A stretch of 64,000 bases of DNA, taken from contig NW_024881826.1 of NCBI RefSeq assembly GCF_019059575.1, forward strand, positions 310,001-374,000. The letters run 5' to 3'. Each line of letters starts with the position of its first letter. Position 1 is the first letter of the stretch. A program made the position numbers and the translations under genes. Positions 1-64,000 of the stretch are shown piece after piece. The notes beneath the pieces were generated by a model. That model was not told the origin of the DNA and did not search any database. It worked only from the letters and a program-made list of their open reading frames with translations. This DNA comes from Amphibalanus amphitrite (Eukaryota; Arthropoda; Thecostraca; Balanomorpha; Balanidae).

Positions 1-901
1 AGGATCACTGGCCTGAATTCGAATGCTTAAAGTTTATTCAAAACCGGTGTGGCTGAGGCACTCTTCGCTACATCTCGTGACGGCCACCATTGTGTTTCAT
101 TTTTCGGTAAGCTATAAGTTAATAAGGAAAGGATTGGTGAGTGGGTTGAAAATAGCCCCCCTCCACCCCCCCCCCCCCCCCCCCTCCTTCTTCTGGAAAC
201 ATAAGTAATCGAAAGATCTGGCGATGGTTTATCCACCTCCTCTGCCGCCGCGCTGCGAGGCCTCGATTCGTTCGGTATGTGGCTTCCTGAGCGGTCCTCC
301 CCGGAGGCAAGGTGAAAGGTCATGGCCTGTATCAGAAATTTATACATTGCTGAATATGTTTTATAGTTATTCCAAGGCCTTGCACACCGTTTTATTATAT
401 CGGATAAACATTACACTTTCTTGTCAATCAATACATTTAAAGAAAACTTGATCATAATCTTATACTGCGGCAATTGTAGTTCTGCTTACGGTTGCCTCTT
501 TATGATACGGGCCACCACCACCTCCACTGCGCTGGAGCTCAGGCGTTCTACCCCTCCCCGCTACGGACCGGCCCTCGGGCTAGGTGTGTTAGTACTGAGC
601 GCAAACCTGTAGTAGTCACGTGACTTTCATTCACGTAGCGGGAACGGAAGCTATAGGCGATACCAAGGACGGGCTCTGGGGAGGCAACCGGCGCGGAAAA
701 ATAGCACGATTGTAGTTTTGGAAGAATATCTGTTGCGGTAAGAGGAATTATACAAAACATACGTGCTAGGAGCAAACATGTGTTATTGCTCCATACTTTG
801 CGCTACATTTCCTTTCTCCAATGGCCAGCACTTAGCAAATAATAGCGCAATTCTAAATTGGTAATATATGTGTACAGTAGCAACTGCGGGTCCCTGTACC
901 T
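1..901. other. No recognisable gene; poly-C tract
   Basis: Short ORFs occur on both strands but none has a recognisable motif. A 19-base C run lies at 166-184. I see no RNA gene or terminal repeat here. Confidence 0.5.
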
Positions 902-1002
902 GTGTCCACCGCGAACACTTCCCTTTCACCACAGTTTAACATCGTCGACAGATTCGATGCACACGAACGACCCGGCATGAATCCGTGTTGCCTATTGCCT
1001 AT

Positions 1003-1556
1003 TGGAAGCCTTGTTCGACTCCTAGGAGGATCTGTCGATCTGTTACTGTCAGCTTCCGGCCGGCTCGTGGTAACCGCGCATGGCCAGCGCCGGCGACCTG
1101 AAGTAAAAACAAAAATGCCCCTCATTTTCGATGTAGGTAGCAGGCTGAAGCAGCTAAATTATGCATTTTCTGAAAGGCAATTGATCGGTAAAGACCATAT
1201 TGATAAAAGAAGAGCGCGACCTACCGGGACGTTTTATATCGGCATTCTAGAATGTTTATAACAGTAAAATTAACTCACAATTTTAAAAGCACCTACAAAC
1301 TTAACATTTGAAGCGTATTTATATATTCCGTTATAAGTCTTTCCATCGTGAAGCCAATGGTCTAAACATTTATTGTTTCATGGTCTAAAGGTTAGACCCC
1401 GAAAATATTGATAAAGCCGTCTAATATACCTACATTTTTCTTACCTACATTAGCTGCTACTTTTCTCCGTACGAAAACGGGTCTACGATGCTTGTCACAG
1501 AACTTTGTATTTGGGCTGATGTGGCGCGGACGCTATACACCATGGACGAAAAATAC
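1003..1556 (+). repeat. Dispersed repeat with inverted partner at 17583-18134
   Basis: Read in reverse complement, 17583-18134 follows this segment almost base for base. Shared landmarks are the CATCGTAGACCCGTTTTCG block, the AGTTAATTTTACTGTTATAA block and the GCCGGCGCTGGCC block. Small differences show two diverged copies. An open frame of about 119 codons (902-1261) overlaps it but resembles no family I know. It is probably an internal part of a transposon whose ends I cannot place. Confidence 0.75.
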
Positions 1557-1688
1557 AGGGTGTCCCAGAAGTCTTTAAGCTTTTTTATATTTGTCGTGTG
1601 ACCTTGCTATGTTACTGATTAAGGCAAATGACGCCTCAAACGAAAGAGAATGAACTGAAGTTTTGTATTTTCATGCCTAGAGCACCAC
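1552..1688 (+). repeat. Short dispersed repeat with inverted partner at 11247-11392
   Basis: The block from CAGGGTGTCCCAG to the TAGAGCACCAC motif reappears in reverse complement at 11247-11392, including CATTCTCTTTCGTTTGAGGC. The similarity stops where the TTAA element beginning at 1693 is inserted. Confidence 0.7.
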
Positions 1689-1692
1689 TTAA

Positions 1693-2169
1693 AGGGACCC
1701 TCCCACCTTCAAAAAAGTTTATGAATTGGCATGAAAGTGATGTCGCTCGGTTCAGAAAGAGCGAAAACGAATATCTACCAAATTTCACCGAAAAACATTC
1801 ACCGGTTTTCAAGATATTAGACTTTTACTTTTGTTTACTTTTTTGGGATCTCCGCTGTTTCTAGCGACTTTATTTTAGAAGTGCGGCGTTTGCGGCAGAT
1901 GTTGCGCGCAAATAGCAATACCACCGCGTGCTACAAAACGTTTTAGTCAAACATTTAAAAATCGTTAGATATCTGCGCTGACGTCACACATTCAGAGGGG
2001 TATTCCTAAGCATTAGCCCCTCTGAATCAAGATGCTGCAATTTTGAAATTCAATATTTCTGATTTAAGGCATTTCTCGATGTTGTGAGTGCCGAAACCGG
2101 TAATTGTGAGCCAGAGACCACATTTTGGCTATCTCAACTCAAATCTAATGTTAAGGTGGGAGGGTCCCT
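1693..2169. mobile_element. TTAA-target miniature element, AGGGACCCTCCCACC TIR
   Basis: The element lies between TTAA at 1689-1692 and TTAA at 2170-2173. The left end reads AGGGACCCTCCCACCTT and the right end is its reverse complement (AAGGTGGGAGGGTCCCT). It has no coding capacity, so it is a non-autonomous MITE. TTAA duplication is the hallmark of piggyBac transposases, but no transposase is visible and that assignment is inference. Its right TTAA is also the left TTAA of the next element. Confidence 0.8.
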
Positions 2170-2173
2170 TTAA

Positions 2174-3157
2174 CCCTATTCCTGGCGGGCTCCGCCGGGA
2201 CAAGAAACTGGCGGGGGGGGCCGATTCGGCCCCCCCCTGAGATCTCGAGAACGAAGCAAGATAGCGACAAGCAGTAAACGGCATCGGATACGCACGGCCA
2301 AGATCTACAATTTTTACTAAGGTCATTTTCAGGTCAGGTCAAAGATGACGTCACAGGGGTCGAAAAAGTCAAAATGGCGGCACTAGACATGGAGAGAGTT
2401 TTTCTCGAATAACTTTCGAATTAGTCAAGATAGGAACAAACTAAGGGCATCATCGTGATCCTCTCGTCAATCCGCATCGAATGATATATATGTTGACCTC
2501 GAAAGGTCAAGGTCAAAGGTTGACCTCAGGTCACGTGACCTCGAGGTCATCATGTATATCATTCGATGCGTCTTGACGAGCTGAACACAATGAGACCATC
2601 CACGCGTCTGTATCTTGTTCCTGTACGGAGTTATTGGCCAAAAACCTTTGGTGACCTTTGATGACGTCACATGACCTCACAGCTGCCCAACAGCAAAACA
2701 GACCTCAAGGTAGTGAAGGTTGATCGTATATGAAGTCATGTATGGTATATGGGGCCATTCCGACCCGTTTTAGTGGTAAAAACAGGGAGTTAATTTTTCC
2801 CCCATTGACTTATAATGGGGAGGTCGCGAAATTGACCTGACCTTAGGTCACCGATATCAAAATTCCGAGATATACAAATTGTACATACTGGTACCCTAAC
2901 TAAACCCTGAAGAGAAGAAATTGATCGGTCAAAAACTCTAGCTCTGGCGTGATTGCAAACTTTTCTGAGGTAGCGTCACCAAACCGCCTCTGGTGACCTG
3001 ACCTGAGGTCAGATCAACTCAAAATTTTCAGACATGTTGCGTAGAAGCCTTTTAGGAAAAGTCAGAAAATTTGAGCTTCCTAGCTCAACGCGTTTGGGAG
3101 ATATAACCAAAAAACCTCAGGGGGGGGCTCCTGAGGCCCCCCCCCCGCCAGGAATAG
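2174..3157. mobile_element. Hairpin element (close relative at 32001-32977)
   Basis: It starts after TTAA with CCCTATTCCTGGCGGG and ends with the inverse, CCCGCCAGGAATAG. Just inside the left end is a G-run, CCGATTCGG, C-run hairpin; just inside the right end is a G-run, CTCCTGAG, C-run hairpin. The interior has many AGGTCA/TGACCT hexamers and TGACGTCA sites and aligns along its length with the 32-kb copy. The right flank does not show TTAA (it reads CCCAGCC), so that boundary is approximate. Confidence 0.7.
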
Positions 3158-3925
3158 CCCAGCCAGCAATTTTGCTCCGGGCCCAAGCAGGCTCAAGTGC
3201 GGATTGCCCGAGATTTTTAGTCGGGCTAAAGTCGGCTAGGGCTTGGGCTAAAGTCGGCGTATGACACAGAAACGCCGACTAAAGCCCATGCTCTGCCGGA
3301 GGTATGCCCGCTCTGCGAGCTCCGGGCAGCCGTAGTTTAGCCCTAGTTGAGCGACGATTGGCGTTAGCCCGATTTAAGCCCGAGCAGTGAATCCATTTAT
3401 ATAATGGAGATTACTCTGGGCCCGAGCGGGCTGAACTCCGGCAAGCCCACTCTGTGTGCCCTGTCTATCCCGACTTAAGCCATAGAAGTGAATGGGGTTT
3501 ATACATTGCAAACTGCTGTGGCTTTGCTCGGGTTCGGCTCGAGTGACGGCTCCTGTTTTCTCAAGTCTCGACTTGACTTCATCTTGCTTTTGCTTCACAC
3601 TGGATCAAGTAGCAAGGAGCAGCCAATGCACTTTCAGCAGGTTGTGTGGTTTTAATGCATATTTAAAATTGCTACGGTCACTCATATGCTCTGTCAACCG
3701 GTCATCGAGCATTGCGAAAGGAAAGTAGTGGTTGACTTTGATTTAATGTTTATTTCAAACGACTACAGACACGTCAAATGAAACACAAATACATGAAACA
3801 GTGGACTGCAAACTGCAGCAATAATATGGCATGAGTCATGAAAACGCGCCATCAAAACTATAAATCAATCACAAGATCCGCTAGCCTTCCTCCCCGTTCG
3901 GCGTTCATAATACTTGGTTGAACAC
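3158..3925. other. No recognisable gene; GGGCTAAA/GCCCGAG-rich unique DNA
   Basis: Repeated short motifs such as GGGCTAAAGTCGGC and GCCCGAGC occur at 3170-3450, with distant resemblance to 9800-10050. ORFs up to 78 codons are present on both strands without recognisable domains. Confidence 0.4.
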
Positions 3926-3929
3926 TTAA

Positions 3930-6303
3930 CCCGCGCCCCGCTGGGGGGGAGGGGCAGAATCTGCCCCCCCTCCCGTTTTTCGCCAATAACTTCTAAACGC
4001 GTTACGCCAGCGACGTCAAACTTTCAGTACCTTATCATACATCAATTTGACACGTTCCCTGAAAATTTGAGCGAAATCCGTCGGAATTTTTTTGAGAAAT
4101 TGACGTTTTAGTGACGTCATGTTCGCCATTTTCGCCTAAAAAACGGCAAAATTTCAAACGCCGCTAACTTCTTCATTTTTAAAGGAATCAAGACGTAACA
4201 AAAAAGGTTATACGTGATTCTACTTTGTCTATCAAATGGCTATCTCGGTTTATTGAAAATGTTGGATTTTTGCCAAAATTTTTAAAAAAAAACTGACTTT
4301 TTTGGGAAAATATTTATAAAATCCAAAATTTTGAGTTTATCGAAAAAACCGGAATATATGTCAAAGAAGTGGTCTATGTGCACCTACATACCAATTTTTA
4401 GAAGAATCGGTTCAAAAATGTGGGAGTTATTCAAAATTTTATGACGTCACGACAAATAAAAATTTTGAAAAATGATTTTTTTGGAAGTTCTAGACCTCGT
4501 ACGGAAATAGAAATAGCACCATTCGATTTGCCGTGAAAAACTGCATCGGATAGACACCTTTTTAGGCCTTAACAACCAACTTCAAAATTTGACCTCACTT
4601 GACCTGACCTTGACCTGACCTCGACCTGAAATTCATCCAGAGGTGGTCCATATCACTTATCCCGCGCCCTGCTGGGGGGGGGGTGTTTGAACACCCCCCT
4701 TGTGGTTTTTCGCAAATATCTCAAAAACGGCGGCGCGGAGCGCCGCCGTTTTTGGTACACCTTATCATGCATCAATTCTACACATGTTGTGAAAATTTCA
4801 GACCAAGGTCATTCAAGGTCAGGTCACCAGGTCACTTGAAGTGACCTCACCTCATAAAAAGTTTCAATGTCTGTCATAGCTACACCGAGTGACCGATCGC
4901 TTTGAAACTTTCAGCGATTGCTAAGAGCAATAGCATGTACAAAATGTATATCTCAGAATTTTGATATCGATGACCTAAGGTCAGGTCAATTTTGCGACCT
5001 CCCCATTATAAGTCAATGGGAGAAAATTGAAATGCGTCTCTTTTGGACGAAAGACATTATAAACACTCCCAAACACTGAATTACAAGTGGTTTAGACACA
5101 CTGAACATGAAAATGGTGTCCGTGACCCCTGTTTATGCCCTGAGGTCATCTTAGGTCACGAATGGTATCTAACAGTTTTTCGCAAATAACTTTTGATAGA
5201 GGCATGCTAGAGCGATGAAAACACCTTAGATGTGTTCAGCTCGACGATACGGATCGACTGATATGCAACATGACCCTTTCCGGTCAGGTCATGACCTTGA
5301 CCTGAGGTCAAATTTTCAAGTTGACCTTTCAAGGTCAAGTTATAGTTCGTTCGATGCGTTTTGACGTGAGGAACACGATGCCGGTAAAAGTAAGCTCGTA
5401 CAAGGCTTGGGTCAAAAGTTATTGCAGAAAAACTGTTTCCGAAAAAATCGGCTATTTTTTGCAGTTTTTGCCCCCTGCAGGCAAAACCGTTGACGTTAGG
5501 TCAAATCTGAGAGAATTACTCAGAAAGGGCGTTAATAGGGCTATCGAATGCGCTTTTCTGCGGCGCTGTAGCTCTATTGGTTCCCGAGTTATGCGTTGGC
5601 TTCTTGGAAATTTTCGACATTCGACCTGGAAATCGGCGAAATTTTGCCTTCAATGACCTCTGGTGACCTGACCTTTGACCTGACAAAAAAAATGACCAAA
5701 GTGATTTCGTCATTATTTTTGACGCTCTTTCGAACGCCGCCTTCCGCGTATCGCTACGTGGCCCAGGAGCCGAGTTAGAAGGGGGGGTGTTCAAACACCC
5801 CCCCAGCAGGGCGTGGAAATCCAGGACCCCCAGCCGGGCGCGGGTTATTGAGTGTGCCTATTGAATTCCATGAGTAAAATGACCCATAAAACATGTGTCG
5901 CACCTGCCCTTTTCTATATTTTGTTTTTGGTGACCTGACCTGACCTGACCTGACCTTGACCTTGACCTTTGAATGACATTGTGTGCAACGAATATTGTCT
6001 TGGTAGTCTAAGAACACGTTTTGGGCAATCAGTCTCAGTCCATTCTTCGGCAACTACGGTGCAAGGCCAATACTGTAGAAACTTGCATTTTGTACCCTTG
6101 ACCTGACCTTGACCTGACCTCTGACCTACTTAAGCAAAAAAATTTGGGCTCTTAAGATCCGCCTTGTTGAGAGCTTTCGATTGCCGTTTTCCCCGTCTTT
6201 CTACGACCATCGGTTCGGAAGTTAGACAGGGGGGGCAGAATCTGCCCCCCCCCCCCCCCCCCCAGCAGGGCGCGTATGGCTGAATAGCCCAGCGGGGCGC
6301 GGG
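3930..6303. mobile_element. Hairpin element interrupted by a nested relative
   Basis: It is bounded by TTAA at 3926-3929 and 6304-6307. The ends are CCCGCGCCCCGCTGGGGG and the inverse GGGGCGCGGG. The subterminal hairpins at about 3944-3979 and 6229-6265 both have the stem/loop CAGAATCTG between a G run and a C run. The interior contains TGACGTCA and AGGTCA arrays; the densest (5930-5970) has four tandem TGACC units, then TTGACC units. A second element (4661-5844) splits it, so the outer element's own sequence is about 1.2 kb. Confidence 0.75.
4661..5844 (+). mobile_element. Nested hairpin element with TTAT duplication
   Basis: TTAT flanks both ends (4657-4660 and 5845-5848). The termini are CCCGCGCCCTGCTGGGG and the inverse, ending GGGCGCGGG. 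Terminal hairpins have TGTTTGAACA (left) and TGTTCAAACA (right) between G and C runs. A second strong hairpin at 4724-4755 pairs ACGGCGGCGC with GCGCCGCCGT. It is non-coding: an ORF at 5321-5656 resembles no protein and its conservation in other copies is at DNA level. Same-orientation copy at 62971 to the window end; opposite-orientation copy at 12069-13238. Confidence 0.8.
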
Positions 6304-6307
6304 TTAA

Positions 6308-6842
6308 CCGAAAGCATAAAGTAAGGACAGCAAGTAATCGCTCATAAGACATAAAGCAATTAGCAAACAATCGTTTATAAAGAACTTCACTCTGGTGAAT
6401 GGGAGCTTTGGAGGCGTCTGGCTCCTCCACACACACACATCTGCAGTAGGTGGTCGGCCAGCTTTCGGCGCAGTTTCCGTATATGTAGGTATACCTACTT
6501 AATTATAAGCAGGCAGTTTCCGCTAAACCACTTGGCGAGGGCGACAGCGGCGTCCACCCGGTCCTGGTTTGTATAACTATTCCATTTTTTGGAACCATTT
6601 GCTCTAATGGTACGTACCTGAAAAAGAGATCAATTGGTTTAATTTACATTGCATGTTTGCTCGAAAAATAACTTATTGTTGCATTAATACTGTAACAGCA
6701 CTTCTCATTGATCCGTATAAAATGTTCATTCGAATTTTTCAACGCGGGCAGAGAATGAGCGTGCTCGGTGAAAGCAGATAAATATTTGTGTTTTGTAGGT
6801 ATTTCGTTTTCCTGGTTCAGAAGTGCTGGTATTTCACAAAGA
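6308..6842. other. No recognisable gene; short CA repeat
   Basis: A (CA)n tract lies near 6428-6438. ORFs on the minus strand (6644-7117) have no recognisable motif and run into the following repeat. Nothing else supported. Confidence 0.4.
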
Positions 6843-6954
6843 TATACACCAGTATAACGCCTTTGGGGGCGACTAACGGAGCGAGCGAGAGGGTGGGTCT
6901 TGCACGTGCAAAATTGCGAGGGGGTACCTCCAACTGACTTGTGCACGGCACCCT

Positions 6955-8855
6955 GGGGCATTCCACGATAGATCGTACCACTTTTTTCCAATTTGACACC
7001 CTCATCTCTCGGAATTTGACGAGAATTGGTCTCAGGGGTAATCAGGGGCTCTGAATCCACCTGTAACAATTTCAGGCTTATCAGATAAGTATTTTTTTGA
7101 GTTATGGTGTATAACATTTTTTGGATCTTGCTTTGCAGCGCTAAGTTTGGCGGGCTGTAACTCTAAGACGGATTATTCAAATGCCAAATGTTATATAACA
7201 TTGAACTTGCAATGAACCAGAGATTAATATGTATTTTTGAAATTTCGAAAAATACGCTATTTTTGATGTATGACATATCGAGTTTTCTTTCATTTGTATT
7301 TTTTGGACTTTGGGACCAAATTTTTTTGAATTTTTATTTTTCTAAAAAAATATTTAGCTCATTGTTAACAAATATGCAAAAAATTAGGAAGGTGTTCTTT
7401 CTATAAATGTATTTATTTTACGTCACGATAACGGTTTCGAATAGTGATTTCGGGAGGGGAGCTTACAAATGGCGTGGTAAAGCTGCCTAGTGACATCACG
7501 GGTTACTGAAATTTCAATTGAAGTCTGAGTCATCTGAAAAAAGTGAAAAGAGGGTTCATCCAACCCTCTTTCCTATAAGCGCGAGGGTGAAAAAGGCTGT
7601 TTGGTTCTGACATTGTTTTGGACGCCAACGACCATATCTGTCCGAGATGAAAGTTACAGGACGCATACATGGTGTCCTCCAGAGGTCTCACAACTTGTAT
7701 ATCTGGGAATTTTTAGGGTAACGTGAGGTCAGGTCGGTCACGTGACATCACTGTTATAAGTCAATGGGGAAATATAAAAACTGTTATTTTGGCGCCGAGA
7801 ATGATCTAAAACTATCCCACACGTACATGGTATCGTGAGTTCATGCACTTCTTGCAAAGTCCAATGCTTTTGTTTTGCATTGGTAACCTTGCGTGACGTC
7901 ATTTATGACGTCACTAGGGTCGTACGAGTTTTTCGTCAATAACCCCCGATCAAATGGAGCTAGAGAGTCGGGAAAGCCACCAATGGACTCGGGAAGACCT
8001 TCCGAATCAAATGATATGCCATATGATACCCTTTGCCCAGCTTCGTGACCTGAGGCGCTCTGACCTGACCTTGATCCGAGGTCAACTACTTAAGTTGACC
8101 TCACCCTAGCAAAAAGTATACCATTCGATGCACCTGAGCTAGGCGAACACAATGATGCCAAAATCGTGGCTCTGCGGTCATTTTTTGCGAAGTTATTTAC
8201 TAAAAACCGAACCCGTAACTTCAGTCACTTGACCTGACCTCAGACGCTACCGGTTAAATTGAGACCTTAAAATCGGGTACCAATCGCTGCGACTTGTTGC
8301 GGCACACACGCTCGTTTTTTCCGCGAGGCTCTAGCTCTGTTAGAAGCGAAATGGCGTGCTGGGGTCGTATCAACCCCTCCGAAACCCATTTTGTTTGCGG
8401 GAAAATGAGGATTTTATAGAAAGAACACCTTTCTAATTTTTTGCATGTCGATTTGCAATGACATGAAGTTTATTTTGAAAAAATAAAAATTTGAAAAATT
8501 TTGGTCCCAAAGGTCATTAGAGGCAAATGAAAAAAGATTAAGGTTTTTGCTCAACAATGAAAATTTTTCTTTGGAATTTTTAAATGGTAATATTAATTTT
8601 TGATTCATCGCCAGCTTAGTGTTGTTTACTGTTTGTTGGTAGCTTAACCCGTTCTTGAGTTATGGGCCATCAAACTCACCGTTACAAACCGAAATTAAAA
8701 AAATGTAATGCAATATAACTCAAAAAGTTTTGTTCTGAGAAGTCTGATATTTTGCTAGGCGTCTTTGGGACCTATGATTACCCCTAGGACGAATTTTCAT
8801 TAAAATCTGAGAGATGAGGGTGACGGGCCTGGTACGATCTATCGTGGAATGCCCC
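6955..8855. mobile_element. TIR element, GGGGCATTCCACGATAGATC ends
   Basis: Both ends carry GGGGCATTCCACGATAGATC in inverted orientation, followed by similar TCACCCTCATCTC-like blocks. The interior is itself roughly palindromic: 7188-7410 matches the reverse complement of 8410-8610. The uninterrupted target is preserved in tandem units of the paralogue (ACGGCACCCTACTAAC near 40955), indicating a 3-4 bp target duplication (CCT or CCCT; a C run blurs it). Shorter copies lie at 38879, 47445 and 61625. No transposase is visible; superfamily not assigned. Confidence 0.75.
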
Positions 8856-8869
8856 CCCTACTAATCGCT

Positions 8870-9190
8870 CTCCAGCGATGTGCCAAATTTGGGCACAATC
8901 GGCCCAGCCGTTCTCGAGATCTGGAAGCGGCACCCTGCACGTGCGCACGTGCAAAATGGGTCCCAACTGACTTGTGCACGGCACCGTACTAACTGGTCCC
9001 TAACTGTGTACCAAATTTCAGCGCAATCGGTCGAGCCGTTCCCGAGATCTGGAAACGACCCCTGCACGTGCGCACGTGCAGCTGCACCCCAACTCTGGCA
9101 CATGGATATGCAGTGCCTAGTGGGTGCCTACCTACATGCCAACTTTCAGCGCAATCGGCCAAGTAGTTACCGAGATATTGCAACAATTAC
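8870..9190 (+). repeat. Tandem repeat of about 115 bp, GCACGTGCGCACGTGC boxes
   Basis: Units share CCAAATTT..GCGCAATCGG, GAGATCTGGAA and a double GCACGTGC palindrome. The paralogous array is at 40850-41160. Overlapping ORFs on both strands are by-products of the repeat. Confidence 0.7.
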
Positions 9191-9358
9191 AAAACTGACA
9201 CCTCTTCGTTTTGCACGTGGCACGTGCATAAGGGGTCACCCACATGCATCGGGAATAGTCCAATACTTGGTAGAAGGAATGAAGCTACCCTACAAAAATT
9301 ACCGCATGTAAATCGGTCAAGTGGTTGCTGAGATATAAGCCTCGCAAAAGCGTCCGCA

Positions 9359-9383
9359 CGGCCGGCCGGCCGGCCGGCCGGCC
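9359..9383. repeat. (GGCC)n tract
   Basis: Six GGCC units lie in a row; the paralogous site near 41331-41341 has about half as many, so the tract length varies between copies. Confidence 0.9.
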
Positions 9384-9449
9384 GCTCATACTCAGAAATT
9401 TCCGTTAATCTAAGGAAAGACTACGCTCGCTTCGCTCGCTCCGTAATAA

Positions 9450-10054
9450 AGGCACGGAATGCGGCTTTTCTGAGCGAGGGTATAAGTCGCCAGGCTGAAC
9501 AGCTATTCAGCTTCATGTTTGATGGCGTGAAACTCAGTCAAAATAATGACGTTTACATACGATCAAGCGCACCATTCAATACAATTACCTACCGTAAAAC
9601 TCCATGCCAGTCCACTTGATAAGAGCAATGAGCACTATCCCTTCTTCGCGCTGTCACACGCGCCCAAACATCAACCACCAAATGCCCCAACACCGGTGTG
9701 TCGTTTCGTCGCACAGCGCGCAGACTGTCACAAACGCTGCACATGATTGGCGCAGAACTGCGCATGCGCGAACAGCCGAACAAGTATGGCTAAACTCCGG
9801 CTTTACTCCAGTTAGCCGAAGGACACAGCCAGCTTGATCAGCCCGCGCTCCGCCCCAGTTAAGCCTGTTTTGGATGCGCGGGCAGATGTCGGGCTGAGCT
9901 ACTGCTATCCGCACGTGGGCATAGCTGCGGCATGCCCAAGCTCAGCCCTAGTAAAAAATACATTGGTTTTGATCAAAGTGGGCAAACCCAAGCTAAGCCT
10001 AAGCTGCCCGACGTTTGCCACAGTTCAGCCCAAGTGAATTGCTGGCTGGGAGGG
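9450..10054. other. No recognisable gene
   Basis: Several overlapping ORFs on both strands (up to 86 codons) have no recognisable motif. Nothing else supported. Confidence 0.4.
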
Positions 10055-10058
10055 TTAA

Positions 10059-10733
10059 AGGAAGACTGCCACCTTCAAAAAGTTTTCTCAGATCGGCCTA
10101 TGATTTATTCCCTGGACAAAACAAAATTTTAGAATTCACCTGACAAAGTATCATCACGTGAATCGCGAAAAAATTGTCGATTATCATACAATTATCAATC
10201 GGTTAATGTCTAGCGACAATGTTTACACATCACTAGACTTCAAGGTCATAAGATTATTACATTTTATTTGAAAAAGTAAGGTATTTTGTGATTTACTAAT
10301 ATATGATTTCATAAGAAATTGGCCATGTTTAATTTATTTTGCATTTAAGTTCGTAAAACATTTAAAAATCATGGCTCATTTGGAATGGGTCTGGCCCATG
10401 TTAAACCCCATTTCCCACACTTTTTTGGAAAAATGAACTACTGAATATATAAGTTTAACTTTTATTTTGACTCTCCAAAATTCTTCTCTGATCTCGAAAC
10501 AATCAAAGTTATGACATATATTTACCAAAAGATAAGAAAATTCATGTTTCAAAGTTATCGATAAACAGTAGAGATGTCGGTTTTCTTGGACTAAAAAAAT
10601 GGCATCAAACTGAACTTTGGTCTCCGATTTCTCGCAAACGGGTTCGAATTTCGGAAAACCGACTTCAGTGTGGGACATAGGTGGCTCAGCTCTAGTGAAA
10701 ACCGTTTTGTGGAAAAAAGGTGGCAGTCTACCT
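10059..10733. mobile_element. TTAA-target miniature element, AGGWAGACTGCCACCTT TIR
   Basis: It is flanked by TTAA at 10055-10058 and 10734-10737. The left end reads AGGAAGACTGCCACCTT; the inverse of the right end is AGGTAGACTGCCACCTT, one mismatch. The interior is AT-rich and non-coding. Related by TIR style to the elements at 1693, 36803, 41617 and 50484. Confidence 0.85.
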
Positions 10734-10737
10734 TTAA

Positions 10738-11249
10738 GTCAGGCGGCCCCCGTTGTGAGTCGCACAAGATTGAGCACGAGAGATCACGTTCTTCGCTGCC
10801 GCCAAGATCTCCCGGTTTGCGAAACACCGGTGTCGCCATGCCCGTTTCTGGTCAGCTTCAGAGCCTTATTTCATGAAGCGAGCCAGGAAACAGAGTATTG
10901 GATCTCCGAGAAAACATTGGCAACATAATGATTTACTGATCAGAAAGTCTCCTGACATGTTTGCACGCATTCATTACGAAAATAAGGCTCAGCTGCTTGA
11001 GCGCGCTAAGCAACAGCCCGTTGTAATCCTTTGATTCGTCGCATTATCATGATGCTAAAACAAATATCAACCCGTCGCAAATATATGTCGCTAATATTAT
11101 GTCGCTCGCTTCAGGGAATAAGACTCTGAAGCTGACAAGAAACGGGCATGGCGACACCCGTGTTTCGCAAACCGGGAGATCTTGGCGGCAGCAAAAGACG
11201 TGATCTCTCGCGCTCGATCTTGTGCGACTCACAACGGGGGCCACCTGAC
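10738..11249. repeat. Inverted repeat, arms of about 150 bp
   Basis: 10738-10885 matches the reverse complement of 11098-11249 with a few substitutions; landmarks are CCCGTTGTGAGTCGCAC and GCCATGCCCGTTTCTG. The spacer is about 210 bp. Several apparent ORFs here are mirror images of one another and are not evidence of coding. Confidence 0.8.
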
Positions 11250-11622
11250 TAAAGTGGTGCTCTACGCATGAAAATACAAAATTTCAGTTCATTCTCTTTC
11301 GTTTGAGGCATGATTCGCCTTAATCGGTGGCATAGCAAGGTCACACGACAAAAATAAAAAAGCTTCAAGACTCCTGGGACACCCTGTATTTGCAGATTCG
11401 TGGTCCATGGAATTGGACATTTCTGAACTACGTGGAACAGTCTAACTCAGCTTGGGAAAGGGCGGCAAATCCACCAATGTCGCGCTAATTCCGGCCGCGG
11501 TCCCATCGTGCAATGGCCCGTCTTTTTCAAGTTCAACCCTCACTGTAAACATCCTGTTGAACACATTTACAATGTTTGCTAGGTTAACCACTCAAAAATT
11601 GGTTGGTTCACATATGATTTAA

Positions 11623-11952
11623 CCCTCGCCCGTATTGGTGTTTTGCCAGCGTCTAACGTATCGTGCGTTGTTACTAACGTCACGATTTATATTTGACCTG
11701 AGGTCAAATCTAACAACAACACTCGGAAAGGCCTTTGAAAGAGCTGTTGAATGCGCTTTTCTGTGGCGCTGTAGCTCTATTGGTTCCCGAGTTATGCGTT
11801 GAGTGTTTGGGAAAATGTTGAAATAGGCAACATTTTACCTTTGATGACCTCTGGTGACGTGACCTTTGACCCAGGAGCCGAGTTAGACGGGGACGTGAAA
11901 ACGCCTCCCCCCAGCACGACACGGAAAACTTAGGCCACCAGCACGGCGCGGG
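11623..11952. mobile_element. Short hairpin element with mixed ends
   Basis: TTAA flanks both sides (11619-11622 and 11953-11956). The left end is of the CCCTCGCCCGTATTGG type, otherwise seen at 19573; the right end is of the GGCGCGGG type. Ends from two subfamilies on one 330-bp unit suggest recombination or an internally deleted hybrid. The inverted copy lies at about 17020-17350. Confidence 0.6.
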
Positions 11953-12068
11953 TTAAGTTCGACCCTCGATGTAAACAACACAGCACGATATTTGCTAGCT
12001 GAATTACTGAGAAAACTGGTTAGCGCACATTGTATTGAAGATATTTATATTTTCCAAATGTGTTTTAA

Positions 12069-13238
12069 CCCGCGCCCCGCTGGGGGTCCTGGATTTCCAC
12101 GCCTTGCTGGGGGGGGGGGTGTTTGAACACCCACTTCTAACTCGACTCCTTGGCCACGTAGCGATTCGCGGAAGGCGGCGTTCGAAAGAGCGCCAAAAAT
12201 AATAACGAAATCACTTCGGTCACTTTTTTGGTTAGGCTAAAGGTCAGGTCACCAGTGGTCAAAGGCAAAATTTCGCTGATTTTCAGGTCAAATGTCGACA
12301 GTTTCCAAGAAGCCAACGCATAACTCGGGAACCGATATAGCTACAGCGCCGCGGAAAGCGACTTCGATAGCCCTATTAACGCCCTTTCTGAATAATTCTC
12401 TCAGATTTGACCTAGCGCCAACGGTTTTGCCTGCAGGGGGCAAAAACTGCCAAAATAACCGATTTTTTTTTTTTTGAAAGTGTTTCTGCAAAAACTTTTG
12501 ACTCAAGCCTTGCACGAGCTTACTTTTACCAACATGACCTGACCGGAAAGGGTCATGTTGCATATCAGTCGATCCGTATCGTCGAGCTGAACACATCCAA
12601 GGCGTTTTCATCGCTCTAGCATGCCTCTATCAAAAGGTATTCGCGAAAAACTGTTAGATGCTATTCGTGACCTGAGATGACCTCAAGGGCATAAACAGGG
12701 GTCTCGGATACTATTTGCATGTTCAATGTGTCTTAGTTTCTTGTAATTCAGTGTTTGGGATTGTTTATAATGGCTTTGGTCCAAAAGAGGCGCTTTTCAA
12801 TTTTCTCCCATTGACTTATAATGGGGAGGTCGCAAAATTGACCTGACCTTTGGTCATCGATATCAAAACTCTGAGATATGCAGAGTTTATCTCAGTATAG
12901 TTTACAGCGCGGAGCGCCCCCGTTTTTGGCACACCTTATAATACATCAATTCTACACATGTTTTTAAAAAATTCAGACCAAGGTCATTTAAGGTCAGGTC
13001 ACCAGGTCACTTGAAGTGACCTCACCTCATGCAAAGTTTCAATGTCCGCCATAGCTACACCAAGTGACCGATCGCTTCGAAAGTTTCAACGATTGCTAAG
13101 AGCAATAGTATGTACAAAATGTACCTATTATAAGGTGTGCCAAAAACGGCGGCGCTCCGCGCTGCTGTTTTTGAGATATTTGTGAAAAAACACAGGGGGG
13201 GGGGTGTTCAAACACTTCCCTCCCCAGCAGGGCGCGGG
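12069..13238 (-). mobile_element. Hairpin element, reverse orientation
   Basis: It lies between TTAA at 12065-12068 and 13239-13242. It is the reverse complement of the 4661-5844 type: TGTTTGAACA hairpin near 12109-12133, TGTTCAAACA near 13196-13219 and an internal CGGCGGC hairpin near 13140-13170. Length (1170 bp) is close to the nested copy (1184 bp). Rich in TGACCT/AGGTCA; non-coding. Confidence 0.75.
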
Positions 13239-13317
13239 TTAAACACCGATGATGTACCGTAACGCCATGCGATTGACTAACCGGCGCCGGGCCGGTGCTC
13301 GGCGCCACCTGCACTGG

Positions 13318-14465
13318 GGGGGGGGGGGGTTTGAACACCCCCCCCCCTTCTCACTCGGCTCCTGGGCCACGTAGCGACACGCCGTAGGCGGCGTTCGAAA
13401 GAGCGGCAGAAGTAATGAAGAAATTATATCGGCCACATTTTAGGTCAGCTCAAAGGTCAGGTCAACAGAGGTCACCAAAGGTAAAATTTCGCCACTTTCC
13501 AGGTCAAACTTCGATAATTTCGACAAACCAGCGCATAGATTAGGAACGGTTTAACGTGCAGGGGCCAAAAACTGCCAGAATAGGTAGATGGTTTTTGCGG
13601 GAACTGTTTTTCTGCAATACCTTTTGACTCAAAACATGCACGAGCTTACTTTCAGCAGCATCGTGTTCTTCTCGTCAAGGCGACGCATCGAAAGAACTAT
13701 AAGTTGACCTCAAAAGTTCAACTTGAAAAATTTACCCTAGGTCAAGGTCATGACCTCATGACAAGGTCATGACCTCAGGTCAATGTCATGACCTGACCAG
13801 AAAAGGTCATTCTGCATCAGTCGATCCGTATTGTCGAGCCAAACACATACATACAAGGTTTTTTCATCGCTCTAGCATGTCTCTGTCAAGAGTTATTTGC
13901 GAAAAATTGTATCGTGACCTGAAATGACCTCAGGGACATAAAGAGGGGTCACGGGTACCATTTTCTGGTTCAGTTTGTCATGTCTACTTGTAATTCGATG
14001 TTTGAAAGTGATTAGAATGACGTTCGGCCAAAAGAGGCGCCTTTCAATTTTCTCCCATTGACTTATAATGGAGAGGTCGCAAAATTGAACTGACCTTAGG
14101 TCATCGATATCGAAGTTCCGAGAGATACATTTTGTATGTCATTGTTATAATTATTGTATGCATTATGTGTATTGTGTAGATATACTGTTGTTTTAAAAGT
14201 TGCTCAAAGTTTCAAAGTGATCAGTCACTCGGTGTAGCTGTGACAGGCATTGAAACTTTCCATGTAGTAAGGTCACTTGACGTCATATGGTGACCTGACC
14301 TTGGATGACTTTGGTCTGAAGTTTTCACAGAAGGTGTAGAAAAGATGTATGATAAGATGTGCAAAACACGGCGGCACTCTGAGCCGCCGTTTTTTTAGAT
14401 ATTCGCGAGAAACCGGAGGGGTTGTTCAAACAGTTCCCCCCCCCCCCCCGCAGTGCGTGGGCAGG
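13318..14465 (-). mobile_element. Hairpin element, diverged ends
   Basis: Both ends carry long G or C runs around TTTGAAC-type palindromes (13318-13348 and 14415-14450). The interior matches the previous element, with a variant inner hairpin at 14366-14396. No TTAA is visible at the left edge, so boundaries are approximate. Its right part is repeated in inverted orientation at 16400-16890. Confidence 0.55.
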
Positions 14466-14638
14466 GGTATGTGATCAAGGATGAAGGTGTTACATACCTA
14501 TGCACGTTTGCCTCATTTACCTACATATACACACCCGCCAATATAATATATTTCTCACGGTCTTGATGCCCGCTTCTCCTCGTCGCCTGCTCGGCACCGG
14601 TCCACGCGGCACCCGCAGCGTCGATAGTCGGCCGGTGC

Positions 14639-15480
14639 CAGGGGCGGATCCAGCATTTTGCCAAGGGAGGGGCTATTCCGAATCGGGGGCCCCCCATCGA
14701 TGGGGGCCCTACCTACCCCCAAAAGTTTAAGCCTGGATTTCGTCCACTTTATTTTTGGGGGCCCCCTATCATGCTTTTTTTGCAAAAAAAAGAAAATGAG
14801 AAAGTCGCCCGGGGGGGCGCTATAGTCCCTATCGCCCCCCCCCCCCCTGGATCCGCCCCTGCTAGGAGGCCTTGTATGTGAACTAGGAAGCCCTCTGTGA
14901 TAGCTAGGAGGCCCTCTGTGCAGATGCGAGCGCAGGCCCTCAGTACAGACTTGGAGACCCTTTGTGTGGATGCGAGTGGAGGCCCTCTGTGGAGATTAAG
15001 AGGTCCTGTGTTGGCGAATAGGATATCTGTGCAGGCTTGGAGTCCCTCTGTGCAGGATAGGAGACCTTCTGTGTGAGTTAGGAGGCCCTCTGTGTTGGCT
15101 AGGAGGCCCTTTGTTCGGATGCGAGTGGAGGCCTCTGTGTAGGCTAAGAGATTTTGTGTTTGTTAGGACATCTGTGCAGGCTTGGAGGCCCTCTGTGCAG
15201 GTTAGGAGGCCCTGTAAAAGTGGTCATCTCTGTGAGTATAAGAGACCTCCAAGTTATGAAAAGCTTTACCAATCTTCTAACAAAGAAGTCTTCTCAGCTA
15301 GTCTTCTAAGAAATAACTAAGTGGGTAGGTTAAAAAAAAAACTCATCGGATTTCGGCCACTTTATTTTCAGGAGGCCCCCTTTTCAGCTTTTTAACTTTT
15401 TATTTTATTTTTGAAAAAAAAATCGGCCAAGGGGGGGGGGCCATGGCCCCCATGGCCCCCCCCCCTTGTATCCGCGCCTG
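14639..15480. mobile_element. hAT-like element with 8-bp target duplication
   Basis: The target duplication GCCGGTGC occurs at 14631-14638 and 15481-15488. The left end is CAGGGGCGGATCCA; the inverse of the right end is CAGGCGCGGATACAA. The uninterrupted site is preserved in the inverted copy near 16225-16245, where the sequence runs through a single GCCGGTGC. Eight-bp duplications and CAGGG-type ends are typical of hAT. A second inverted GGATCCGCCCCTG motif at 14848-14860 may mark an older internal end. The interior is a degenerate TAGGAGGCCCTCTGTG minisatellite; no transposase. Confidence 0.85.
14862..15240 (+). repeat. Minisatellite, TAGGAGGCCCTCTGTG-type units
   Basis: Irregular units of roughly 25-35 bp built around GGAGGCCCTCTGTG. 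It lies inside the hAT-like element. Confidence 0.7.
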
Positions 15481-15663
15481 GCCGGTGCAGCGTTCAGAGG
15501 TATCGTGTTCCCGCCTGCTCGGAACCATTCCCCTCGGCACCCTCCGACCGCCCGCAGCGTCGATAGCCGACCGGTGCAGCGTCCAGAGGTATCGTGTTTC
15601 TAAGGGACTTAGTGGCATTCCACTCTATTTCCTGGTGGCTTCCAAAAAACCACTGCCACAGCG

Positions 15664-16020
15664 GGTGGCTATCAAAGCATACAAAAGCGCAGCGTACAAT
15701 CCTCAAAACATACAAAATCGCAGCATACAACGCGCAAAACCTACAAAACAGGCCAGGTAGGGGACAGCCCAAACGTACAAAAGCGCAGCGTACAAAATCC
15801 CAACGTACAAAAGTTTTCCGTCCAATGGGTAAAGCGTACAATGGCAAATCAAACAATGATCAAAACGTACAAAATTGGAACGTACAATGGCAGATCAAAC
15901 AAACGCGTATCATACAAAATTGCAACCTACAAAACGAGATGATCGTATCATACAAAATCGCAACGTCTAAAATCGGAAGGTACAAAATGCCTCTGGTTGA
16001 CGCCGGGTGAATTGATGTTT
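15664..16020 (+). repeat. Minisatellite, GCGTACAAAATCGCAACGTA-type units
   Basis: About 20-bp degenerate units built on TACAAAA and GCAACGTACAAA. The whole block reappears in reverse complement at 22262-22680. The open frames across it are repeat artefacts. Confidence 0.8.
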
Positions 16021-16399
16021 AACAAGTCAGCCACCAGATGGGGTAATGGTGCTGTGGCAGTGGTTTTTTGGAAGCCACCAGGAAATAGAGTGGAATGCCA
16101 CTAAGTCCCTTAGAAACACGATACCTCTGGACGCTGCACCGGCCGGCTATCGACGCTGCGGGCGGTCGGAGGGTGCCGAGGGGAATAGTTCCGAGCAGGC
16201 GGGAACACGATACCTCTGAACGCTGCACCGGCCGACTATCGACGCTGCGGGTGCCGCGTGGACCGGTGCCGAGCAGGCGACGAGGAGAAGCGGGCATCAA
16301 GACCGTGAGAAATCTATTATATTGGCGGGTGTGCATATGAAGGTAAATGAGGCAAACGTGCATAGGTATGTAACACCTTCATCCTTGATCACATACCCC

Positions 16400-17580
16400 T
16401 ACCCACGCACTGAGGGGGGGACTGTTTGAACAACCCCTCCGGTTTCTCGCGAATATCTAAAAAACGGCGGCTCAGAGTGCCGCCGTGTTTTGCACATCTT
16501 ATCATACATCTTTTCTACACCTTCTGTGAAAACTTCAGACCAAAGTCATCCAAGGTCAGGTCACCATATCTCGTCAAGTGACCTTACTACATGAAAAGTT
16601 TCAATGCCTGTCACAGCTACACCGAGTGACTGATCACTTTGAAACTTTGAGCAACTGATAAAACAACAGTATACACAATACACATAATGTATACAATAAT
16701 TATAATAATGATACACAAAATGTATCTCTCGGAACTTCGATATCGGTGACCTAAGGTCAGTTCAATTTTGCGACCTCTCCATTTTAAGTCAATGGGAGAA
16801 AATTGAAAGGCTCCTCTTTTGGACCAAAGCCATTATAAACACTCCCAAACACTGAATTAGAAGAAACTAAGACACATTGAACATGAAAATGTCATAACCG
16901 GGAACGCGTGCTCTCACCACGCGGAGTCCAACGCTCTAACCAACTGAGCTACGGGACCGGCTACTAATTCAGCTAGCAAATATCGTGATGTGTTGTTTAC
17001 ATCCAGGGTCGAACTTTACCCGCGCCGTGCTGGTGGCCTAAGTTTTCCGTGTCGTGCTGGGGGGAGGCGTTTTCACGTCCCCGTCTAACTCGGCTCCTGG
17101 GTCAAAGGTCACGTCACCAGAGGTCATCAAAGGTAAAATGTTGCCTATTTCAACATTTTCCCAAACACTCAACGCATAACTCGGGAACCAATAGAGCTAC
17201 AGCGCCACAGAAAAGCGCATTCAACAGCTCTTTCAAAGGCCATTCCGAGTGTTGTTGTTAGATTTGACCTCAGGTCAAATATAAATCGTGACGTTAGTAA
17301 CAACGCACGATACGTTAGACGCTGGCAAAACACCAATACGGGCGAGGGTTAAATCATATGTGAACCAACCAGTTTTTGAGTGGCTAACCTAGCAAACATT
17401 GTAAATGTGTTCAACAGGATGTTTACAGTGAGGGTTGAACTTGAAAAAGACGGGCCATTGCACGATGGGACCGCGGCCGGAATTAGCGCGACATTGGTGG
17501 ATTTGCCGCCCTTTCCCAAACTGAGTTAGACTGTTCCACGTAGTTCAGAAATGTCCAATTCCATGGACCACGAATCTGCA
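16400..17580 (-). repeat. Mosaic of inverted hairpin-element copies
   Basis: 16400-16890 is the reverse complement of the right part of the 13318-14465 element and resembles 12720-12890. 16965-17580 is the reverse complement of 11395-11995, including the mixed-end element and the GGACCGCGGCCGGAATTAGC block. The tRNA-like fragment sits at the junction. Confidence 0.75.
16896..16960 (-). tRNA. tRNA-Arg-like 5' half (SINE head or tRNA fragment)
   Basis: On the minus strand an acceptor-like GGTCCCG is followed by TAGCTCAGTTGGTTAGAGC, a good A box and D arm, then TTGGACTCCG, where CCG sits at the anticodon position. Downstream the anticodon stem does not close, and the T arm stops at CCCGG before a B box. 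It is a tRNA-derived fragment, not a functional tRNA, and is absent from the inverted relatives. Confidence 0.5.
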
Positions 17581-17582
17581 AA

Positions 17583-18134
17583 TATTTTTCGTCAATGGTG
17601 TATAGCGTCCGCGCCACATCAGCCCAAATACAAAGTTCTGTGACAAGCATCGTAGACCCGTTTTCGCACGGAGAAAAGTAGCAGCTAATGTAGGTAAGAA
17701 CAAATAGAATATTTATATAAATGTATATTAGACGGCTTTATCAATATTTTCGTGGTCTAGCCTGATAGTTTAGACCATGGGCCTCACGATGGAAAGAAAA
17801 ACTTATAACGGAATGTATAAATACGCTTCAAATGTTAAGTTTGTAGGTGCTTTTAAAATTGTGAGTTAATTTTACTGTTATAAACATTCTAGAATGCCGA
17901 TATGAAACGTTCCGCTAGGTCGCGCTCTTCTTTTATCAATATGGTCTTTACCGATCAATTGCCTTTCAAAAAATGTATAATTTAGCTGCTTCAGCCTGCT
18001 ACATCGAAAATTAGGGGCATTTTTGATTTTACTTCAGGTCGCCGGCGCTGGCCGTGCGCGGTTACAACGAGCCGGCCGGAAGCTGGGAGTAACAGATCGA
18101 CAGATCCTGCTAGGAGTCGAACGAGGCTGCCAAG
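17583..18134 (-). repeat. Inverted copy of 1003-1556
   Basis: Reverse complement of the first dispersed repeat of the window. Together with the adjoining 16965-17580 block it places two copies that lie 10 kb apart elsewhere side by side. Confidence 0.75.
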
Positions 18135-19202
18135 TGCCAACTATATTTAAGTTTTGTCCGGAAATATCCGTACCTGCTATCGGAGTGTCTGATACACTTT
18201 TCTGACCCTCACTTTATTTGTTATATAGTCCATCAGGCTATCAGATTCCCATCATGGGAATCTGATTTATTTGCTTATATTCATTATTTGCTTATGGGAA
18301 TTTCCGGTTCCGTCATGACTTGACCTGGCAGGTGATGCCATCTTATCACGTGACCGAACCGAGTCAAGGTCAACGCAGGTCAACTGATTAATTAGTTAAT
18401 TAATTAAATGACTAATGATTATTTAATTAAATATATCAGGAATTGCTTCGAAAGTACACCGACTACCATTTGTATGATTCTATCATCCCTTTCATGTGAA
18501 AAGCGGGCACGAAACACGAAAAAGTACCGATGTCGCGCTAATTCTCGCTCTGGTCCCATTGTGCATTGTGAGAAATAGTTTTAGTGTCTATGCTACATAT
18601 TTTGCGACCGATACCCCCTGAACCCGATTACGACTCGCTGACGAAGTTTTGTAAATACAATTTGAAAGCTGCGACCCGAACGATTTCTTGTGGAGTGAAG
18701 CTCTCATTCACTTATTGCATTAACAAACTCCACAGTCCACATCATATATCTTCATGTGTGACTAAGCTGTTGGTGGCGGTGAACACCCATTTGGATGTCG
18801 GCGGTGACGCCTAATGGTTGAGCTGACCTGACCCCACCTACCCAAAATCCACCGATACATCGTCTTTGATCAAAACTAGCACGAAATTCGAAATCAGAAC
18901 CCCGAAAAAAACTCACATAACAACCTCATTTTAAAAAGTTAAAATAGGCCACGATTTTCCTGACTTTTAAGTCATTTACCCGAATTGAAATGCCGACTAA
19001 TGACCGGCGATCTTAAAATCGGGTATCATCGTCTTCCTTTTGTTACGGTAGGACGTTCATGTTTTCGCGAAGCTATAGTTCGGTTAGGTTAGGGACTGAA
19101 CGATTGGGAATCCAACAGAATTCCCCCCCCCCCCAATTATATGCTAGCGGCTGAAAACGCGGTTACGGAAGGGGTTTCAAAGAGCATACAAACACATAAG
19201 TC
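18135..19202. other. No recognisable gene; perfect 23-bp palindrome
   Basis: 18239-18261 is a perfect palindrome with 11-bp arms (CAGATTCCCAT / ATGGGAATCTG) and a one-base loop. A TTAATTAA-rich stretch lies near 18388-18430. Otherwise no supported feature. Confidence 0.5.
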
Positions 19203-19360
19203 CTTAATCCTCGCCCGTACTGGTGTTTTGCCAACCGCGAACGTATATGGGGGGGGGTCCTTTGGAGACATAGTTTGTTACGAGAGACGCCTAGTTCAAG
19301 GTTTAAAGTCCATGCTATTAAAAGCCTAATTTCAGATATTTAAAATAATCTTGAACCGAC
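19203..19360 (+). mobile_element. Truncated hairpin-element end, CCTCGCCCGTA type
   Basis: TTAATCCTCGCCCGTACTGG followed by a G run matches the left end of the element at 19573; no matching right end is seen nearby. Confidence 0.5.
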
Positions 19361-19572
19361 CTGTGACCTCGGGAACTCCACTTGAAGGTACTCATCAGAA
19401 GCCTCTCGTGGCGTTATTTTGTTTGCTGCCTCGCCCGTTTCGCTGCGCCTCGAGCTATGGGCTATGGGCTATGGGTTCTCGAGCTATGGGCTGGGAAAGT
19501 TTACCCCCCTCCCCTCCCACCCCCACCCAGCAAGTGGTGTGTGGCGAAATACTCCAGCAACTGTCAGGTTAA

Positions 19573-20412
19573 CCCTCGCCCGTATTGGTGTTTTGCCAGC
19601 CTCGAACGTATAGGGGGGGGGGCGGGTCCGTTGGACCGCTCCCCCCTTGCCGTTTGGCCCCTGATCGAGCTAGAGCTTCGAGAAAAAATTTAAGGTCCTA
19701 GGTCATTGGTTGAATTTCCAGGTCAGGTCAATGACCCACAAGTCTGGAAAATCGGGACCTGTTAGAACATCGTAAAGTGAGGTTGATGAGGTTTTTTCGG
19801 GGTCCTGATCACGAATATCGTGTTAGTTTTGATCACAGATGATGTCTTAATGCATTTAGGCCAGGTCAGGTCAGGTCAGGCCAATCAGTAGACGTCCTGC
19901 CAGGTATTCATAGTACGTGTCAGCCGTTACTGACAGCTTCGTAACATGTTACGAAGACACCAAAACAACTTCGTAAATGCTCAAATAGTTGCTTAATTCG
20001 AAATCAGCTCCAAAAAGTAGCCTAGAAACATGCAAAATTCGAAGAAGTGAACCTAGGTCATCAAAGGTCAATGATCTGACCTGACCTTCAGGTGACCTTG
20101 ACACCCACGCATGGGACCAACATCATATCACATGTTTGAACGCTTGAAACCGCAAAAATACTGCAAACGCGCGGCTAATACGAGCCGACATACGCCGAAT
20201 CGCGATTCCGGCCAAACATGGTCTCGAAAAATAGGCCACAGGTCAAGGTTCATTTGGGACAGGGTCATGAAATTTTAAGGGTAAGTGTACAATTGATTGA
20301 CTCGATAGTACTGAAAGTTTCATCGCGATCAACCACTTTTTACGCGAGTTATTCGCGATAAACCATGGGGGTGGGGATCCGTTCGACCCCCCCCCCCCTA
20401 TACGGGCGAGGG
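19573..20412 (+). mobile_element. Hairpin element, CCCTCGCCCGTAT subfamily
   Basis: It lies between TTAA at 19569-19572 and 20413-20416. The left end is CCCTCGCCCGTATTGG; the right end is the inverse ATACGGGCGAGGG. Subterminal hairpins are GGTCCGTTGGACC (left) and GGATCCGTTCGACC (right) next to G/C runs. The interior has the tandem AGGTCAGGTCAGGTCA run at 19863-19882. Its right TTAA is shared with the next element. Confidence 0.8.
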
Positions 20413-20416
20413 TTAA

Positions 20417-21572
20417 CCCGCGTCCCGTAGGGCTACCGGCGGACCCTACCACCCGTAGGGAGGGGGGCCGTTTCGGCCCCCCTAAGATCTCGGAAATTTA
20501 CCGGCCGATTTTCAAAATTCAAACGGCGTTCGATAGCCCCACCCGGGAACTACCTTGTGACCAAATTTCATTGACCTAGGTCAAACCGATGACGTCACAG
20601 GTCAGGTCAAAGGTCGGATTTTCACCGTTCACAGGCATTTCAAGAAATGCGTTGTGAAATTGAGTAAATTGGTAATTTATTGAAAACCATCGATGGTACA
20701 TTGTTCGTCAAACACATACTTTGCTATCTGAGGTCATTGATACCAGGTCAGGTCACAGCGAGGTCAGGTCACCGGGGTCACAATATGAAAGTGTCGTGTG
20801 ATACATGTTTTATGATCCATTTTACATGACAAATGTGATTATGTGGGTTAGGCAGCCTTTGGGGCCAGCCTAGGTCACGTTTTGGTGAAGGTCAGGTCAA
20901 GGTCAGGTCAAATTAGGTCAAATTTTAAAGTTGGTATTTTTGCATAAAATGGGTATCAATGCGATGCAGCTCGTCACGGGGAGTCTAATGGTGGTCTTTG
21001 TTTTGCTCTACGAGGTCTAGAATTGCCAAAAATTGAGTTTGAAAATTTGACGTCATCATTTTTGAACAGTTTTTTCGCTATAACTTGGTCAAAAGACAAG
21101 GTATCGATCTGAAATTTGGTATGTAGATAGAAAACGGTAGTTACTATCACATATATTTCGTTTTTTTTTCAAAACTCAAAAAACTTTGATTTTTTGGCTA
21201 ATATATCCAAAAAATGCGTTTTTGATTTTGGGGGGTTTTAACTCAAACATTTCAAAAATCCGAGGTAGGAGTTTTGTAGCCCTGTCAATTCTACACCTTT
21301 TATGTCTTCGTCATTTTTCTGTATCTTCAAAGCTGTAGGCCTGGCAGGTCTTCGCGCGAAGGTCTTTTTTCGGTCGAAAATAACAGAACATGACGTCATT
21401 CTGACGTCATTTGTGGCCAACCTATCATAGCCTCTGGAAAATTTCTTTATCACAATGTGTAAAATTGATGCCCGGAGGGGTCCTGAAAGTTTGGTGGCGA
21501 TATCTCCAGCCGTTTAGGAGATATCGACGGAAAAGGACAGGGGGGCGTTTCGGCCCCCCCTACGGGGCGCGG
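20417..21572 (+). mobile_element. Hairpin element, CCCGCGTCCCGTAGGG subfamily
   Basis: It starts directly after the shared TTAA (20413-20416) and ends at GGGGCGCGG, followed by TTTT rather than TTAA. Terminal hairpins are CCGTTTCGG (20459-20482) and CGTTTCGG (21540-21558). The whole unit is the reverse complement of 35632-36798. Non-coding. Confidence 0.75.
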
Positions 21573-22070
21573 TTTTTAAGTCAGTTAAATTTCTTTTGCA
21601 GTTTTCAATTTAATTTACGAATTATGTTCCGGCAGCTATGGTCATAATGAGCAGAATGCTGCTCAATGTACCAAGCGCAACTTCGTTCTCCGGCCCGCAG
21701 AGAGCGGGGATGTAAGTCAGGCACGGCCTTGGCCGTTTCCTCTGGGGCCGCGCCGTCTGCCGAGGGAGGGGAGACCTTGCCCAGTCTGAGGGAGGGGGAC
21801 GACGGCGCCACTGGGACGCCCCGTCGCTCCGAGACCGGCGCTCACTGTATAAACAAGCAAAAAACGCTGGCCGTGCAAAGCTTGGCTGTGCTTTGATAGA
21901 GGAGGCATCTAGTGGAATATTTCGTAACTACACAAACTTCTAACAAAGATGTCGCTTGAAGTGCAGTTGAGATTGTAGGTTTTGATCCAACTGAAAATTG
22001 ACATCTCAAGGACGACGAAATGATGTAAATTTATATGAAATGGTTTTGTATGATGCGTACTTTGATTAAT
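21573..22070. other. No recognisable gene
   Basis: GC-richer block at 21680-21850 with short ORFs on both strands, none recognised. Nothing else seen. Confidence 0.4.
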
Positions 22071-22074
22071 GCCA

Positions 22075-22680
22075 TTAATTTTCCACTGCCTTTTTGTGTG
22101 AAACGATTTTGTACCTTGCGATTTTGTATGACACGATTTTGTATGCTGCGCTTTTGTATGTTTTGACTGTCCCCTACCCGGCCTGTTTTGTAGGTTTTGC
22201 GCGTTGTATGTTACGATTTTGTATGTTTTGATGATTGTATGATAAGATTTTGTATGCTTTGATATGGAGCCGCCACAGCACCATTATCCCATCTGGTGGC
22301 TGACTTGTTAAATATCAATTCACTCGGCGTCAACCAGAGGCATTTTGTACCTTCCGATTTTAGACGATGCGATTTTGTATGATACGATCATCTCGTTTTG
22401 TAGGTTGCAATTTTGTATGATACGCGTTTGTTTGATCTGCCATTGTACGTTCCAATTTTGTACCTTCTGATCATTGTTTGATTTGCCATTGTACGCTTTA
22501 CCCATTGGACGGTAAACTTTTGTACGTTGGGATTTTGTACGCTGCGCTTTTGTACGTTTGGGCTGTCCCCTACCTGGCCCGTTTTGTAGGTTTTGCGCGC
22601 TGTATGTTGCGATTTTGTATGTTTTGAGGATTGTACGCTGCGCTTTTGTATGCTTTGATAGCCACCCGGTACACATTTGG
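22075..22680 (-). repeat. Minisatellite, inverted copy of 15660-16065
   Basis: Units such as GATTTTGTATGATACG repeat in the opposite orientation to the 15.7-kb array. The shared flanks (CAGCCACCAGATGG and the GTCAACCAGAGGC segment) show the arrays are copies of one larger element. Confidence 0.8.
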
Positions 22681-22890
22681 TGCACATCTGGTGCAGATTA
22701 GGTGCAGATTTGGTCAAATTAGGTTCAGTGTGTCTCTTAGTAGCTATCAGCTAGGGTTGCACTAATTGCTTATATGCCTGCTTTGTCATATTATCATGGA
22801 GCATCATCGATTAAACACTGAAATAAATTCATAAAATGAAGATATTTGCTGTGAAAGAGATTAGGTGCAGATTTGGTCAAATTAGGTGCA
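22676..22890 (+). repeat. Short GGTGCAGATT repeats
   Basis: Four to six copies of TTAGGTGCAGATTTGGT-like units in two clusters (22676-22730 and 22858-22892). Confidence 0.6.
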
Positions 22891-23176
22891 TTCGCCGGAT
22901 AGCCCGTCGTGAAAACGGCTATTATCAATAAAAACAAATGAGACAAATGATCTGTCTATGATTCTCGTTTAAAGGTGCCCCGTCATCCACGACATGCGTT
23001 CAGACGAATGTTCCTGGACACTTCCGTATATGTTTGTTACACTCTAGCGACTGCGTCCCTGGCCTCCTGATTATAATGGTGCAGCTGTCCTGGCGACGCC
23101 GCGGACGTGACCATGTCCCAGTCTTGGCTCATGGCTGTCGTATCGACGCGACTCGGCGCGGCTGTGTGTCGACTGT

Positions 23177-24107
23177 CTAGCGGCGGATGCTGTCCATCTG
23201 CCAGGGCACGCTTCCAGCACCACTGAAGTAGCGCACGAAGGTTTCGCGCACCCTGGCTGCCTGCTGGGAGTGGTTGTGGATGACGCCGGCGTCCGTCACA
23301 TCGCGAAGGCCACCAGCCTCGCCTCTCTCCGCCGGAGCCACGGTGCAGTGCGCTCCCAGTCCACCCCGTGCCAGCTCATTCTGCCGCAGAACGTTGTGCA
23401 GAACGCAGGTAGCCTGCGCGATCAGCTTGGTCGTGGCTACATTGCACGCGATCGGGCCGCGGTACACGCGCCAGCGTTGAGCCATGATGCCGAACGCATT
23501 TTCGCTGGTGCGACGGGCGCGACTCAGGCGGTAATTGAAAACTCGCCGTTCGTCGGTCGTGAGCGCTGCGCCCGGGAAGAGCCTCATCAGGTGTTCACGG
23601 AGAGGGAACGCCTCATCTCCCACTATCACATGAGGAGCTACCTCTGCAGACCCAGGGAGGAGAGCCGGACCAGGGAGCACCCGCCCGTCACCCCTCTGCG
23701 CTTCTAGCATTTGACCTAGGTCGCAGTCTCCCCACACTCCACCGTCGCTCTCTTGGCCATTGGCGCCCACGCTGACGTACGTGAAGCGACATTTCGCATC
23801 CACTACAGCCATCAGTATAATGCTACAAAAGCCTTTGTAGTTGAAGTTGATGGAGCCGCTAATAATCGGTTTCTCCATCTGGACGTGTTTGCCGTCCACG
23901 GCTCCTATGCAGTTCGGGAACTGCCAGTGCTGCTCGAAGTCGAGCGCGTGTTGCCTCCACTGCTCAGGCGTGGGCGGTGCCAGGACGTCCGGGCCGATCA
24001 CCTCCCAGATGGCGCGGCAGGTCTCGATGATGATGAGCCTGATGGTGGCGAACCCCAGGCGGTAGTACTCGGCCACCGACTTCATAGTCCCGCCAGCCGC
24101 GAAGAAG
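23177..24107 (-). CDS. PIF/Harbinger transposase (HARBI1-like nuclease), exon 2
   Basis: This exon encodes the DDE-type nuclease of PIF/Harbinger transposons (DDE_Tnp_4 fold). The open frame from the internal Met at 24085 gives 302 residues. Visible motifs are IGAVDGKHV with Asp64, SDGGVW, VIVGDEAF with Asp157 and RRTSENAFG with Glu195, so the D-D-E set is present. The carboxyl end VRETFVRYF..VPWQ is typical of the family. The exon starts at 24107 after a TTTTCAG acceptor and joins exon 1 in phase, giving ERLAVTLR-FFAAGG, the normal family sequence. No frameshift or stop interrupts it. It may be a recent active copy or a domesticated gene; no TIRs or 3-bp target duplication were found. Confidence 0.9.
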
Positions 24108-24444
24108 CTGAAAATTGGACGAAAATTAGCGTGTACTCATGTAAGCCCGTAGAGAGTGATAAGACTGCGACATTTAACCCAAATCGAACCCTTAAATCGG
24201 AAGTTTTAATTGTATACAAACCATTCAATAGATTTCGGTGCGAGCGATTTCAGCGAGCGTTATTTGAGCGAACCATTTTCGGCCACTGTCAGATAGATTT
24301 ACATATATTAGATTTATCTAAAAGATAACATTTAAAATTTACACAATAAGTTCTACGCAATAATACTAATAATATGTTTGCATATATTAATTTTCTTAAG
24401 GAAGTGAAAAATAAGATTTTATTTCCCGATGATTTATAACTTAC

Positions 24445-24713
24445 CGCAACGTCACCGCCAGCCGTTCAGCAGCAGGAATGGGGTCTCTGAGATGAGTTGT
24501 CTGTTTGGTGATAGCCGGTTCGATTTTAACCAGAATCTCGTCGAACTCGATCACGCTCATTCGAAAATACCGGCGGTGGCCTTCTGGGTCATGCTGGCGG
24601 AGCTCCTGGACTAGGGTGTGGAACTCGCCACACTGCTCCCGTCGCAGTAGGACGGGACGGACCCACTGTCTCCGCTGCTGTCTCTCTCGAAGCCGGCGAA
24701 TCAGCAACTCTCC
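24445..24713 (-). CDS. PIF/Harbinger transposase, exon 1 (start unresolved)
   Basis: The frame encodes the helical amino-terminal part of Harbinger transposases, with RQQRRQWVRPVLLRR, GEFHTLVQELR, YFRMSVIEFDEIL and PAAERLAVTLR in the usual order. It ends at a CG|GTAAGT donor; the 337-bp intron 24108-24444 leads to exon 2. No ATG lies in this frame before an in-frame stop at about 24732, and the nearest ATG (near 24730) is in another frame. So either an upstream exon supplies the start or a small indel broke the amino end. Confidence 0.8.
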
Positions 24714-25200
24714 GCAGACTTTCGTTATTCATTGATTATTCATTGATTTGGCATAAATGTAGAACAGTAAAAAAGTAGAGTATCGTTAAAAACTGCAATT
24801 AATGCGATAGTAAACGCGATAATGGCCGTCGACGACAGTTGTGAGCAATCTGGACAAGGCACAGAAAACGTTTTCACGCAAATGCTGCATGAATGCAAAA
24901 GACGCAAAGACGCTGGAACGACAGGGTATATTGAGTGAAGGGTAGGACGAACTTTGGTAGGAATTTCTAGTATATCTACTAGATAACCTACTATATGTGG
25001 TCGGGACTAGCAAAAAGTTAGTTCAAACTAGAATATGGTAACGCTCATGGTTGGCAGTTGTGACGCGCACGTGACATTCATTTCTTAAATTTCTAAAATA
25101 ACAGGTTTTAGGGGCCGATTAGTGGGCAGATACATTCAATTAGCTATTTATAATTGATTATGCAAACATTCAAGAATCTACATCATTCAATTCTAGCCAA
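24714..25200. other. No recognisable gene
   Basis: Region upstream of the transposase; expected to hold its promoter or a 5' exon, but I see no clear motif. AT-rich. Confidence 0.35.
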
Positions 25201-25202
25201 AA

Positions 25203-25288
25203 TCATGCGGCGCTCCCAGGATTCGAGCTCACGACCCTCGGATCCGTAGCCCGATACGCTACCGACTGCGCTACCGAGGACCGCGCGC
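25203..25288 (-). tRNA. tRNA-Arg(ACG)-like pseudogene or SINE head
   Basis: On the minus strand TAGCGCAGTCGGTAGCG is a good A box and D arm. TCGGG-CTACGGA-TCCGA forms a proper anticodon stem-loop with ACG in the anticodon position. GAGCTCGAATCC is a degenerate B box. The T stem (GTGAG / CCTGG) and acceptor stem do not pair, so this is not a working tRNA. No second copy is visible in the window. Confidence 0.55.
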
Positions 25289-25667
25289 CGACGATCGGAG
25301 AGGCGGATCGCGGGTGCTGGCGTGCAGAGAAATCTTTACCCTGTACGCCGTAGAAGATCGGCTGGGTTTCGTGAAAAATGGTAGCGGAATTGTCGAAAGA
25401 AAATTCATCGATCTATCATTTGAGACTAAGAACCATTAATACATACTTTACGGTGCGTTCACTGGAGATTAACCGTGCGTTAATTCGAAGGTAGCCGTGC
25501 ACCAATTTAAATTGGTGCACGCGCGTGCAGTGATGACTTTCTCGACTGAAGTTTTCGGAAGGGTCATTGACTTTCTTCTAAGATTTCCCATAAAGGGCCT
25601 TTTTAGTGGCATGGACTAGGTTTAATTTTAATTTAAGTTCGCACCGTTAAGCATGTATTAATTAGTT

Positions 25668-25832
25668 TAACACATGGTTTCCGTGCATAAATGGTTTTAA
25701 CGCACTCGTGGATGGAATGGAGCACTTGTGCGTTAATGCATTCGTTTCACTCGTGCATTAACACACTCGTGCTCCAATCCATCCACGTCGTGCGTTAAAA
25801 CCATTTACACACGGGAAACCATGTGTTAATAT
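25668..25832. repeat. Long imperfect hairpin
   Basis: Arms of about 72 bp (25668-25740 and 25755-25832) share AACACATGGTTTCC, AATGGTTTTAACGCAC and GTGGATGGA in inverted orientation around a spacer of about 15 bp. Fold-back element or MITE remnant; no target duplication was identified. Confidence 0.75.
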
Positions 25833-26560
25833 ATATTGATTCCTTCAAAGGTTGACCGAGATATCGCTCGCTGAAAACAGGCCATTTAACATGTAAACCC
25901 TATGGGCTGGTAGGAAATGTACGCCGTGGAGCAGCAGTGCTACCAAATAACTTCGGCGGGGGCCGCTGGAACGATATCTTGCAAAAACCGACAAAACGGA
26001 TGAAACGCACGTGACAAAAACGCATAGTGTAGCCAGGCCTTTACACTATTTGACATCCTGAATCCAGATATGATGCTTTCATGTGGCACAAATACAAGAA
26101 AAACGAATAATCAAACCCGTGCGTATTCGTATCAACGGCGCCACATTGTGGATCAGACCTTTTTTGAACAAATGCCACCACAATTACAATTGATAAGGGA
26201 TTAAAATGGCATGAGCATCAACATCTTTAATCTTTCTAAAAGATAGCCATAACTGATAACTAATAACTTACATTCATTTTGAAATCACGGCGGTAGGTAC
26301 ACCAACACACATGGCGCTGAAAACAGCAAAAGACGGAATGGCGGAATGTCGTATGGAGCCCTAAACGCAGCCCGAAAAGGAAGACGAATTGAAACCGCTT
26401 TCGGGGCTAAAGTGCATTATACCCGAAAAGGGCGCCTAACTGAAACCGATTTCAAAATCATACAGATCTGAGAATTTAATTAGATAAGTAAAAGAAATTT
26501 ACCTTTTCCTCGACATTAAAGATGCAAAAAGCCCAATAATGTATTTAAAAAAAAAAACGG
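25833..26560. other. No recognisable gene
   Basis: AT-rich; ends in a poly-A tract at 26548-26559. Nothing supported. Confidence 0.4.
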
Positions 26561-26561
26561 T

Positions 26562-26602
26562 GAGCTTTCGGCCACTGGCCTTTATCAAACCAACGTTACA
26601 GC
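26562..26602 (-). ncRNA. Degenerate hammerhead-ribozyme-like motif
   Basis: On the minus strand TTGATAA is followed by a GGCC-AGT-GGCC helix and GAAA, the layout of a hammerhead core (CUGAUGA, stem II, GAAA). The first box has two changes (T for C, A for G) that should inactivate it, and I could not identify convincing stems I and III. Penelope-like elements are known to carry hammerheads, and Penelope remnants lie nearby, but this copy is not clearly joined to them. Confidence 0.35.
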
Positions 26603-27027
26603 AATTAAAGACGATACTGTGAATAATCCATGTCTGCCATTTTTCAAAATCCTAAGACCGTGATATTTTAGGCAAGGCGCCACTTTTAAGGGCAAACTCT
26701 TCGATAGACCGATCGTCTAGTGCCAGGCGTATGCAACATGCATCACATACAGTTGTACACGTAAATGTAAAATACACATCGTTTGTAAGGCACGGGCACG
26801 GGCACATCGCAGAGGCACGGGCAGCGCAGCAGGACGTGTTGCGGGGTGTCCGCCTCCCACTAATGCCGATGTGCATCCTACATACAACAAAATAATACAC
26901 AATTGTCACATACACTAATAACGGTACACACTATATATAAAGGTATAAAGGCACAATTGAATAAAGGCTCACGGCAGGTATACATTTACATGATAGGCCA
27001 CGACGAACGATTAGAGTTTACGTGGGG
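26603..27027. other. No recognisable gene
   Basis: A short ATATATAAAG tract occurs near 26932. Opposed ORFs at 26652-26915 have no recognisable motif. Confidence 0.4.
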
Positions 27028-27166
27028 GCGGTTTGCTTTTATAAGTGCGTATTTGGAATTTCCGACCTCGACGAGCGTCTGTGGTAGAAAACCACCACTT
27101 TGGTAGGGGAAACTACTGCTGTCTGCTACCGTTTGCACTGCATGTCTCGCTGTAGTTGCGGGACGC
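27028..27166 (+). pseudogene. Penelope-like GIY-YIG endonuclease, 3' fragment
   Basis: The plus strand encodes the carboxyl end of a Penelope-like endonuclease (RIWNFRPRRASVVENHH followed by FGRGNYCC), matching the end of the longer minus-strand copy at 28915-29445 at both DNA and protein level. Only about 45 codons remain; upstream the frame is stopped (LL-stop-V). The two fragments point towards each other. Confidence 0.75.
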
Positions 27167-27314
27167 CGGTGAAAACAGGGCGCCGGAGGGCATATTAGTC
27201 ACGTGACATTTGGAACTTCTCCCGTTCCATGGGCCCTCTATATCCCAAGCGTCACGTGTAAATTTAACGAACCTTGATCAAATCGCCCCAGGCGCCCTGT
27301 TTTCACCGTCGTCC
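27161..27314. mobile_element. Miniature inverted-repeat element, CCGGTGAAAACAGGGCGCC
   Basis: 27167-27184 and 27291-27308 are perfect 18-bp inverted repeats (CGGTGAAAACAGGGCGCC). The match continues outward for six more bases with one mismatch. The core is about 105 bp and non-coding. No target duplication is evident. Confidence 0.75.
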
Positions 27315-27339
27315 TAGTTGCGACCGATTGCGACATCTA

Positions 27340-27765
27340 TGCTTAGCGATATACGTACTTTATAATTTACGTACTTTTTCGATGCGTATTTTCTTCCTTG
27401 ACGTAGGTACTTTTGTCTAGGTATATGTACTTTGTACTGTACGTACCTACCTCTGCGATACCTACGACTACTTTCGTCCTTGACGTACTTATTCCATACG
27501 TACTTTATACTCGACGTACTTTTGCGATACGTACTTTTGCCCTTGACGTACTCTTGTTCATACGTACTTTATGCTGTACGCACTTTTACGATATGTGCTT
27601 TTGTCCTTGACGTACCTTTGTCCATGCGTACTTATAAATGCACCTATACGTACTTCTTCGATACGTACTTTTGTCCTTGACGTAGTTTTGTCCATGCGTA
27701 CTTTATACTGTATGTAATATGTACGAACATTTGCGATACGTACTTTTGTCTTACGTGCCAGGGGC
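27340..27765 (+). repeat. Minisatellite, CGATACGTACTTTTGTCCTTG-like units
   Basis: Degenerate units of about 15-30 bp alternating GTACTTTTG and CCTTGACGTAC. The ORFs across it are repeat artefacts. Confidence 0.75.
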
Positions 27766-27980
27766 GTCGCCACAGATTTTCGACAGGGGGGACGGATCGG
27801 CCGACTAAAAACCCAAAATTAGGCATATCGTACTTTTTCAGGCCGATGCACTATCTGTTCAACGATACTGGGCTGAATTCCTACGCGGTACGCGTCTGAA
27901 GTATTCATTTTTACACGGGTATACAGAGCCTCCGGTCTTCTATCAGGGCATAATTGTTGACACATGCCGTCAATCTGATA
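27766..27980. other. Solitary CAGGGGCGTCGCCA transposon-like end
   Basis: CAGGGGCGTCGCCA at 27769 followed by a G run resembles hAT-like termini, but no partner end was found. The remainder is unassigned. Confidence 0.3.
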
Positions 27981-27989
27981 GTTAACTGT

Positions 27990-28325
27990 TAACGTCCTAC
28001 ATCCCTAGTAGCACACCATTGATACAACATCGAGATATGTTGAAATCAGGTTGATTGTCAATATTGGTGCTTCAACACGAATTCAACATTGATTCAACGT
28101 TGATATCACGTTGATATTAGGTTGTCCTTTGTCGAATCTTAGTTGAAGTTCAACATTGTAGTTCAACATCGATACGACATTGTCCCAATGTTGAGTTCAC
28201 AATATCGACAGAGGTAAAATTTCAACAATGTGATTCAACATTGATACCTACAACATTGTCACGATATGTTGATTTCACAATATTGATAAAAGTAGAGTTC
28301 CAACATTGTGATCCAATACGTATAT
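27990..28325 (+). repeat. Degenerate CAACATTG/GTTGATAT repeat
   Basis: Recurrent TTCAACATTGAT and CGTTGATATCACGTTGATAT words form an imperfect low-complexity array. Confidence 0.6.
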
Positions 28326-28394
28326 CATACGTGGTGACTGGTGGTTGCTTTAGGTATTTGTCACAACTCTGAACTCATAATCTCTTTTGGTCTC

Positions 28395-28872
28395 CAGTAT
28401 GAATGGGCGGCGCGGGGCCTTGTTCAAGTGTCTGCGGCCGCCGCGGCCAAAAAGGCGGAGCTTAGCTGGCGGCCAATCAGGCGAGAGCAGCATTCTGGGT
28501 AATGCGTAGCTCTTCCTGCGGCTCCCGCGGTCGCTCGGGAGCGACCGCAGGGAAACTTCGACATAAACTGCGCGCGTGAGACAAAACATTGCGGATTTCG
28601 CTCTTTGTTTCGGTTGATTTTATTATGTTGTTAAGGAATAATTGCTTCAAAAAGGTACTAATTGAAGTAATAAAGCCATTATAAAGCAATTACGCACAAA
28701 ATTTTGATCAGCATCTCCTTTCAAAACAACCGTGCCATTCTCGTCGCCGGCCGCAGCGGCCGCAGCCGCGAGAGTGTTCAACCTAACCGATATTAGGCTC
28801 CGCCTCCCGGCCGCGGGAGCCGCGGCGGCCGCAGAGCACTTGAACAGGGCTCGGGTCGGCGCGAAGCGCCGC
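28395..28872. mobile_element. GC-rich inverted-repeat element
   Basis: CTTGTTCAAGTGTCTGCGGC at 28420 is mirrored near 28820-28848 (inverse of GCCGCAGAGCACTTGAACA), giving imperfect arms of about 45 bp. Inside, GCGGTCGCTC and GAGCGACCGC form a perfect stem at 28526-28549. CpG-rich and non-coding. Target duplication not identified. Confidence 0.6.
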
Positions 28873-28914
28873 GAGATTTTCGTCGAGGTCGGAAATGTAT
28901 ATGCATAGATGTCG

Positions 28915-29540
28915 CTACAATAGCTTGACATGCAGTGCAAATTGTAGCAGGCAGCAGTAGTTTCCCTTACCAAAGTGGTGGTTTTCTACCACAGACGCTC
29001 GTCGAGGTCGGAAATTCCAAATACGCTTTATAAGTAGGGATTCTGCGATTTTTCTGCCCGGGTGGTCTTTGGAGCGATAAAGGACGCGAACCTGAAGAGG
29101 AAGGGATGATTTGCTTAGCGGTGCGCCGGGGTGGTGCTCACGGAAGTGGTCTCCCATCGGGGTCCCTTCTGTTGCGCTTAAGGCGTCTCGTAAATGTTCG
29201 TTGAATCTTAGTCGAACAGGTCGTTTCGTCTCACCAATATATGTTCCGTCGTCACCCTTTCCTTCACACAACTTACAATTTAGACTGTAGACGACGTTCT
29301 TCTGTGTACAATCCCCTGAAAATTCTGATTTACACATATTGCATCGTGGGCCTCCAGCGCAGACAGGCTTCGATAGTGATGACCTAACCAGTTTGTTCCG
29401 TAACTTTTGGGGGTTTCTCCATGCTAACCTGACAGCCAGGCCAGATTACCTAACTTTACTTTGAATTTTGCATAGCAATTCTTCATCTATGTACGGTAAG
29501 CATAAGAAACCATCCCCGCCTCTGTCTCGACTAGCTTTAC
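28915..29540 (-). pseudogene. Penelope-like element, 3' part with GIY-YIG endonuclease
   Basis: Penelope-like retroelements pair a reverse transcriptase with a GIY-YIG endonuclease. Read on the minus strand, this remnant has the post-RT linker (LPYIDEELLCKIQSKVR), an in-frame TAA at 29446-29448, then AVRLAWRNPQKLRNKLVRSS, the Cys-rich CNMC segment and the nuclease. In the nuclease VVYSLNCKLC and TYIGETKRPVRLRFNEH mark the GIY-YIG core. The frame from 29337 to 28915 is open (140 codons). The RT is missing upstream (the similarity fades near 29540), as in 5'-truncated copies. With the stop and the missing RT it is a pseudogene. A short second copy faces it at 27028-27166. Confidence 0.85.
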
Positions 29541-30035
29541 CTATCCACCTATCCGTGCTTCTATCCTCAGGATACTGAAATCCTTCTCCTCCAAGCCGCA
29601 ACCCCCCTCCCTCCGGGCTGGACAGGCAACTTGATCTCATGAGGGCTGCTCCCTTGGAGCGGCACCGCTGCTCCTGAGGGAGCGCACCCTGTAGCCGGGT
29701 GCAGTGAGTGCCTTGGAGCTGGGTGGCCTGTCCTCTGGACGGGCTCAGCCCCGGCAACTCACTAGGGTGCCTGCCCAGACCAATGTCTCCCCCTAATTCC
29801 TATCATCCTTCCGGCTCTGCAATGGTCTTGTCGACCGAAAGGGCCTAACCCAAAAAAAAAAATATATTTACCTATCCTGGATCTCGACCCTTGCTGTTTT
29901 ACCTCCCACAAGAGCCTTCTAAGAACTTTCAGTGGGTACCCATTTAAACCAACAATGACCAAATCTTACCGAGTCAAGACACTTATACTTACCGACTTAG
30001 TATACCGACTTAGTTAACGATTGCTGTTAAGGACT
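29541..30035. other. No recognisable gene
   Basis: GC-rich ORFs on the minus strand upstream of the Penelope remnant show no RT motifs. An A-rich tract lies at 29850-29862. Confidence 0.4.
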
Positions 30036-30039
30036 ACTT

Positions 30040-31200
30040 TTTGCTGGTGACTACATACTTTTTGCGCATCGACTTTTGCGCACCTATTAACTTTTTGCTT
30101 GTTGACTTTTTGCGTGTTGACATTTTGTGTGCTGACTTTTAGCGTGTTGACTTTTAGTATGCTGACTTTTCTTCAGTTGACTTTTCGCGTGTTGACTTTT
30201 GGCGTGTTTACTTTTAGCGTGCTGACTTTTAGACGTGTTGACTTTTAGCGTGTTTACTTAAAGCGTGTTGGCTTTTAGGCATGTTGACTTTAAGCGTGTT
30301 GGCTTTTAGGCACTTGACTTTTAGCATGCTGACCTTTCGCGTATTGACTGTTAGCGTGTTGACTTTTAGTATGTTGACTTTTGTAAAAATCAAGTATTTC
30401 ATTATTATCATGACCTTTCCTCCTTTTCAAAAATATGCTGAGCCAAAATTATATTGTTTTACCGTTTTAAAATATATCGGCCACAGGCCTTCATCAGTGA
30501 AATATCCAAAAGGATATTTATAAAGGATATCCAACCTTTTGGATATTTCACTGATGAAGGCCTGTGGCCGATATATTTGGAAACGCTAAAACAATATAAT
30601 TTTGGCTCAGCATATTTTTGAAAAGGAGGAAAGGTCATGATAATAAAGAAATACTTGATTTTTACATTAATAATGATCCTCCAACAAGCACTAAAACATA
30701 TGTTGACTTTTCTTGAGTTGACTTTTCGCGTGTTGACTTTTGGCGTGTTAACTTTTAGCGTGCTGACTTTTAGGCATGTTGACTTTTAGCGTGTTGACTT
30801 TAAGCGTGTTGGCTTTAAGGCATGTTGACTTTAAGCGTGTTGACTTTTAGCGTGTTGACTTTTAGGCGTCTTGACTTTTAGCGTATTGACTTTTGCGCGT
30901 TGACAATTGGCGTGTTGACTTTATGCGTGTTTACTTTTAGCGTGTTGACTGTTGACTTTTAGCGCGTTGACTTTTTGGCATGTCAGTTTTTTGTCGCTTT
31001 GACATTATGTCTTTTGACTTCAAAAGTTCTTCTTAGAACTTTTGGCTTGTTGACTTCTGGCGTGTTGACTTTTTGGCAGGTTGACTTTTTGTTCATTTGA
31101 CATTTTGTCCTTTGCCTTCTTGCGATGTTGACTTTTTGTCTGTTAACTTAATGTCCTTTGAGTTTTTATCCGTTTACTTTCAACGTTTTGACTTTTCATC
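30040..31200 (+). repeat. Minisatellite, GTGTTGACTTTTAGC units
   Basis: Dozens of irregular units of about 15 bp built on GCGTGTTGACTTTTAG, with variants such as AGGCATGTTGACTTTA. The array is split by the palindrome at 30383-30665. Confidence 0.9.
30383..30665. mobile_element. Fold-back palindrome with hammerhead-like cores on both strands
   Basis: Arms 30383-30517 and 30533-30665 are near-perfect inverted copies around a loop of about 15 bases. Each arm contains CTGATGA followed by a GGCC-TGT-GGCC helix, on the minus strand near 30478-30502 and on the plus strand near 30549-30573. The downstream box reads GATA rather than GAAA, which should destroy hammerhead activity. It interrupts the TTGACTTTT minisatellite. 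Confidence 0.75.
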
Positions 31201-31204
31201 CGTG

Positions 31205-32000
31205 AATCGATCACGGTATCGAATGGCTCTCATTTGATATCGATTTCCCTACATCGCTGCAGTGCTGTCTCAAATAGTCCGACCTTACGGTACTTGTACT
31301 TACCTGCTCTGGCTGAACGGTTCCCATGAGCAAGCTGTCGGCAGCCGCCGGTCCAGCGGCATACCGTAACGGAGCGCTGCAGCAGGTTCTGCAGGCGACC
31401 GGGCCGAGTGCGCCCGTTTTCCGGTGTCTGGGCGCGCCTGTAGCCGGAGCCGGCGCTGGGCCACTCCCGCCGCGCCGCGTCGGACCGGCGCGGCGCAGGT
31501 GGCACAGAGCCGGCAACACACCGTCACTGACCGGAACACTGAGCAGTGAGCACAGCACCGAGGCAGATTGTGAGAAGTCTCGGTCAAGAGTCGATTAACC
31601 CTCGCACTTATAGAGGGGTCGTATAGAGGGGTCCCTTGGTTTTTGTGAATGTCTCGCACCAAAAACGACCGATTGCTGCTACGGAACTTTAAGTGCCCAC
31701 GAGATTATCAATCATTACGGGCCACCGCCGGCCACTGGCGGTTAGGCGACCGCAGCAGGGCCTACCGGTGATATTCAAATCGAATAGGGAGCCGAAGTGT
31801 GCTAAGTAACCACATCTTTTTCAATTCGAATCGGCAACCGTTCAGTCGAATACGGCAACGGGTACCTAACTTCGTCAGTCGCTCTGAACTTTGTCAGTCG
31901 CTCTGAACCTAAACACCGCGCCGGTTCGTCCCTAACATCACCCGCTGCCGGCACGCAATCTGACCTGATGTCAGGTCATCATCCTTGCGTCATTACATAA
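31205..32000. other. No recognisable gene; GC-rich block
   Basis: 31320-31560 is GC-rich, with several overlapping ORFs on both strands and no recognisable domain. The rest is unassigned; ATAA at 31997-32000 is the left target duplication of the next element. Confidence 0.4.
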
Positions 32001-32977
32001 CACGCGCACCGACGGGGGGGTGGATGACCGCCCCCCCCCCCTGAGATCTCGAGAACGAAGCAAGATAGCGACAAGCGGTAAACGGCATGGGATACGCACG
32101 GACAAGGTCTACAATTTTTACACAGGTCATTTTCAGGTCAGGTCAAAAATGACGTCACAGGGGTCAAACAGTCAAAATGGCGGTGCTAGATATTGCGATA
32201 GTTTTTCTCGAATAACTTTCGACTTAGTCAAGATAGGAACAAATTAAGGGCATCATCGTGATCACCTCGTCAATCCGCATCGAATGATACATATGTTGAC
32301 CTCGAAAGGTCAAGGTCAAAGGAAAGGTTGACCTCAGGTCAAGTGACCTCGAGGTCATCATGTATATCATTCGATGCGTCTTGACGAGCTGAACACAATG
32401 AGACCATCCGCGCGGCTGTATCTTGTTCCTGTACGGAGTTATTGGCAAAAAACCTTTGGTGACCTTTGATGACGTCACATGACCTTACAGCTGCCCAACA
32501 GCAAAACAGACCTCAAGGTAGTGAAGGCTGATCGTATATGAAGTCATGTATGGTATATGGGGCCATTCCGACCCCTTTTAGTGGTAAAAACATGGAGTTG
32601 ATTTTCCCCCCCATTGACTTATAATGGGGAGGTCGAGAAATTGACCTGACCTTAGGTCACCGATATCAAAATTCCGAGATATACAAAATTGTAGCTACTA
32701 ATGACCTTATATCATCCTGCGACTTTCAAAGGCCTCCGACATCTACTGTAGTTCTGGCACGGTGACAAAGTTGCAAAAAAGTGACGAGGTTGGGTCATTC
32801 AAAGTGACCTGGTGACCTGACCTTTAAAGGTAGGAGGTTTAAACTTGCACACCATATGTAAAATTGATGAGAGAATAGTCGTACCAAATTTCGCGACGCG
32901 TAGCGCCGCGGTTTTCCCGCTATTCGCGAAAAACCTCAGGGGGGGCGGATATTCGCCCCCCCCCCGTCGGTGCGCGT
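32001..32977. mobile_element. Hairpin element with perfect 19-bp TIR and ATAA duplication
   Basis: Both ends read CACGCGCACCGACGGGGGG in inverted orientation, flanked by ATAA (31997-32000 and 32978-32981). Just inside are G/C-run hairpins, GGTGGATGACCG-like at the left and CGGATATTCG at the right. It aligns throughout with 2174-3157 apart from the terminal blocks. The interior carries AGGTCA pairs (32110-32360, 32640-32830) and TGACGTCA. Non-coding. Confidence 0.85.
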
Positions 32978-32981
32978 GATA

Positions 32982-34190
32982 AGTGCTACTATGGGCTTTG
33001 TGCCAGTTGTGGTGACGTCAGTGTGCCTACTTGTTGTGGTGACTGCGGTGTGCCAGTTTTAGTGACATTTGTTTTAGCGCGGCTGTCGATTTTTGTTCAG
33101 CCGACAGGAAAACCTGGCGCCAAGCCGGAGTGGAAGCGCTGGCCGGCACAAAGCCCGCTGAAGGGCGGCGGCATGCGGCAGTTTCCGCCACGTCCGCTCC
33201 ACATTCACAAACACCTGCGGAATGCGGCGGACTGCACAGACCGCTCAGCGGCCACTGCAGTGCAGACTCTGGACCCACAGGCAGCATTGCTGCGACTGGA
33301 CTCTGGACTAGGGTGACCATTTTTTTGCAAAGCATATGGAATCATCGCTCACAACTCCTGATGGATTTTTCAAACTGATTCCGAATCCGTCAAAAAATAA
33401 TTCATTTAAAAAATTCACCCCGTTGCCCGAAATGTGTTTCATGTTGTTGGAATAAGTGAAAATTTCGAAACTTGGCTGCCTTATCGAAAGTTCCGTCGTG
33501 TTTAGACTCAAAAGTTTATATGGACTAATGAAATAAGCTCGGTTGGCGTCACTTATATGGACTAATGAAATAAGCTCGGTTGGCGTCACAATACCTTTAA
33601 ACCAACAATATACCTCAGTTGGTTCGGCAACAGCATGCAATAATATCCACACCATTTTGGTAAATATAAGTCTGGTGGCAAGCATCGAATCGAGCTAATA
33701 TAGTTCTACAGTTCAGCCTGTGCGTGGCAGCTCACTGTTCCTCAAGCATCGATTCTTTAATAACTAGTTCATTGCACTGCAGTGTCAGTTTGTATACTTT
33801 TGGGGTGGGGGGGGGCATCACGCCCCATGCTGAATTCGCCCCCCCCCTCAACGCTCCTCTCGGCCCCCCAAATGTTTTTCTCAGATTTACGCACTTCAGC
33901 AATGCCTATATCCATGCAACGTTAGATTCTTGCTTTCAGTGGTTGAAATACGTTGATTTCCATGTTCGTCAACATTTTCCTCGATTTAATATCAATTATT
34001 TTTCTACGGATTGCCATAACACGCGGCGAATTTGGCGAAGTGCAAAACCGCGCCGAGCTATTGGGATTTGGGCTCCCGCTTTGAGTTATGTTGGAGGTCG
34101 AAATGTAAAGAAGATGTGTTGATTTGGACGCGTCCCCGGCCGAGACTGTCAGTGGCTAGACAGAGACGGCTAGGGGGGGGGGGGTACTTT
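32982..34190. other. No recognised gene; 35-bp tandem duplication
   Basis: 33518-33588 holds two copies of a 35-bp unit (ATATGGACTAATGAAATAAG..GGCGTCAC). 33100-33310 is GC-rich with open frames in both directions and no known motif. A G-run/C-run stretch lies at 33800-33870. Confidence 0.45.
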
Positions 34191-34412
34191 TGTAGGTGTT
34201 CTTTGTTCTGATATTTTTTATGACAGGTGCTGCCGCCAGCGCTAAACGCTGGTGCGGATATATATCATTTGAATATAATGCATTGCATATGCCACTCGGT
34301 GTTTACAGCTGAAGCTGAATGACCGTGTTTCATATCTGATTACGGTATACAGATGTTATAGATATTACTCAGTGAGAAGCGACTGTTTTCGTTATTTCGG
34401 CTTATTTCGTTC

Positions 34413-34960
34413 ATGACCGTCGAGTGTCGGGAGCACGTCACCTACATCGACAAGCGGTCCTGCACTAGCCCGTCGCGCCGCTCGGCCGACAGTGACCCGG
34501 ACGCGGTGAGCGACACAGAGCCGACCGCGCGCCGCGCCGACCGCCTCGCCGGAGGGGACTTCCCTACGAGCGGCGCCGCTCCTCCAAGCCCAGGGCTCCA
34601 GGCGCTCCTCCAGGCGCGCTGGGCCGGAGCCGCGCCGCAGTGTCACTGTCGGCCGCAGCCGGTCCTACCACCGAGCACTCGGCAGCTGGCCGGTGTGCCG
34701 CCGGCCGGCTACCGCAGCCTGCCGCGGCACCGGCCGCACGGCCGCCCAGCAGAGCCGCCAGCCGCCGAGCTCCTCCAGACGCAGTCGGTCTCTATCCAGC
34801 CGGCCGCCACCGCCGCCGCCCCCACCTCGATCTGCCGCTGCCCGTGGCGGTGGCCGAGGCCGCGCCGCCGCCGCAAGGGGGCCTCCGCAGTCCGCCGGGG
34901 CTGGACAGTCTCCCTCCTCTGGCACCGCCGGCCGGCTTCACTGACGAGGTGCCGAACTAG
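34413..34960 (+). CDS. GC-rich ORF, possible host exon, function unknown
   Basis: A long open stretch of very high GC and CpG runs from the ATG at 34413. The first 60 codons look coding-like (EHVTYIDKRS, DSDPDAVSDTEPTARRADR). Beyond about 34560 two plus frames stay open; the one ending at 34960 (SPPGLDSLPPLAPPAGFTDE, stop) reads more naturally than the one ending at 35207, so a splice or frameshift may lie between. Low-complexity Pro/Ala/Arg composition and GC bias alone could keep frames open. I recognise no domain. The AATAAA at 35567 could serve it. It may be a host gene end, a retrocopy or chance. Confidence 0.3.
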
Positions 34961-35566
34961 TCGGGTGCGCCGTACCCCCGCTGTGACCCTAACAGCAACG
35001 GTCTACCCGCGCCGCCGCCCGCCGCCCGCCGGGCCCGCGGTGAAATTGGCGACCACGTGCAGGAGGCGCACTCGCGTCTACACGAGAGTCCCGACGAGGG
35101 TCACGGCGAGTCAGCGGGCAGGTACTGATGTAGAGCCGCGGGTGCGGAGCTGGCCTGCCGGTGCCGCTATGAGGACTCAGCCGGACACCGGGTTCAGTGC
35201 GAGGTGACTTGTGGCCTGCGTGAACCGAATTGACCTCTTACTGGAACACTCCGTCGGGCCGGCCGGCCGTGCTGCACCGGGCCGAGTTCAATTTTTTGTT
35301 TAGGCTCGGGGGGGGGGCTATTTTGTTACGCGTTGAGCTAAGAGTGATGCAGCGGGCGGCGAAGTGGTGGTATGGGTTGGTACCGGACGAGCTGTGCTAG
35401 TGTGGGGGTGAGCGGTCGGCGGTCGGGTCGCAGGTGTCAGACCTGGCGCCGGGCGGGAGGCGGGCCGCGGCCGGGACCGGACGCGTTGTGGAGCAGCTAA
35501 AGCACTTTTTTCTTTGTTCAGTTGTATGGTGCACTTACTTGTTTACCGTGTGTGTTTTTTAATCGA

Positions 35567-35572
35567 AATAAA
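35567..35572 (+). promoter_or_regulatory. AATAAA polyadenylation signal followed by A-rich end
   Basis: AATAAA lies shortly before AAAGTTAAAAAAA at 35578-35590, after about 600 bp of non-repetitive sequence downstream of the GC-rich ORF. It could be a genuine 3' end or the tail of a retrocopy. Confidence 0.4.
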
Positions 35573-35631
35573 ACGTTAAAGTTAAAAAAATATTGACCTC
35601 GTTGGACCTTCAACCCAGAATTGACGCTTAA

Positions 35632-36798
35632 CCCGCGCCCCGTAGGGGGGGGGGCCGAAACGGCCCCCCCCCTGTCCTTTTCGGTCAATATCTCCTAAAC
35701 GGCTGGAGATATCGCCACCAAACTTTCAGGACCCCTCCGGGCATCAATTTTACACATTGTGACCAAAAATTTTTTCAGAGGCTATGATAGGTTGGCCACA
35801 AATGACGTCAGAGTGACGTCATGTTCTGTCATTTTCGACCGAAAAAAGACCTTCGCGAGTAGACCTGTCAGGACTACAGCTTTGAAGATACAGAAAAATG
35901 ATCAAGACATAAAAGGTGTAGAATTGACAGGGCTACAAAACTGCTATCTCGAATTTTTGAAATTTTGTAGTTTTGACCCCCAAAAATAAAAAAAGCATTT
36001 TTTTGGATATATTCGCCAAAAAATCCAAAAGTTTTTTGAGTTTCGAAAAAAACCGGAATATATGTGATAGTGCCTACCGTCTTCTATCTACATACCAAAT
36101 TTCAGATCGATACCTCGTTTTTTGGCCAAGTTATAGCGAAAAAACTGTTCAAAAATGATGACGTCAAATTTTCAAACTCAATTTTTGGCAATTCTAGACC
36201 TCGTAGAGCAAAACGAAGACCACCATTAGACTCCCCGTGACGAGCTGCATCGAATCGATACCCATTTTATGCAAAAATATCAACTTTGAAATTTGACCTA
36301 ATTTGACCTGACCTTGACCTGACCTTCACCAAAACGTGACCTAGGCTGGCCCCAAAGGCTGCCTAACCCACATAATCGCATTTGTCATGTAAAATGGACC
36401 ATAAAACATGTATCACACGACACATTCATATTGTGACCCCGGTGACCTGACCTCGCTGTGACCTGACCTGGTATCAGTGACCTCAGATAGCAAAGTATGT
36501 GTTTGACGAACAATGTACCATCGATGGTTTTCAAAAAATTACCAATGTACTCGCTTTCACAGCACATTTCTTGAATTGCCTGTGAACGGTGAAAATCTGA
36601 CCTTTGACCTGACCTGTGACGTCATCGGTTTGACCTAGGTCAATGAAATTTGGTCACAAGGTAGTTCCCAGGTGGGGCTATCGAACGCCGTTTGAATTTT
36701 GAAAATCGGCCGGTAACTTTCCGAGATCTTAGGGGGGGGCCGAAACGGCCCCTCCCCTACGGGTGGTAGGGTCCGCCGGTAGCCCTACGGGGCGCGGG
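35632..36798 (-). mobile_element. Hairpin element, reverse copy of 20417-21572
   Basis: It is flanked by TTAA (35628-35631 and 36799-36802). Ends are CCCGCGCCCCGTAGGGG and, inverted, CCCGCGCCCCGTAGGGC. Both terminal hairpins have CCGAAACGG between G and C runs. The interior aligns with the 20.4-kb copy in reverse orientation. Its right TTAA doubles as the left TTAA of the next element. Confidence 0.8.
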
Positions 36799-36802
36799 TT
36801 AA

Positions 36803-37299
36803 AGGGACTATCCCACCTTTAACATGGGGTTTGAGTTGAGATAGCCAAGTTTGCGGCGAGGTTCAGAAACCACTATCTATCTAGGTTGCAACCCCCGCGG
36901 CCTCTTGGTGTTGAAGAAATTCGTTCCCTGCATTTGAAAATGGGCCTTGTACAAGGCCCTATCTTCAACATGGAGCGACCGTTAGTGTGACGTCACCTCG
37001 TTTAGTCATTCTGATTTAAATGGGTTTGTTCGTTGAAAAATCGCTTAAAACTTGGTCTGAACTTTGTTGTGGTGCCTACAGAGTAAAAAGAATCAGCTTT
37101 ATGACAGTAATGTGGCCTGGGGAAGGAGGTAATTTTGGGCTGTGACGTCACATATTTGAAAGTTTGTGTTTGGAATATGGGAAGCCTAAGATGTTTAATG
37201 AAAAATAAATGCCAGAACCGTGTTCCTGGTCATCCAATCTATAAAGTCGGGCACAATTTAACTGGTTTTAACAACATTTTAGAAGGTGGGATAGTCCCT
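36803..37299. mobile_element. TTAA-target MITE, AGGGACTATCCCACC TIR (short copy)
   Basis: TTAA lies at 36799-36802 and 37300-37303. TIRs are AGGGACTATCCCACCT, perfect in inverse at the right end. This 497-bp copy is the uninterrupted version of the element at 41367-42765: at 37045-37048 a single TTAA sits where the longer copy has an insertion. Non-coding. Confidence 0.9.
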
Positions 37300-37438
37300 T
37301 TAACACTCATAAGACACACGATATGCGATCGTGTGATATTCATCGTATAACAAAAATGACTAGACTTCAACAAAACCACTTACTTTACTCAGTGATAAAC
37401 CTCCTTATCCTGAAACATCCTGAACTTATCCGTGAAGG

Positions 37439-38205
37439 CAGTAGTGGATCCAAGGGAGGGGGATCACATGGGTCATACTCATGACCCCCTTGGGGTCTGG
37501 GGGCACCACAGGTCTACCAGGGGCACCACAGGCCTGTCAGGAGCACCATCGGCCTCGCAAGAGCACCACATGTCTTCCGTGGGCACCATCGGCCTCGCAG
37601 GAGCACCACGGGCCTGTCAGGGACACCACGGGCCTGTCTCAAGGGCACCACGGGCCTGTCGGGGGCACTTCAGGCTTCTCAGGGCCAGGGGCACCACAGG
37701 CCTTTCAGGGGCACCAGATACCTAGCAGCGGCACCACAGGCCTGCCAAGGGCACCACAGGCCTGCCAGGGGCACCACAGGCCTCGAAGGGGCATCTTGGG
37801 CTTGTCAGGGACACTTTAGGCTTGGCAGGGGCACCACAGTCCTGTCAGGGCCCAGGGCATCAGCGGCTTAGCAGGGGTACCATAGGCCTGCCAGGGGCAC
37901 CACCGGCCTCGCAGGGGCACCATGAGCCTGTCAGGGGCACCACGGGCCTATCGTTGGCACTTCAGGCTTGTCAGGGGCGCCAGTCCTTCCAGGGGCATCT
38001 GCGGCCTAGCAGGGGCACCATTGGCCTGCCAAGTGCCAGGGCCCAGGGGACCACAGGCCTAAGTTCACTGACCAAAAAAAAAAATATAAAAATGAAAATA
38101 GGGCACCACAAAAATCAAGTGGCCGAAATCCGTTGACCGGGTATAGGTGGGGGCACCACTTGTATTCATGACCCTCCCCTTCGAGTTTGCCCGGATCCGC
38201 CCCTG
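37439..38205 (+). mobile_element. hAT-like element with near-perfect 8-bp duplication
   Basis: Flanks are CGTGAAGG (37431-37438) and TGTGAAGG (38206-38213), one mismatch. The left end is CAGTAGTGGATCCAAGG; the inverse of the right end is CAGGGGCGGATCCGGG, the same TIR family as 14639-15480. The interior is a GGGGCACCACAGGCCTGCCA minisatellite of about 24-30 bp units (37500-38060); ORFs across it are repeat artefacts. No transposase. Confidence 0.8.
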
Positions 38206-38213
38206 TGTGAAGG

Positions 38214-38878
38214 CATTTTCACGGAGCAACTTCCTCTAACGGTCAAGCGGTGTAACTTTGAGATAATTCAGAATATCTAGCGGGATGTCGTAACATGGCA
38301 TATTCGACCTCATTCGACCTCGTTTGACCCTGAAGATATTGCTCTAAGTTCATGAAAATTAACACAAATCCGCTACCTACCCACCAAATTTAGTGTTTCT
38401 AGCTCGCGCGCGGGAGGGGGGGGGGGACGAGATTCTGCCCTCCCTTCCAGGCCGCGTAATTCTCAGAAACCTTCCACATCGCGTGTTAAAACAAACATTG
38501 GCCCAGGTAACACCTCGTGAAATGACGAAGATCGTGCCAAAGCCGTGTCATCTGGAGCGTAAAAACTCCGGTATTGGATATCCGCGATTATCCACAAAAA
38601 AGTGATGCTCCGTTATTTATTTCTCGGCCTAGGGAATGCAATGCGACATTCAACACTATGTATGTATGCCAGAAGCGCATGACTGGCAAACGCAGATCGG
38701 CAGGCTTGAATGTAACGGGCATCGAACACAGTTGCGACGATACGAACACAAACAAACACTCTGATATGAACATCAACATCATGACAGTAAACCTTAAATG
38801 ATGCATGAACAAACCGCAACTTTTGGTAATCAGTCGGTATGAAAATGGAAATGGACGGCATCAATGTCAGTGACACCT
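38214..38878. other. No recognisable gene
   Basis: A G-run near 38416-38427 precedes GACGAGATTCTGCCC, perhaps a decayed hairpin-element end. ORFs on both strands at 38574-38885 are mirror-frame and unrecognised. Confidence 0.4.
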
Positions 38879-40110
38879 GGGGCATTCCATGATAGATCGT
38901 ACCAGGCCCCCGTCACCCTCATCTCTCAGATTTGAATGAAAATTGGTACTAGGGGTATTCACAGGCTCCAAAAACACCTGCCAAAATATCAGACTTCTCA
39001 GATGAAAACTTTTTGAGCTACATTGCATAATATTTTCCAAACTTCAGATTGTAAGGGTGAGTTTGATGAGCTATAACTCAAAAACGAGCTAAGCAAGCAA
39101 CGAACGGTAAACAGTTTTGAACTAACGATGAATCAAAAAGTCGTAATATTTTTTTTATTTGTCTATAACGGCCCTTGGGACCAAAATTTTTGCCATTTTT
39201 ATTTCTTCAAAATAAATTTCAGGTCATTTAAAATCGACATGCACAAATTAGAAAGGTTTTCTTTCTATAAGTTCCTCATTTTAATGCATACAAAATGGGT
39301 TTCCGGGGGGTCGGTACGACCCCACCTCGCCGTTTCACCTCTAATGGAGCTAGAACCTTGCGGAAAAAAACGAGCATGTGCGCCGTTACAAGATGCATCG
39401 CATGATACCACATTTTAAGGTCTCGGGTTCATTGGTGACCCCTGAGGTCATTTCAAGTGACCCATATTACGGGTCCGGTTTTTATTAGATAACTTCGCAA
39501 CAAATGGTCGCAGAGCCGCGATTTTAGCATTTTTGTGTTTGCCTAGCTCCGGCGCGTCGAATGGTATGCTGTTTGTTCTGGTGACGTCAGTTTAAGTCGC
39601 TGACCTCGTGTCAGCACACTGCCGTGTATTTGGCTCCGCTCCCCGACCGGGCGGCCCAGCCGGCAATCAGCCCCCGGGCATCACGTGACCGCCCCGAGTC
39701 CGCGACAAAGCCAACCAGCGCGGCGCTGGACAAACAGCGCCGCCACAGAGATGGTTAACAGTCGGGTCAGGCCACGAAGCTGGGTGAATAAGGTCATATT
39801 GCACATCATTCGATTCGCAAGGTCTTCCCGAGTCCATTGGTAGCTTTCCCGTCTCTCTAGCTCAATTTGATCGAGAGTTATTGACGAAAAACTCTTATGA
39901 CCCTAGTGACGTACGAATGACGTCACGCAAGGTCAACAATGCAAACGTGAGGCAAAAATGACTTCAACTGGACTTTCAGTAACCAGTGATGTCACTAGGC
40001 AGCTTTACCACGCCATTTGTTGCAGGCTCTCTTCCCGAAATCACAATTCGAGACCATTACGTTGACGCAAAATAAGTACATTTATAGAAAGAACACCTTC
40101 GTAATTTTTG
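38879..40110 (+). mobile_element. Truncated GGGGCATTCC element
   Basis: The left end GGGGCATTCCATGATAGATC differs by one base from the 6955 element. The interior follows the reverse complement of 8855 down to about 7390. The far end is missing; the sequence changes after the TTTATAGAAAGAACACC block. A stretch near 39590-39760 is not shared with the other copies. Confidence 0.65.
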
Positions 40111-40224
40111 CATACTACTTTATACATTCCCGACAGGGGCTGGGAAAATGTGTTTTATTCACCGAGGTTTTTGTGCGGAGGACCGAGTGCCGGTAGGCAC
40201 GAGGTCCGTAGCCAAAAAACGAGG

Positions 40225-41366
40225 TCAATAAACCAGTATAACGCCTTTTGGGGCGACTAACGGAGCGAGCGAGAGGGTGAGCCTTGCACGTGCGAAATTT
40301 CGAGGGGGTACCTCCAACTGACTTGGGCACGGCACTCTACTAACCGGTCTCTAGCGATGTGCGATAGGCGTTATCACAAGTGTATTCGCGGCCATTGGGG
40401 CGACGTAAGAAAAGAAGAAAACAACTGGCCCCAAGAACTTTAAATTATCAGTTAGCACGCACCTTTTCCTTGATCTGTAGAGCATTTACCATTAATTGCT
40501 AGAGAAAATTGCATTCAAAATCTTCCATTTATGCTTTTTTCATCGTTTGCACAATATGTTCTTTTACTGAGCTAGAAACATTAATTAGAAATTGTTCCCG
40601 CATCATCGTCAAGAACAATAGGGAAGACTTGAAGTGAATACAATAATCTAAACGGTTTTGTAATCTATGTGAAGACACTTCTAAAATTGCCTGTAGAAAT
40701 ATTGAAGGCAAAAGTTCAACTTTTTCACAAGACGGATGTCTATAAACCTATTCAACGTGTGACAACTCGCCGGTATTTCGTCGCCTACAGCCCAGCTTTC
40801 CCTAGTGACCGATAGAGGCGCTGCTATCGATGTCCGCCCGTGCCGCCTAACGGCCAAATTTGAGCACAATCGGCCCAGCCGTTCTCGAGATCTGGAAGCG
40901 GCACCCTGCACATGCGCACGTGCAAAATGGGTCCCAACTGACTTGTGCACGGCACCCTACTAACGGGTCCCTCACCGTGTACCAAATTTGAGCGCCATCG
41001 GTCCAGCCGTTCTCGAGATCTGGAAACGACCCCTGCACGTGCGCACGTGCAGCAGCACCCCAACTCTGGCACATGGATATGCAGTGCCTAGTGGGGGCCT
41101 ACCTACATGCCAACTTTCAGTGCAATCGGCCAAGTAGTTACCGAGATATTGCAACAATTACAAAACTGAACCTCTTCGTTTTGCACGTGGCACGTGCATA
41201 AGGGGTCACCTACATGCATCGGGAATAGTCCAATACTTGGTAGAAGGAATGAAGCTACCCTACAAAAATTACCGCATGTAAATCGGTCAAGTGGTTGCTG
41301 AGATATAAGCCTCGCAAAAGCGTCCGCACGGCCGGCCGGCCGCTCATACTCAGAAATTTCCGTTAA
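40225..41366. mobile_element. Composite repeat, left part (paralogue of 6843-9449)
   Basis: It starts with CAGTATAACGCCTTTTGGGGCGACTAACGG and has the GCACGTGC tandem units (40850-41160) and a short GGCC tract. It lacks the GGGGCATTCC element present at 6955, but an unrelated segment interrupts it at about 40380-40850. It continues after the TTAA element at 42770-42807. Confidence 0.7.
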
Positions 41367-42765
41367 AGGGACTATCCCACCTATAACATGGGGTTTGAGT
41401 TGAGATAGCCAAGTTTGCGGCGAGGTTCAGAAACCACTAGGTATCTATCTAGGTTGCAACCCCCGCGGCCTCTTGGTGTTGAAGAAATTCGTTCCCTACA
41501 TTTGAAAATGGGCCTTGTACAAGGCCCTATCTTCAACATGGAGCGACCGTTAGTGTGACGTCACCTAGTTTAGTCATTCTGATTTAAATGGGTTTGTTCG
41601 TTGAAAAATCGCTTAAAGGTAGTGCGCCACCTTTGAAAGATTTCCCATTTTATTTTTCCTAGGATAAGAAGCTTCTGTTTTTACCTAATATCGCCAAAAA
41701 ATCAAAAATGGGCCTGGAATAGTGCCTTTTTCGCCTAAAAGTTTATCGGTTTTTAGATATGTATAACAACTGTAGTGGGCTCACCTGCAAACAGGCGTCG
41801 GGCAACAATCTGTTCGTAACACTATAATGACCTTTGCTTATTGTCACAAGTGCGCCGCATTCGCGGACCCCATTTCACCACACGCAAGTGGCAGAAATGA
41901 CAATGATCAGCTGACGCATTTTTCTTGGCCGAAGTCAGAGCGCGCAGCCCGACGCACCACCACCGCACCACAAAGTATGAGCAGAAGCCGCGCCCAAAGC
42001 CAGGGCCCCGGTAACGTGAGGTAGCCGAGTCGGGGCAGCGTGCGCTGACCCAAGCCGGGGCCGCAGCTTTGGGCGCGGTCTACCGCATCCCCGCGGGCTA
42101 TCACATGACACCGGGAGGACGCGCGGCTCCGGCTTGGGTCAGCGCACGCTGCCCTGACTCGGCTACATCACGTTACCGGGGCCCTGGCTTTGGGCGTGGT
42201 CTACCGCACCACCTAACAGGCGTGTTCGAAACCGCAGGAACTGATGATGAACGGGTTTATCGAAACTTGATTGGATGAGCATATCGGTAATAGCGATTTC
42301 AGTGTGTGCATTTATTGTTCATAGTGGTGTGAAATGTGGTTGGGGTACGACCGACAACCCGTCGGGGCGAATTTCGCACTGGGGTACTCAAAATTTGAAG
42401 AATTTAAGACGTTTCCATGAGCTTTGAAGGTATCGATAAGTTCTAAAAATCCGGTTCACCTTATCTGGGCCATTAACTCCATACGGTCCAAGAAAGCTGG
42501 CACACTACCTTTAAAACTTGGTCTGAACTTTGTTGTGGTGCCTACAGAGTAAAAAGAATCAGCTTTATGACAGTAATGTGGCCTGGAGAAGGAGGTAATT
42601 TTGGGCTGTGACGTCACATATTTGAATGTTTGTGTTTGGAATATGGGAAGCCTAAGATGTTTAATGAAAAATAAATGCCAGAACCGTGTTCCTGGTCATC
42701 CAATCTATAAAGTCGGGCACAATTTAACTGGTTTTAACAACATTTTAGAAGGTGGGATAGTCCCT
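41367..42765. mobile_element. TTAA-target MITE interrupted by a second TTAA MITE
   Basis: Flanks are TTAA at 41363-41366 and 42766-42769. The TIR is AGGGACTATCCCACCT. The empty site survives in the paralogue near 9392-9405 (TTTCCGTTAATCTAAGG), where one TTAA replaces the whole element. Removing the nested insert leaves about 501 bp, matching the 497-bp copy at 36803-37299. Confidence 0.92.
41617..42510. mobile_element. Nested TTAA MITE, AGGTAGTGYGCCA TIR
   Basis: TTAA flanks it (41613-41616 and 42511-42514). The left end is AGGTAGTGCGCCACC; the inverse of the right end is AGGTAGTGTGCCAGC. The empty site is the single TTAA at 37045-37048 of the shorter host element. Inside, 41990-42063 and 42130-42200 form a GC-rich inverted repeat. 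Non-coding. Confidence 0.9.
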
Positions 42766-42962
42766 TTAATCTAAGGAAAGACTACGCTCGCTTCGCTCGC
42801 TCCGTAAACACATTTTCTCAGTCCAAGGTTGGGAATATTTTTACTACGTGCTGATAAATGAGGTCAGCAGGGAAGTTGGTTGATAAGTATTTTTATATAG
42901 GTATAAGCGCTGAGACAGATGAGTTCTAAAAGAGACAATGATGCCCCCTTTTTCCACCTTAC

Positions 42963-44038
42963 TTGGGATTACCATTGTCGGAGGACGAAGAGTCGACCGA
43001 AGATAAAATAAAGAAGTTCATTGAGTCTAGTCGAAGTGTAGAAACCAACAGAAAGACAGATCTGTGGATAAAGCGATTTAGGCTGTAAAGCACTGTGAAC
43101 AACAAAATGGTGCCGCTAGTTTTCAACAGCTTAGCAAGACAGAACTTAACACTTTACTATGTTCATTTTTGATAGACACAAGGAAAGCAAAAGGTGACGG
43201 CTACGAAACTACCACGATCCACTGCATGTTTTCCATCATCGGACGATACTTCAAAGATAATCAATTGGGAAATTTGGAAAAGTGGTAAACCACTCTGCTT
43301 TTTGGCCATCGTGGAAGGGACGAAAGTCGGCAGATGACATGGGGAGATGTGACTGTTCAAAAAGATGAGACGGGACGGGAGTTTCTGCAGTTCTCGGAAA
43401 GGTGCACAAAAACTCGAGATGGCAACAAGGCAGGCGGATCACGAGCGTTTGCACCCAAAGCGTTCGAGTGCCTAGAAGATCCAAGCCGTTGTCCAGTGCG
43501 AACTTATAAGGAGTTCGCCAGAAGACGTCCTGCCAACGCCATGCATGAGAATAGTCCGTTTTATCTCGCCATTAATCATAAACGGCGTGCGGACGACGTC
43601 ACATGGTACTCTTCAGCACCTCTCGGAAAGAACACTCTCGGAAACCTCCTGAAGACGGCCTGTGAAAAAGCGGGGATCTTAGGCCATAAATCCAACCACT
43701 CAGCAAGGAAAACTTGTGTCAAACGAGCACTAGAGGCGGGATGTCCGCGGGAGTACGTGGCTCAGCTAACCGGGCATAGAAATGTTAGCAGCCTGGAAAA
43801 TTACGTGGAGGCCGATGTTGCTGTCCAGAAGGCCATGTGCGCGAGCGTCCAGACTGGTGCATCATTCAGCATTAGACAGGATACCACAGAGAAGAAGTGT
43901 GAGTGCCGGGTTAACTCGCATGCGAGAATTACCTTCAACATCACAAGCTGCGGAAACGTGACTGTCGTTAACAAGGGGTTAACGTCATTGTTCCTTCCGC
44001 CAGTTGCTGCTAGAATCAGTGGTGTCGGCTGTCGCTAA
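42963..44038 (+). pseudogene. Crypton-like tyrosine recombinase (decayed)
   Basis: Crypton elements move by a tyrosine recombinase; their relatives include domesticated animal genes with a DUF3504-type catalytic domain. The frame from 42963 (LPLSEDEESTEDKIKK, then NRKTDLWIKRF) reaches a stop at 43086. A frameshift at about 43080-43088 leads into the core-binding region (QLSKTELNTLLCSFLIDTRK), which has an in-frame TAA at 43286-43288. The rest is open to 44038: RGRDESRQMTWGDV, then NHSARKT, GHRN and SLENY. In the 234-residue stretch starting at 43334 the catalytic residues are His122, Arg125, His148 and Tyr157; the first Arg lies just upstream in RGRDESR. One frameshift plus one stop make it a pseudogene. 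It follows directly on the composite repeat end. Confidence 0.85.
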
Positions 44039-44350
44039 CAGAATCCAGATCCTTGGCTCAGATGTATTCTACTTGATACATTCATCTCGCTTGACCCTTT
44101 GATTCGTAACGACGAGTTGCCCTCTACAGACTGGCAGGCAGACGAACATGTTGGCAGGCAGACAACTCATCTGGTAGCACACCAGGCATCATAGTCTGCA
44201 ACAAACGAAATTAGGCTATAATAACCGCTACTTTCACTGCCTACTTTACCTAATGAGCAAAATTACATTTTCCATATTCACATAACACAAACCTGACAAA
44301 TTCATACACTTGACCAACACAGCTCACCTCCGCTGCTCTACGAACACCCC
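44039..44350. other. No recognisable gene
   Basis: About 310 bp between the recombinase and the CCAAT/CRE tandem units. Nothing supported; it may contain the 3' end of the Crypton-like element, which lacks TIRs by nature. Confidence 0.4.
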
Positions 44351-44352
44351 CA

Positions 44353-44532
44353 CCGATGGGGAGGGGTATCAGCTGTCCGCTCTCCCCGCAATGATGGCCG
44401 CGCCCACGTCTCGGCCAATCAGGGTCGCGCTGTGTGACGTCACGGTATCAGCTGTGCGCTCCCCTGGCAATGACGGTCGCGCCCACGTTCCGGCCAATCA
44501 TGACCGCGCTGTATGACGTCACAGCGCTTACA
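44353..44532 (+). promoter_or_regulatory. Two tandem 85-bp units with CCAAT-type and CRE sites (LTR-like)
   Basis: Each unit runs GGTATCAGCTGT..CGCGCCCACG..CGGCCAATCA..TGACGTCAC. The second (44440-44532) is identical to 46732-46824. A GGCCAATCA box and a palindromic TGACGTCA 25-30 bp apart, in tandem, look like an LTR promoter/enhancer. No transcription start can be placed. Confidence 0.5.
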
Positions 44533-44611
44533 CCCTCCTCCTTGAAGGCACCACCTTCAACCAAACACAAACAGAACTTCTTAAAACAAAAATCTTCAGC
44601 CGAAGAGAAAA

Positions 44612-46033
44612 TTGAGAAGACGCAAGGAAGGGTCCAAACGGGCACAACAGGACGGACCGGCTCTCACCGTTCCGGAGTTGCAAGAAGCGGAGAGAGCGGT
44701 TCTGGCGGTGGTGCAGAAGGATGCGTTCCCGGAGGAGTATGCGGCTCTAGAGGCAGGTGTGGAGGTGCGGAGGTCTAGTAGACTGAGCAGCCTGGATCCA
44801 TTCCTGGAGAATGGGATCCTCAGAGTGGGTGGTCGCCTGACTCATGCCAATATCCCAGATGATCAGAAGTATCCGGTTATTCTTCCCAACAGGAGCCAGG
44901 TGGTGGACCTTCTTGTACAGCAAGTTCACGAGGGAGTAGGTCATGAGGGACGCGAGCATGTGTTGGCCGAGCTTCGGAAGCGCTATTGGCTCATCCGAGG
45001 CAATTCAGCAGTGAGAAGGATTCTGAAGCAGTGCCTCAGCTGCAGACGACGACAGGGATCGTTCCTGCGTCAGAAGCTAGCGGACCTGCCTCCGGATCGT
45101 GTCAAGAGTGATGAGCCGCCATTTACCTCTACAGGTATCGACTTCTTCGGCCCATGGTTCGTCAAGAGGGGTCGATCTCAGGAGAAAAGGTACGGCGTCA
45201 TCTTCACCTGTTTGTCATCGAGAGCGGTACATCTAGAGGTAGCCGCGTCTCTATCAACTGACTCCTTCATGTGTGCACTCAGAAGGTTCATCGCAAGAAG
45301 GGGAGAAGTCAAGAAGATTCGCACAGATCGTGGGACGAACTTCGTCGGTGCAAGAAGAGAGCTCCAGGAAGCAGTAGAGGAACTGGACCGGAGCGACTCC
45401 CTGATACAGCAAGCGCTGTTGCAGAAGAAGATTGAGTGGACTCTCAACACGCCGACTGCTTCCCATCACGGAGGTGTATGGGAGCGTTTGATTCGATCAG
45501 TTCGGAAAGTCTTGGATGCGCTTCTGTCGCAGCAGACGCCGACGGACGAGTCTCTGTGTACTCTGTTGCGCGAGGTGGAAGCCGTGCTAAACAGCAGACC
45601 CCTGACGTACGTCTCATCTGACGTCCGGGATCCGGAACCGTTGACGCCTAATCACCTGCTCTTGCTGAGCGGCAAGGTGCCTGTCCCTGCCGGCGTCTTC
45701 AGAGGAGAGGACCTGTATGCCAAGCGCAGGTGGAGGCAGATCCAGTATCTCGCCGAGCTCTTCTGGAGAAGGTGGCGTAAAGAGTACCTCCCGCTACTGC
45801 AGCGCCGACAGAAGTGTCTGTTTCCGAGAAGGTCACTCAGTGTAGGTGACGTTGTTCTTGTTGCGGAGGAGGGACTCCCCAGATGCCACTGGCCCCTGGG
45901 CAGGGTTCTCGAGACGTTCGAGGGACGCGACGGGCTAGTTCGTTCCGTTCGTGTTCGAGCCAGAGAAACTGAATTTGTCCGTCCTGTGACTAAACTGGTC
46001 CTGCTGTGCGAGAACGAGCTCACGGAGCAGTAG
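44612..46033 (+). CDS. BEL/Pao retrotransposon integrase region
   Basis: This 473-residue open frame is the carboxyl part of a Pao-type polyprotein. It opens in the pre-integrase linker (LTVPELQEAERAVL), then has the HHCC zinc finger (His106, His111, Cys141, Cys144), the integrase core with Asp177 (TGIDFFGPW), Asp239 (IRTDRGTNFVGA) and Glu291 (GGVWERLIRSVRKVL), and the Pao-specific carboxyl domain (DUF5641-like: LFWRRWRKEYLPLLQRR, VGDVVLVAEE). The D-x61-D-x51-E spacing is normal and no stop interrupts it. The ATG used is not a biological start, because the polyprotein normally continues upstream. It lies between direct repeats and is followed after 55 bp by an RT fragment. Confidence 0.92.
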   Translation: MRRRKEGSKRAQQDGPALTVPELQEAERAVLAVVQKDAFPEEYAALEAGVEVRRSSRLSSLDPFLENGILRVGGRLTHANIPDDQKYPVILPNRSQVVDLLVQQVHEGVGHEGREHVLAELRKRYWLIRGNSAVRRILKQCLSCRRRQGSFLRQKLADLPPDRVKSDEPPFTSTGIDFFGPWFVKRGRSQEKRYGVIFTCLSSRAVHLEVAASLSTDSFMCALRRFIARRGEVKKIRTDRGTNFVGARRELQEAVEELDRSDSLIQQALLQKKIEWTLNTPTASHHGGVWERLIRSVRKVLDALLSQQTPTDESLCTLLREVEAVLNSRPLTYVSSDVRDPEPLTPNHLLLLSGKVPVPAGVFRGEDLYAKRRWRQIQYLAELFWRRWRKEYLPLLQRRQKCLFPRRSLSVGDVVLVAEEGLPRCHWPLGRVLETFEGRDGLVRSVRVRARETEFVRPVTKLVLLCENELTEQ

Positions 46034-46087
46034 ATTGGTCATTGGTGAACCGTAGATCTGGGAGTAAGATCCTGTGTCCTGTGGTAT

Positions 46088-46714
46088 ATGTGTAAGAGGT
46101 TTAGAGCTTCGCACTTCGAGCTGCCCATACCTCTGAAGGAGGAAGAACCAGCATTGCCCGACAATCAAGAAGTCGTCTATCGTAGACTGTGGAGTCTCAA
46201 GAGACGGCTAGAGGACCAAGAGTTTTCTGCCCGGTACGTGGAGTTCATGGAGAAGATGTTCGTTAACGGATATGCCGAAAAGGTGCCGGTTGAGGAGATA
46301 GACCGGAACGACGGGCGTGTTAATTACATCCCACATCACGGTGTGTTTGGACAGAAGACCGGGAAGGTAAGCGTGGTCTTTGACTGTTCGAGTTCATTCA
46401 AGGGAGTGTCTTTGAACGACTCAGTGCTGCAAGGACCTGACCTGACCACGCCCCTGATTCAGGTACTGCTCAGATTCAGACAGGAACAGGTTGCGTTTAT
46501 GGGAGATATAGACTCGATGTTCTACCAAGTGACTGTTCCCCACCATGACCGGGATCTCCTGCGATTCTTGTGGTGGAAGGATGGCGATGTGTCGCAGCCG
46601 GTCGAGGTCTGGCGGATGACAGTCCATCCTTTCAGGTTGAGGTCTAGCCCGAGTGCCGCCAACTACGCGCTGAGACGGACGGTACAAGATCCTCCGAAGT
46701 TTCTCTTCGGCTGA
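46088..46714 (+). pseudogene. BEL/Pao reverse transcriptase, amino-terminal fragment
   Basis: The 208-codon frame matches the region leading into and starting the Pao RT: HFELPIPLKEEEPALP, YVEFMEKMFVNGYAEKVP, VVFDCSSSFKGVSLND, then AFMGDIDSMFYQV with the first catalytic Asp140, and HPFRLRSSPSAANYALRRT. It ends 20 codons later, before the YVDD box, in the inverted-repeat sequence TTTCTCTTCGGCTGAAGA. RT, RNase H and linker are therefore deleted from here on. It sits downstream of integrase rather than upstream, so the element is permuted and cannot make a normal polyprotein. Confidence 0.88.
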
Positions 46715-46824
46715 AGAAGAATTTTCTCTTCTCACGGTATCAGCTGTGCGCTCCCCTGGCAATGACGGTCGCGCCCACGTTCCGGCCAATCATGACCGCG
46801 CTGTATGACGTCACAGCGCTTACA

Positions 46825-46964
46825 GTCATGAAGTGTCACAAGCAGAGCTGTTTTGTTCAGTTACAATGCTAGTTTCGCTAGATGCCAGTGTTTTGCAAGT
46901 ATCTTGTGAAATATATGATTCTCTGAACAGTTGTTTATTTTCTGTGATTGTGACCTAAACCGTA
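46825..46964. other. No recognisable gene
   Basis: Short spacer between the BEL/Pao repeat and the next element fragment; nothing supported. Confidence 0.4.
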
Positions 46965-47440
46965 CCTGATGGTCTTATAACCAACACCATTGAGTTGGAA
47001 ATGAAAACTGGCCATAAAACATGCATCGCACAACCTTAGTAAAGTTGGGTTCATGTGGTGACCCTTGGTTACCTTTGGTGACCTGACCTGTGACCTGACC
47101 TGGTATGACCAGTGACCTCTAATAGCAACATATGTACTAGACAACTGACGCCTTATCGCTGATTTTCGACAAAATGCGTTTCACTCGGTGTTATAGCGCT
47201 TTCCCTAGAAGCCCCGTGAACGGTGAAACATTTTATCTTTGACCTGACCTGTGACGTCATCGGTGACCCCGAGGTCAATGAAATTTGCTTTCTTTCGACA
47301 AATTTGACAGGGCTATCGAACGCCGTTTGAATTTTCCGGATCCGTCCAGCAGTTTCGGAGATACGAGGGGGGGGCAAAAAATGCCCCCCCCCCCCGCGCG
47401 GAAGGTGGCCGGGAGGCCCAACGCCTGCCGGGTTACGGGA
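46965..47440 (-). mobile_element. Hairpin-element fragment with GGGGCAAAAAATGCCCC hairpin
   Basis: It aligns with 36360-36760 (TGACCTGACCTGTGACGTCATCGG and the CTATCGAACGCCGTTTGAATTTT segment). The terminal hairpin at 47367-47395 has GCAAAAAATGC between G and C runs, a further sequence variant that still pairs. The outer TIR has decayed and no TTAA flank is visible. Confidence 0.6.
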
Positions 47441-47444
47441 TATC

Positions 47445-47846
47445 TCGGCATAATGATCCAAAAATGTTCTTAAATAAATAAAAATTCAAAAAATTTGGTC
47501 CATAGACATAAAAATGCAAATGAAAGGAAACTCGATGTGTTATATATCAAAAATAGTTTATATTTCAAAAATCCATATTATTCTTTGTTTCAATGCAAGT
47601 TCAATGCCGTATAGCATTTGGATTATCCATCTTTGAGTTATAGCCCGCCAAACTTGGCGCTGCAACGCATGATCCAAAACATGTTATACATTATAACTCA
47701 AAAACTACTCATTTGATTAGCCTGCAATTGTCACAGGATTCAGAGCCCCTGATTACCCCTGAGACCAATTATCGTTAAAATCCGAGAGATGAGGGTGTCA
47801 AATTGAAAAAAGTGGTACGATCTATCGTGGAATGCCCTACCTACGT
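47445..47846 (-). mobile_element. GGGGCATTCC element, terminal fragment
   Basis: It ends with GATCTATCGTGGAATGCCC (47828-47846), the inverse of the family TIR, and matches 6955-7330 in reverse. The other end is missing. Confidence 0.7.
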
Positions 47847-50220
47847 CAACGACACCTAGTAGTAGTAGTAGAGTTTATGTATTGACACCAGGTGCATGTA
47901 CAAATGATGTAACTTAAAATAGAAATAAACGCGGATAAAACACAAACCTTAAAATGCACGTAAATCAGTGTCCATTAAAAGTAACATACACGTGCACTAA
48001 ATGTCTAGTTAAATTCGAAGCCAGACACGCAAAAGTCTAAAACACAAGACAATATAAAAACACACAAATACCTTCCTAAAACTACCTTCCTCTATTGGCA
48101 TTAAGATCATGCGCCTGCTCAAGTACGAGGCGACAGTAGTTGGCCAGATCTGCATTATTTTCAGAATCCATGAGAACCCCTAGATTGGCACAGGCTGGCA
48201 CGGTCCGCCGACATCAAAACAACGGTGCGTCAGCTGATTATTGGTCCTCCGATTCAGGAGAAATTATTAACGCGGGAACGCCGGCGCTAAATAAAGGCGG
48301 TAGGATTCACGGCTTTGCATGATCGTGTGCAATATTTTTTATAGTATCAAGCGAGGGGTATTGCTGGAGTTTTGCAAATGAATATTTTGTTCTCAGTTTG
48401 GCTATGCGATCGTGAACACTTTATTTTCATAGATACGATATGAAATAGGATAAACAGGCCAACCCAAGGCTATGTAGGCCAACCTTAGACATCGCATAGC
48501 CATGGACATTGCGTAGGAAGGTACTCGCCGATCGTACCACGATACCACGGGCAAGATATCAGACTTTTGGGAGTTTTGTGTCGCTGAAATGTATTTTAAG
48601 TGCTGAGAAGGAAAATAATTCAATTTAATGTCAAAATGATAACCGGAGGCGAAGATTATCTTTATGATACCACGATTTGTGGGGCTGACTAGTACCGACG
48701 GGGATCCCACAAACACGACGGTCACATTCATTAAGCATGATGTACGGCGTAAAGCACCACAACTCACCCCAAAAGCGCAACCTTCTGAGATATCTTATAT
48801 TTAGTTTCAATGCTGGTACTGGTGCAGTTTCAATGCTGGTACTCTGCTTATTTCTGCTCAATAAAGTTATTTCTCGCTTAAATGCGCCTCACATTAATCG
48901 TGTGCTGTGCTCCACAATCATTGCGCCGCGCGCTCTTCCTTCTTATCGGCCCCCTTGAGATCGTATCCATCAATATCTATTTGCTTCTAAGTTCTAATGA
49001 CTTGTAGAGAAACGATTTTAGAGCGTTTAACAAAATGATTGCATAACGAGCGATGGGAAAAGCCCAATCGTCCAACTCATAAAAAACATTGGGACACAAA
49101 CAACTGGAAACTGTTGGTAGTTGGTACTTTCGCGCATAGGCGGCGGAACGGGGAGAGCACCGGGGCACCGTGCCCCCCTTTGATTTTGGCATTTTAACAT
49201 GGGCTCTATGGGCGTTACATGGAAAGAATGGGACCAAAAGTCGGCAGTGCCCCCCCCCCCCCCTTCCCCAGTTGAGCTGGGCGCAGGTACTAAATAGCAT
49301 CAAAGGAAATCCTGTATTCATCTCGCCGCATTTAAGCGCACCAATCGAAAGACGACAGCGTGACCGCGCTGACAGGCAATCAACCTGGCCACATAAAAGT
49401 AGCTAGTGCAAGGAAGATGTCTATATAAACCACTGGACCATGCAAAGCGTTCAGTAAATAAAATACGAGTAAAGATGACGCGTTTGAGGGCAGACTGGCC
49501 AAACAGTGACGTTACACGCGGATCTCAACACTGCACAACACATTCATCAAAAAAGATCTTGTGGATCCCTATATACGTCATAACTAGCCCTAGTACGGGG
49601 GTATATAGCCATGGACGTAAATGGCCGGCTTAAGGCACAGGATCCCAATTGTCATCCCCATTACGTGGTCCCCAGAAGTCGCCAGGCCGAGAGCCAATGG
49701 CAGTTAAGCACATCTTACACGTGCCGACAAACGTGACACAATGAATCCAATAATGAGTCCGCTAATAAGCCTGCCTAATTCTGCATGTAGGCTGCTATTT
49801 ACCACCGCGGCGGAAGGCTAAAACGCATCCATACAGCTCAACATAGGTGTCAATTTCCGCCGGGTTGGGGGTGCACAAGCTCTTTAAATTCCCCGCCGGC
49901 TCGGCTGGCTTGGCTTTGGAGCCCCAACAGACGGTGCGGGTCAAGGTCACCACTAAGGCAGCGGCGGATTTGCTGCACCCGGGCAGTGGGCACCCTCAAT
50001 TCGGTGAAAATCGACACCCATGCAGCTCAACATGACAAAACGCTGCATACAAGCGCACGTCCTCGCATTTAATTGACGCATTTAACTGCGTCACTAACCT
50101 CGTACACTGTACAACACTGGTGAGATGACTGTCCGAAGGAAACTGCCGACTTTGGCTGGCAACATTCAGGGTTGGTGACTTATGTACTGAGTTTGGCTGG
50201 CTGACAGCGATGTGACTTCA
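47847..50220. other. No recognisable gene; TAG microsatellite
   Basis: A (TAG)n tract lies at about 47859-47873. G/C runs at 49150-49270 may be a decayed transposon. Several ORFs of 60-120 codons on both strands (for example 48402-48767) have no recognisable motif. This is the longest stretch without a recognised element. Confidence 0.4.
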
Positions 50221-50224
50221 GGAC

Positions 50225-50470
50225 CGGTTGATGAACGGGCCATCCTAGCCCCATACTACAGGAGCCCAGCTGGTCTTGGCGAGCGGCGGCGACTGGACGA
50301 GGCTGGACCCCTACTACAGGAGCCCAGCTGGTGCTGACGAGCGGCGGTTACTGGACGAACGGGTCAGCCTGGACCCCTATTGCAGGAGTCCGGCTGGTCT
50401 TGGCGAGCGGCGACGACTGGACGAGGCTGGACTCCTACTGCAGGAGTCGAGCTGGTCCTGTCGAGGAAAT
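50225..50470 (+). repeat. Tandem repeat, about 57-66 bp units
   Basis: Four units share CTACTRCAGGAG, CAGCTGGT..TGGCGAGCGGCG and ACTGGACGAGGCTGGA. The 84-codon frame at 50276-50530 follows the repeat and has no other support. Confidence 0.8.
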
Positions 50471-50483
50471 AGTTCACCTTTAA

Positions 50484-51265
50484 AGGAAGGGTGCCACCTT
50501 TTGGACACAGCGCAGTTTTTACAAGATTAGCCTCACATGAACCTAAAAACCGGCTTCACTTACCTATGCTCGAGACGGTCAGCATTGAATCCGCACGTGA
50601 AGTTATCATTTGCGACTTTTGCTGCCAGCATTCGGGCAGGCAAAAATCTTCAGCACTATTTCCTCGTCGTGTTAAGGGTATTTTATAAAACATGAAATCA
50701 GCAAAGGTATGTATAAAAGTTATACTTTTGAAGCATGTTTTATCATTTTGAAAGGGTATATTTTTTCTTTATGGTATACACTTAAGTTTTAAAATTTTAA
50801 TTGGGAAGTTTTTCTAGTAAGTTGCATGAAGGGTGAAGGGTTCCATAGATCTCTTAAGCATTGTAAAGGAAAAACCTTTACTCGACTTATTTGATGTTCT
50901 TTTGAATAACCAATTAGGTGGCAAATATGGCCAACAGTTACCTACTTGGTTACCTACAACTTAGTTCAAATCATGTTATCTTCTTCCTTTTTATTTGTTC
51001 ATTTTTTTGTCTCAGTTGCGCCATCAATGCAAATGGCAGAATGATATGTTGCCATGACAACAGGATATGCCAGCCGTCCTAGCTGCCACATCAAACGACC
51101 TTGAGTTGTAGTGGTGATATAAACAACGATCTTTTTTTTTTGGCCAATGTATTAAATGCAATGTTTCGGTTTTTTGTATATTGTGGACGCGCTAACCACG
51201 TCTAAAAATTCAAATAAGTAAAATAGATTCATAGAACAAAAATTTCGGAAGGTGGCACCCTTCCT
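50484..51265. mobile_element. TTAA-target MITE, perfect 17-bp AGGAAGGGTGCCACCTT TIR
   Basis: TTAA flanks it at 50480-50483 and 51266-51269. Both ends read AGGAAGGGTGCCACCTT in inverse orientation without mismatch. AT-rich, non-coding interior. Confidence 0.92.
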
Positions 51266-51269
51266 TTAA

Positions 51270-51925
51270 CATAGGATTTTAAACTGAGATAGCAGTCTGA
51301 TAGAGCAGATTTGTGTATGCCTTATATTTGAACCGTTTGAGATATTCACCTTTTATCAGTGAATATTGGTGCTTAAATTCATGTTCTAGTGCTCATTTAC
51401 AGCAAGCAGAAACCTCTTCAACACACACAGTGGCCAATCAGCGATGAGAGCACTTACAGGAGCAGAATCCCTTGCAGCTGATAGGTTGTTCAGCTGTTAG
51501 TGTTCACTCTAATCATTAAAATAATGAAATCCCTTTAGAAGAAGTGTGTAATTCCAAGTTAGAATACATTTAAATTTTATTCATCACATTTTTAACACAC
51601 CTTTTTAAATTTTATTCATCAAGTTACTCACAGAAGGTGAACAATTTCTTTTAACACTTACCTTGCTTCAATGGTGACATCACTGAAAACTAAAATGATT
51701 CCGGGGGTGTGATATTAGGAGAATGGTCTAAAACGAAACCCCAATTATTCCCGTAATATACTTCAAGTAGCACCTTTTTGGCCTTAGATACCCCCAATAT
51801 CCCAACATTATTACCCTAATATGCCTGTTGGATGGCTAAGTGGAATCAAAATGATTATCTGGTTATGCCTCCATTATTCTTACGAAATGCCTAGTGTATT
51901 CCCCCTGATTCTCCTCTCTGCCCCT
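51270..51925. other. No recognisable gene
   Basis: AT-rich; words such as CACACCTTTTTAAATTTTATTCATC recur near 51570-51620. Nothing else supported. Confidence 0.4.
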
Positions 51926-52185
51926 TTGATGCCCCCTAGCATAGTTCGGATGCTCCGTCTAAACCCGATCTATGCTCCTTTGATGCTATCTATATACCCC
52001 ATTGATGCTTGCTATAAACCCCATTGATGCTCCTTTGATGCTCTCTATATACCCCATTGATGCTCCTTTGATGCTCTCTACATACCCCATTGATGCTCTC
52101 TATATACCCCATTGATGCTGATTTGATGCTCTCTATGCACCACATTGATGCTCCTTTGATGCTCTCTATATACCCCATTGATGCT
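51926..52185 (+). repeat. Minisatellite, TTGATGCTCTCTATATACCCC units
   Basis: About seven irregular units of 20-33 bp (CATTGATGCTCCTTTGATGC, CTCTATATACCCC). It ends eight bases before the adjoining hAT-like left end. Confidence 0.85.
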
Positions 52186-52193
52186 TCGTTCCG

Positions 52194-52352
52194 CAGTGGC
52201 GGATCAAGGGATGGGCTCGCGGGGTCATGCTATTCCTCGTGAGATCCCCATGAGATACCTAGCGCACTGATTTCTTTACCCACACAAAGGTAAGAGACGC
52301 CATTTATGTAACCACCTCCGCCCTTCCTCTGAATTTCCTGGATCCGCCCATG
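52194..52352. mobile_element. Short hAT-like element, CAGTGGCGGATC ends
   Basis: The left end CAGTGGCGGATCAAGGGA and the inverse right end CATGGGCGGATCCAGG belong to the same TIR family as 14639 and 37439. Only 159 bp remain and no 8-bp duplication is evident, so the right boundary is approximate. Confidence 0.55.
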
Positions 52353-52635
52353 CCATCGACGCTCAGCCACACCAACAGCAACCACGATACGCTTGTGTGT
52401 ATAAGAAAAACGTACTGTATTGATTGGAAAGACAACTGCCTCTGCATTCATTTCAAAATCACAGCTTCCTAGTTGCCAAGAGACATTCAATTTGTACTAT
52501 CCATATTAAACATACGTCACGCACACGCCTCATACCATAACAAACAAATAACAAATGCCATATCACATGTTGAGATCCAGGCTGTAAAAAAACACATGAC
52601 ACACGAGAAGCGCCGCTGGCTCTTCTACGATGACT

Positions 52636-52673
52636 GTTGTTTTGCGACTCTTACGAAGGAGTCGCAAAACAAC
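52636..52673. repeat. Perfect 15-bp hairpin
   Basis: GTTGTTTTGCGACTC (52636-52650) and its exact inverse GAGTCGCAAAACAAC (52659-52673) surround an 8-base loop. No T-run follows and it is not part of a recognised transposon end. Confidence 0.8.
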
Positions 52674-53903
52674 CGGTGCCCCTTCAAATGGCGTGGTTTT
52701 TCCCACCTTTGCTACACAACGAAAGTTGAGCGTGTGGCTCCTACGAGTTCCCCCTCCCTGACCTCAAGAAAGTCCGACAACGTAGCCCAGGGGCTGCTAC
52801 AGGATGTCAACAGGCCCGCCCATGCCGCTTGTGACCCCTTTCCCTGTGGGGCGGGCCATCACGTCCGTCTCCATCATCTCCGTCCATCACTCCGTCTCCA
52901 CTCCGCCCCTGGGCTTACCTCACTGCGCGGGCACACTATGCTGTCAGCACCGACAGATTTTTCAGCGCGTCCGCCGTCGCTGTTGACTCTGCCGGCAGCC
53001 CCATGATGTCGTGGACGATGAACCACATCGTGGAGCGCGATGCACGGGACACTTTCTGGTTGAAGATGTAGTAGGCGACCCCGAAGAGAAGGAGTGCCTC
53101 TTCAAGGCACTGGGCGCTGGCCACCACTGTTTCTTCGACCACGATGTCGAACTCGTCTCCCGCTCGTGTATCAGGGGACGTGTCATCGTCGCCGCTGGCG
53201 CTTTCATGACGACCGTTCCCTCCTCACCCAGAAGGCGCAGCAGTACCAGCGCCGCGTCCTCTGTGGATCAGGCAAGGAGGACGACGGACATATCACTTAC
53301 TCATTTCTGACGGGTCCAGGGATGCTCACACATACTCAAGAGCATGATGCAATCCCCCCAATGCATTTTGTATAAGATTGGTTGAACAGGTTCGCTTATA
53401 CTCGATATGTAAGAAGTTAACATGTATCAGAACAACGATGTTCAACTGTTGGGTACCTACCTATTTAAACAAATATAATGCTGTATAGTGATGATCTCAT
53501 TTAGACATCAGAAGCACAAGTACACGCAACCTTAGAAGAACACTTCATATGAAAAATCAAGGGCCTAAGTCAATCCAAGCATTTCATCGTCATATGAGTT
53601 CCTGCTAAGGATGGTACTCACCCTCAATAAGGCTCAATTCCAGCCTAAAAATGGCACCACTCGCAACCACACAGCACCCAACACCGCTCTTCACTGATCA
53701 CCGGAAATGGCGGAGAAAAATGGCGGACCTTTGGCGCGTTCCTGATGCCTCCAACGAAGAATCATTGAGGGATACTATGGTTCTACTCGGGTGATATCAA
53801 GAGTATTTTGAAAGAATCAGGCAAAGGAAGCATAACAGAAGAATATGAAAGCATCTCAAGGGAATATGAGCCTCCCTGTGATTCCGGCAAGATACCCTCT
53901 GGG
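52674..53903. other. No recognised gene; weak minus-strand coding signal
   Basis: 52936-53210 on the minus strand encodes about 90 residues with a hydrophobic stretch (LEEALLLFGVAYYIF) then SRASRSTMWFIVHD. 53205-53265 encodes QRTRRWYCCAFWVRRE in another frame, faintly like Harbinger amino ends. Opposing frames of equal length are also open, so I do not call a gene. Confidence 0.25.
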
Positions 53904-54759
53904 CAGAGGTGAAAAAACCCTGCTACTCGCCTGCGTGCGTAGGTGACAGCCATAGGAATAACGAGACAAATTCGAGCATCTCAGTTGATGCATCTGAAAT
54001 TGATAACTAGTCCGTTTCCGCTAAAATCAAAGCTGTCTTCCCTAGAGGGCCACTATGGACCACGGCACAAAAATTTAGCAGCGTCATCTCTTTGTAGACA
54101 GCTTGGGCTGAAAAATCCCGGCGGTACGACAGCCGGTGCGTTGTGAAGCGCCATAGACAACGCAGGAAAAACGGTGACAGCGCGACAGCTCGTCCCCGCT
54201 CGTCGCCGGTTGAACGGTGGCGGGGACCGGCGCGGCCTTGGCCGCCGCTGGAGTAGGGGAGGACCGGGCGACTGGGACGGGGGACGTCACATCTGGGCCA
54301 CAACTGGGGTGAGGTCCATGACCATCGGTCCCAGAAACTTGGTAGGAGCGTTGATAATTGGTTCTGACTACTGAAGCACAGGTAAGTGAATCAGTGACAA
54401 CTGACAATCCTTTCCTGAGTTCTGATTGAACTGGGCCCATAGCCCATAGGGTTTACATAGCCTTGGAACTGGGTCAGGAAGCCAGGACGAGCTAGGAAGT
54501 CGATCAGACCTATAGGTAAGTTGGATTTATTTTGCTGTTGTTGTGTCACTGAAATGTGGTTATGCGTTGTAATGCCCAGAGGCCGAAATTTGAAAAGTCC
54601 GTTTCTTTCTAACATTCTAGCCTCATTTTCAATTTTTGTAGGCCTTCAGGTGATGAGGAAACGTAAAAATATGGCACCTACTGTTTCAAGATGACTTGTA
54701 AAAAATTGTGACAGCTAGACATCGCGTAGGTGACAGCTTTTGAGTTTTATTCACCTCTG
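53904..54759. mobile_element. hAT-like MITE with perfect 8-bp CCTCTGGG duplication
   Basis: CCTCTGGG lies at 53896-53903 and 54760-54767. Ends are CAGAGGTGAAAAAAC and, inverted, CAGAGGTGAATAAAAC. GTAGGTGACAGC motifs occur near both ends. No transposase; short ORFs are unrecognised. Confidence 0.9.
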
Positions 54760-54767
54760 CCTCTGGG

Positions 54768-56702
54768 CAATGAAAGGGTATATTGCAAGAATAGATAGAG
54801 AATCATAAAGGCATAACTATCAGCGACTGGGGTATCAACAGCATCTTATACGCACGGAATCATGCAGAATCATTTGGGGTATCAATGGCATAATATGGTT
54901 CTCACAGGGTGATATCAAAAGCTTATTAAGAGAATCAATAATTCATGGAGGACGAGGGAATATCATGGGAATATGAGGCCAACTGCGATTCCATGAATAT
55001 ACCCCATAGGCATAATGAAGAGATCAAAAGGGAATAATTGGAGTATAGACTTCAATGATCAGGGCATCAGGAGATTCATTTTGGTTTTCAGTGATGTAGC
55101 TCTTGCAGCAGAGAAGGCACAACATTTGGCTGCAACTTCAAATATTTACTTGTTGCTATCAATAATTCAGTTTTGAAATGCATACAGGTAGGTACAGTGA
55201 ATCTTGGGTTCTCCTGTAAGAATGCCGACCGCAGAAGCAGAAGTTCATCCAAAGCTTGCGCCTGAAAAAGGGCCAGGTTTAATTATCATTATACCATAAT
55301 CACATTTTTGCCTAATTTGTAAGAAATAGGTTTAGGTTAGCAGAAATAGGCAAGGTTTTGACTAGACCCCTGGGTCACAACAGGAGATGACCCCCATGAT
55401 TGGTGGGACCACCAGGTACCAGCACTGGCACAGTCCGTTCTGACCACCGCACACCTATCAGCCACATTTGAAATGCACTACACTACATCCCCCACCACCT
55501 GACCACACCAGACCAAATCTGCACCGCGCTACACAAAATCCGCACTGCACCAAGCTAAATCCACGCCACACCAAAGCCTCACCAGCCGGACAAGCCAGCA
55601 CAGACGAGATCTTGTCGAAATTGGCAATTGCCATGCTTTGCAGAGTGCATACTGGCCTACCTGAACCTGACCTTACCCAACATATGAGCCTGACTGTCCT
55701 TAGCACTGGGAGCTCATTGAGACCAGGCCCCACAAGCCTAGTGGCCTCCTGAAACCTAATTTCCATATGGGGTGAGCTATTTAAGAATGGTGATCGGATA
55801 TCGAACGTGACACAAGACAGCAATGAGCAGTGGGCGGTTCATGCAACCATAATCATGTTTCCTTACCACAAGTATCAAATGTTGAGTATCCATCATATAG
55901 TATAGTTGAGTTTACAGTCCAACAAGTATCAAAGCAAAATCAAAAATAGCTACCTATCGAATTCAAATTTCACTGGAACCTCACCTGTATGGATCTTAAG
56001 TGAAAGGATCTTGATACATCTGCACGAAAGATACATCTTGATCCACTCATCTCAATCTTGTTTTTCTGCATCCAGGGCATGCAACACTTCTGGTCAAGGC
56101 CGTATATAGGATATCGCTTCTGGTATTTTTGGCACCACACTCGACTGCTGAGCTCAAATGCAAATTGCAATCACGGTCATAAAATACTGAATATTGGATC
56201 GCAATGTTTATTCAGTCGATGTACCCCTCGTTCGATGTCTCTCAGACGACGAAGATTGTACGTCGTCCGGCCAATCCCATTCTAGATATACGGGGGCTCG
56301 GCTGCAGTTATGGAATGTGATTGGCCGAATGGCGTAGAATCTTTGTCGTCCGAAAAACATCGAACAAGAGTAATGTCACTACTGCGCCATTGTTGCATCG
56401 AATTCGCCCCATAGAAGCACGTGTTAACTCTCTCCCATAGGGCCCTGGGTAAACTCTCTCCATAGGGTCCTGGGTAAACTCTCCCCTTGTCTATTTTCTT
56501 TAAACGGGGATAGTTTGGACAACAAAATATTTTCGACCTCATAAAAAATAAAACTTAATTTTTGATGTACCTCATTGATGCAAAACATCAGAAAAACATT
56601 AGAAATTAAGTCAAAGAAACCGATTGTTTATAAATGGACAGCTGACGACATGCCTCCCGTGTCCCCTGGCTTGAAGCTTCGGCTCCGTGTTACCTTAGTA
56701 TT
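54768..56702. other. No recognisable gene
   Basis: 54840-55075 repeats words seen at 53760-53890 (ATATCAA, GAATATGAG), suggesting a diffuse duplicated repeat around the hAT-like insertion. 55460-55610 is CA/CC-rich. 56440-56485 has two copies of TAGGGYCCTGGGTAAACTCTC. No coding evidence. Confidence 0.4.
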
Positions 56703-58367
56703 CTATGACCGTGGGTTGGCATAGGTAAGTCTGGAGTGCCGGGTCCGAGCTGTCTGTGTGAATGGGCAGTTAAGTAACACATGCTCCTCAGTCTGCACCT
56801 GTCCACAAGCGCAAACACGCCTATCTCTTTCGATCCTCGCCCATCTTCCTGTCTCTATCTTTAGGAAATGTGAACCAAGACGAATCTGACTAAATGCTAA
56901 TCTATCAGCTTCCGGTACAGTTGTGTCTGCGTAAATCGGGTGTAAGGTCAAATTTGGATTAAACAAGATGTAATTTTCTCTCCTTGACGTATGAGCTTGG
57001 CTAATCCTAGCCTTTACAATTTCTAGGTCCTTTTCTATCGGTCTGTCCGTGCTGTTCACGAGGCCCTGTAAATAACGTCCCGCGGGAAATCCGGCCGATC
57101 GAGCCAGCTCAGCTGCTCTAAACAAAGGGCTCTGACCGTAACTACTTTGTGACATTACTTTCTTGAAAAAATCCTTTTGTCTTTGCTGCACCCATGCTTT
57201 TGCTGATCCCGAGCTCAATTCTACTTGAACTAGGTCAGTGCAGGTCTGTGTACGAACCCCCAACATTTGTTTCTGGGCCGTCATCATTACACTATTCGCG
57301 CACTGCATATCATTACAAAGCCAGCTTTCGCACCCGTACAAAATGGACGCTTTTAATGCACTCTCCAGCACCTCTCTTTTCACTTTAAGCGGTGCATCCT
57401 TGTTCTTCCTCAGAAAAGCGGAAAACTTTCTGATATGTCCTCGCTTTGCATCAATGTGTGCTTGCACTTGATTTTTGATGGGCGCATTTGATATGTTCGA
57501 TCCCAAATACATATAACTATCAGTGTAGCATATTCTAGCATTTTCTATCTCAAAAGGCCTTTTGTCAGTTACATTAATTGTCATAAACTGGGATTTGGTT
57601 GGATGCATGGACATATTTATCTCTTTTGCAGCATCATACAGCAGCTTGAGTTTCAATTCCATGCTCGTTCTTGAAGTAGCTAATATAACCGTATCGTCCA
57701 TAAAAAGCAAAGAATGCAAATTCCCGAGATAACCATCCACGCCGAACTCCTTCAGCTTTTTAATTGTTTCATTTATATAAAAGGTGAACAACGAGCAACT
57801 GTTAGCTGCACCCTGCTTAACCCCACGGTATGAATGAAATGATTCGCTTCCTAGGACGTTGACTTTATCTTTAAAACTGTTTGCAATGGCTCGAATAAAA
57901 TTTTGCCCGCATCCTTTTGAAGCCAATAGCCTCAAAAGCAAGTTCCTATCTACCTTGTCATAGGCCTTGACATAATCAACAAACATGATATACAAGCTCT
58001 GTTTTGTTTTCCGTGCGTAATCTATTAAGAGCCGCAGTGTCAGCAGCTGTTCTGGGCACCCTCTACCCTCCTGTCCTCCAGCTTGTTCAAGATCTGGCTT
58101 AAACCACGCACAGAATCTTCTGTTTAGTACCGCTTCATACAATTTAGCCAATGCCACCTGAATGCTAATTCCGCGATAGTTATTAGTATCATGCTTGTTT
58201 CCTTTCTTAAAAATGGTAAACATCTTAGCTGCAGTCCACTGCACCGGATAGCCTATTGTAAAAACCATATTGAGTAGAACACATAAAACGTTAAGCCAAT
58301 CCGAAGGTAACAGTTTTAAGGCCCCTGGAGGAATTCCATCCGTGTCCGCCGCCTTACAGCTTTTCAA
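56703..58367 (-). CDS. Non-LTR retrotransposon reverse transcriptase
   Basis: The minus-strand frame gives 554 residues of RT from a non-LTR (LINE-like) element. Motifs in order: SCKAADTDGIPPGALKLLP, MFTIFKKGNKHDTNNYRGIS, MFVDYVKAYDKVD with catalytic Asp131, YRGVKQGAANSCSLF, FMDDTVILATS with Asp224 and Asp225, a long thumb/connection, and a carboxyl Cys-His motif (Cys519, Cys521, His529, Cys534). The RT core is intact. The frame from the palindrome arm (DDPITIDEVVT) meets it out of phase at about 58368-58385, so a small indel separates the upstream coding part. No apurinic-type endonuclease is seen; clade not assigned. No clear poly-A tail follows the stop. Confidence 0.9.
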   Translation of the reverse strand: MKSCKAADTDGIPPGALKLLPSDWLNVLCVLLNMVFTIGYPVQWTAAKMFTIFKKGNKHDTNNYRGISIQVALAKLYEAVLNRRFCAWFKPDLEQAGGQEGRGCPEQLLTLRLLIDYARKTKQSLYIMFVDYVKAYDKVDRNLLLRLLASKGCGQNFIRAIANSFKDKVNVLGSESFHSYRGVKQGAANSCSLFTFYINETIKKLKEFGVDGYLGNLHSLLFMDDTVILATSRTSMELKLKLLYDAAKEINMSMHPTKSQFMTINVTDKRPFEIENARICYTDSYMYLGSNISNAPIKNQVQAHIDAKRGHIRKFSAFLRKNKDAPLKVKREVLESALKASILYGCESWLCNDMQCANSVMMTAQKQMLGVRTQTCTDLVQVELSSGSAKAWVQQRQKDFFKKVMSQSSYGQSPLFRAAELARSAGFPAGRYLQGLVNSTDRPIEKDLEIVKARISQAHTSRRENYILFNPNLTLHPIYADTTVPEADRLAFSQIRLGSHFLKIETGRWARIERDRRVCACGQVQTEEHVLLNCPFTQTARTRHSRLTYANPRS

Positions 58368-58380
58368 GCGTTTAACTGAA

Positions 58381-58660
58381 CTGTCACTACTTCATCGATG
58401 GTGATCGGGTCATCGAGAATGGGAACATACATATTTACTGTTGGACATTCTATACCCCTACCTTCAGTCGAATCTAGTAAATTATTGAAGTGTGATTTAA
58501 ATTCCAAATCAGATGGCCCGTCTTTGCCATTAGGGAGCTCAAATTCTCCACGCCAGTTAATGGCTTTCCAGATAGCCTTTGGATCTTCTATACCTAAGAG
58601 TTTCTGCCATCTTGAATGTGCGCCAAGTGACTCGCGATGTCCGTCGACACCTTAGCTCAC
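58381..58660 (-). pseudogene. Non-LTR element, region just upstream of RT
   Basis: On the minus strand the frame AHSRWQKLLGIEDPKAIWKA, FELPNGKDGPSD, DDPITIDEVV is the usual segment preceding the RT of non-LTR elements. It is shifted relative to the RT frame. The same coding segment occurs on the plus strand in the other palindrome arm, ending at 61622 where it stops dead without any RT. The open frames on the opposite strand at 58398-59095 are shadows. Confidence 0.7.
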
Positions 58661-59129
58661 TACAAGCTTAGCTCACTCGCCGCTTCATGGCTTGGATCGT
58701 GTTATAAACACAATACTACTGATTTCTATTTTTTGTCCACGCAGGGACGGTTCGGCCTGAATCGCTTGCAGACAGAGTCTTTCCATATCTTCTCCTCGAC
58801 TGATGAACTGGCGAAACTGTCGTTCCACAGCATCTTTTCTGCAGGATGCCATCTTTGCCGTTTCTTCAACTATATCACTACAGGAGGGTTACTTTTTCTT
58901 GCTTGTTGCTCCGTGCACAGTACACACCACTTTCACAGTCACTATCGGCTGTTCGTGGCTGTGGATGTCCTTGGACATTTTTACTTCCCTCACCATCTTC
59001 CTTTCCTCGGTCATCACTTGCTTCCATTTCACTTTTTCAGAGCTTGTCGTCATCGCCGGTTTTGCCAGCCACTCCCTCTACGGTCGTCAAGTTAGATGTA
59101 AGTGAATCCTTATCTATAATCTAAGATTC

Positions 59130-59645
59130 GGAATCAGGTGAGCCCCTACGATTTGGACCAAACTTGGTCAGTAGATAGTACGTAACGTCCTGATTACGAT
59201 GCACCCAAAATCTAAGCTCGGCCCGCCATATTTACGAAGTTACGGATGTTTGAATTTCAAGGTCATTCGGGAGAGCCCCTACGATTTCCGTCAAAATTTG
59301 TGTACGGACACTCTAGATACTCCTCATTACGAATATCACAAAATTTAAGCTCGGCCCGCCATATTTACGAAGTTACGGAGGTTTGAATTTCAAGGTCATT
59401 TGGGTGAGCCCCTGCGATTTCCGTCAAAATTGGTATACGGACATATTACATCCTCCTCATTACAAATATCATAAAAGTTAAGCTCGGCCCGCCATATTTT
59501 TCAAGTTACGGAGTCACAAAGTTACGGAATTTCAAGGTCATTCGGAGAGCCCCTCCGATTTTCGTCAAAATTTGTATGCGGACACATTACATGCTCCTCA
59601 TTACGAATATCGTAAAAGCTAAGCTCGGCCCGCACTATTTCAAAA
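59130..59645 (+). repeat. Tandem repeat, about 118-bp units (mirrored in the other arm)
   Basis: Four units share GAGCCCCTACGATTTCCGTC, ACTCCTCATTACGAATATC and AGCTCGGCCCGCCATATTT. The mirror array is at 59689-60059 and 60721-60890. Confidence 0.85.
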
Positions 59646-60059
59646 GTTAGAGATGTTTGAATTTCAGTGAGTTTCAAACGTCAGTAACTTTTGAAATAGT
59701 GCGGGCCGAGCTTAGCTTTTACGATATTCGTAATGAGGAGCATGTAATGTGTCCGCATACAAATTTTGACGAAAATCGGAGGGGCTCTCCGAATGACCTT
59801 GAAATTCCGTAACTTTGTGACTCCGTAACTTGAAAAATATGGCGGGCCGAGCTTAACTTTTATGATATTTGTAATGAGGAGGATGTAATATGTCCGTATA
59901 CCAATTTTGACGGAAATCGCAGGGGCTCACCCAAATGACCTTGAAATTCAAACCTCCGTAACTTCGTAAATATGGCGGGCCGAGCTTAAATTTTGTGATA
60001 TTCGTAATGAGGAGCATCTAGAGTGTCCGTACACAAATTTTGACGGAAATCGTAGGGGC

Positions 60060-60720
60060 CAAGGCCCTAAATACAAGGTTGCACGGACTTATTTCTACTA
60101 AACCTACCAGAATATAGTTTCACGGTTGATTGTTTAAATAATTATTCAATCGAAACTTCTTTATTATTATCTCGTAATCATTTATAAGCAATTTTATAAA
60201 TCAACTTTCAATTTGCTTGCCTTTTACTAGCAAAATAACTTTTCTAGTATTGGGTCAACATAGTGGTGTAGCAGTAGGAACCACATCTGGCAAAACCCCA
60301 ATGCCTACATACAGCAGAAAAGCAGCCACCAGGTGTCGCCACAGTCGCCACTTGGTCGCCACACAGATGTCGCGCGCGTCGCCAATCGCCACAATACCGA
60401 TTTCCATAAGGACGCATATGTACGGATATGTATAGGAAAGTCGCCCTTAAGGATTACTCTTACATCCTTTGCTTATGAGGTCGGTGGTTGGAAATTGGGA
60501 GGGGCTCAGCTATTTTCGACCACGGATATGCCTTTATCACATGATGAGGAACATGCTGATGAGCGTTATATGCGTCATAACAGCACAAAAGTATTTTTAA
60601 TCATTTTTCAAAAATAGCCGTTCTGCCGTATCTTTCAGTGCAAGGTGCCGTCGGTCATCCCCGACGTGACGTCACGCAGGGAATTTGCCAGATTTTCCTA
60701 CTAGACTTCGACACCCCCTG
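60060..60720. mobile_element. hAT-like insertion with 8-bp GTAGGGGC duplication
   Basis: GTAGGGGC lies at 60052-60059 and 60721-60728. The matching empty site is in the left palindrome arm near 59273-59280 (single GTAGGGGC in inverse). Ends are CAAGGCCCT and, inverted, CAGGGGGTG, only loosely hAT-like. 661 bp without a recognised transposase. Confidence 0.8.
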
Positions 60721-61624
60721 GTAGGGGCTCTCCCGAATGACCTTGAAATTCAAACATCCGTAACTTCGTAAATATGGCGGGCCGAGCTTAGATTTTGGGT
60801 GCATCGTAATCAGGACGTTACGTACTATCTACTGACCAAGTTTGGTCCAAATCGTAGGGGCTCACCTGATTCCGAATCTTAGATTATAGATTAGGATTCA
60901 CTTACATCTAACTTGACGACCGTAGAGGGAGTGGCTGGCAAAACCGGCGATGACGACAAGCTCTGAAAAAGTGAAATGGAAGCAAGTGATGACCGAGGAA
61001 AGGAAGATGGTGAGGGAAGTAAAAATGTCCAAGGACATCCACAGCCACGAACAGCCGATAGTGACTGTGAAAGTGGTGTGTACTGTGCACGGAGCAACAA
61101 GCAAGAAAAAGTAACCCTCCTGTAGTGATATAGTTGAAGAAACGGCAAAGATGGCATCCTGCAGAAAAGATGCTGTGGAACGACAGTTTCGCCAGTTCAT
61201 CAGTCGAGGGGAAGATATGGAAAGACTCTGTCTGCAAGCGATTCAGGCCGAACCGTCCCTGCGTGGACAAAAAATAGAAATCAGTAGTATTGTGTTTATA
61301 ACACGATCCAAGCCATGAAGCGGCGAGTGAGCTAAGCTTGTAGTGGGCTAAGGTGTCGACGGACATCGCGAGTCACTTGGCGCACATTCAAGATGGCAGA
61401 AACTCTTAGGTATAGAAGATCCAAAGGCTATCTGGAAAGCCATTAACTGGCGTGGAGAATTTGAGCTCCCTAATGGCAAAGACGGGCCATCTGATTTGGA
61501 ATTTAAATCACACTTCAATAATTTACTAGATTCGACTGAAGGTAGGGGTATAGAATGTCCAACAGTAAATATGTATGTTCCCATTCTCGATGACCCGATC
61601 ACCATCGATGAAGTAGTGACAGAA

Positions 61625-62880
61625 GGGGCATTCCACGATAGATCGTACCAGGCCCGTCACCCTCATCTCTCAGATTTTAATGAAAATTGGTACAAGGGGT
61701 AATCATAGGCACCAAAGACGCTTAGCAAAATATCATAATTCTCAGATCAAAACTTTTTGAGTTATATTGCATTACATTTTTTTAACTTCGGTTTATAACG
61801 GTGAGTTTGATGGCCTATAACTCAAGAACGGGTTAAGCAACCAACAAACGGTGAACAGCACTAAGCTTGCGATGAATCAATGATAAATATTACTTTTTAA
61901 AAATTCCAAAGAAAAATTTTCTTGGTTCAACAAAATTCTTAATCTTTTTTCATTTGCCTCTAATGACTTTTGGGACCAAACTTTTTCGCATTTTTATTTT
62001 TTCAAAATAAACTTCATGTCATTGCAACTCGACATGCAAAAAATTAGAAAGGTGTTCTTTCTATAAGTTCCTCCTTTTCCCTCAAACAAAATGGGTTTCG
62101 AGGGGGTTAATACGACCCCAGCACGCCGTTTCGCTTCTAATAGAGCTAGAGCCTCGCGGAAAAAAACGAGCGTGTGTGCCGTTACAAGTCGCAGCGATTG
62201 GTGCCCGGTTTTAAGGTCGCAGGTTAACCGGTAGCGTCTGAGTTCAGGTCAAGTGACTGAAGTTACGGGTTCGGTTTTTAGTAAATAACTTCGCAAAAAA
62301 TGGCCGCAGAGCCACGATTTTGGCATCATTGTGTTCGCCTAGCTCAGGTGCGTCGAATGATATGATTTTTGTTTGGGTGAGGTCAACTTAAGTAGTTGAC
62401 CTCGGGTCAAGGTCAGGTCAGAGCCCCTCAGGTCACGAAGCTGGTCAAAGGATGTCATATGACATATCATTCGATTCGGAAGGTCTTTCCGGGTCTATTG
62501 GTGGCTTTCCCGACTCTCTAGCTCAACTTGATCAGGAGTTATTGACGAAAAACTCGTACGACCCTAGTGACGTCATAAATGACGTCACGCAAGGCTAGCA
62601 ATGCAAAAGTGAAGCCATGGACTTTGCAAGGAGTGCATGAAATCACGATACCATGCACGTGAGATAGTTTTAGATCATTCTTGGCGCCAAAATAACAGTT
62701 TTTATATTTCCCCATTGACTTATAACAGTGATGTCACGTGACCGACCTGACCTTATGTGACCTTTAAAAATTCCCAGATATACAAGTTGTGAGACCTCTG
62801 GAGGACACCATATATGCGTCCTGTAACCTTTATCTCGGACAGCTATGGTCATTGGTGTCCAAAACAATGACAAAAAAATG
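61625..62880 (+). mobile_element. GGGGCATTCC element, truncated
   Basis: It begins with the family TIR GGGGCATTCCACGATAGATC two bases after the palindrome ends and follows the reverse complement of 8855 to about 7610. The distal end is lost near 62880. Confidence 0.75.
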
Positions 62881-62966
62881 TCAATAGGGGGGTAGAGGGG
62901 GGTAAAAACGGGCAAATTGCAGATACATTTTAGACTGTTTACCACGGTCAGGTTTCTGAACCAATC
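62881..62966. other. Short unassigned spacer
   Basis: G-rich GGGGGGTAGAGGGGGGTA tract at 62886-62903; otherwise nothing. Confidence 0.4.
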
Positions 62967-62970
62967 TTAA

Positions 62971-64000
62971 CCCGCGCCCTGCTGGGGGGGGTGTTTGAAC
63001 ACCCCCCCTTGTGGTTTTTCGCGAATATCTCAAAAACGGCGGCGCGGAGCGCCGCCGTTTTTGGTACACCTTATCATACATCAATTCTACACATGTTGTG
63101 AAAATTTCAGACCAAGGTCATTCAAGGTCAGGTCACCAGGTCACTTGAAGTGACCTCACCTCATAAAAAGTTTCAATGCCTGTCATAGCTACACCGAGTG
63201 ACCGATTGCTTTGAAACTTTCAGCGATTGCTAAGAGCAATGGCATGTACAAAATGTATATCTCAGAATTTTGATATCGTTGACCTAAGGTCAGGTCAATT
63301 TTGCGACCTCCCCATTATAAGTCAATGGGAGAAAATTGAAATGCGCCTCTTTTGGACGAAAGACATTATAAACACTCCCAAACACTGAATTACAAGTAGT
63401 TTAGACACACTGAACATGAAAATGGTGTCCGTGACCCCTGTTTATGCCCTGAGGTCATCTTAGGTCACGAATGGTATCTAACAGTTTTTCGCAAATAACT
63501 TTTGATAGAGGCATGCTAGAGCGATGAAAACGCCTTAGATGTGTTCAGCTCGACGATACGGATCGACTGATATGCAGCATGACCCTTTCCGGTCAGGTCA
63601 TGACCTTGACCTGAGGTCAAATTTTCAAGTTGACCTTTCAAGGTCAAGTTATAGTTCATTCGATGCGTCTTGACGAGAGGAACACGATGCCGGTAAAAGT
63701 AAGCTCGTACAAGGCTTGGGTCAAAAGTTATTGCAGAAAAACTGTTTCCGAAAAAATCGGCTATTTTTGCAGTTTTTGCCCCCTGCAGGCAAAACCGTTG
63801 ACGTTAGGTCAAATCTGAGAGAATTACTCAGAAAGGGCGTTAATAGGGCTATCGAATGCACTTTTCCGCGGCGCTGTAGCTCTTTTGGTTCCCGAGTTAT
63901 GCGTTGGCTTCTTGGAAATTTTCGACATTCGACCTGGAAATCGGCGAAATTTTGCCTTCAATGACCTCTGGTGACCTGACCTTTGACCTGAGCAAAAAAT
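62971..64000 (+). mobile_element. Hairpin element, partial at window end
   Basis: It follows TTAA at 62967-62970. The start CCCGCGCCCTGCTGGGG, the TGTTTGAACA hairpin (62983-63008) and the ACGGCGGCGC stem (63033-63063) are the same as in the 4661-5844 element, and the two run in parallel with few differences to the end of the window. The right end lies outside. Confidence 0.85.

Follow-up and report, generated by a model that had tools for sequence, protein, structure and literature searches.

The closest described systems are transposons of the piggyBac superfamily. The left end of piggyBac is 35 bp long (LE35) and the right end 63 bp (RE63), the latter containing a 17-bp insertion and a duplication, and both ends carry a 19-bp palindrome (PMC7351741). 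A dimer formed by the cysteine-rich domain (CRD) of the transposase binds bp 17-33 of one left end, with its centre at about bp 25, and bends the duplex DNA, while the DNA-binding domain touches bp 7-16; adding 5 bp to the right end about halves the activity, and the native transposon moves in cells only with one end of each kind (PMC7351741). In piggyBat the palindrome lies at bp 19-30, is bound by two CRDs and is unrelated in sequence to that of piggyBac (PMC11707139), and these two solved systems, with their unrelated palindromes, are the source of what is so far known of end recognition by piggyBac. The terminal motif of the superfamily is given as CC[C/T]T, and in coral CMITEs a conserved interior is found with varied TIRs (PMC2872659). 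Kolobok, which also targets TTAA, has RR..YY termini (PMC9587614).

Here we describe elements with variable palindromes near their ends in a 64,000-nucleotide stretch (the window) of the genome of the barnacle Amphibalanus amphitrite (RefSeq assembly GCF_019059575.1, contig NW_024881826.1, positions 310,001 to 374,000). They are, with little doubt, non-autonomous transposons of the piggyBac superfamily, presumably moved in trans by piggyBac-type transposases encoded in the same genome.

Elements in the window

The element termini read inward CC.. or CA.., and the tips are inverted. The tips start with CCCT in E, H, G7 and the transposase-encoding loci L160 and L174 (L numbers denote loci fetched from the genome), with CCCG in A, B, C and the long ends of L170 and L175, and with CACG in D. 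Target duplications of 4 bp flank the elements, namely TTAA in A, B2, C2, E1 and K, TTAT in B1 and ATAA in D; C1 and the window copy of H have TTAA directly at one end only. The elements range in length from 840 to 1184 bp (A, minus the inserted B1, 1183; B1 1184; B2 1170; C1 1157; C2 1167; D 978; E1 840; H 984).

Element H (2174..3159, + strand; tip CCCTATTCCTGGCGGG) has a long end on the left with a palindrome at 2213-2237 (G8 CCGATTCGG C8) and a short end on the right (3120-3146); its right target duplication was not found within the window, and a complete copy elsewhere in the genome (L173:280-1266) has TTAA at both flanks. Element A (3930..6303, + strand; tip CCCGCGCCCCGCT) has palindromes at its left short end (3951-3970, CAGAATCTG) and right long end (6229-6263) and contains B1 (4661..5844, + strand; tip CCCGCGCCCTGCT), which is arranged in the same way (left short end 4674-4699, TGTTTGAACA; right long end 5781-5804). 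B2 (12069..13238, - strand) has its long end on the left (palindrome 12109-12132) and its short end on the right (13195-13225). Three further copies belong to the B family: a decayed one (13316..14462, - strand) with palindrome remnants at 13316-13347 and 14418-14449, a partial one (16401..16891, + strand; palindrome 16414-16437) and B3 (62971..64000, + strand; palindrome 62984-63008), which is cut by the window end and is 98% identical to B1.

E1 (19573..20412, + strand; tip CCCTCGCCCGTAT) has a left long end (palindrome 19613-19646, GGTCCGTTGGACC) and a right short end (20367-20398). C1 (20417..21573, - strand) has a left long end (20462-20482, CCGTTTCGG) and a decayed right short end (21540-21560), and C2 (35632..36798, + strand; tip CCCGCGCCCCGTA) a left short end (35645-35672, CCGAAACGG) and a right long end (36732-36752). 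D (32001..32978, + strand; tip CACGCGCACCGAC) has palindromes at 32014-32041 and 32939-32965. Two single ends complete the set: G7 (7547..7587, - strand; tip CCCTCGCGCTTAT), the palindrome arms of which are non-homopolymer (AAAGAGGGTT..AACCCTCTTT) with the dyad at bp 29 and for which a partner end was looked for and not found, and X47 (47367..47432, - strand; palindrome GCAAAAAATGC), with long-type spacing and the dyad at bp 54. None of 20 scanned window ORFs (the window has 58 of at least 110 aa) contains a piggyBac domain, and no transposase was found within the window copies.

Short and long ends

Most elements have one short and one long end, the exceptions being D, where both are short, and K, where both are long. 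A short end consists of a 13-nt tip followed by a G run, the palindrome and a C run, and in a long end the tip module is repeated 26-28 bp inward, before the palindrome. The first-pass annotation of this DNA mentions neither the asymmetry of the ends nor the 4-bp target duplications.

A tip repeat at 26-28 bp, with scores of 7.5-12, is present in eight of nine window long ends (offsets: A 27, B1 27, B2 27, C1 28, C2 28, E1 26, H 26 and K 27, the right end of K being set one base off), the exception being X47, where no tip repeat was found. The best repeats in ten short ends score 3.5-6 at offsets of 19-37, with three of the ten at 26-28. The left end of K was left out of this test and, scored separately, has its best repeat at offset 26 with a score of 5; a long-type end at L172 has a weak best repeat at offset 32. 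The spacers between the repeats differ among A, B, C, E and H, which indicates that the distance is kept and not the sequence.

The dyad lies at bp 24.5-31.5 of the short ends in the window and at bp 52-64 of the long ends. It falls at bp 20-35 in 13 of 21 CC-type ends, compared with 0/12 ends of RR..YY TTAA elements from the same window, which served as a control. The distance from tip to dyad shifts by several bp with the length of the G run, reaching 33 in L166.

Pairing of the palindromes

The first-pass annotation had listed seven variable palindromes, and all seven were located at the positions it gave. It had also held that pairing survives in every variant. The pattern of at least five G, 6-20 nt and at least five C occurs 19 times in the window, while none of 20 Markov resamples contains it more than once. 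In 16 distinct loops, decayed ones included, 39 of 78 pairs inside the runs are Watson-Crick with no slippage (within-loop shuffle mean 21.3, P = 2e-5; slid controls 21/69 and 20/62); the choice of best-fitting dyads favours pairing, a bias that the shuffles and slid controls correct in part. It repeats an earlier test on 12 loops, from which nine same-family ends had been omitted and which did not include K right and F31. When the columns of ten loops were shuffled among ends, the mean was 15.2 pairs compared with 27/40 observed (P = 4e-5); for the short ends of A-D, four ends that are homologous, the observed figure is 14/16 (column-shuffle mean 7.8, P = 0.0025). The identity among A-D is lowest in the palindrome core (17/48), the tip having 59/78 and the interior 161/264 and 164/270. 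Pairing across the variants is therefore beyond chance but is not found in every one, as the 47.4-kb loop pairs at 2/4, both E1 loops carry mismatches and the palindromes are broken at decayed ends (C1 right and those at 13.3, 16.4 and 11.9 kb).

The two loops of one copy are identical or one letter apart in five of eight two-ended copies (A, B1, B2, C1 and C2) and match roughly in E1 (9/12, flipped), so the earlier statement that both ends usually carry the same variant applies to these; D (6/10) and H (4/9) depart from it. For A, C1, C2 and E1 the agreement improves when the loop is flipped with respect to the tip.

Exchange of ends

Over a 667-nt match that begins within the left C run, elements H and D show 94% identity, although their tips and palindromes differ; the right part of D is 72% like the short end of B. 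Element K (11623..11952, + strand; TTAA at both flanks) is a chimera in which an E-type long tip on the left (95% over 39 nt) is joined to a B-type long end on the right. Its palindromes are decayed, and a second, inverted copy lies at about 17019-17348. These mosaics indicate that interiors have been passed between end types, and elements that have exchanged ends are a new observation. Conversion from end to end or capture of interiors, acting on top of a binding-site function, would explain the same variant at both ends of a copy as well as the mosaics, and the coral CMITEs, with a conserved interior and different TIRs, offer a parallel (PMC2872659). Against this, both loops of one copy differ in H and in D, and the direction of exchange is ambiguous; we regard this explanation as a real possibility, albeit one that we lean against, and homogenisation of copies by end-to-end conversion, as proposed in the first-pass annotation, is possible.

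Covariation among families

The genome to which the window belongs (807.55 Mb, 2644 contigs) was searched for both types of end. The short-end pattern with the CCCGCGCCC tip has 5157 forward matches and none for the reversed pattern; alternative C-run ends make its reverse-strand count of 21440 too high. Short ends in which bp 10 is not T number 2057 + 2059 genome-wide, and those of the CCCT type 3120 + 3158. For long ends that carry GCT tips, the gap being free from 5 to 35, the count is 2778 + 2804, with none for the reversed pattern, and in 100 of these among the matches listed the offset is 27 in 97, 26 in two and 35 in one.

The 22 distinct family loops obtained from the matches listed have 54 of 66 Watson-Crick cells in the three pairs adjoining the G and C runs, whereas the column-shuffle mean is 24.1 (P = 2e-5, a statistic that ignores relatedness among families) and the slid controls give 19/66 and 13/66. 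Because G and C runs were required for a match in the searches, the test is limited to the inner pairs. Across families pair 2 is C-G in 6, G-C in 6, T-A in 4 and A-T in 3, and pair 4 is near chance. In this set the less-paired register was used for the loop of tip CCCTCGCCCGCAC, the window E1 form was taken for tip CCCTCGCCCGTAT (five rows, all of which differ) and four tips that repeat the loop of another family entered the count a single time. The set omits some loops that were broken or seen in a single row (tips CCCTCGCCAGCCG, CCCTCACCGGCCG and CCCTCACCCCTAT), as well as those of D, X47 and G7 in the window.

Variation within families

Among 200 rows of the matches listed, six loop variants of unchanged length (TCGATGAGA, ACGATGCGA, TCGATGCAA, TTGATGCAG, CTATTTTTAG and CTGTTCATAG) break a family pair with no change in the partner, and no variant restores a pair. 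One row, TTGGTGCCA (the usual loop being CGGGTGCCG), has both sides of a pair changed and another pair broken, and may represent another subfamily. The changes within families are thus uncompensated which, although the numbers are small, indicates that the symmetry of pairing is a property of family founders and not of the folding of each copy, a pattern that suits a duplex site read by a homodimer.

Within the matches listed, decayed forms included, the tip CGCT occurs with the loop CAGAATCTG in 24/24 rows, CGTA with CCGAAACGG in 24/24 and CACT with CTAT..ATAG in 44/44, and the remaining 8 of these 100 rows show variant tips, in seven cases with one of the same three loops. Tip and palindrome are nevertheless not locked one to one: the loop CCATTTTGG is paired with several tips and TTGATGCAA with three, TGGT is seen with CTATTTTTTG and, in L170, with CCATTTTGG, and TGCT is seen once with TCGATGGGA (L175:287).

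The first-pass annotation favoured the maintenance of DNA or RNA secondary structure. Under such a reading a hairpin would be selected, the single strand, once folded, being either recognised or processed into small RNA, and its fold would be kept intact by compensatory changes. The conserved pairing between families, with compensatory changes, is what such a hairpin would give, and the G and C runs would make very stable stems. The palindrome, however, lies roughly where piggyBac has its CRD-bound duplex site and is accompanied by a tip duplication like that of piggyBac, and the six breaks within families (a small number) are uncompensated. Furthermore, there is no excess of G.T among the mismatches (4 of 28 non-Watson-Crick cells), and a hairpin leaves both the spacing from the tip and the 27-bp repeat unexplained. 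The direct 4-bp duplications together with a DDE transposase indicate duplex cut-and-paste. We therefore consider selection for a hairpin very improbable.

The hairpin was also considered as an identity. Transposons that move as single strands, such as the IS200/IS605-like elements and Helitrons, are not known to have target duplications or terminal inverted repeats; this identity was rejected because both are present here, and small-RNA hairpins were rejected on account of the duplex cut-and-paste noted above.

Slippage and template switching, which in G/C-rich quasi-palindromes would correct arms and flip loops with no selection, may lie behind the G-run lengths (6-16 within families) and the flipped loops of A, C1, C2 and E1 but, as the source of the pairing, are very improbable, since copies would then stay paired, single uncorrected changes being seen instead, and the single loop of each of the three common tips would be unexplained.

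Transposase genes of the genome

The genome contains 116 matches to PF13843 (DDE_Tnp_1_7), and 0/14 control genomes matched. Four transposase-encoding families have G-run ends of the window type, and in two of these the CCCGCGCCC tip is at the long end. The first is the family of L160, L162, L163 and L164, with the short end CCCTAGAACGCCTA-G-TTGTATCAA-C and the long end CCCTCGCACGACCAGG with a 27-bp repeat; both ends and TTAA at both flanks are present in L160 (frame of 646 aa), L162 (586 aa) and L164 (639 aa), and one end is present in L163 (646 aa). In L170 a 645-aa frame lies between the long end CCCGCGCCCTGGTG (repeat 27) and the short end CCATTTTGG, with TTAA at both flanks. L173 and L175, on one contig, have the long end CCCGCGCCCCGTT (27) and the short end CCAATTTG, with TTAA at both flanks, enclosing a 673-aa frame and the nested complete copy of H. 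L174, which contains L156, has the long end CCCTCGCCGGCACA (27) and the short end TTGATGCAA, flanked by TTAA and TTAG, enclosing a 504-aa frame and other elements.

In comparisons with PDB, the L160 protein matches piggyBac (6x67) with an E value of 2e-78 and that of L170 with 1.2e-56, both alignments running through the CRD to the last cysteines, while the match of L160 to piggyBat (3.2e-30) aligns only outside the CRD. The tails of the L156 and L173 proteins have the same kind of cysteine pattern, judged by eye. A tree of 25 proteins, which has a midpoint root and carries a long-branch warning, unites L160, L163, L156, L170 and L173 in a single clade (100/100); the count of 2 label changes on this tree treats L156 as unlike, its ends having been found after the tree was built.

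Some transposase families have TTAA-CCC ends without G runs. The left end of L129 contains a perfect 20-nt palindrome with its dyad at bp 24.5, and the right end of L155 (CGTATCATTTATGATACG) is centred at 24.5 by hand count. G-run ends may occur more widely than in the clade above; ends were resolved for a subset of the loci, to which L140, L153, L154, L157, L165, L168, L169, L171 and L172 do not belong. The loci fetched, a non-exhaustive set, include no transposase with tips exactly like those of A, B, C or D, and a likewise non-exhaustive search found none for the tips TGCT, CGCT and CGTA.

A proposed basis of end recognition

The assignment of the window elements to non-autonomous piggyBac-superfamily transposons is based on the target duplications, the asymmetry of long and short ends, the dyad spacing, the covariation between families, the uncompensated changes within families and the transposase genes with piggyBac-type CRDs lying between such ends. 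Recognition by a transposase, which the first-pass annotation had given as an example of what the kept pairing might serve, is the likely reason for it. We infer that the palindrome is bound by the CRD, with specificity set by the 3-bp triplet that the G and C runs enclose, and the transposases of this genome, or close kin of them, presumably move the window copies.

A homodimer would read both half-sites alike, so each family's site would have to be a dyad. If specificity changed, both halves and both ends would have to follow, and the site would then resemble a hairpin with conserved pairing. The tip, at about bp 7-16, would be read by the transposase core, and in the long end the tip module and the palindrome 26-28 bp further in would provide a second dimer site, as in RE63.

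We tentatively propose, although the balance tips slightly the other way, that these ends embody a natural recognition code, in which the predicted CRD dimer anchors on the G run and reads the variable 3-bp triplets flanking a short centre, orthogonal families arise when the triplet, often together with the tip, is switched, and new ends capture interiors (as in H/D and K). TTG..CAA is present at the short ends of both L160 and L174 (L156), which are sister transposases, and the short-end loops of the sisters L170 and L173 are CCATTTTGG and CCAATTTG (CATTTTGG at L175). By sequence comparison, this single contrast appears to fit a CRD-triplet code.

Some twenty versions of the palindrome, together with thousands of ends and no fewer than four transposase families whose CRDs can be read, make the rules of specificity directly testable within one genome, and the series of ends could supply orthogonal piggyBac tools. 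More generally, conserved pairing near the ends of a transposon need not mean a folded strand.

Comparison with known systems

The five tip sequences searched for in paper texts had no occurrences. The literature searched, which mostly excluded subscription journals, contains work on piggyBac structures and tools and the CMITE study, and G-run palindromes are undescribed in it. The viral contigs searched contain no tip stretches, and the prokaryotic contigs at least 120, which were rejected as chance matches in unrelated bacteria, judged by titles alone.

Kolobok shares the TTAA target, and elements with RR..YY termini, which agree with the description of Kolobok (PMC9587614), adjoin the G-run elements in the window; a Kolobok identity was rejected as the ends here are CC../CA.. 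and none of the 12 RR..YY ends has such a dyad at bp 20-35. The coral CMITEs, which are piggyBac MITEs, are similar in their TTAA target, their CCC tips and a conserved interior with different TIRs, and dissimilar in length (about 100 bp), the account of them available to us making no mention of a G-run palindrome (PMC2872659). The tips of A-D, with CCCG and CACG, depart from the CC[C/T]T motif of the superfamily as given in the same account (PMC2872659). In piggyBat (Myotis lucifugus) a CRD-bound palindrome of family-specific sequence is also found, but the CRD fold is described as different, and one end has three sites whereas the opposite end lacks them (PMC11707139).

The first-pass annotation knew of no described family with this signature; an anatomy of this kind has, however, been described for piggyBac (PMC7351741). 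The piggyBac of Trichoplusia ni (PDB 6x67/6x68) shares with the barnacle elements the TTAA target, short and long ends that differ by 28 bp through an insertion and duplication of the tip, and a transposase that is homologous through the CRD. Its duplex palindrome, with the dyad at about bp 25, is the probable counterpart of the palindromes here, the dyads of which lie within 6.5 bp of that position in the window and within 8 bp in the fetched loci. In contrast to the native element, which requires one end of each kind, D has two short and K two long ends and, whereas phasing matters in piggyBac, the distance from tip to dyad here varies by several bp. The barnacle palindrome is also unlike that of piggyBac in consisting of a G run and a variable 3-bp triplet. 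The elements are thus known in kind, through the anatomy of piggyBac, and what is new is the design of G run plus triplet and the number of its versions, about twenty, in one genome.

Related ends and shared modules

The succession of a G run, a variable near-palindrome and a C run is also carried by another repeat family, at three sites in the window (8361-8377, 39305-39323 and 62102-62119, with loops listed as TCGTATCAA, TCGGTACGA and TTAATACGA). Because their flanks are similar, by eye, to the long-type ends (palindrome lying further in from the tip) of L172 and L175, two loci elsewhere in the genome, these sites may be remnants of the piggyBac-like G-run class. In further piggyBac families from this genome, which lack G runs, one end carries a long palindrome with its centre at bp 24.5 (L129:416-450 and the L155 right end at 3465).

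An 85-nt module (CCATTGACTTATAATGGGGAGGTC...) is common to the interiors of several element families, with five copies in the window (2794-2878, 12800-12884, 14047-14131, 32603-32687 and 62704-62788; 66-96% identity to the first). The chimeric element K, with an E-type left tip and B-type right end, is present in each arm of a 620-nt inverted duplication (11387-12006 and 16965-17584; 99%). A 902-nt inverted repeat (arms 58381-59282 and 60721-61622; 100% complementarity) encloses a second of 392 nt (98%), nearly head to head (59275-60059).

Neighbouring repeats and mobile genes

Pfam searches identified a DDE_Tnp_4 transposase (23180-24136, reverse strand), a DUF3504/tyrosine-recombinase-like gene (43289-44035, forward), an integrase with DUF5641 (44585-46030, forward), which we take to be BEL/Pao-like, and a reverse transcriptase (56703-58388, reverse). 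Degenerate short-period repeats have units of 15 nt (30061-31196), 20 nt (37451-38036) and 11/22 nt (51949-52212).

Six elements have AGG..CCT (RR..YY) termini flanked by TTAA (1693-2169, 10059-10733, 36803-37299, 41367-42765, 41617-42510 and 50484-51265). At 2170 and 36799 a single TTAA is common to an RR..YY element and the adjoining piggyBac-like element. These elements are Kolobok-like.
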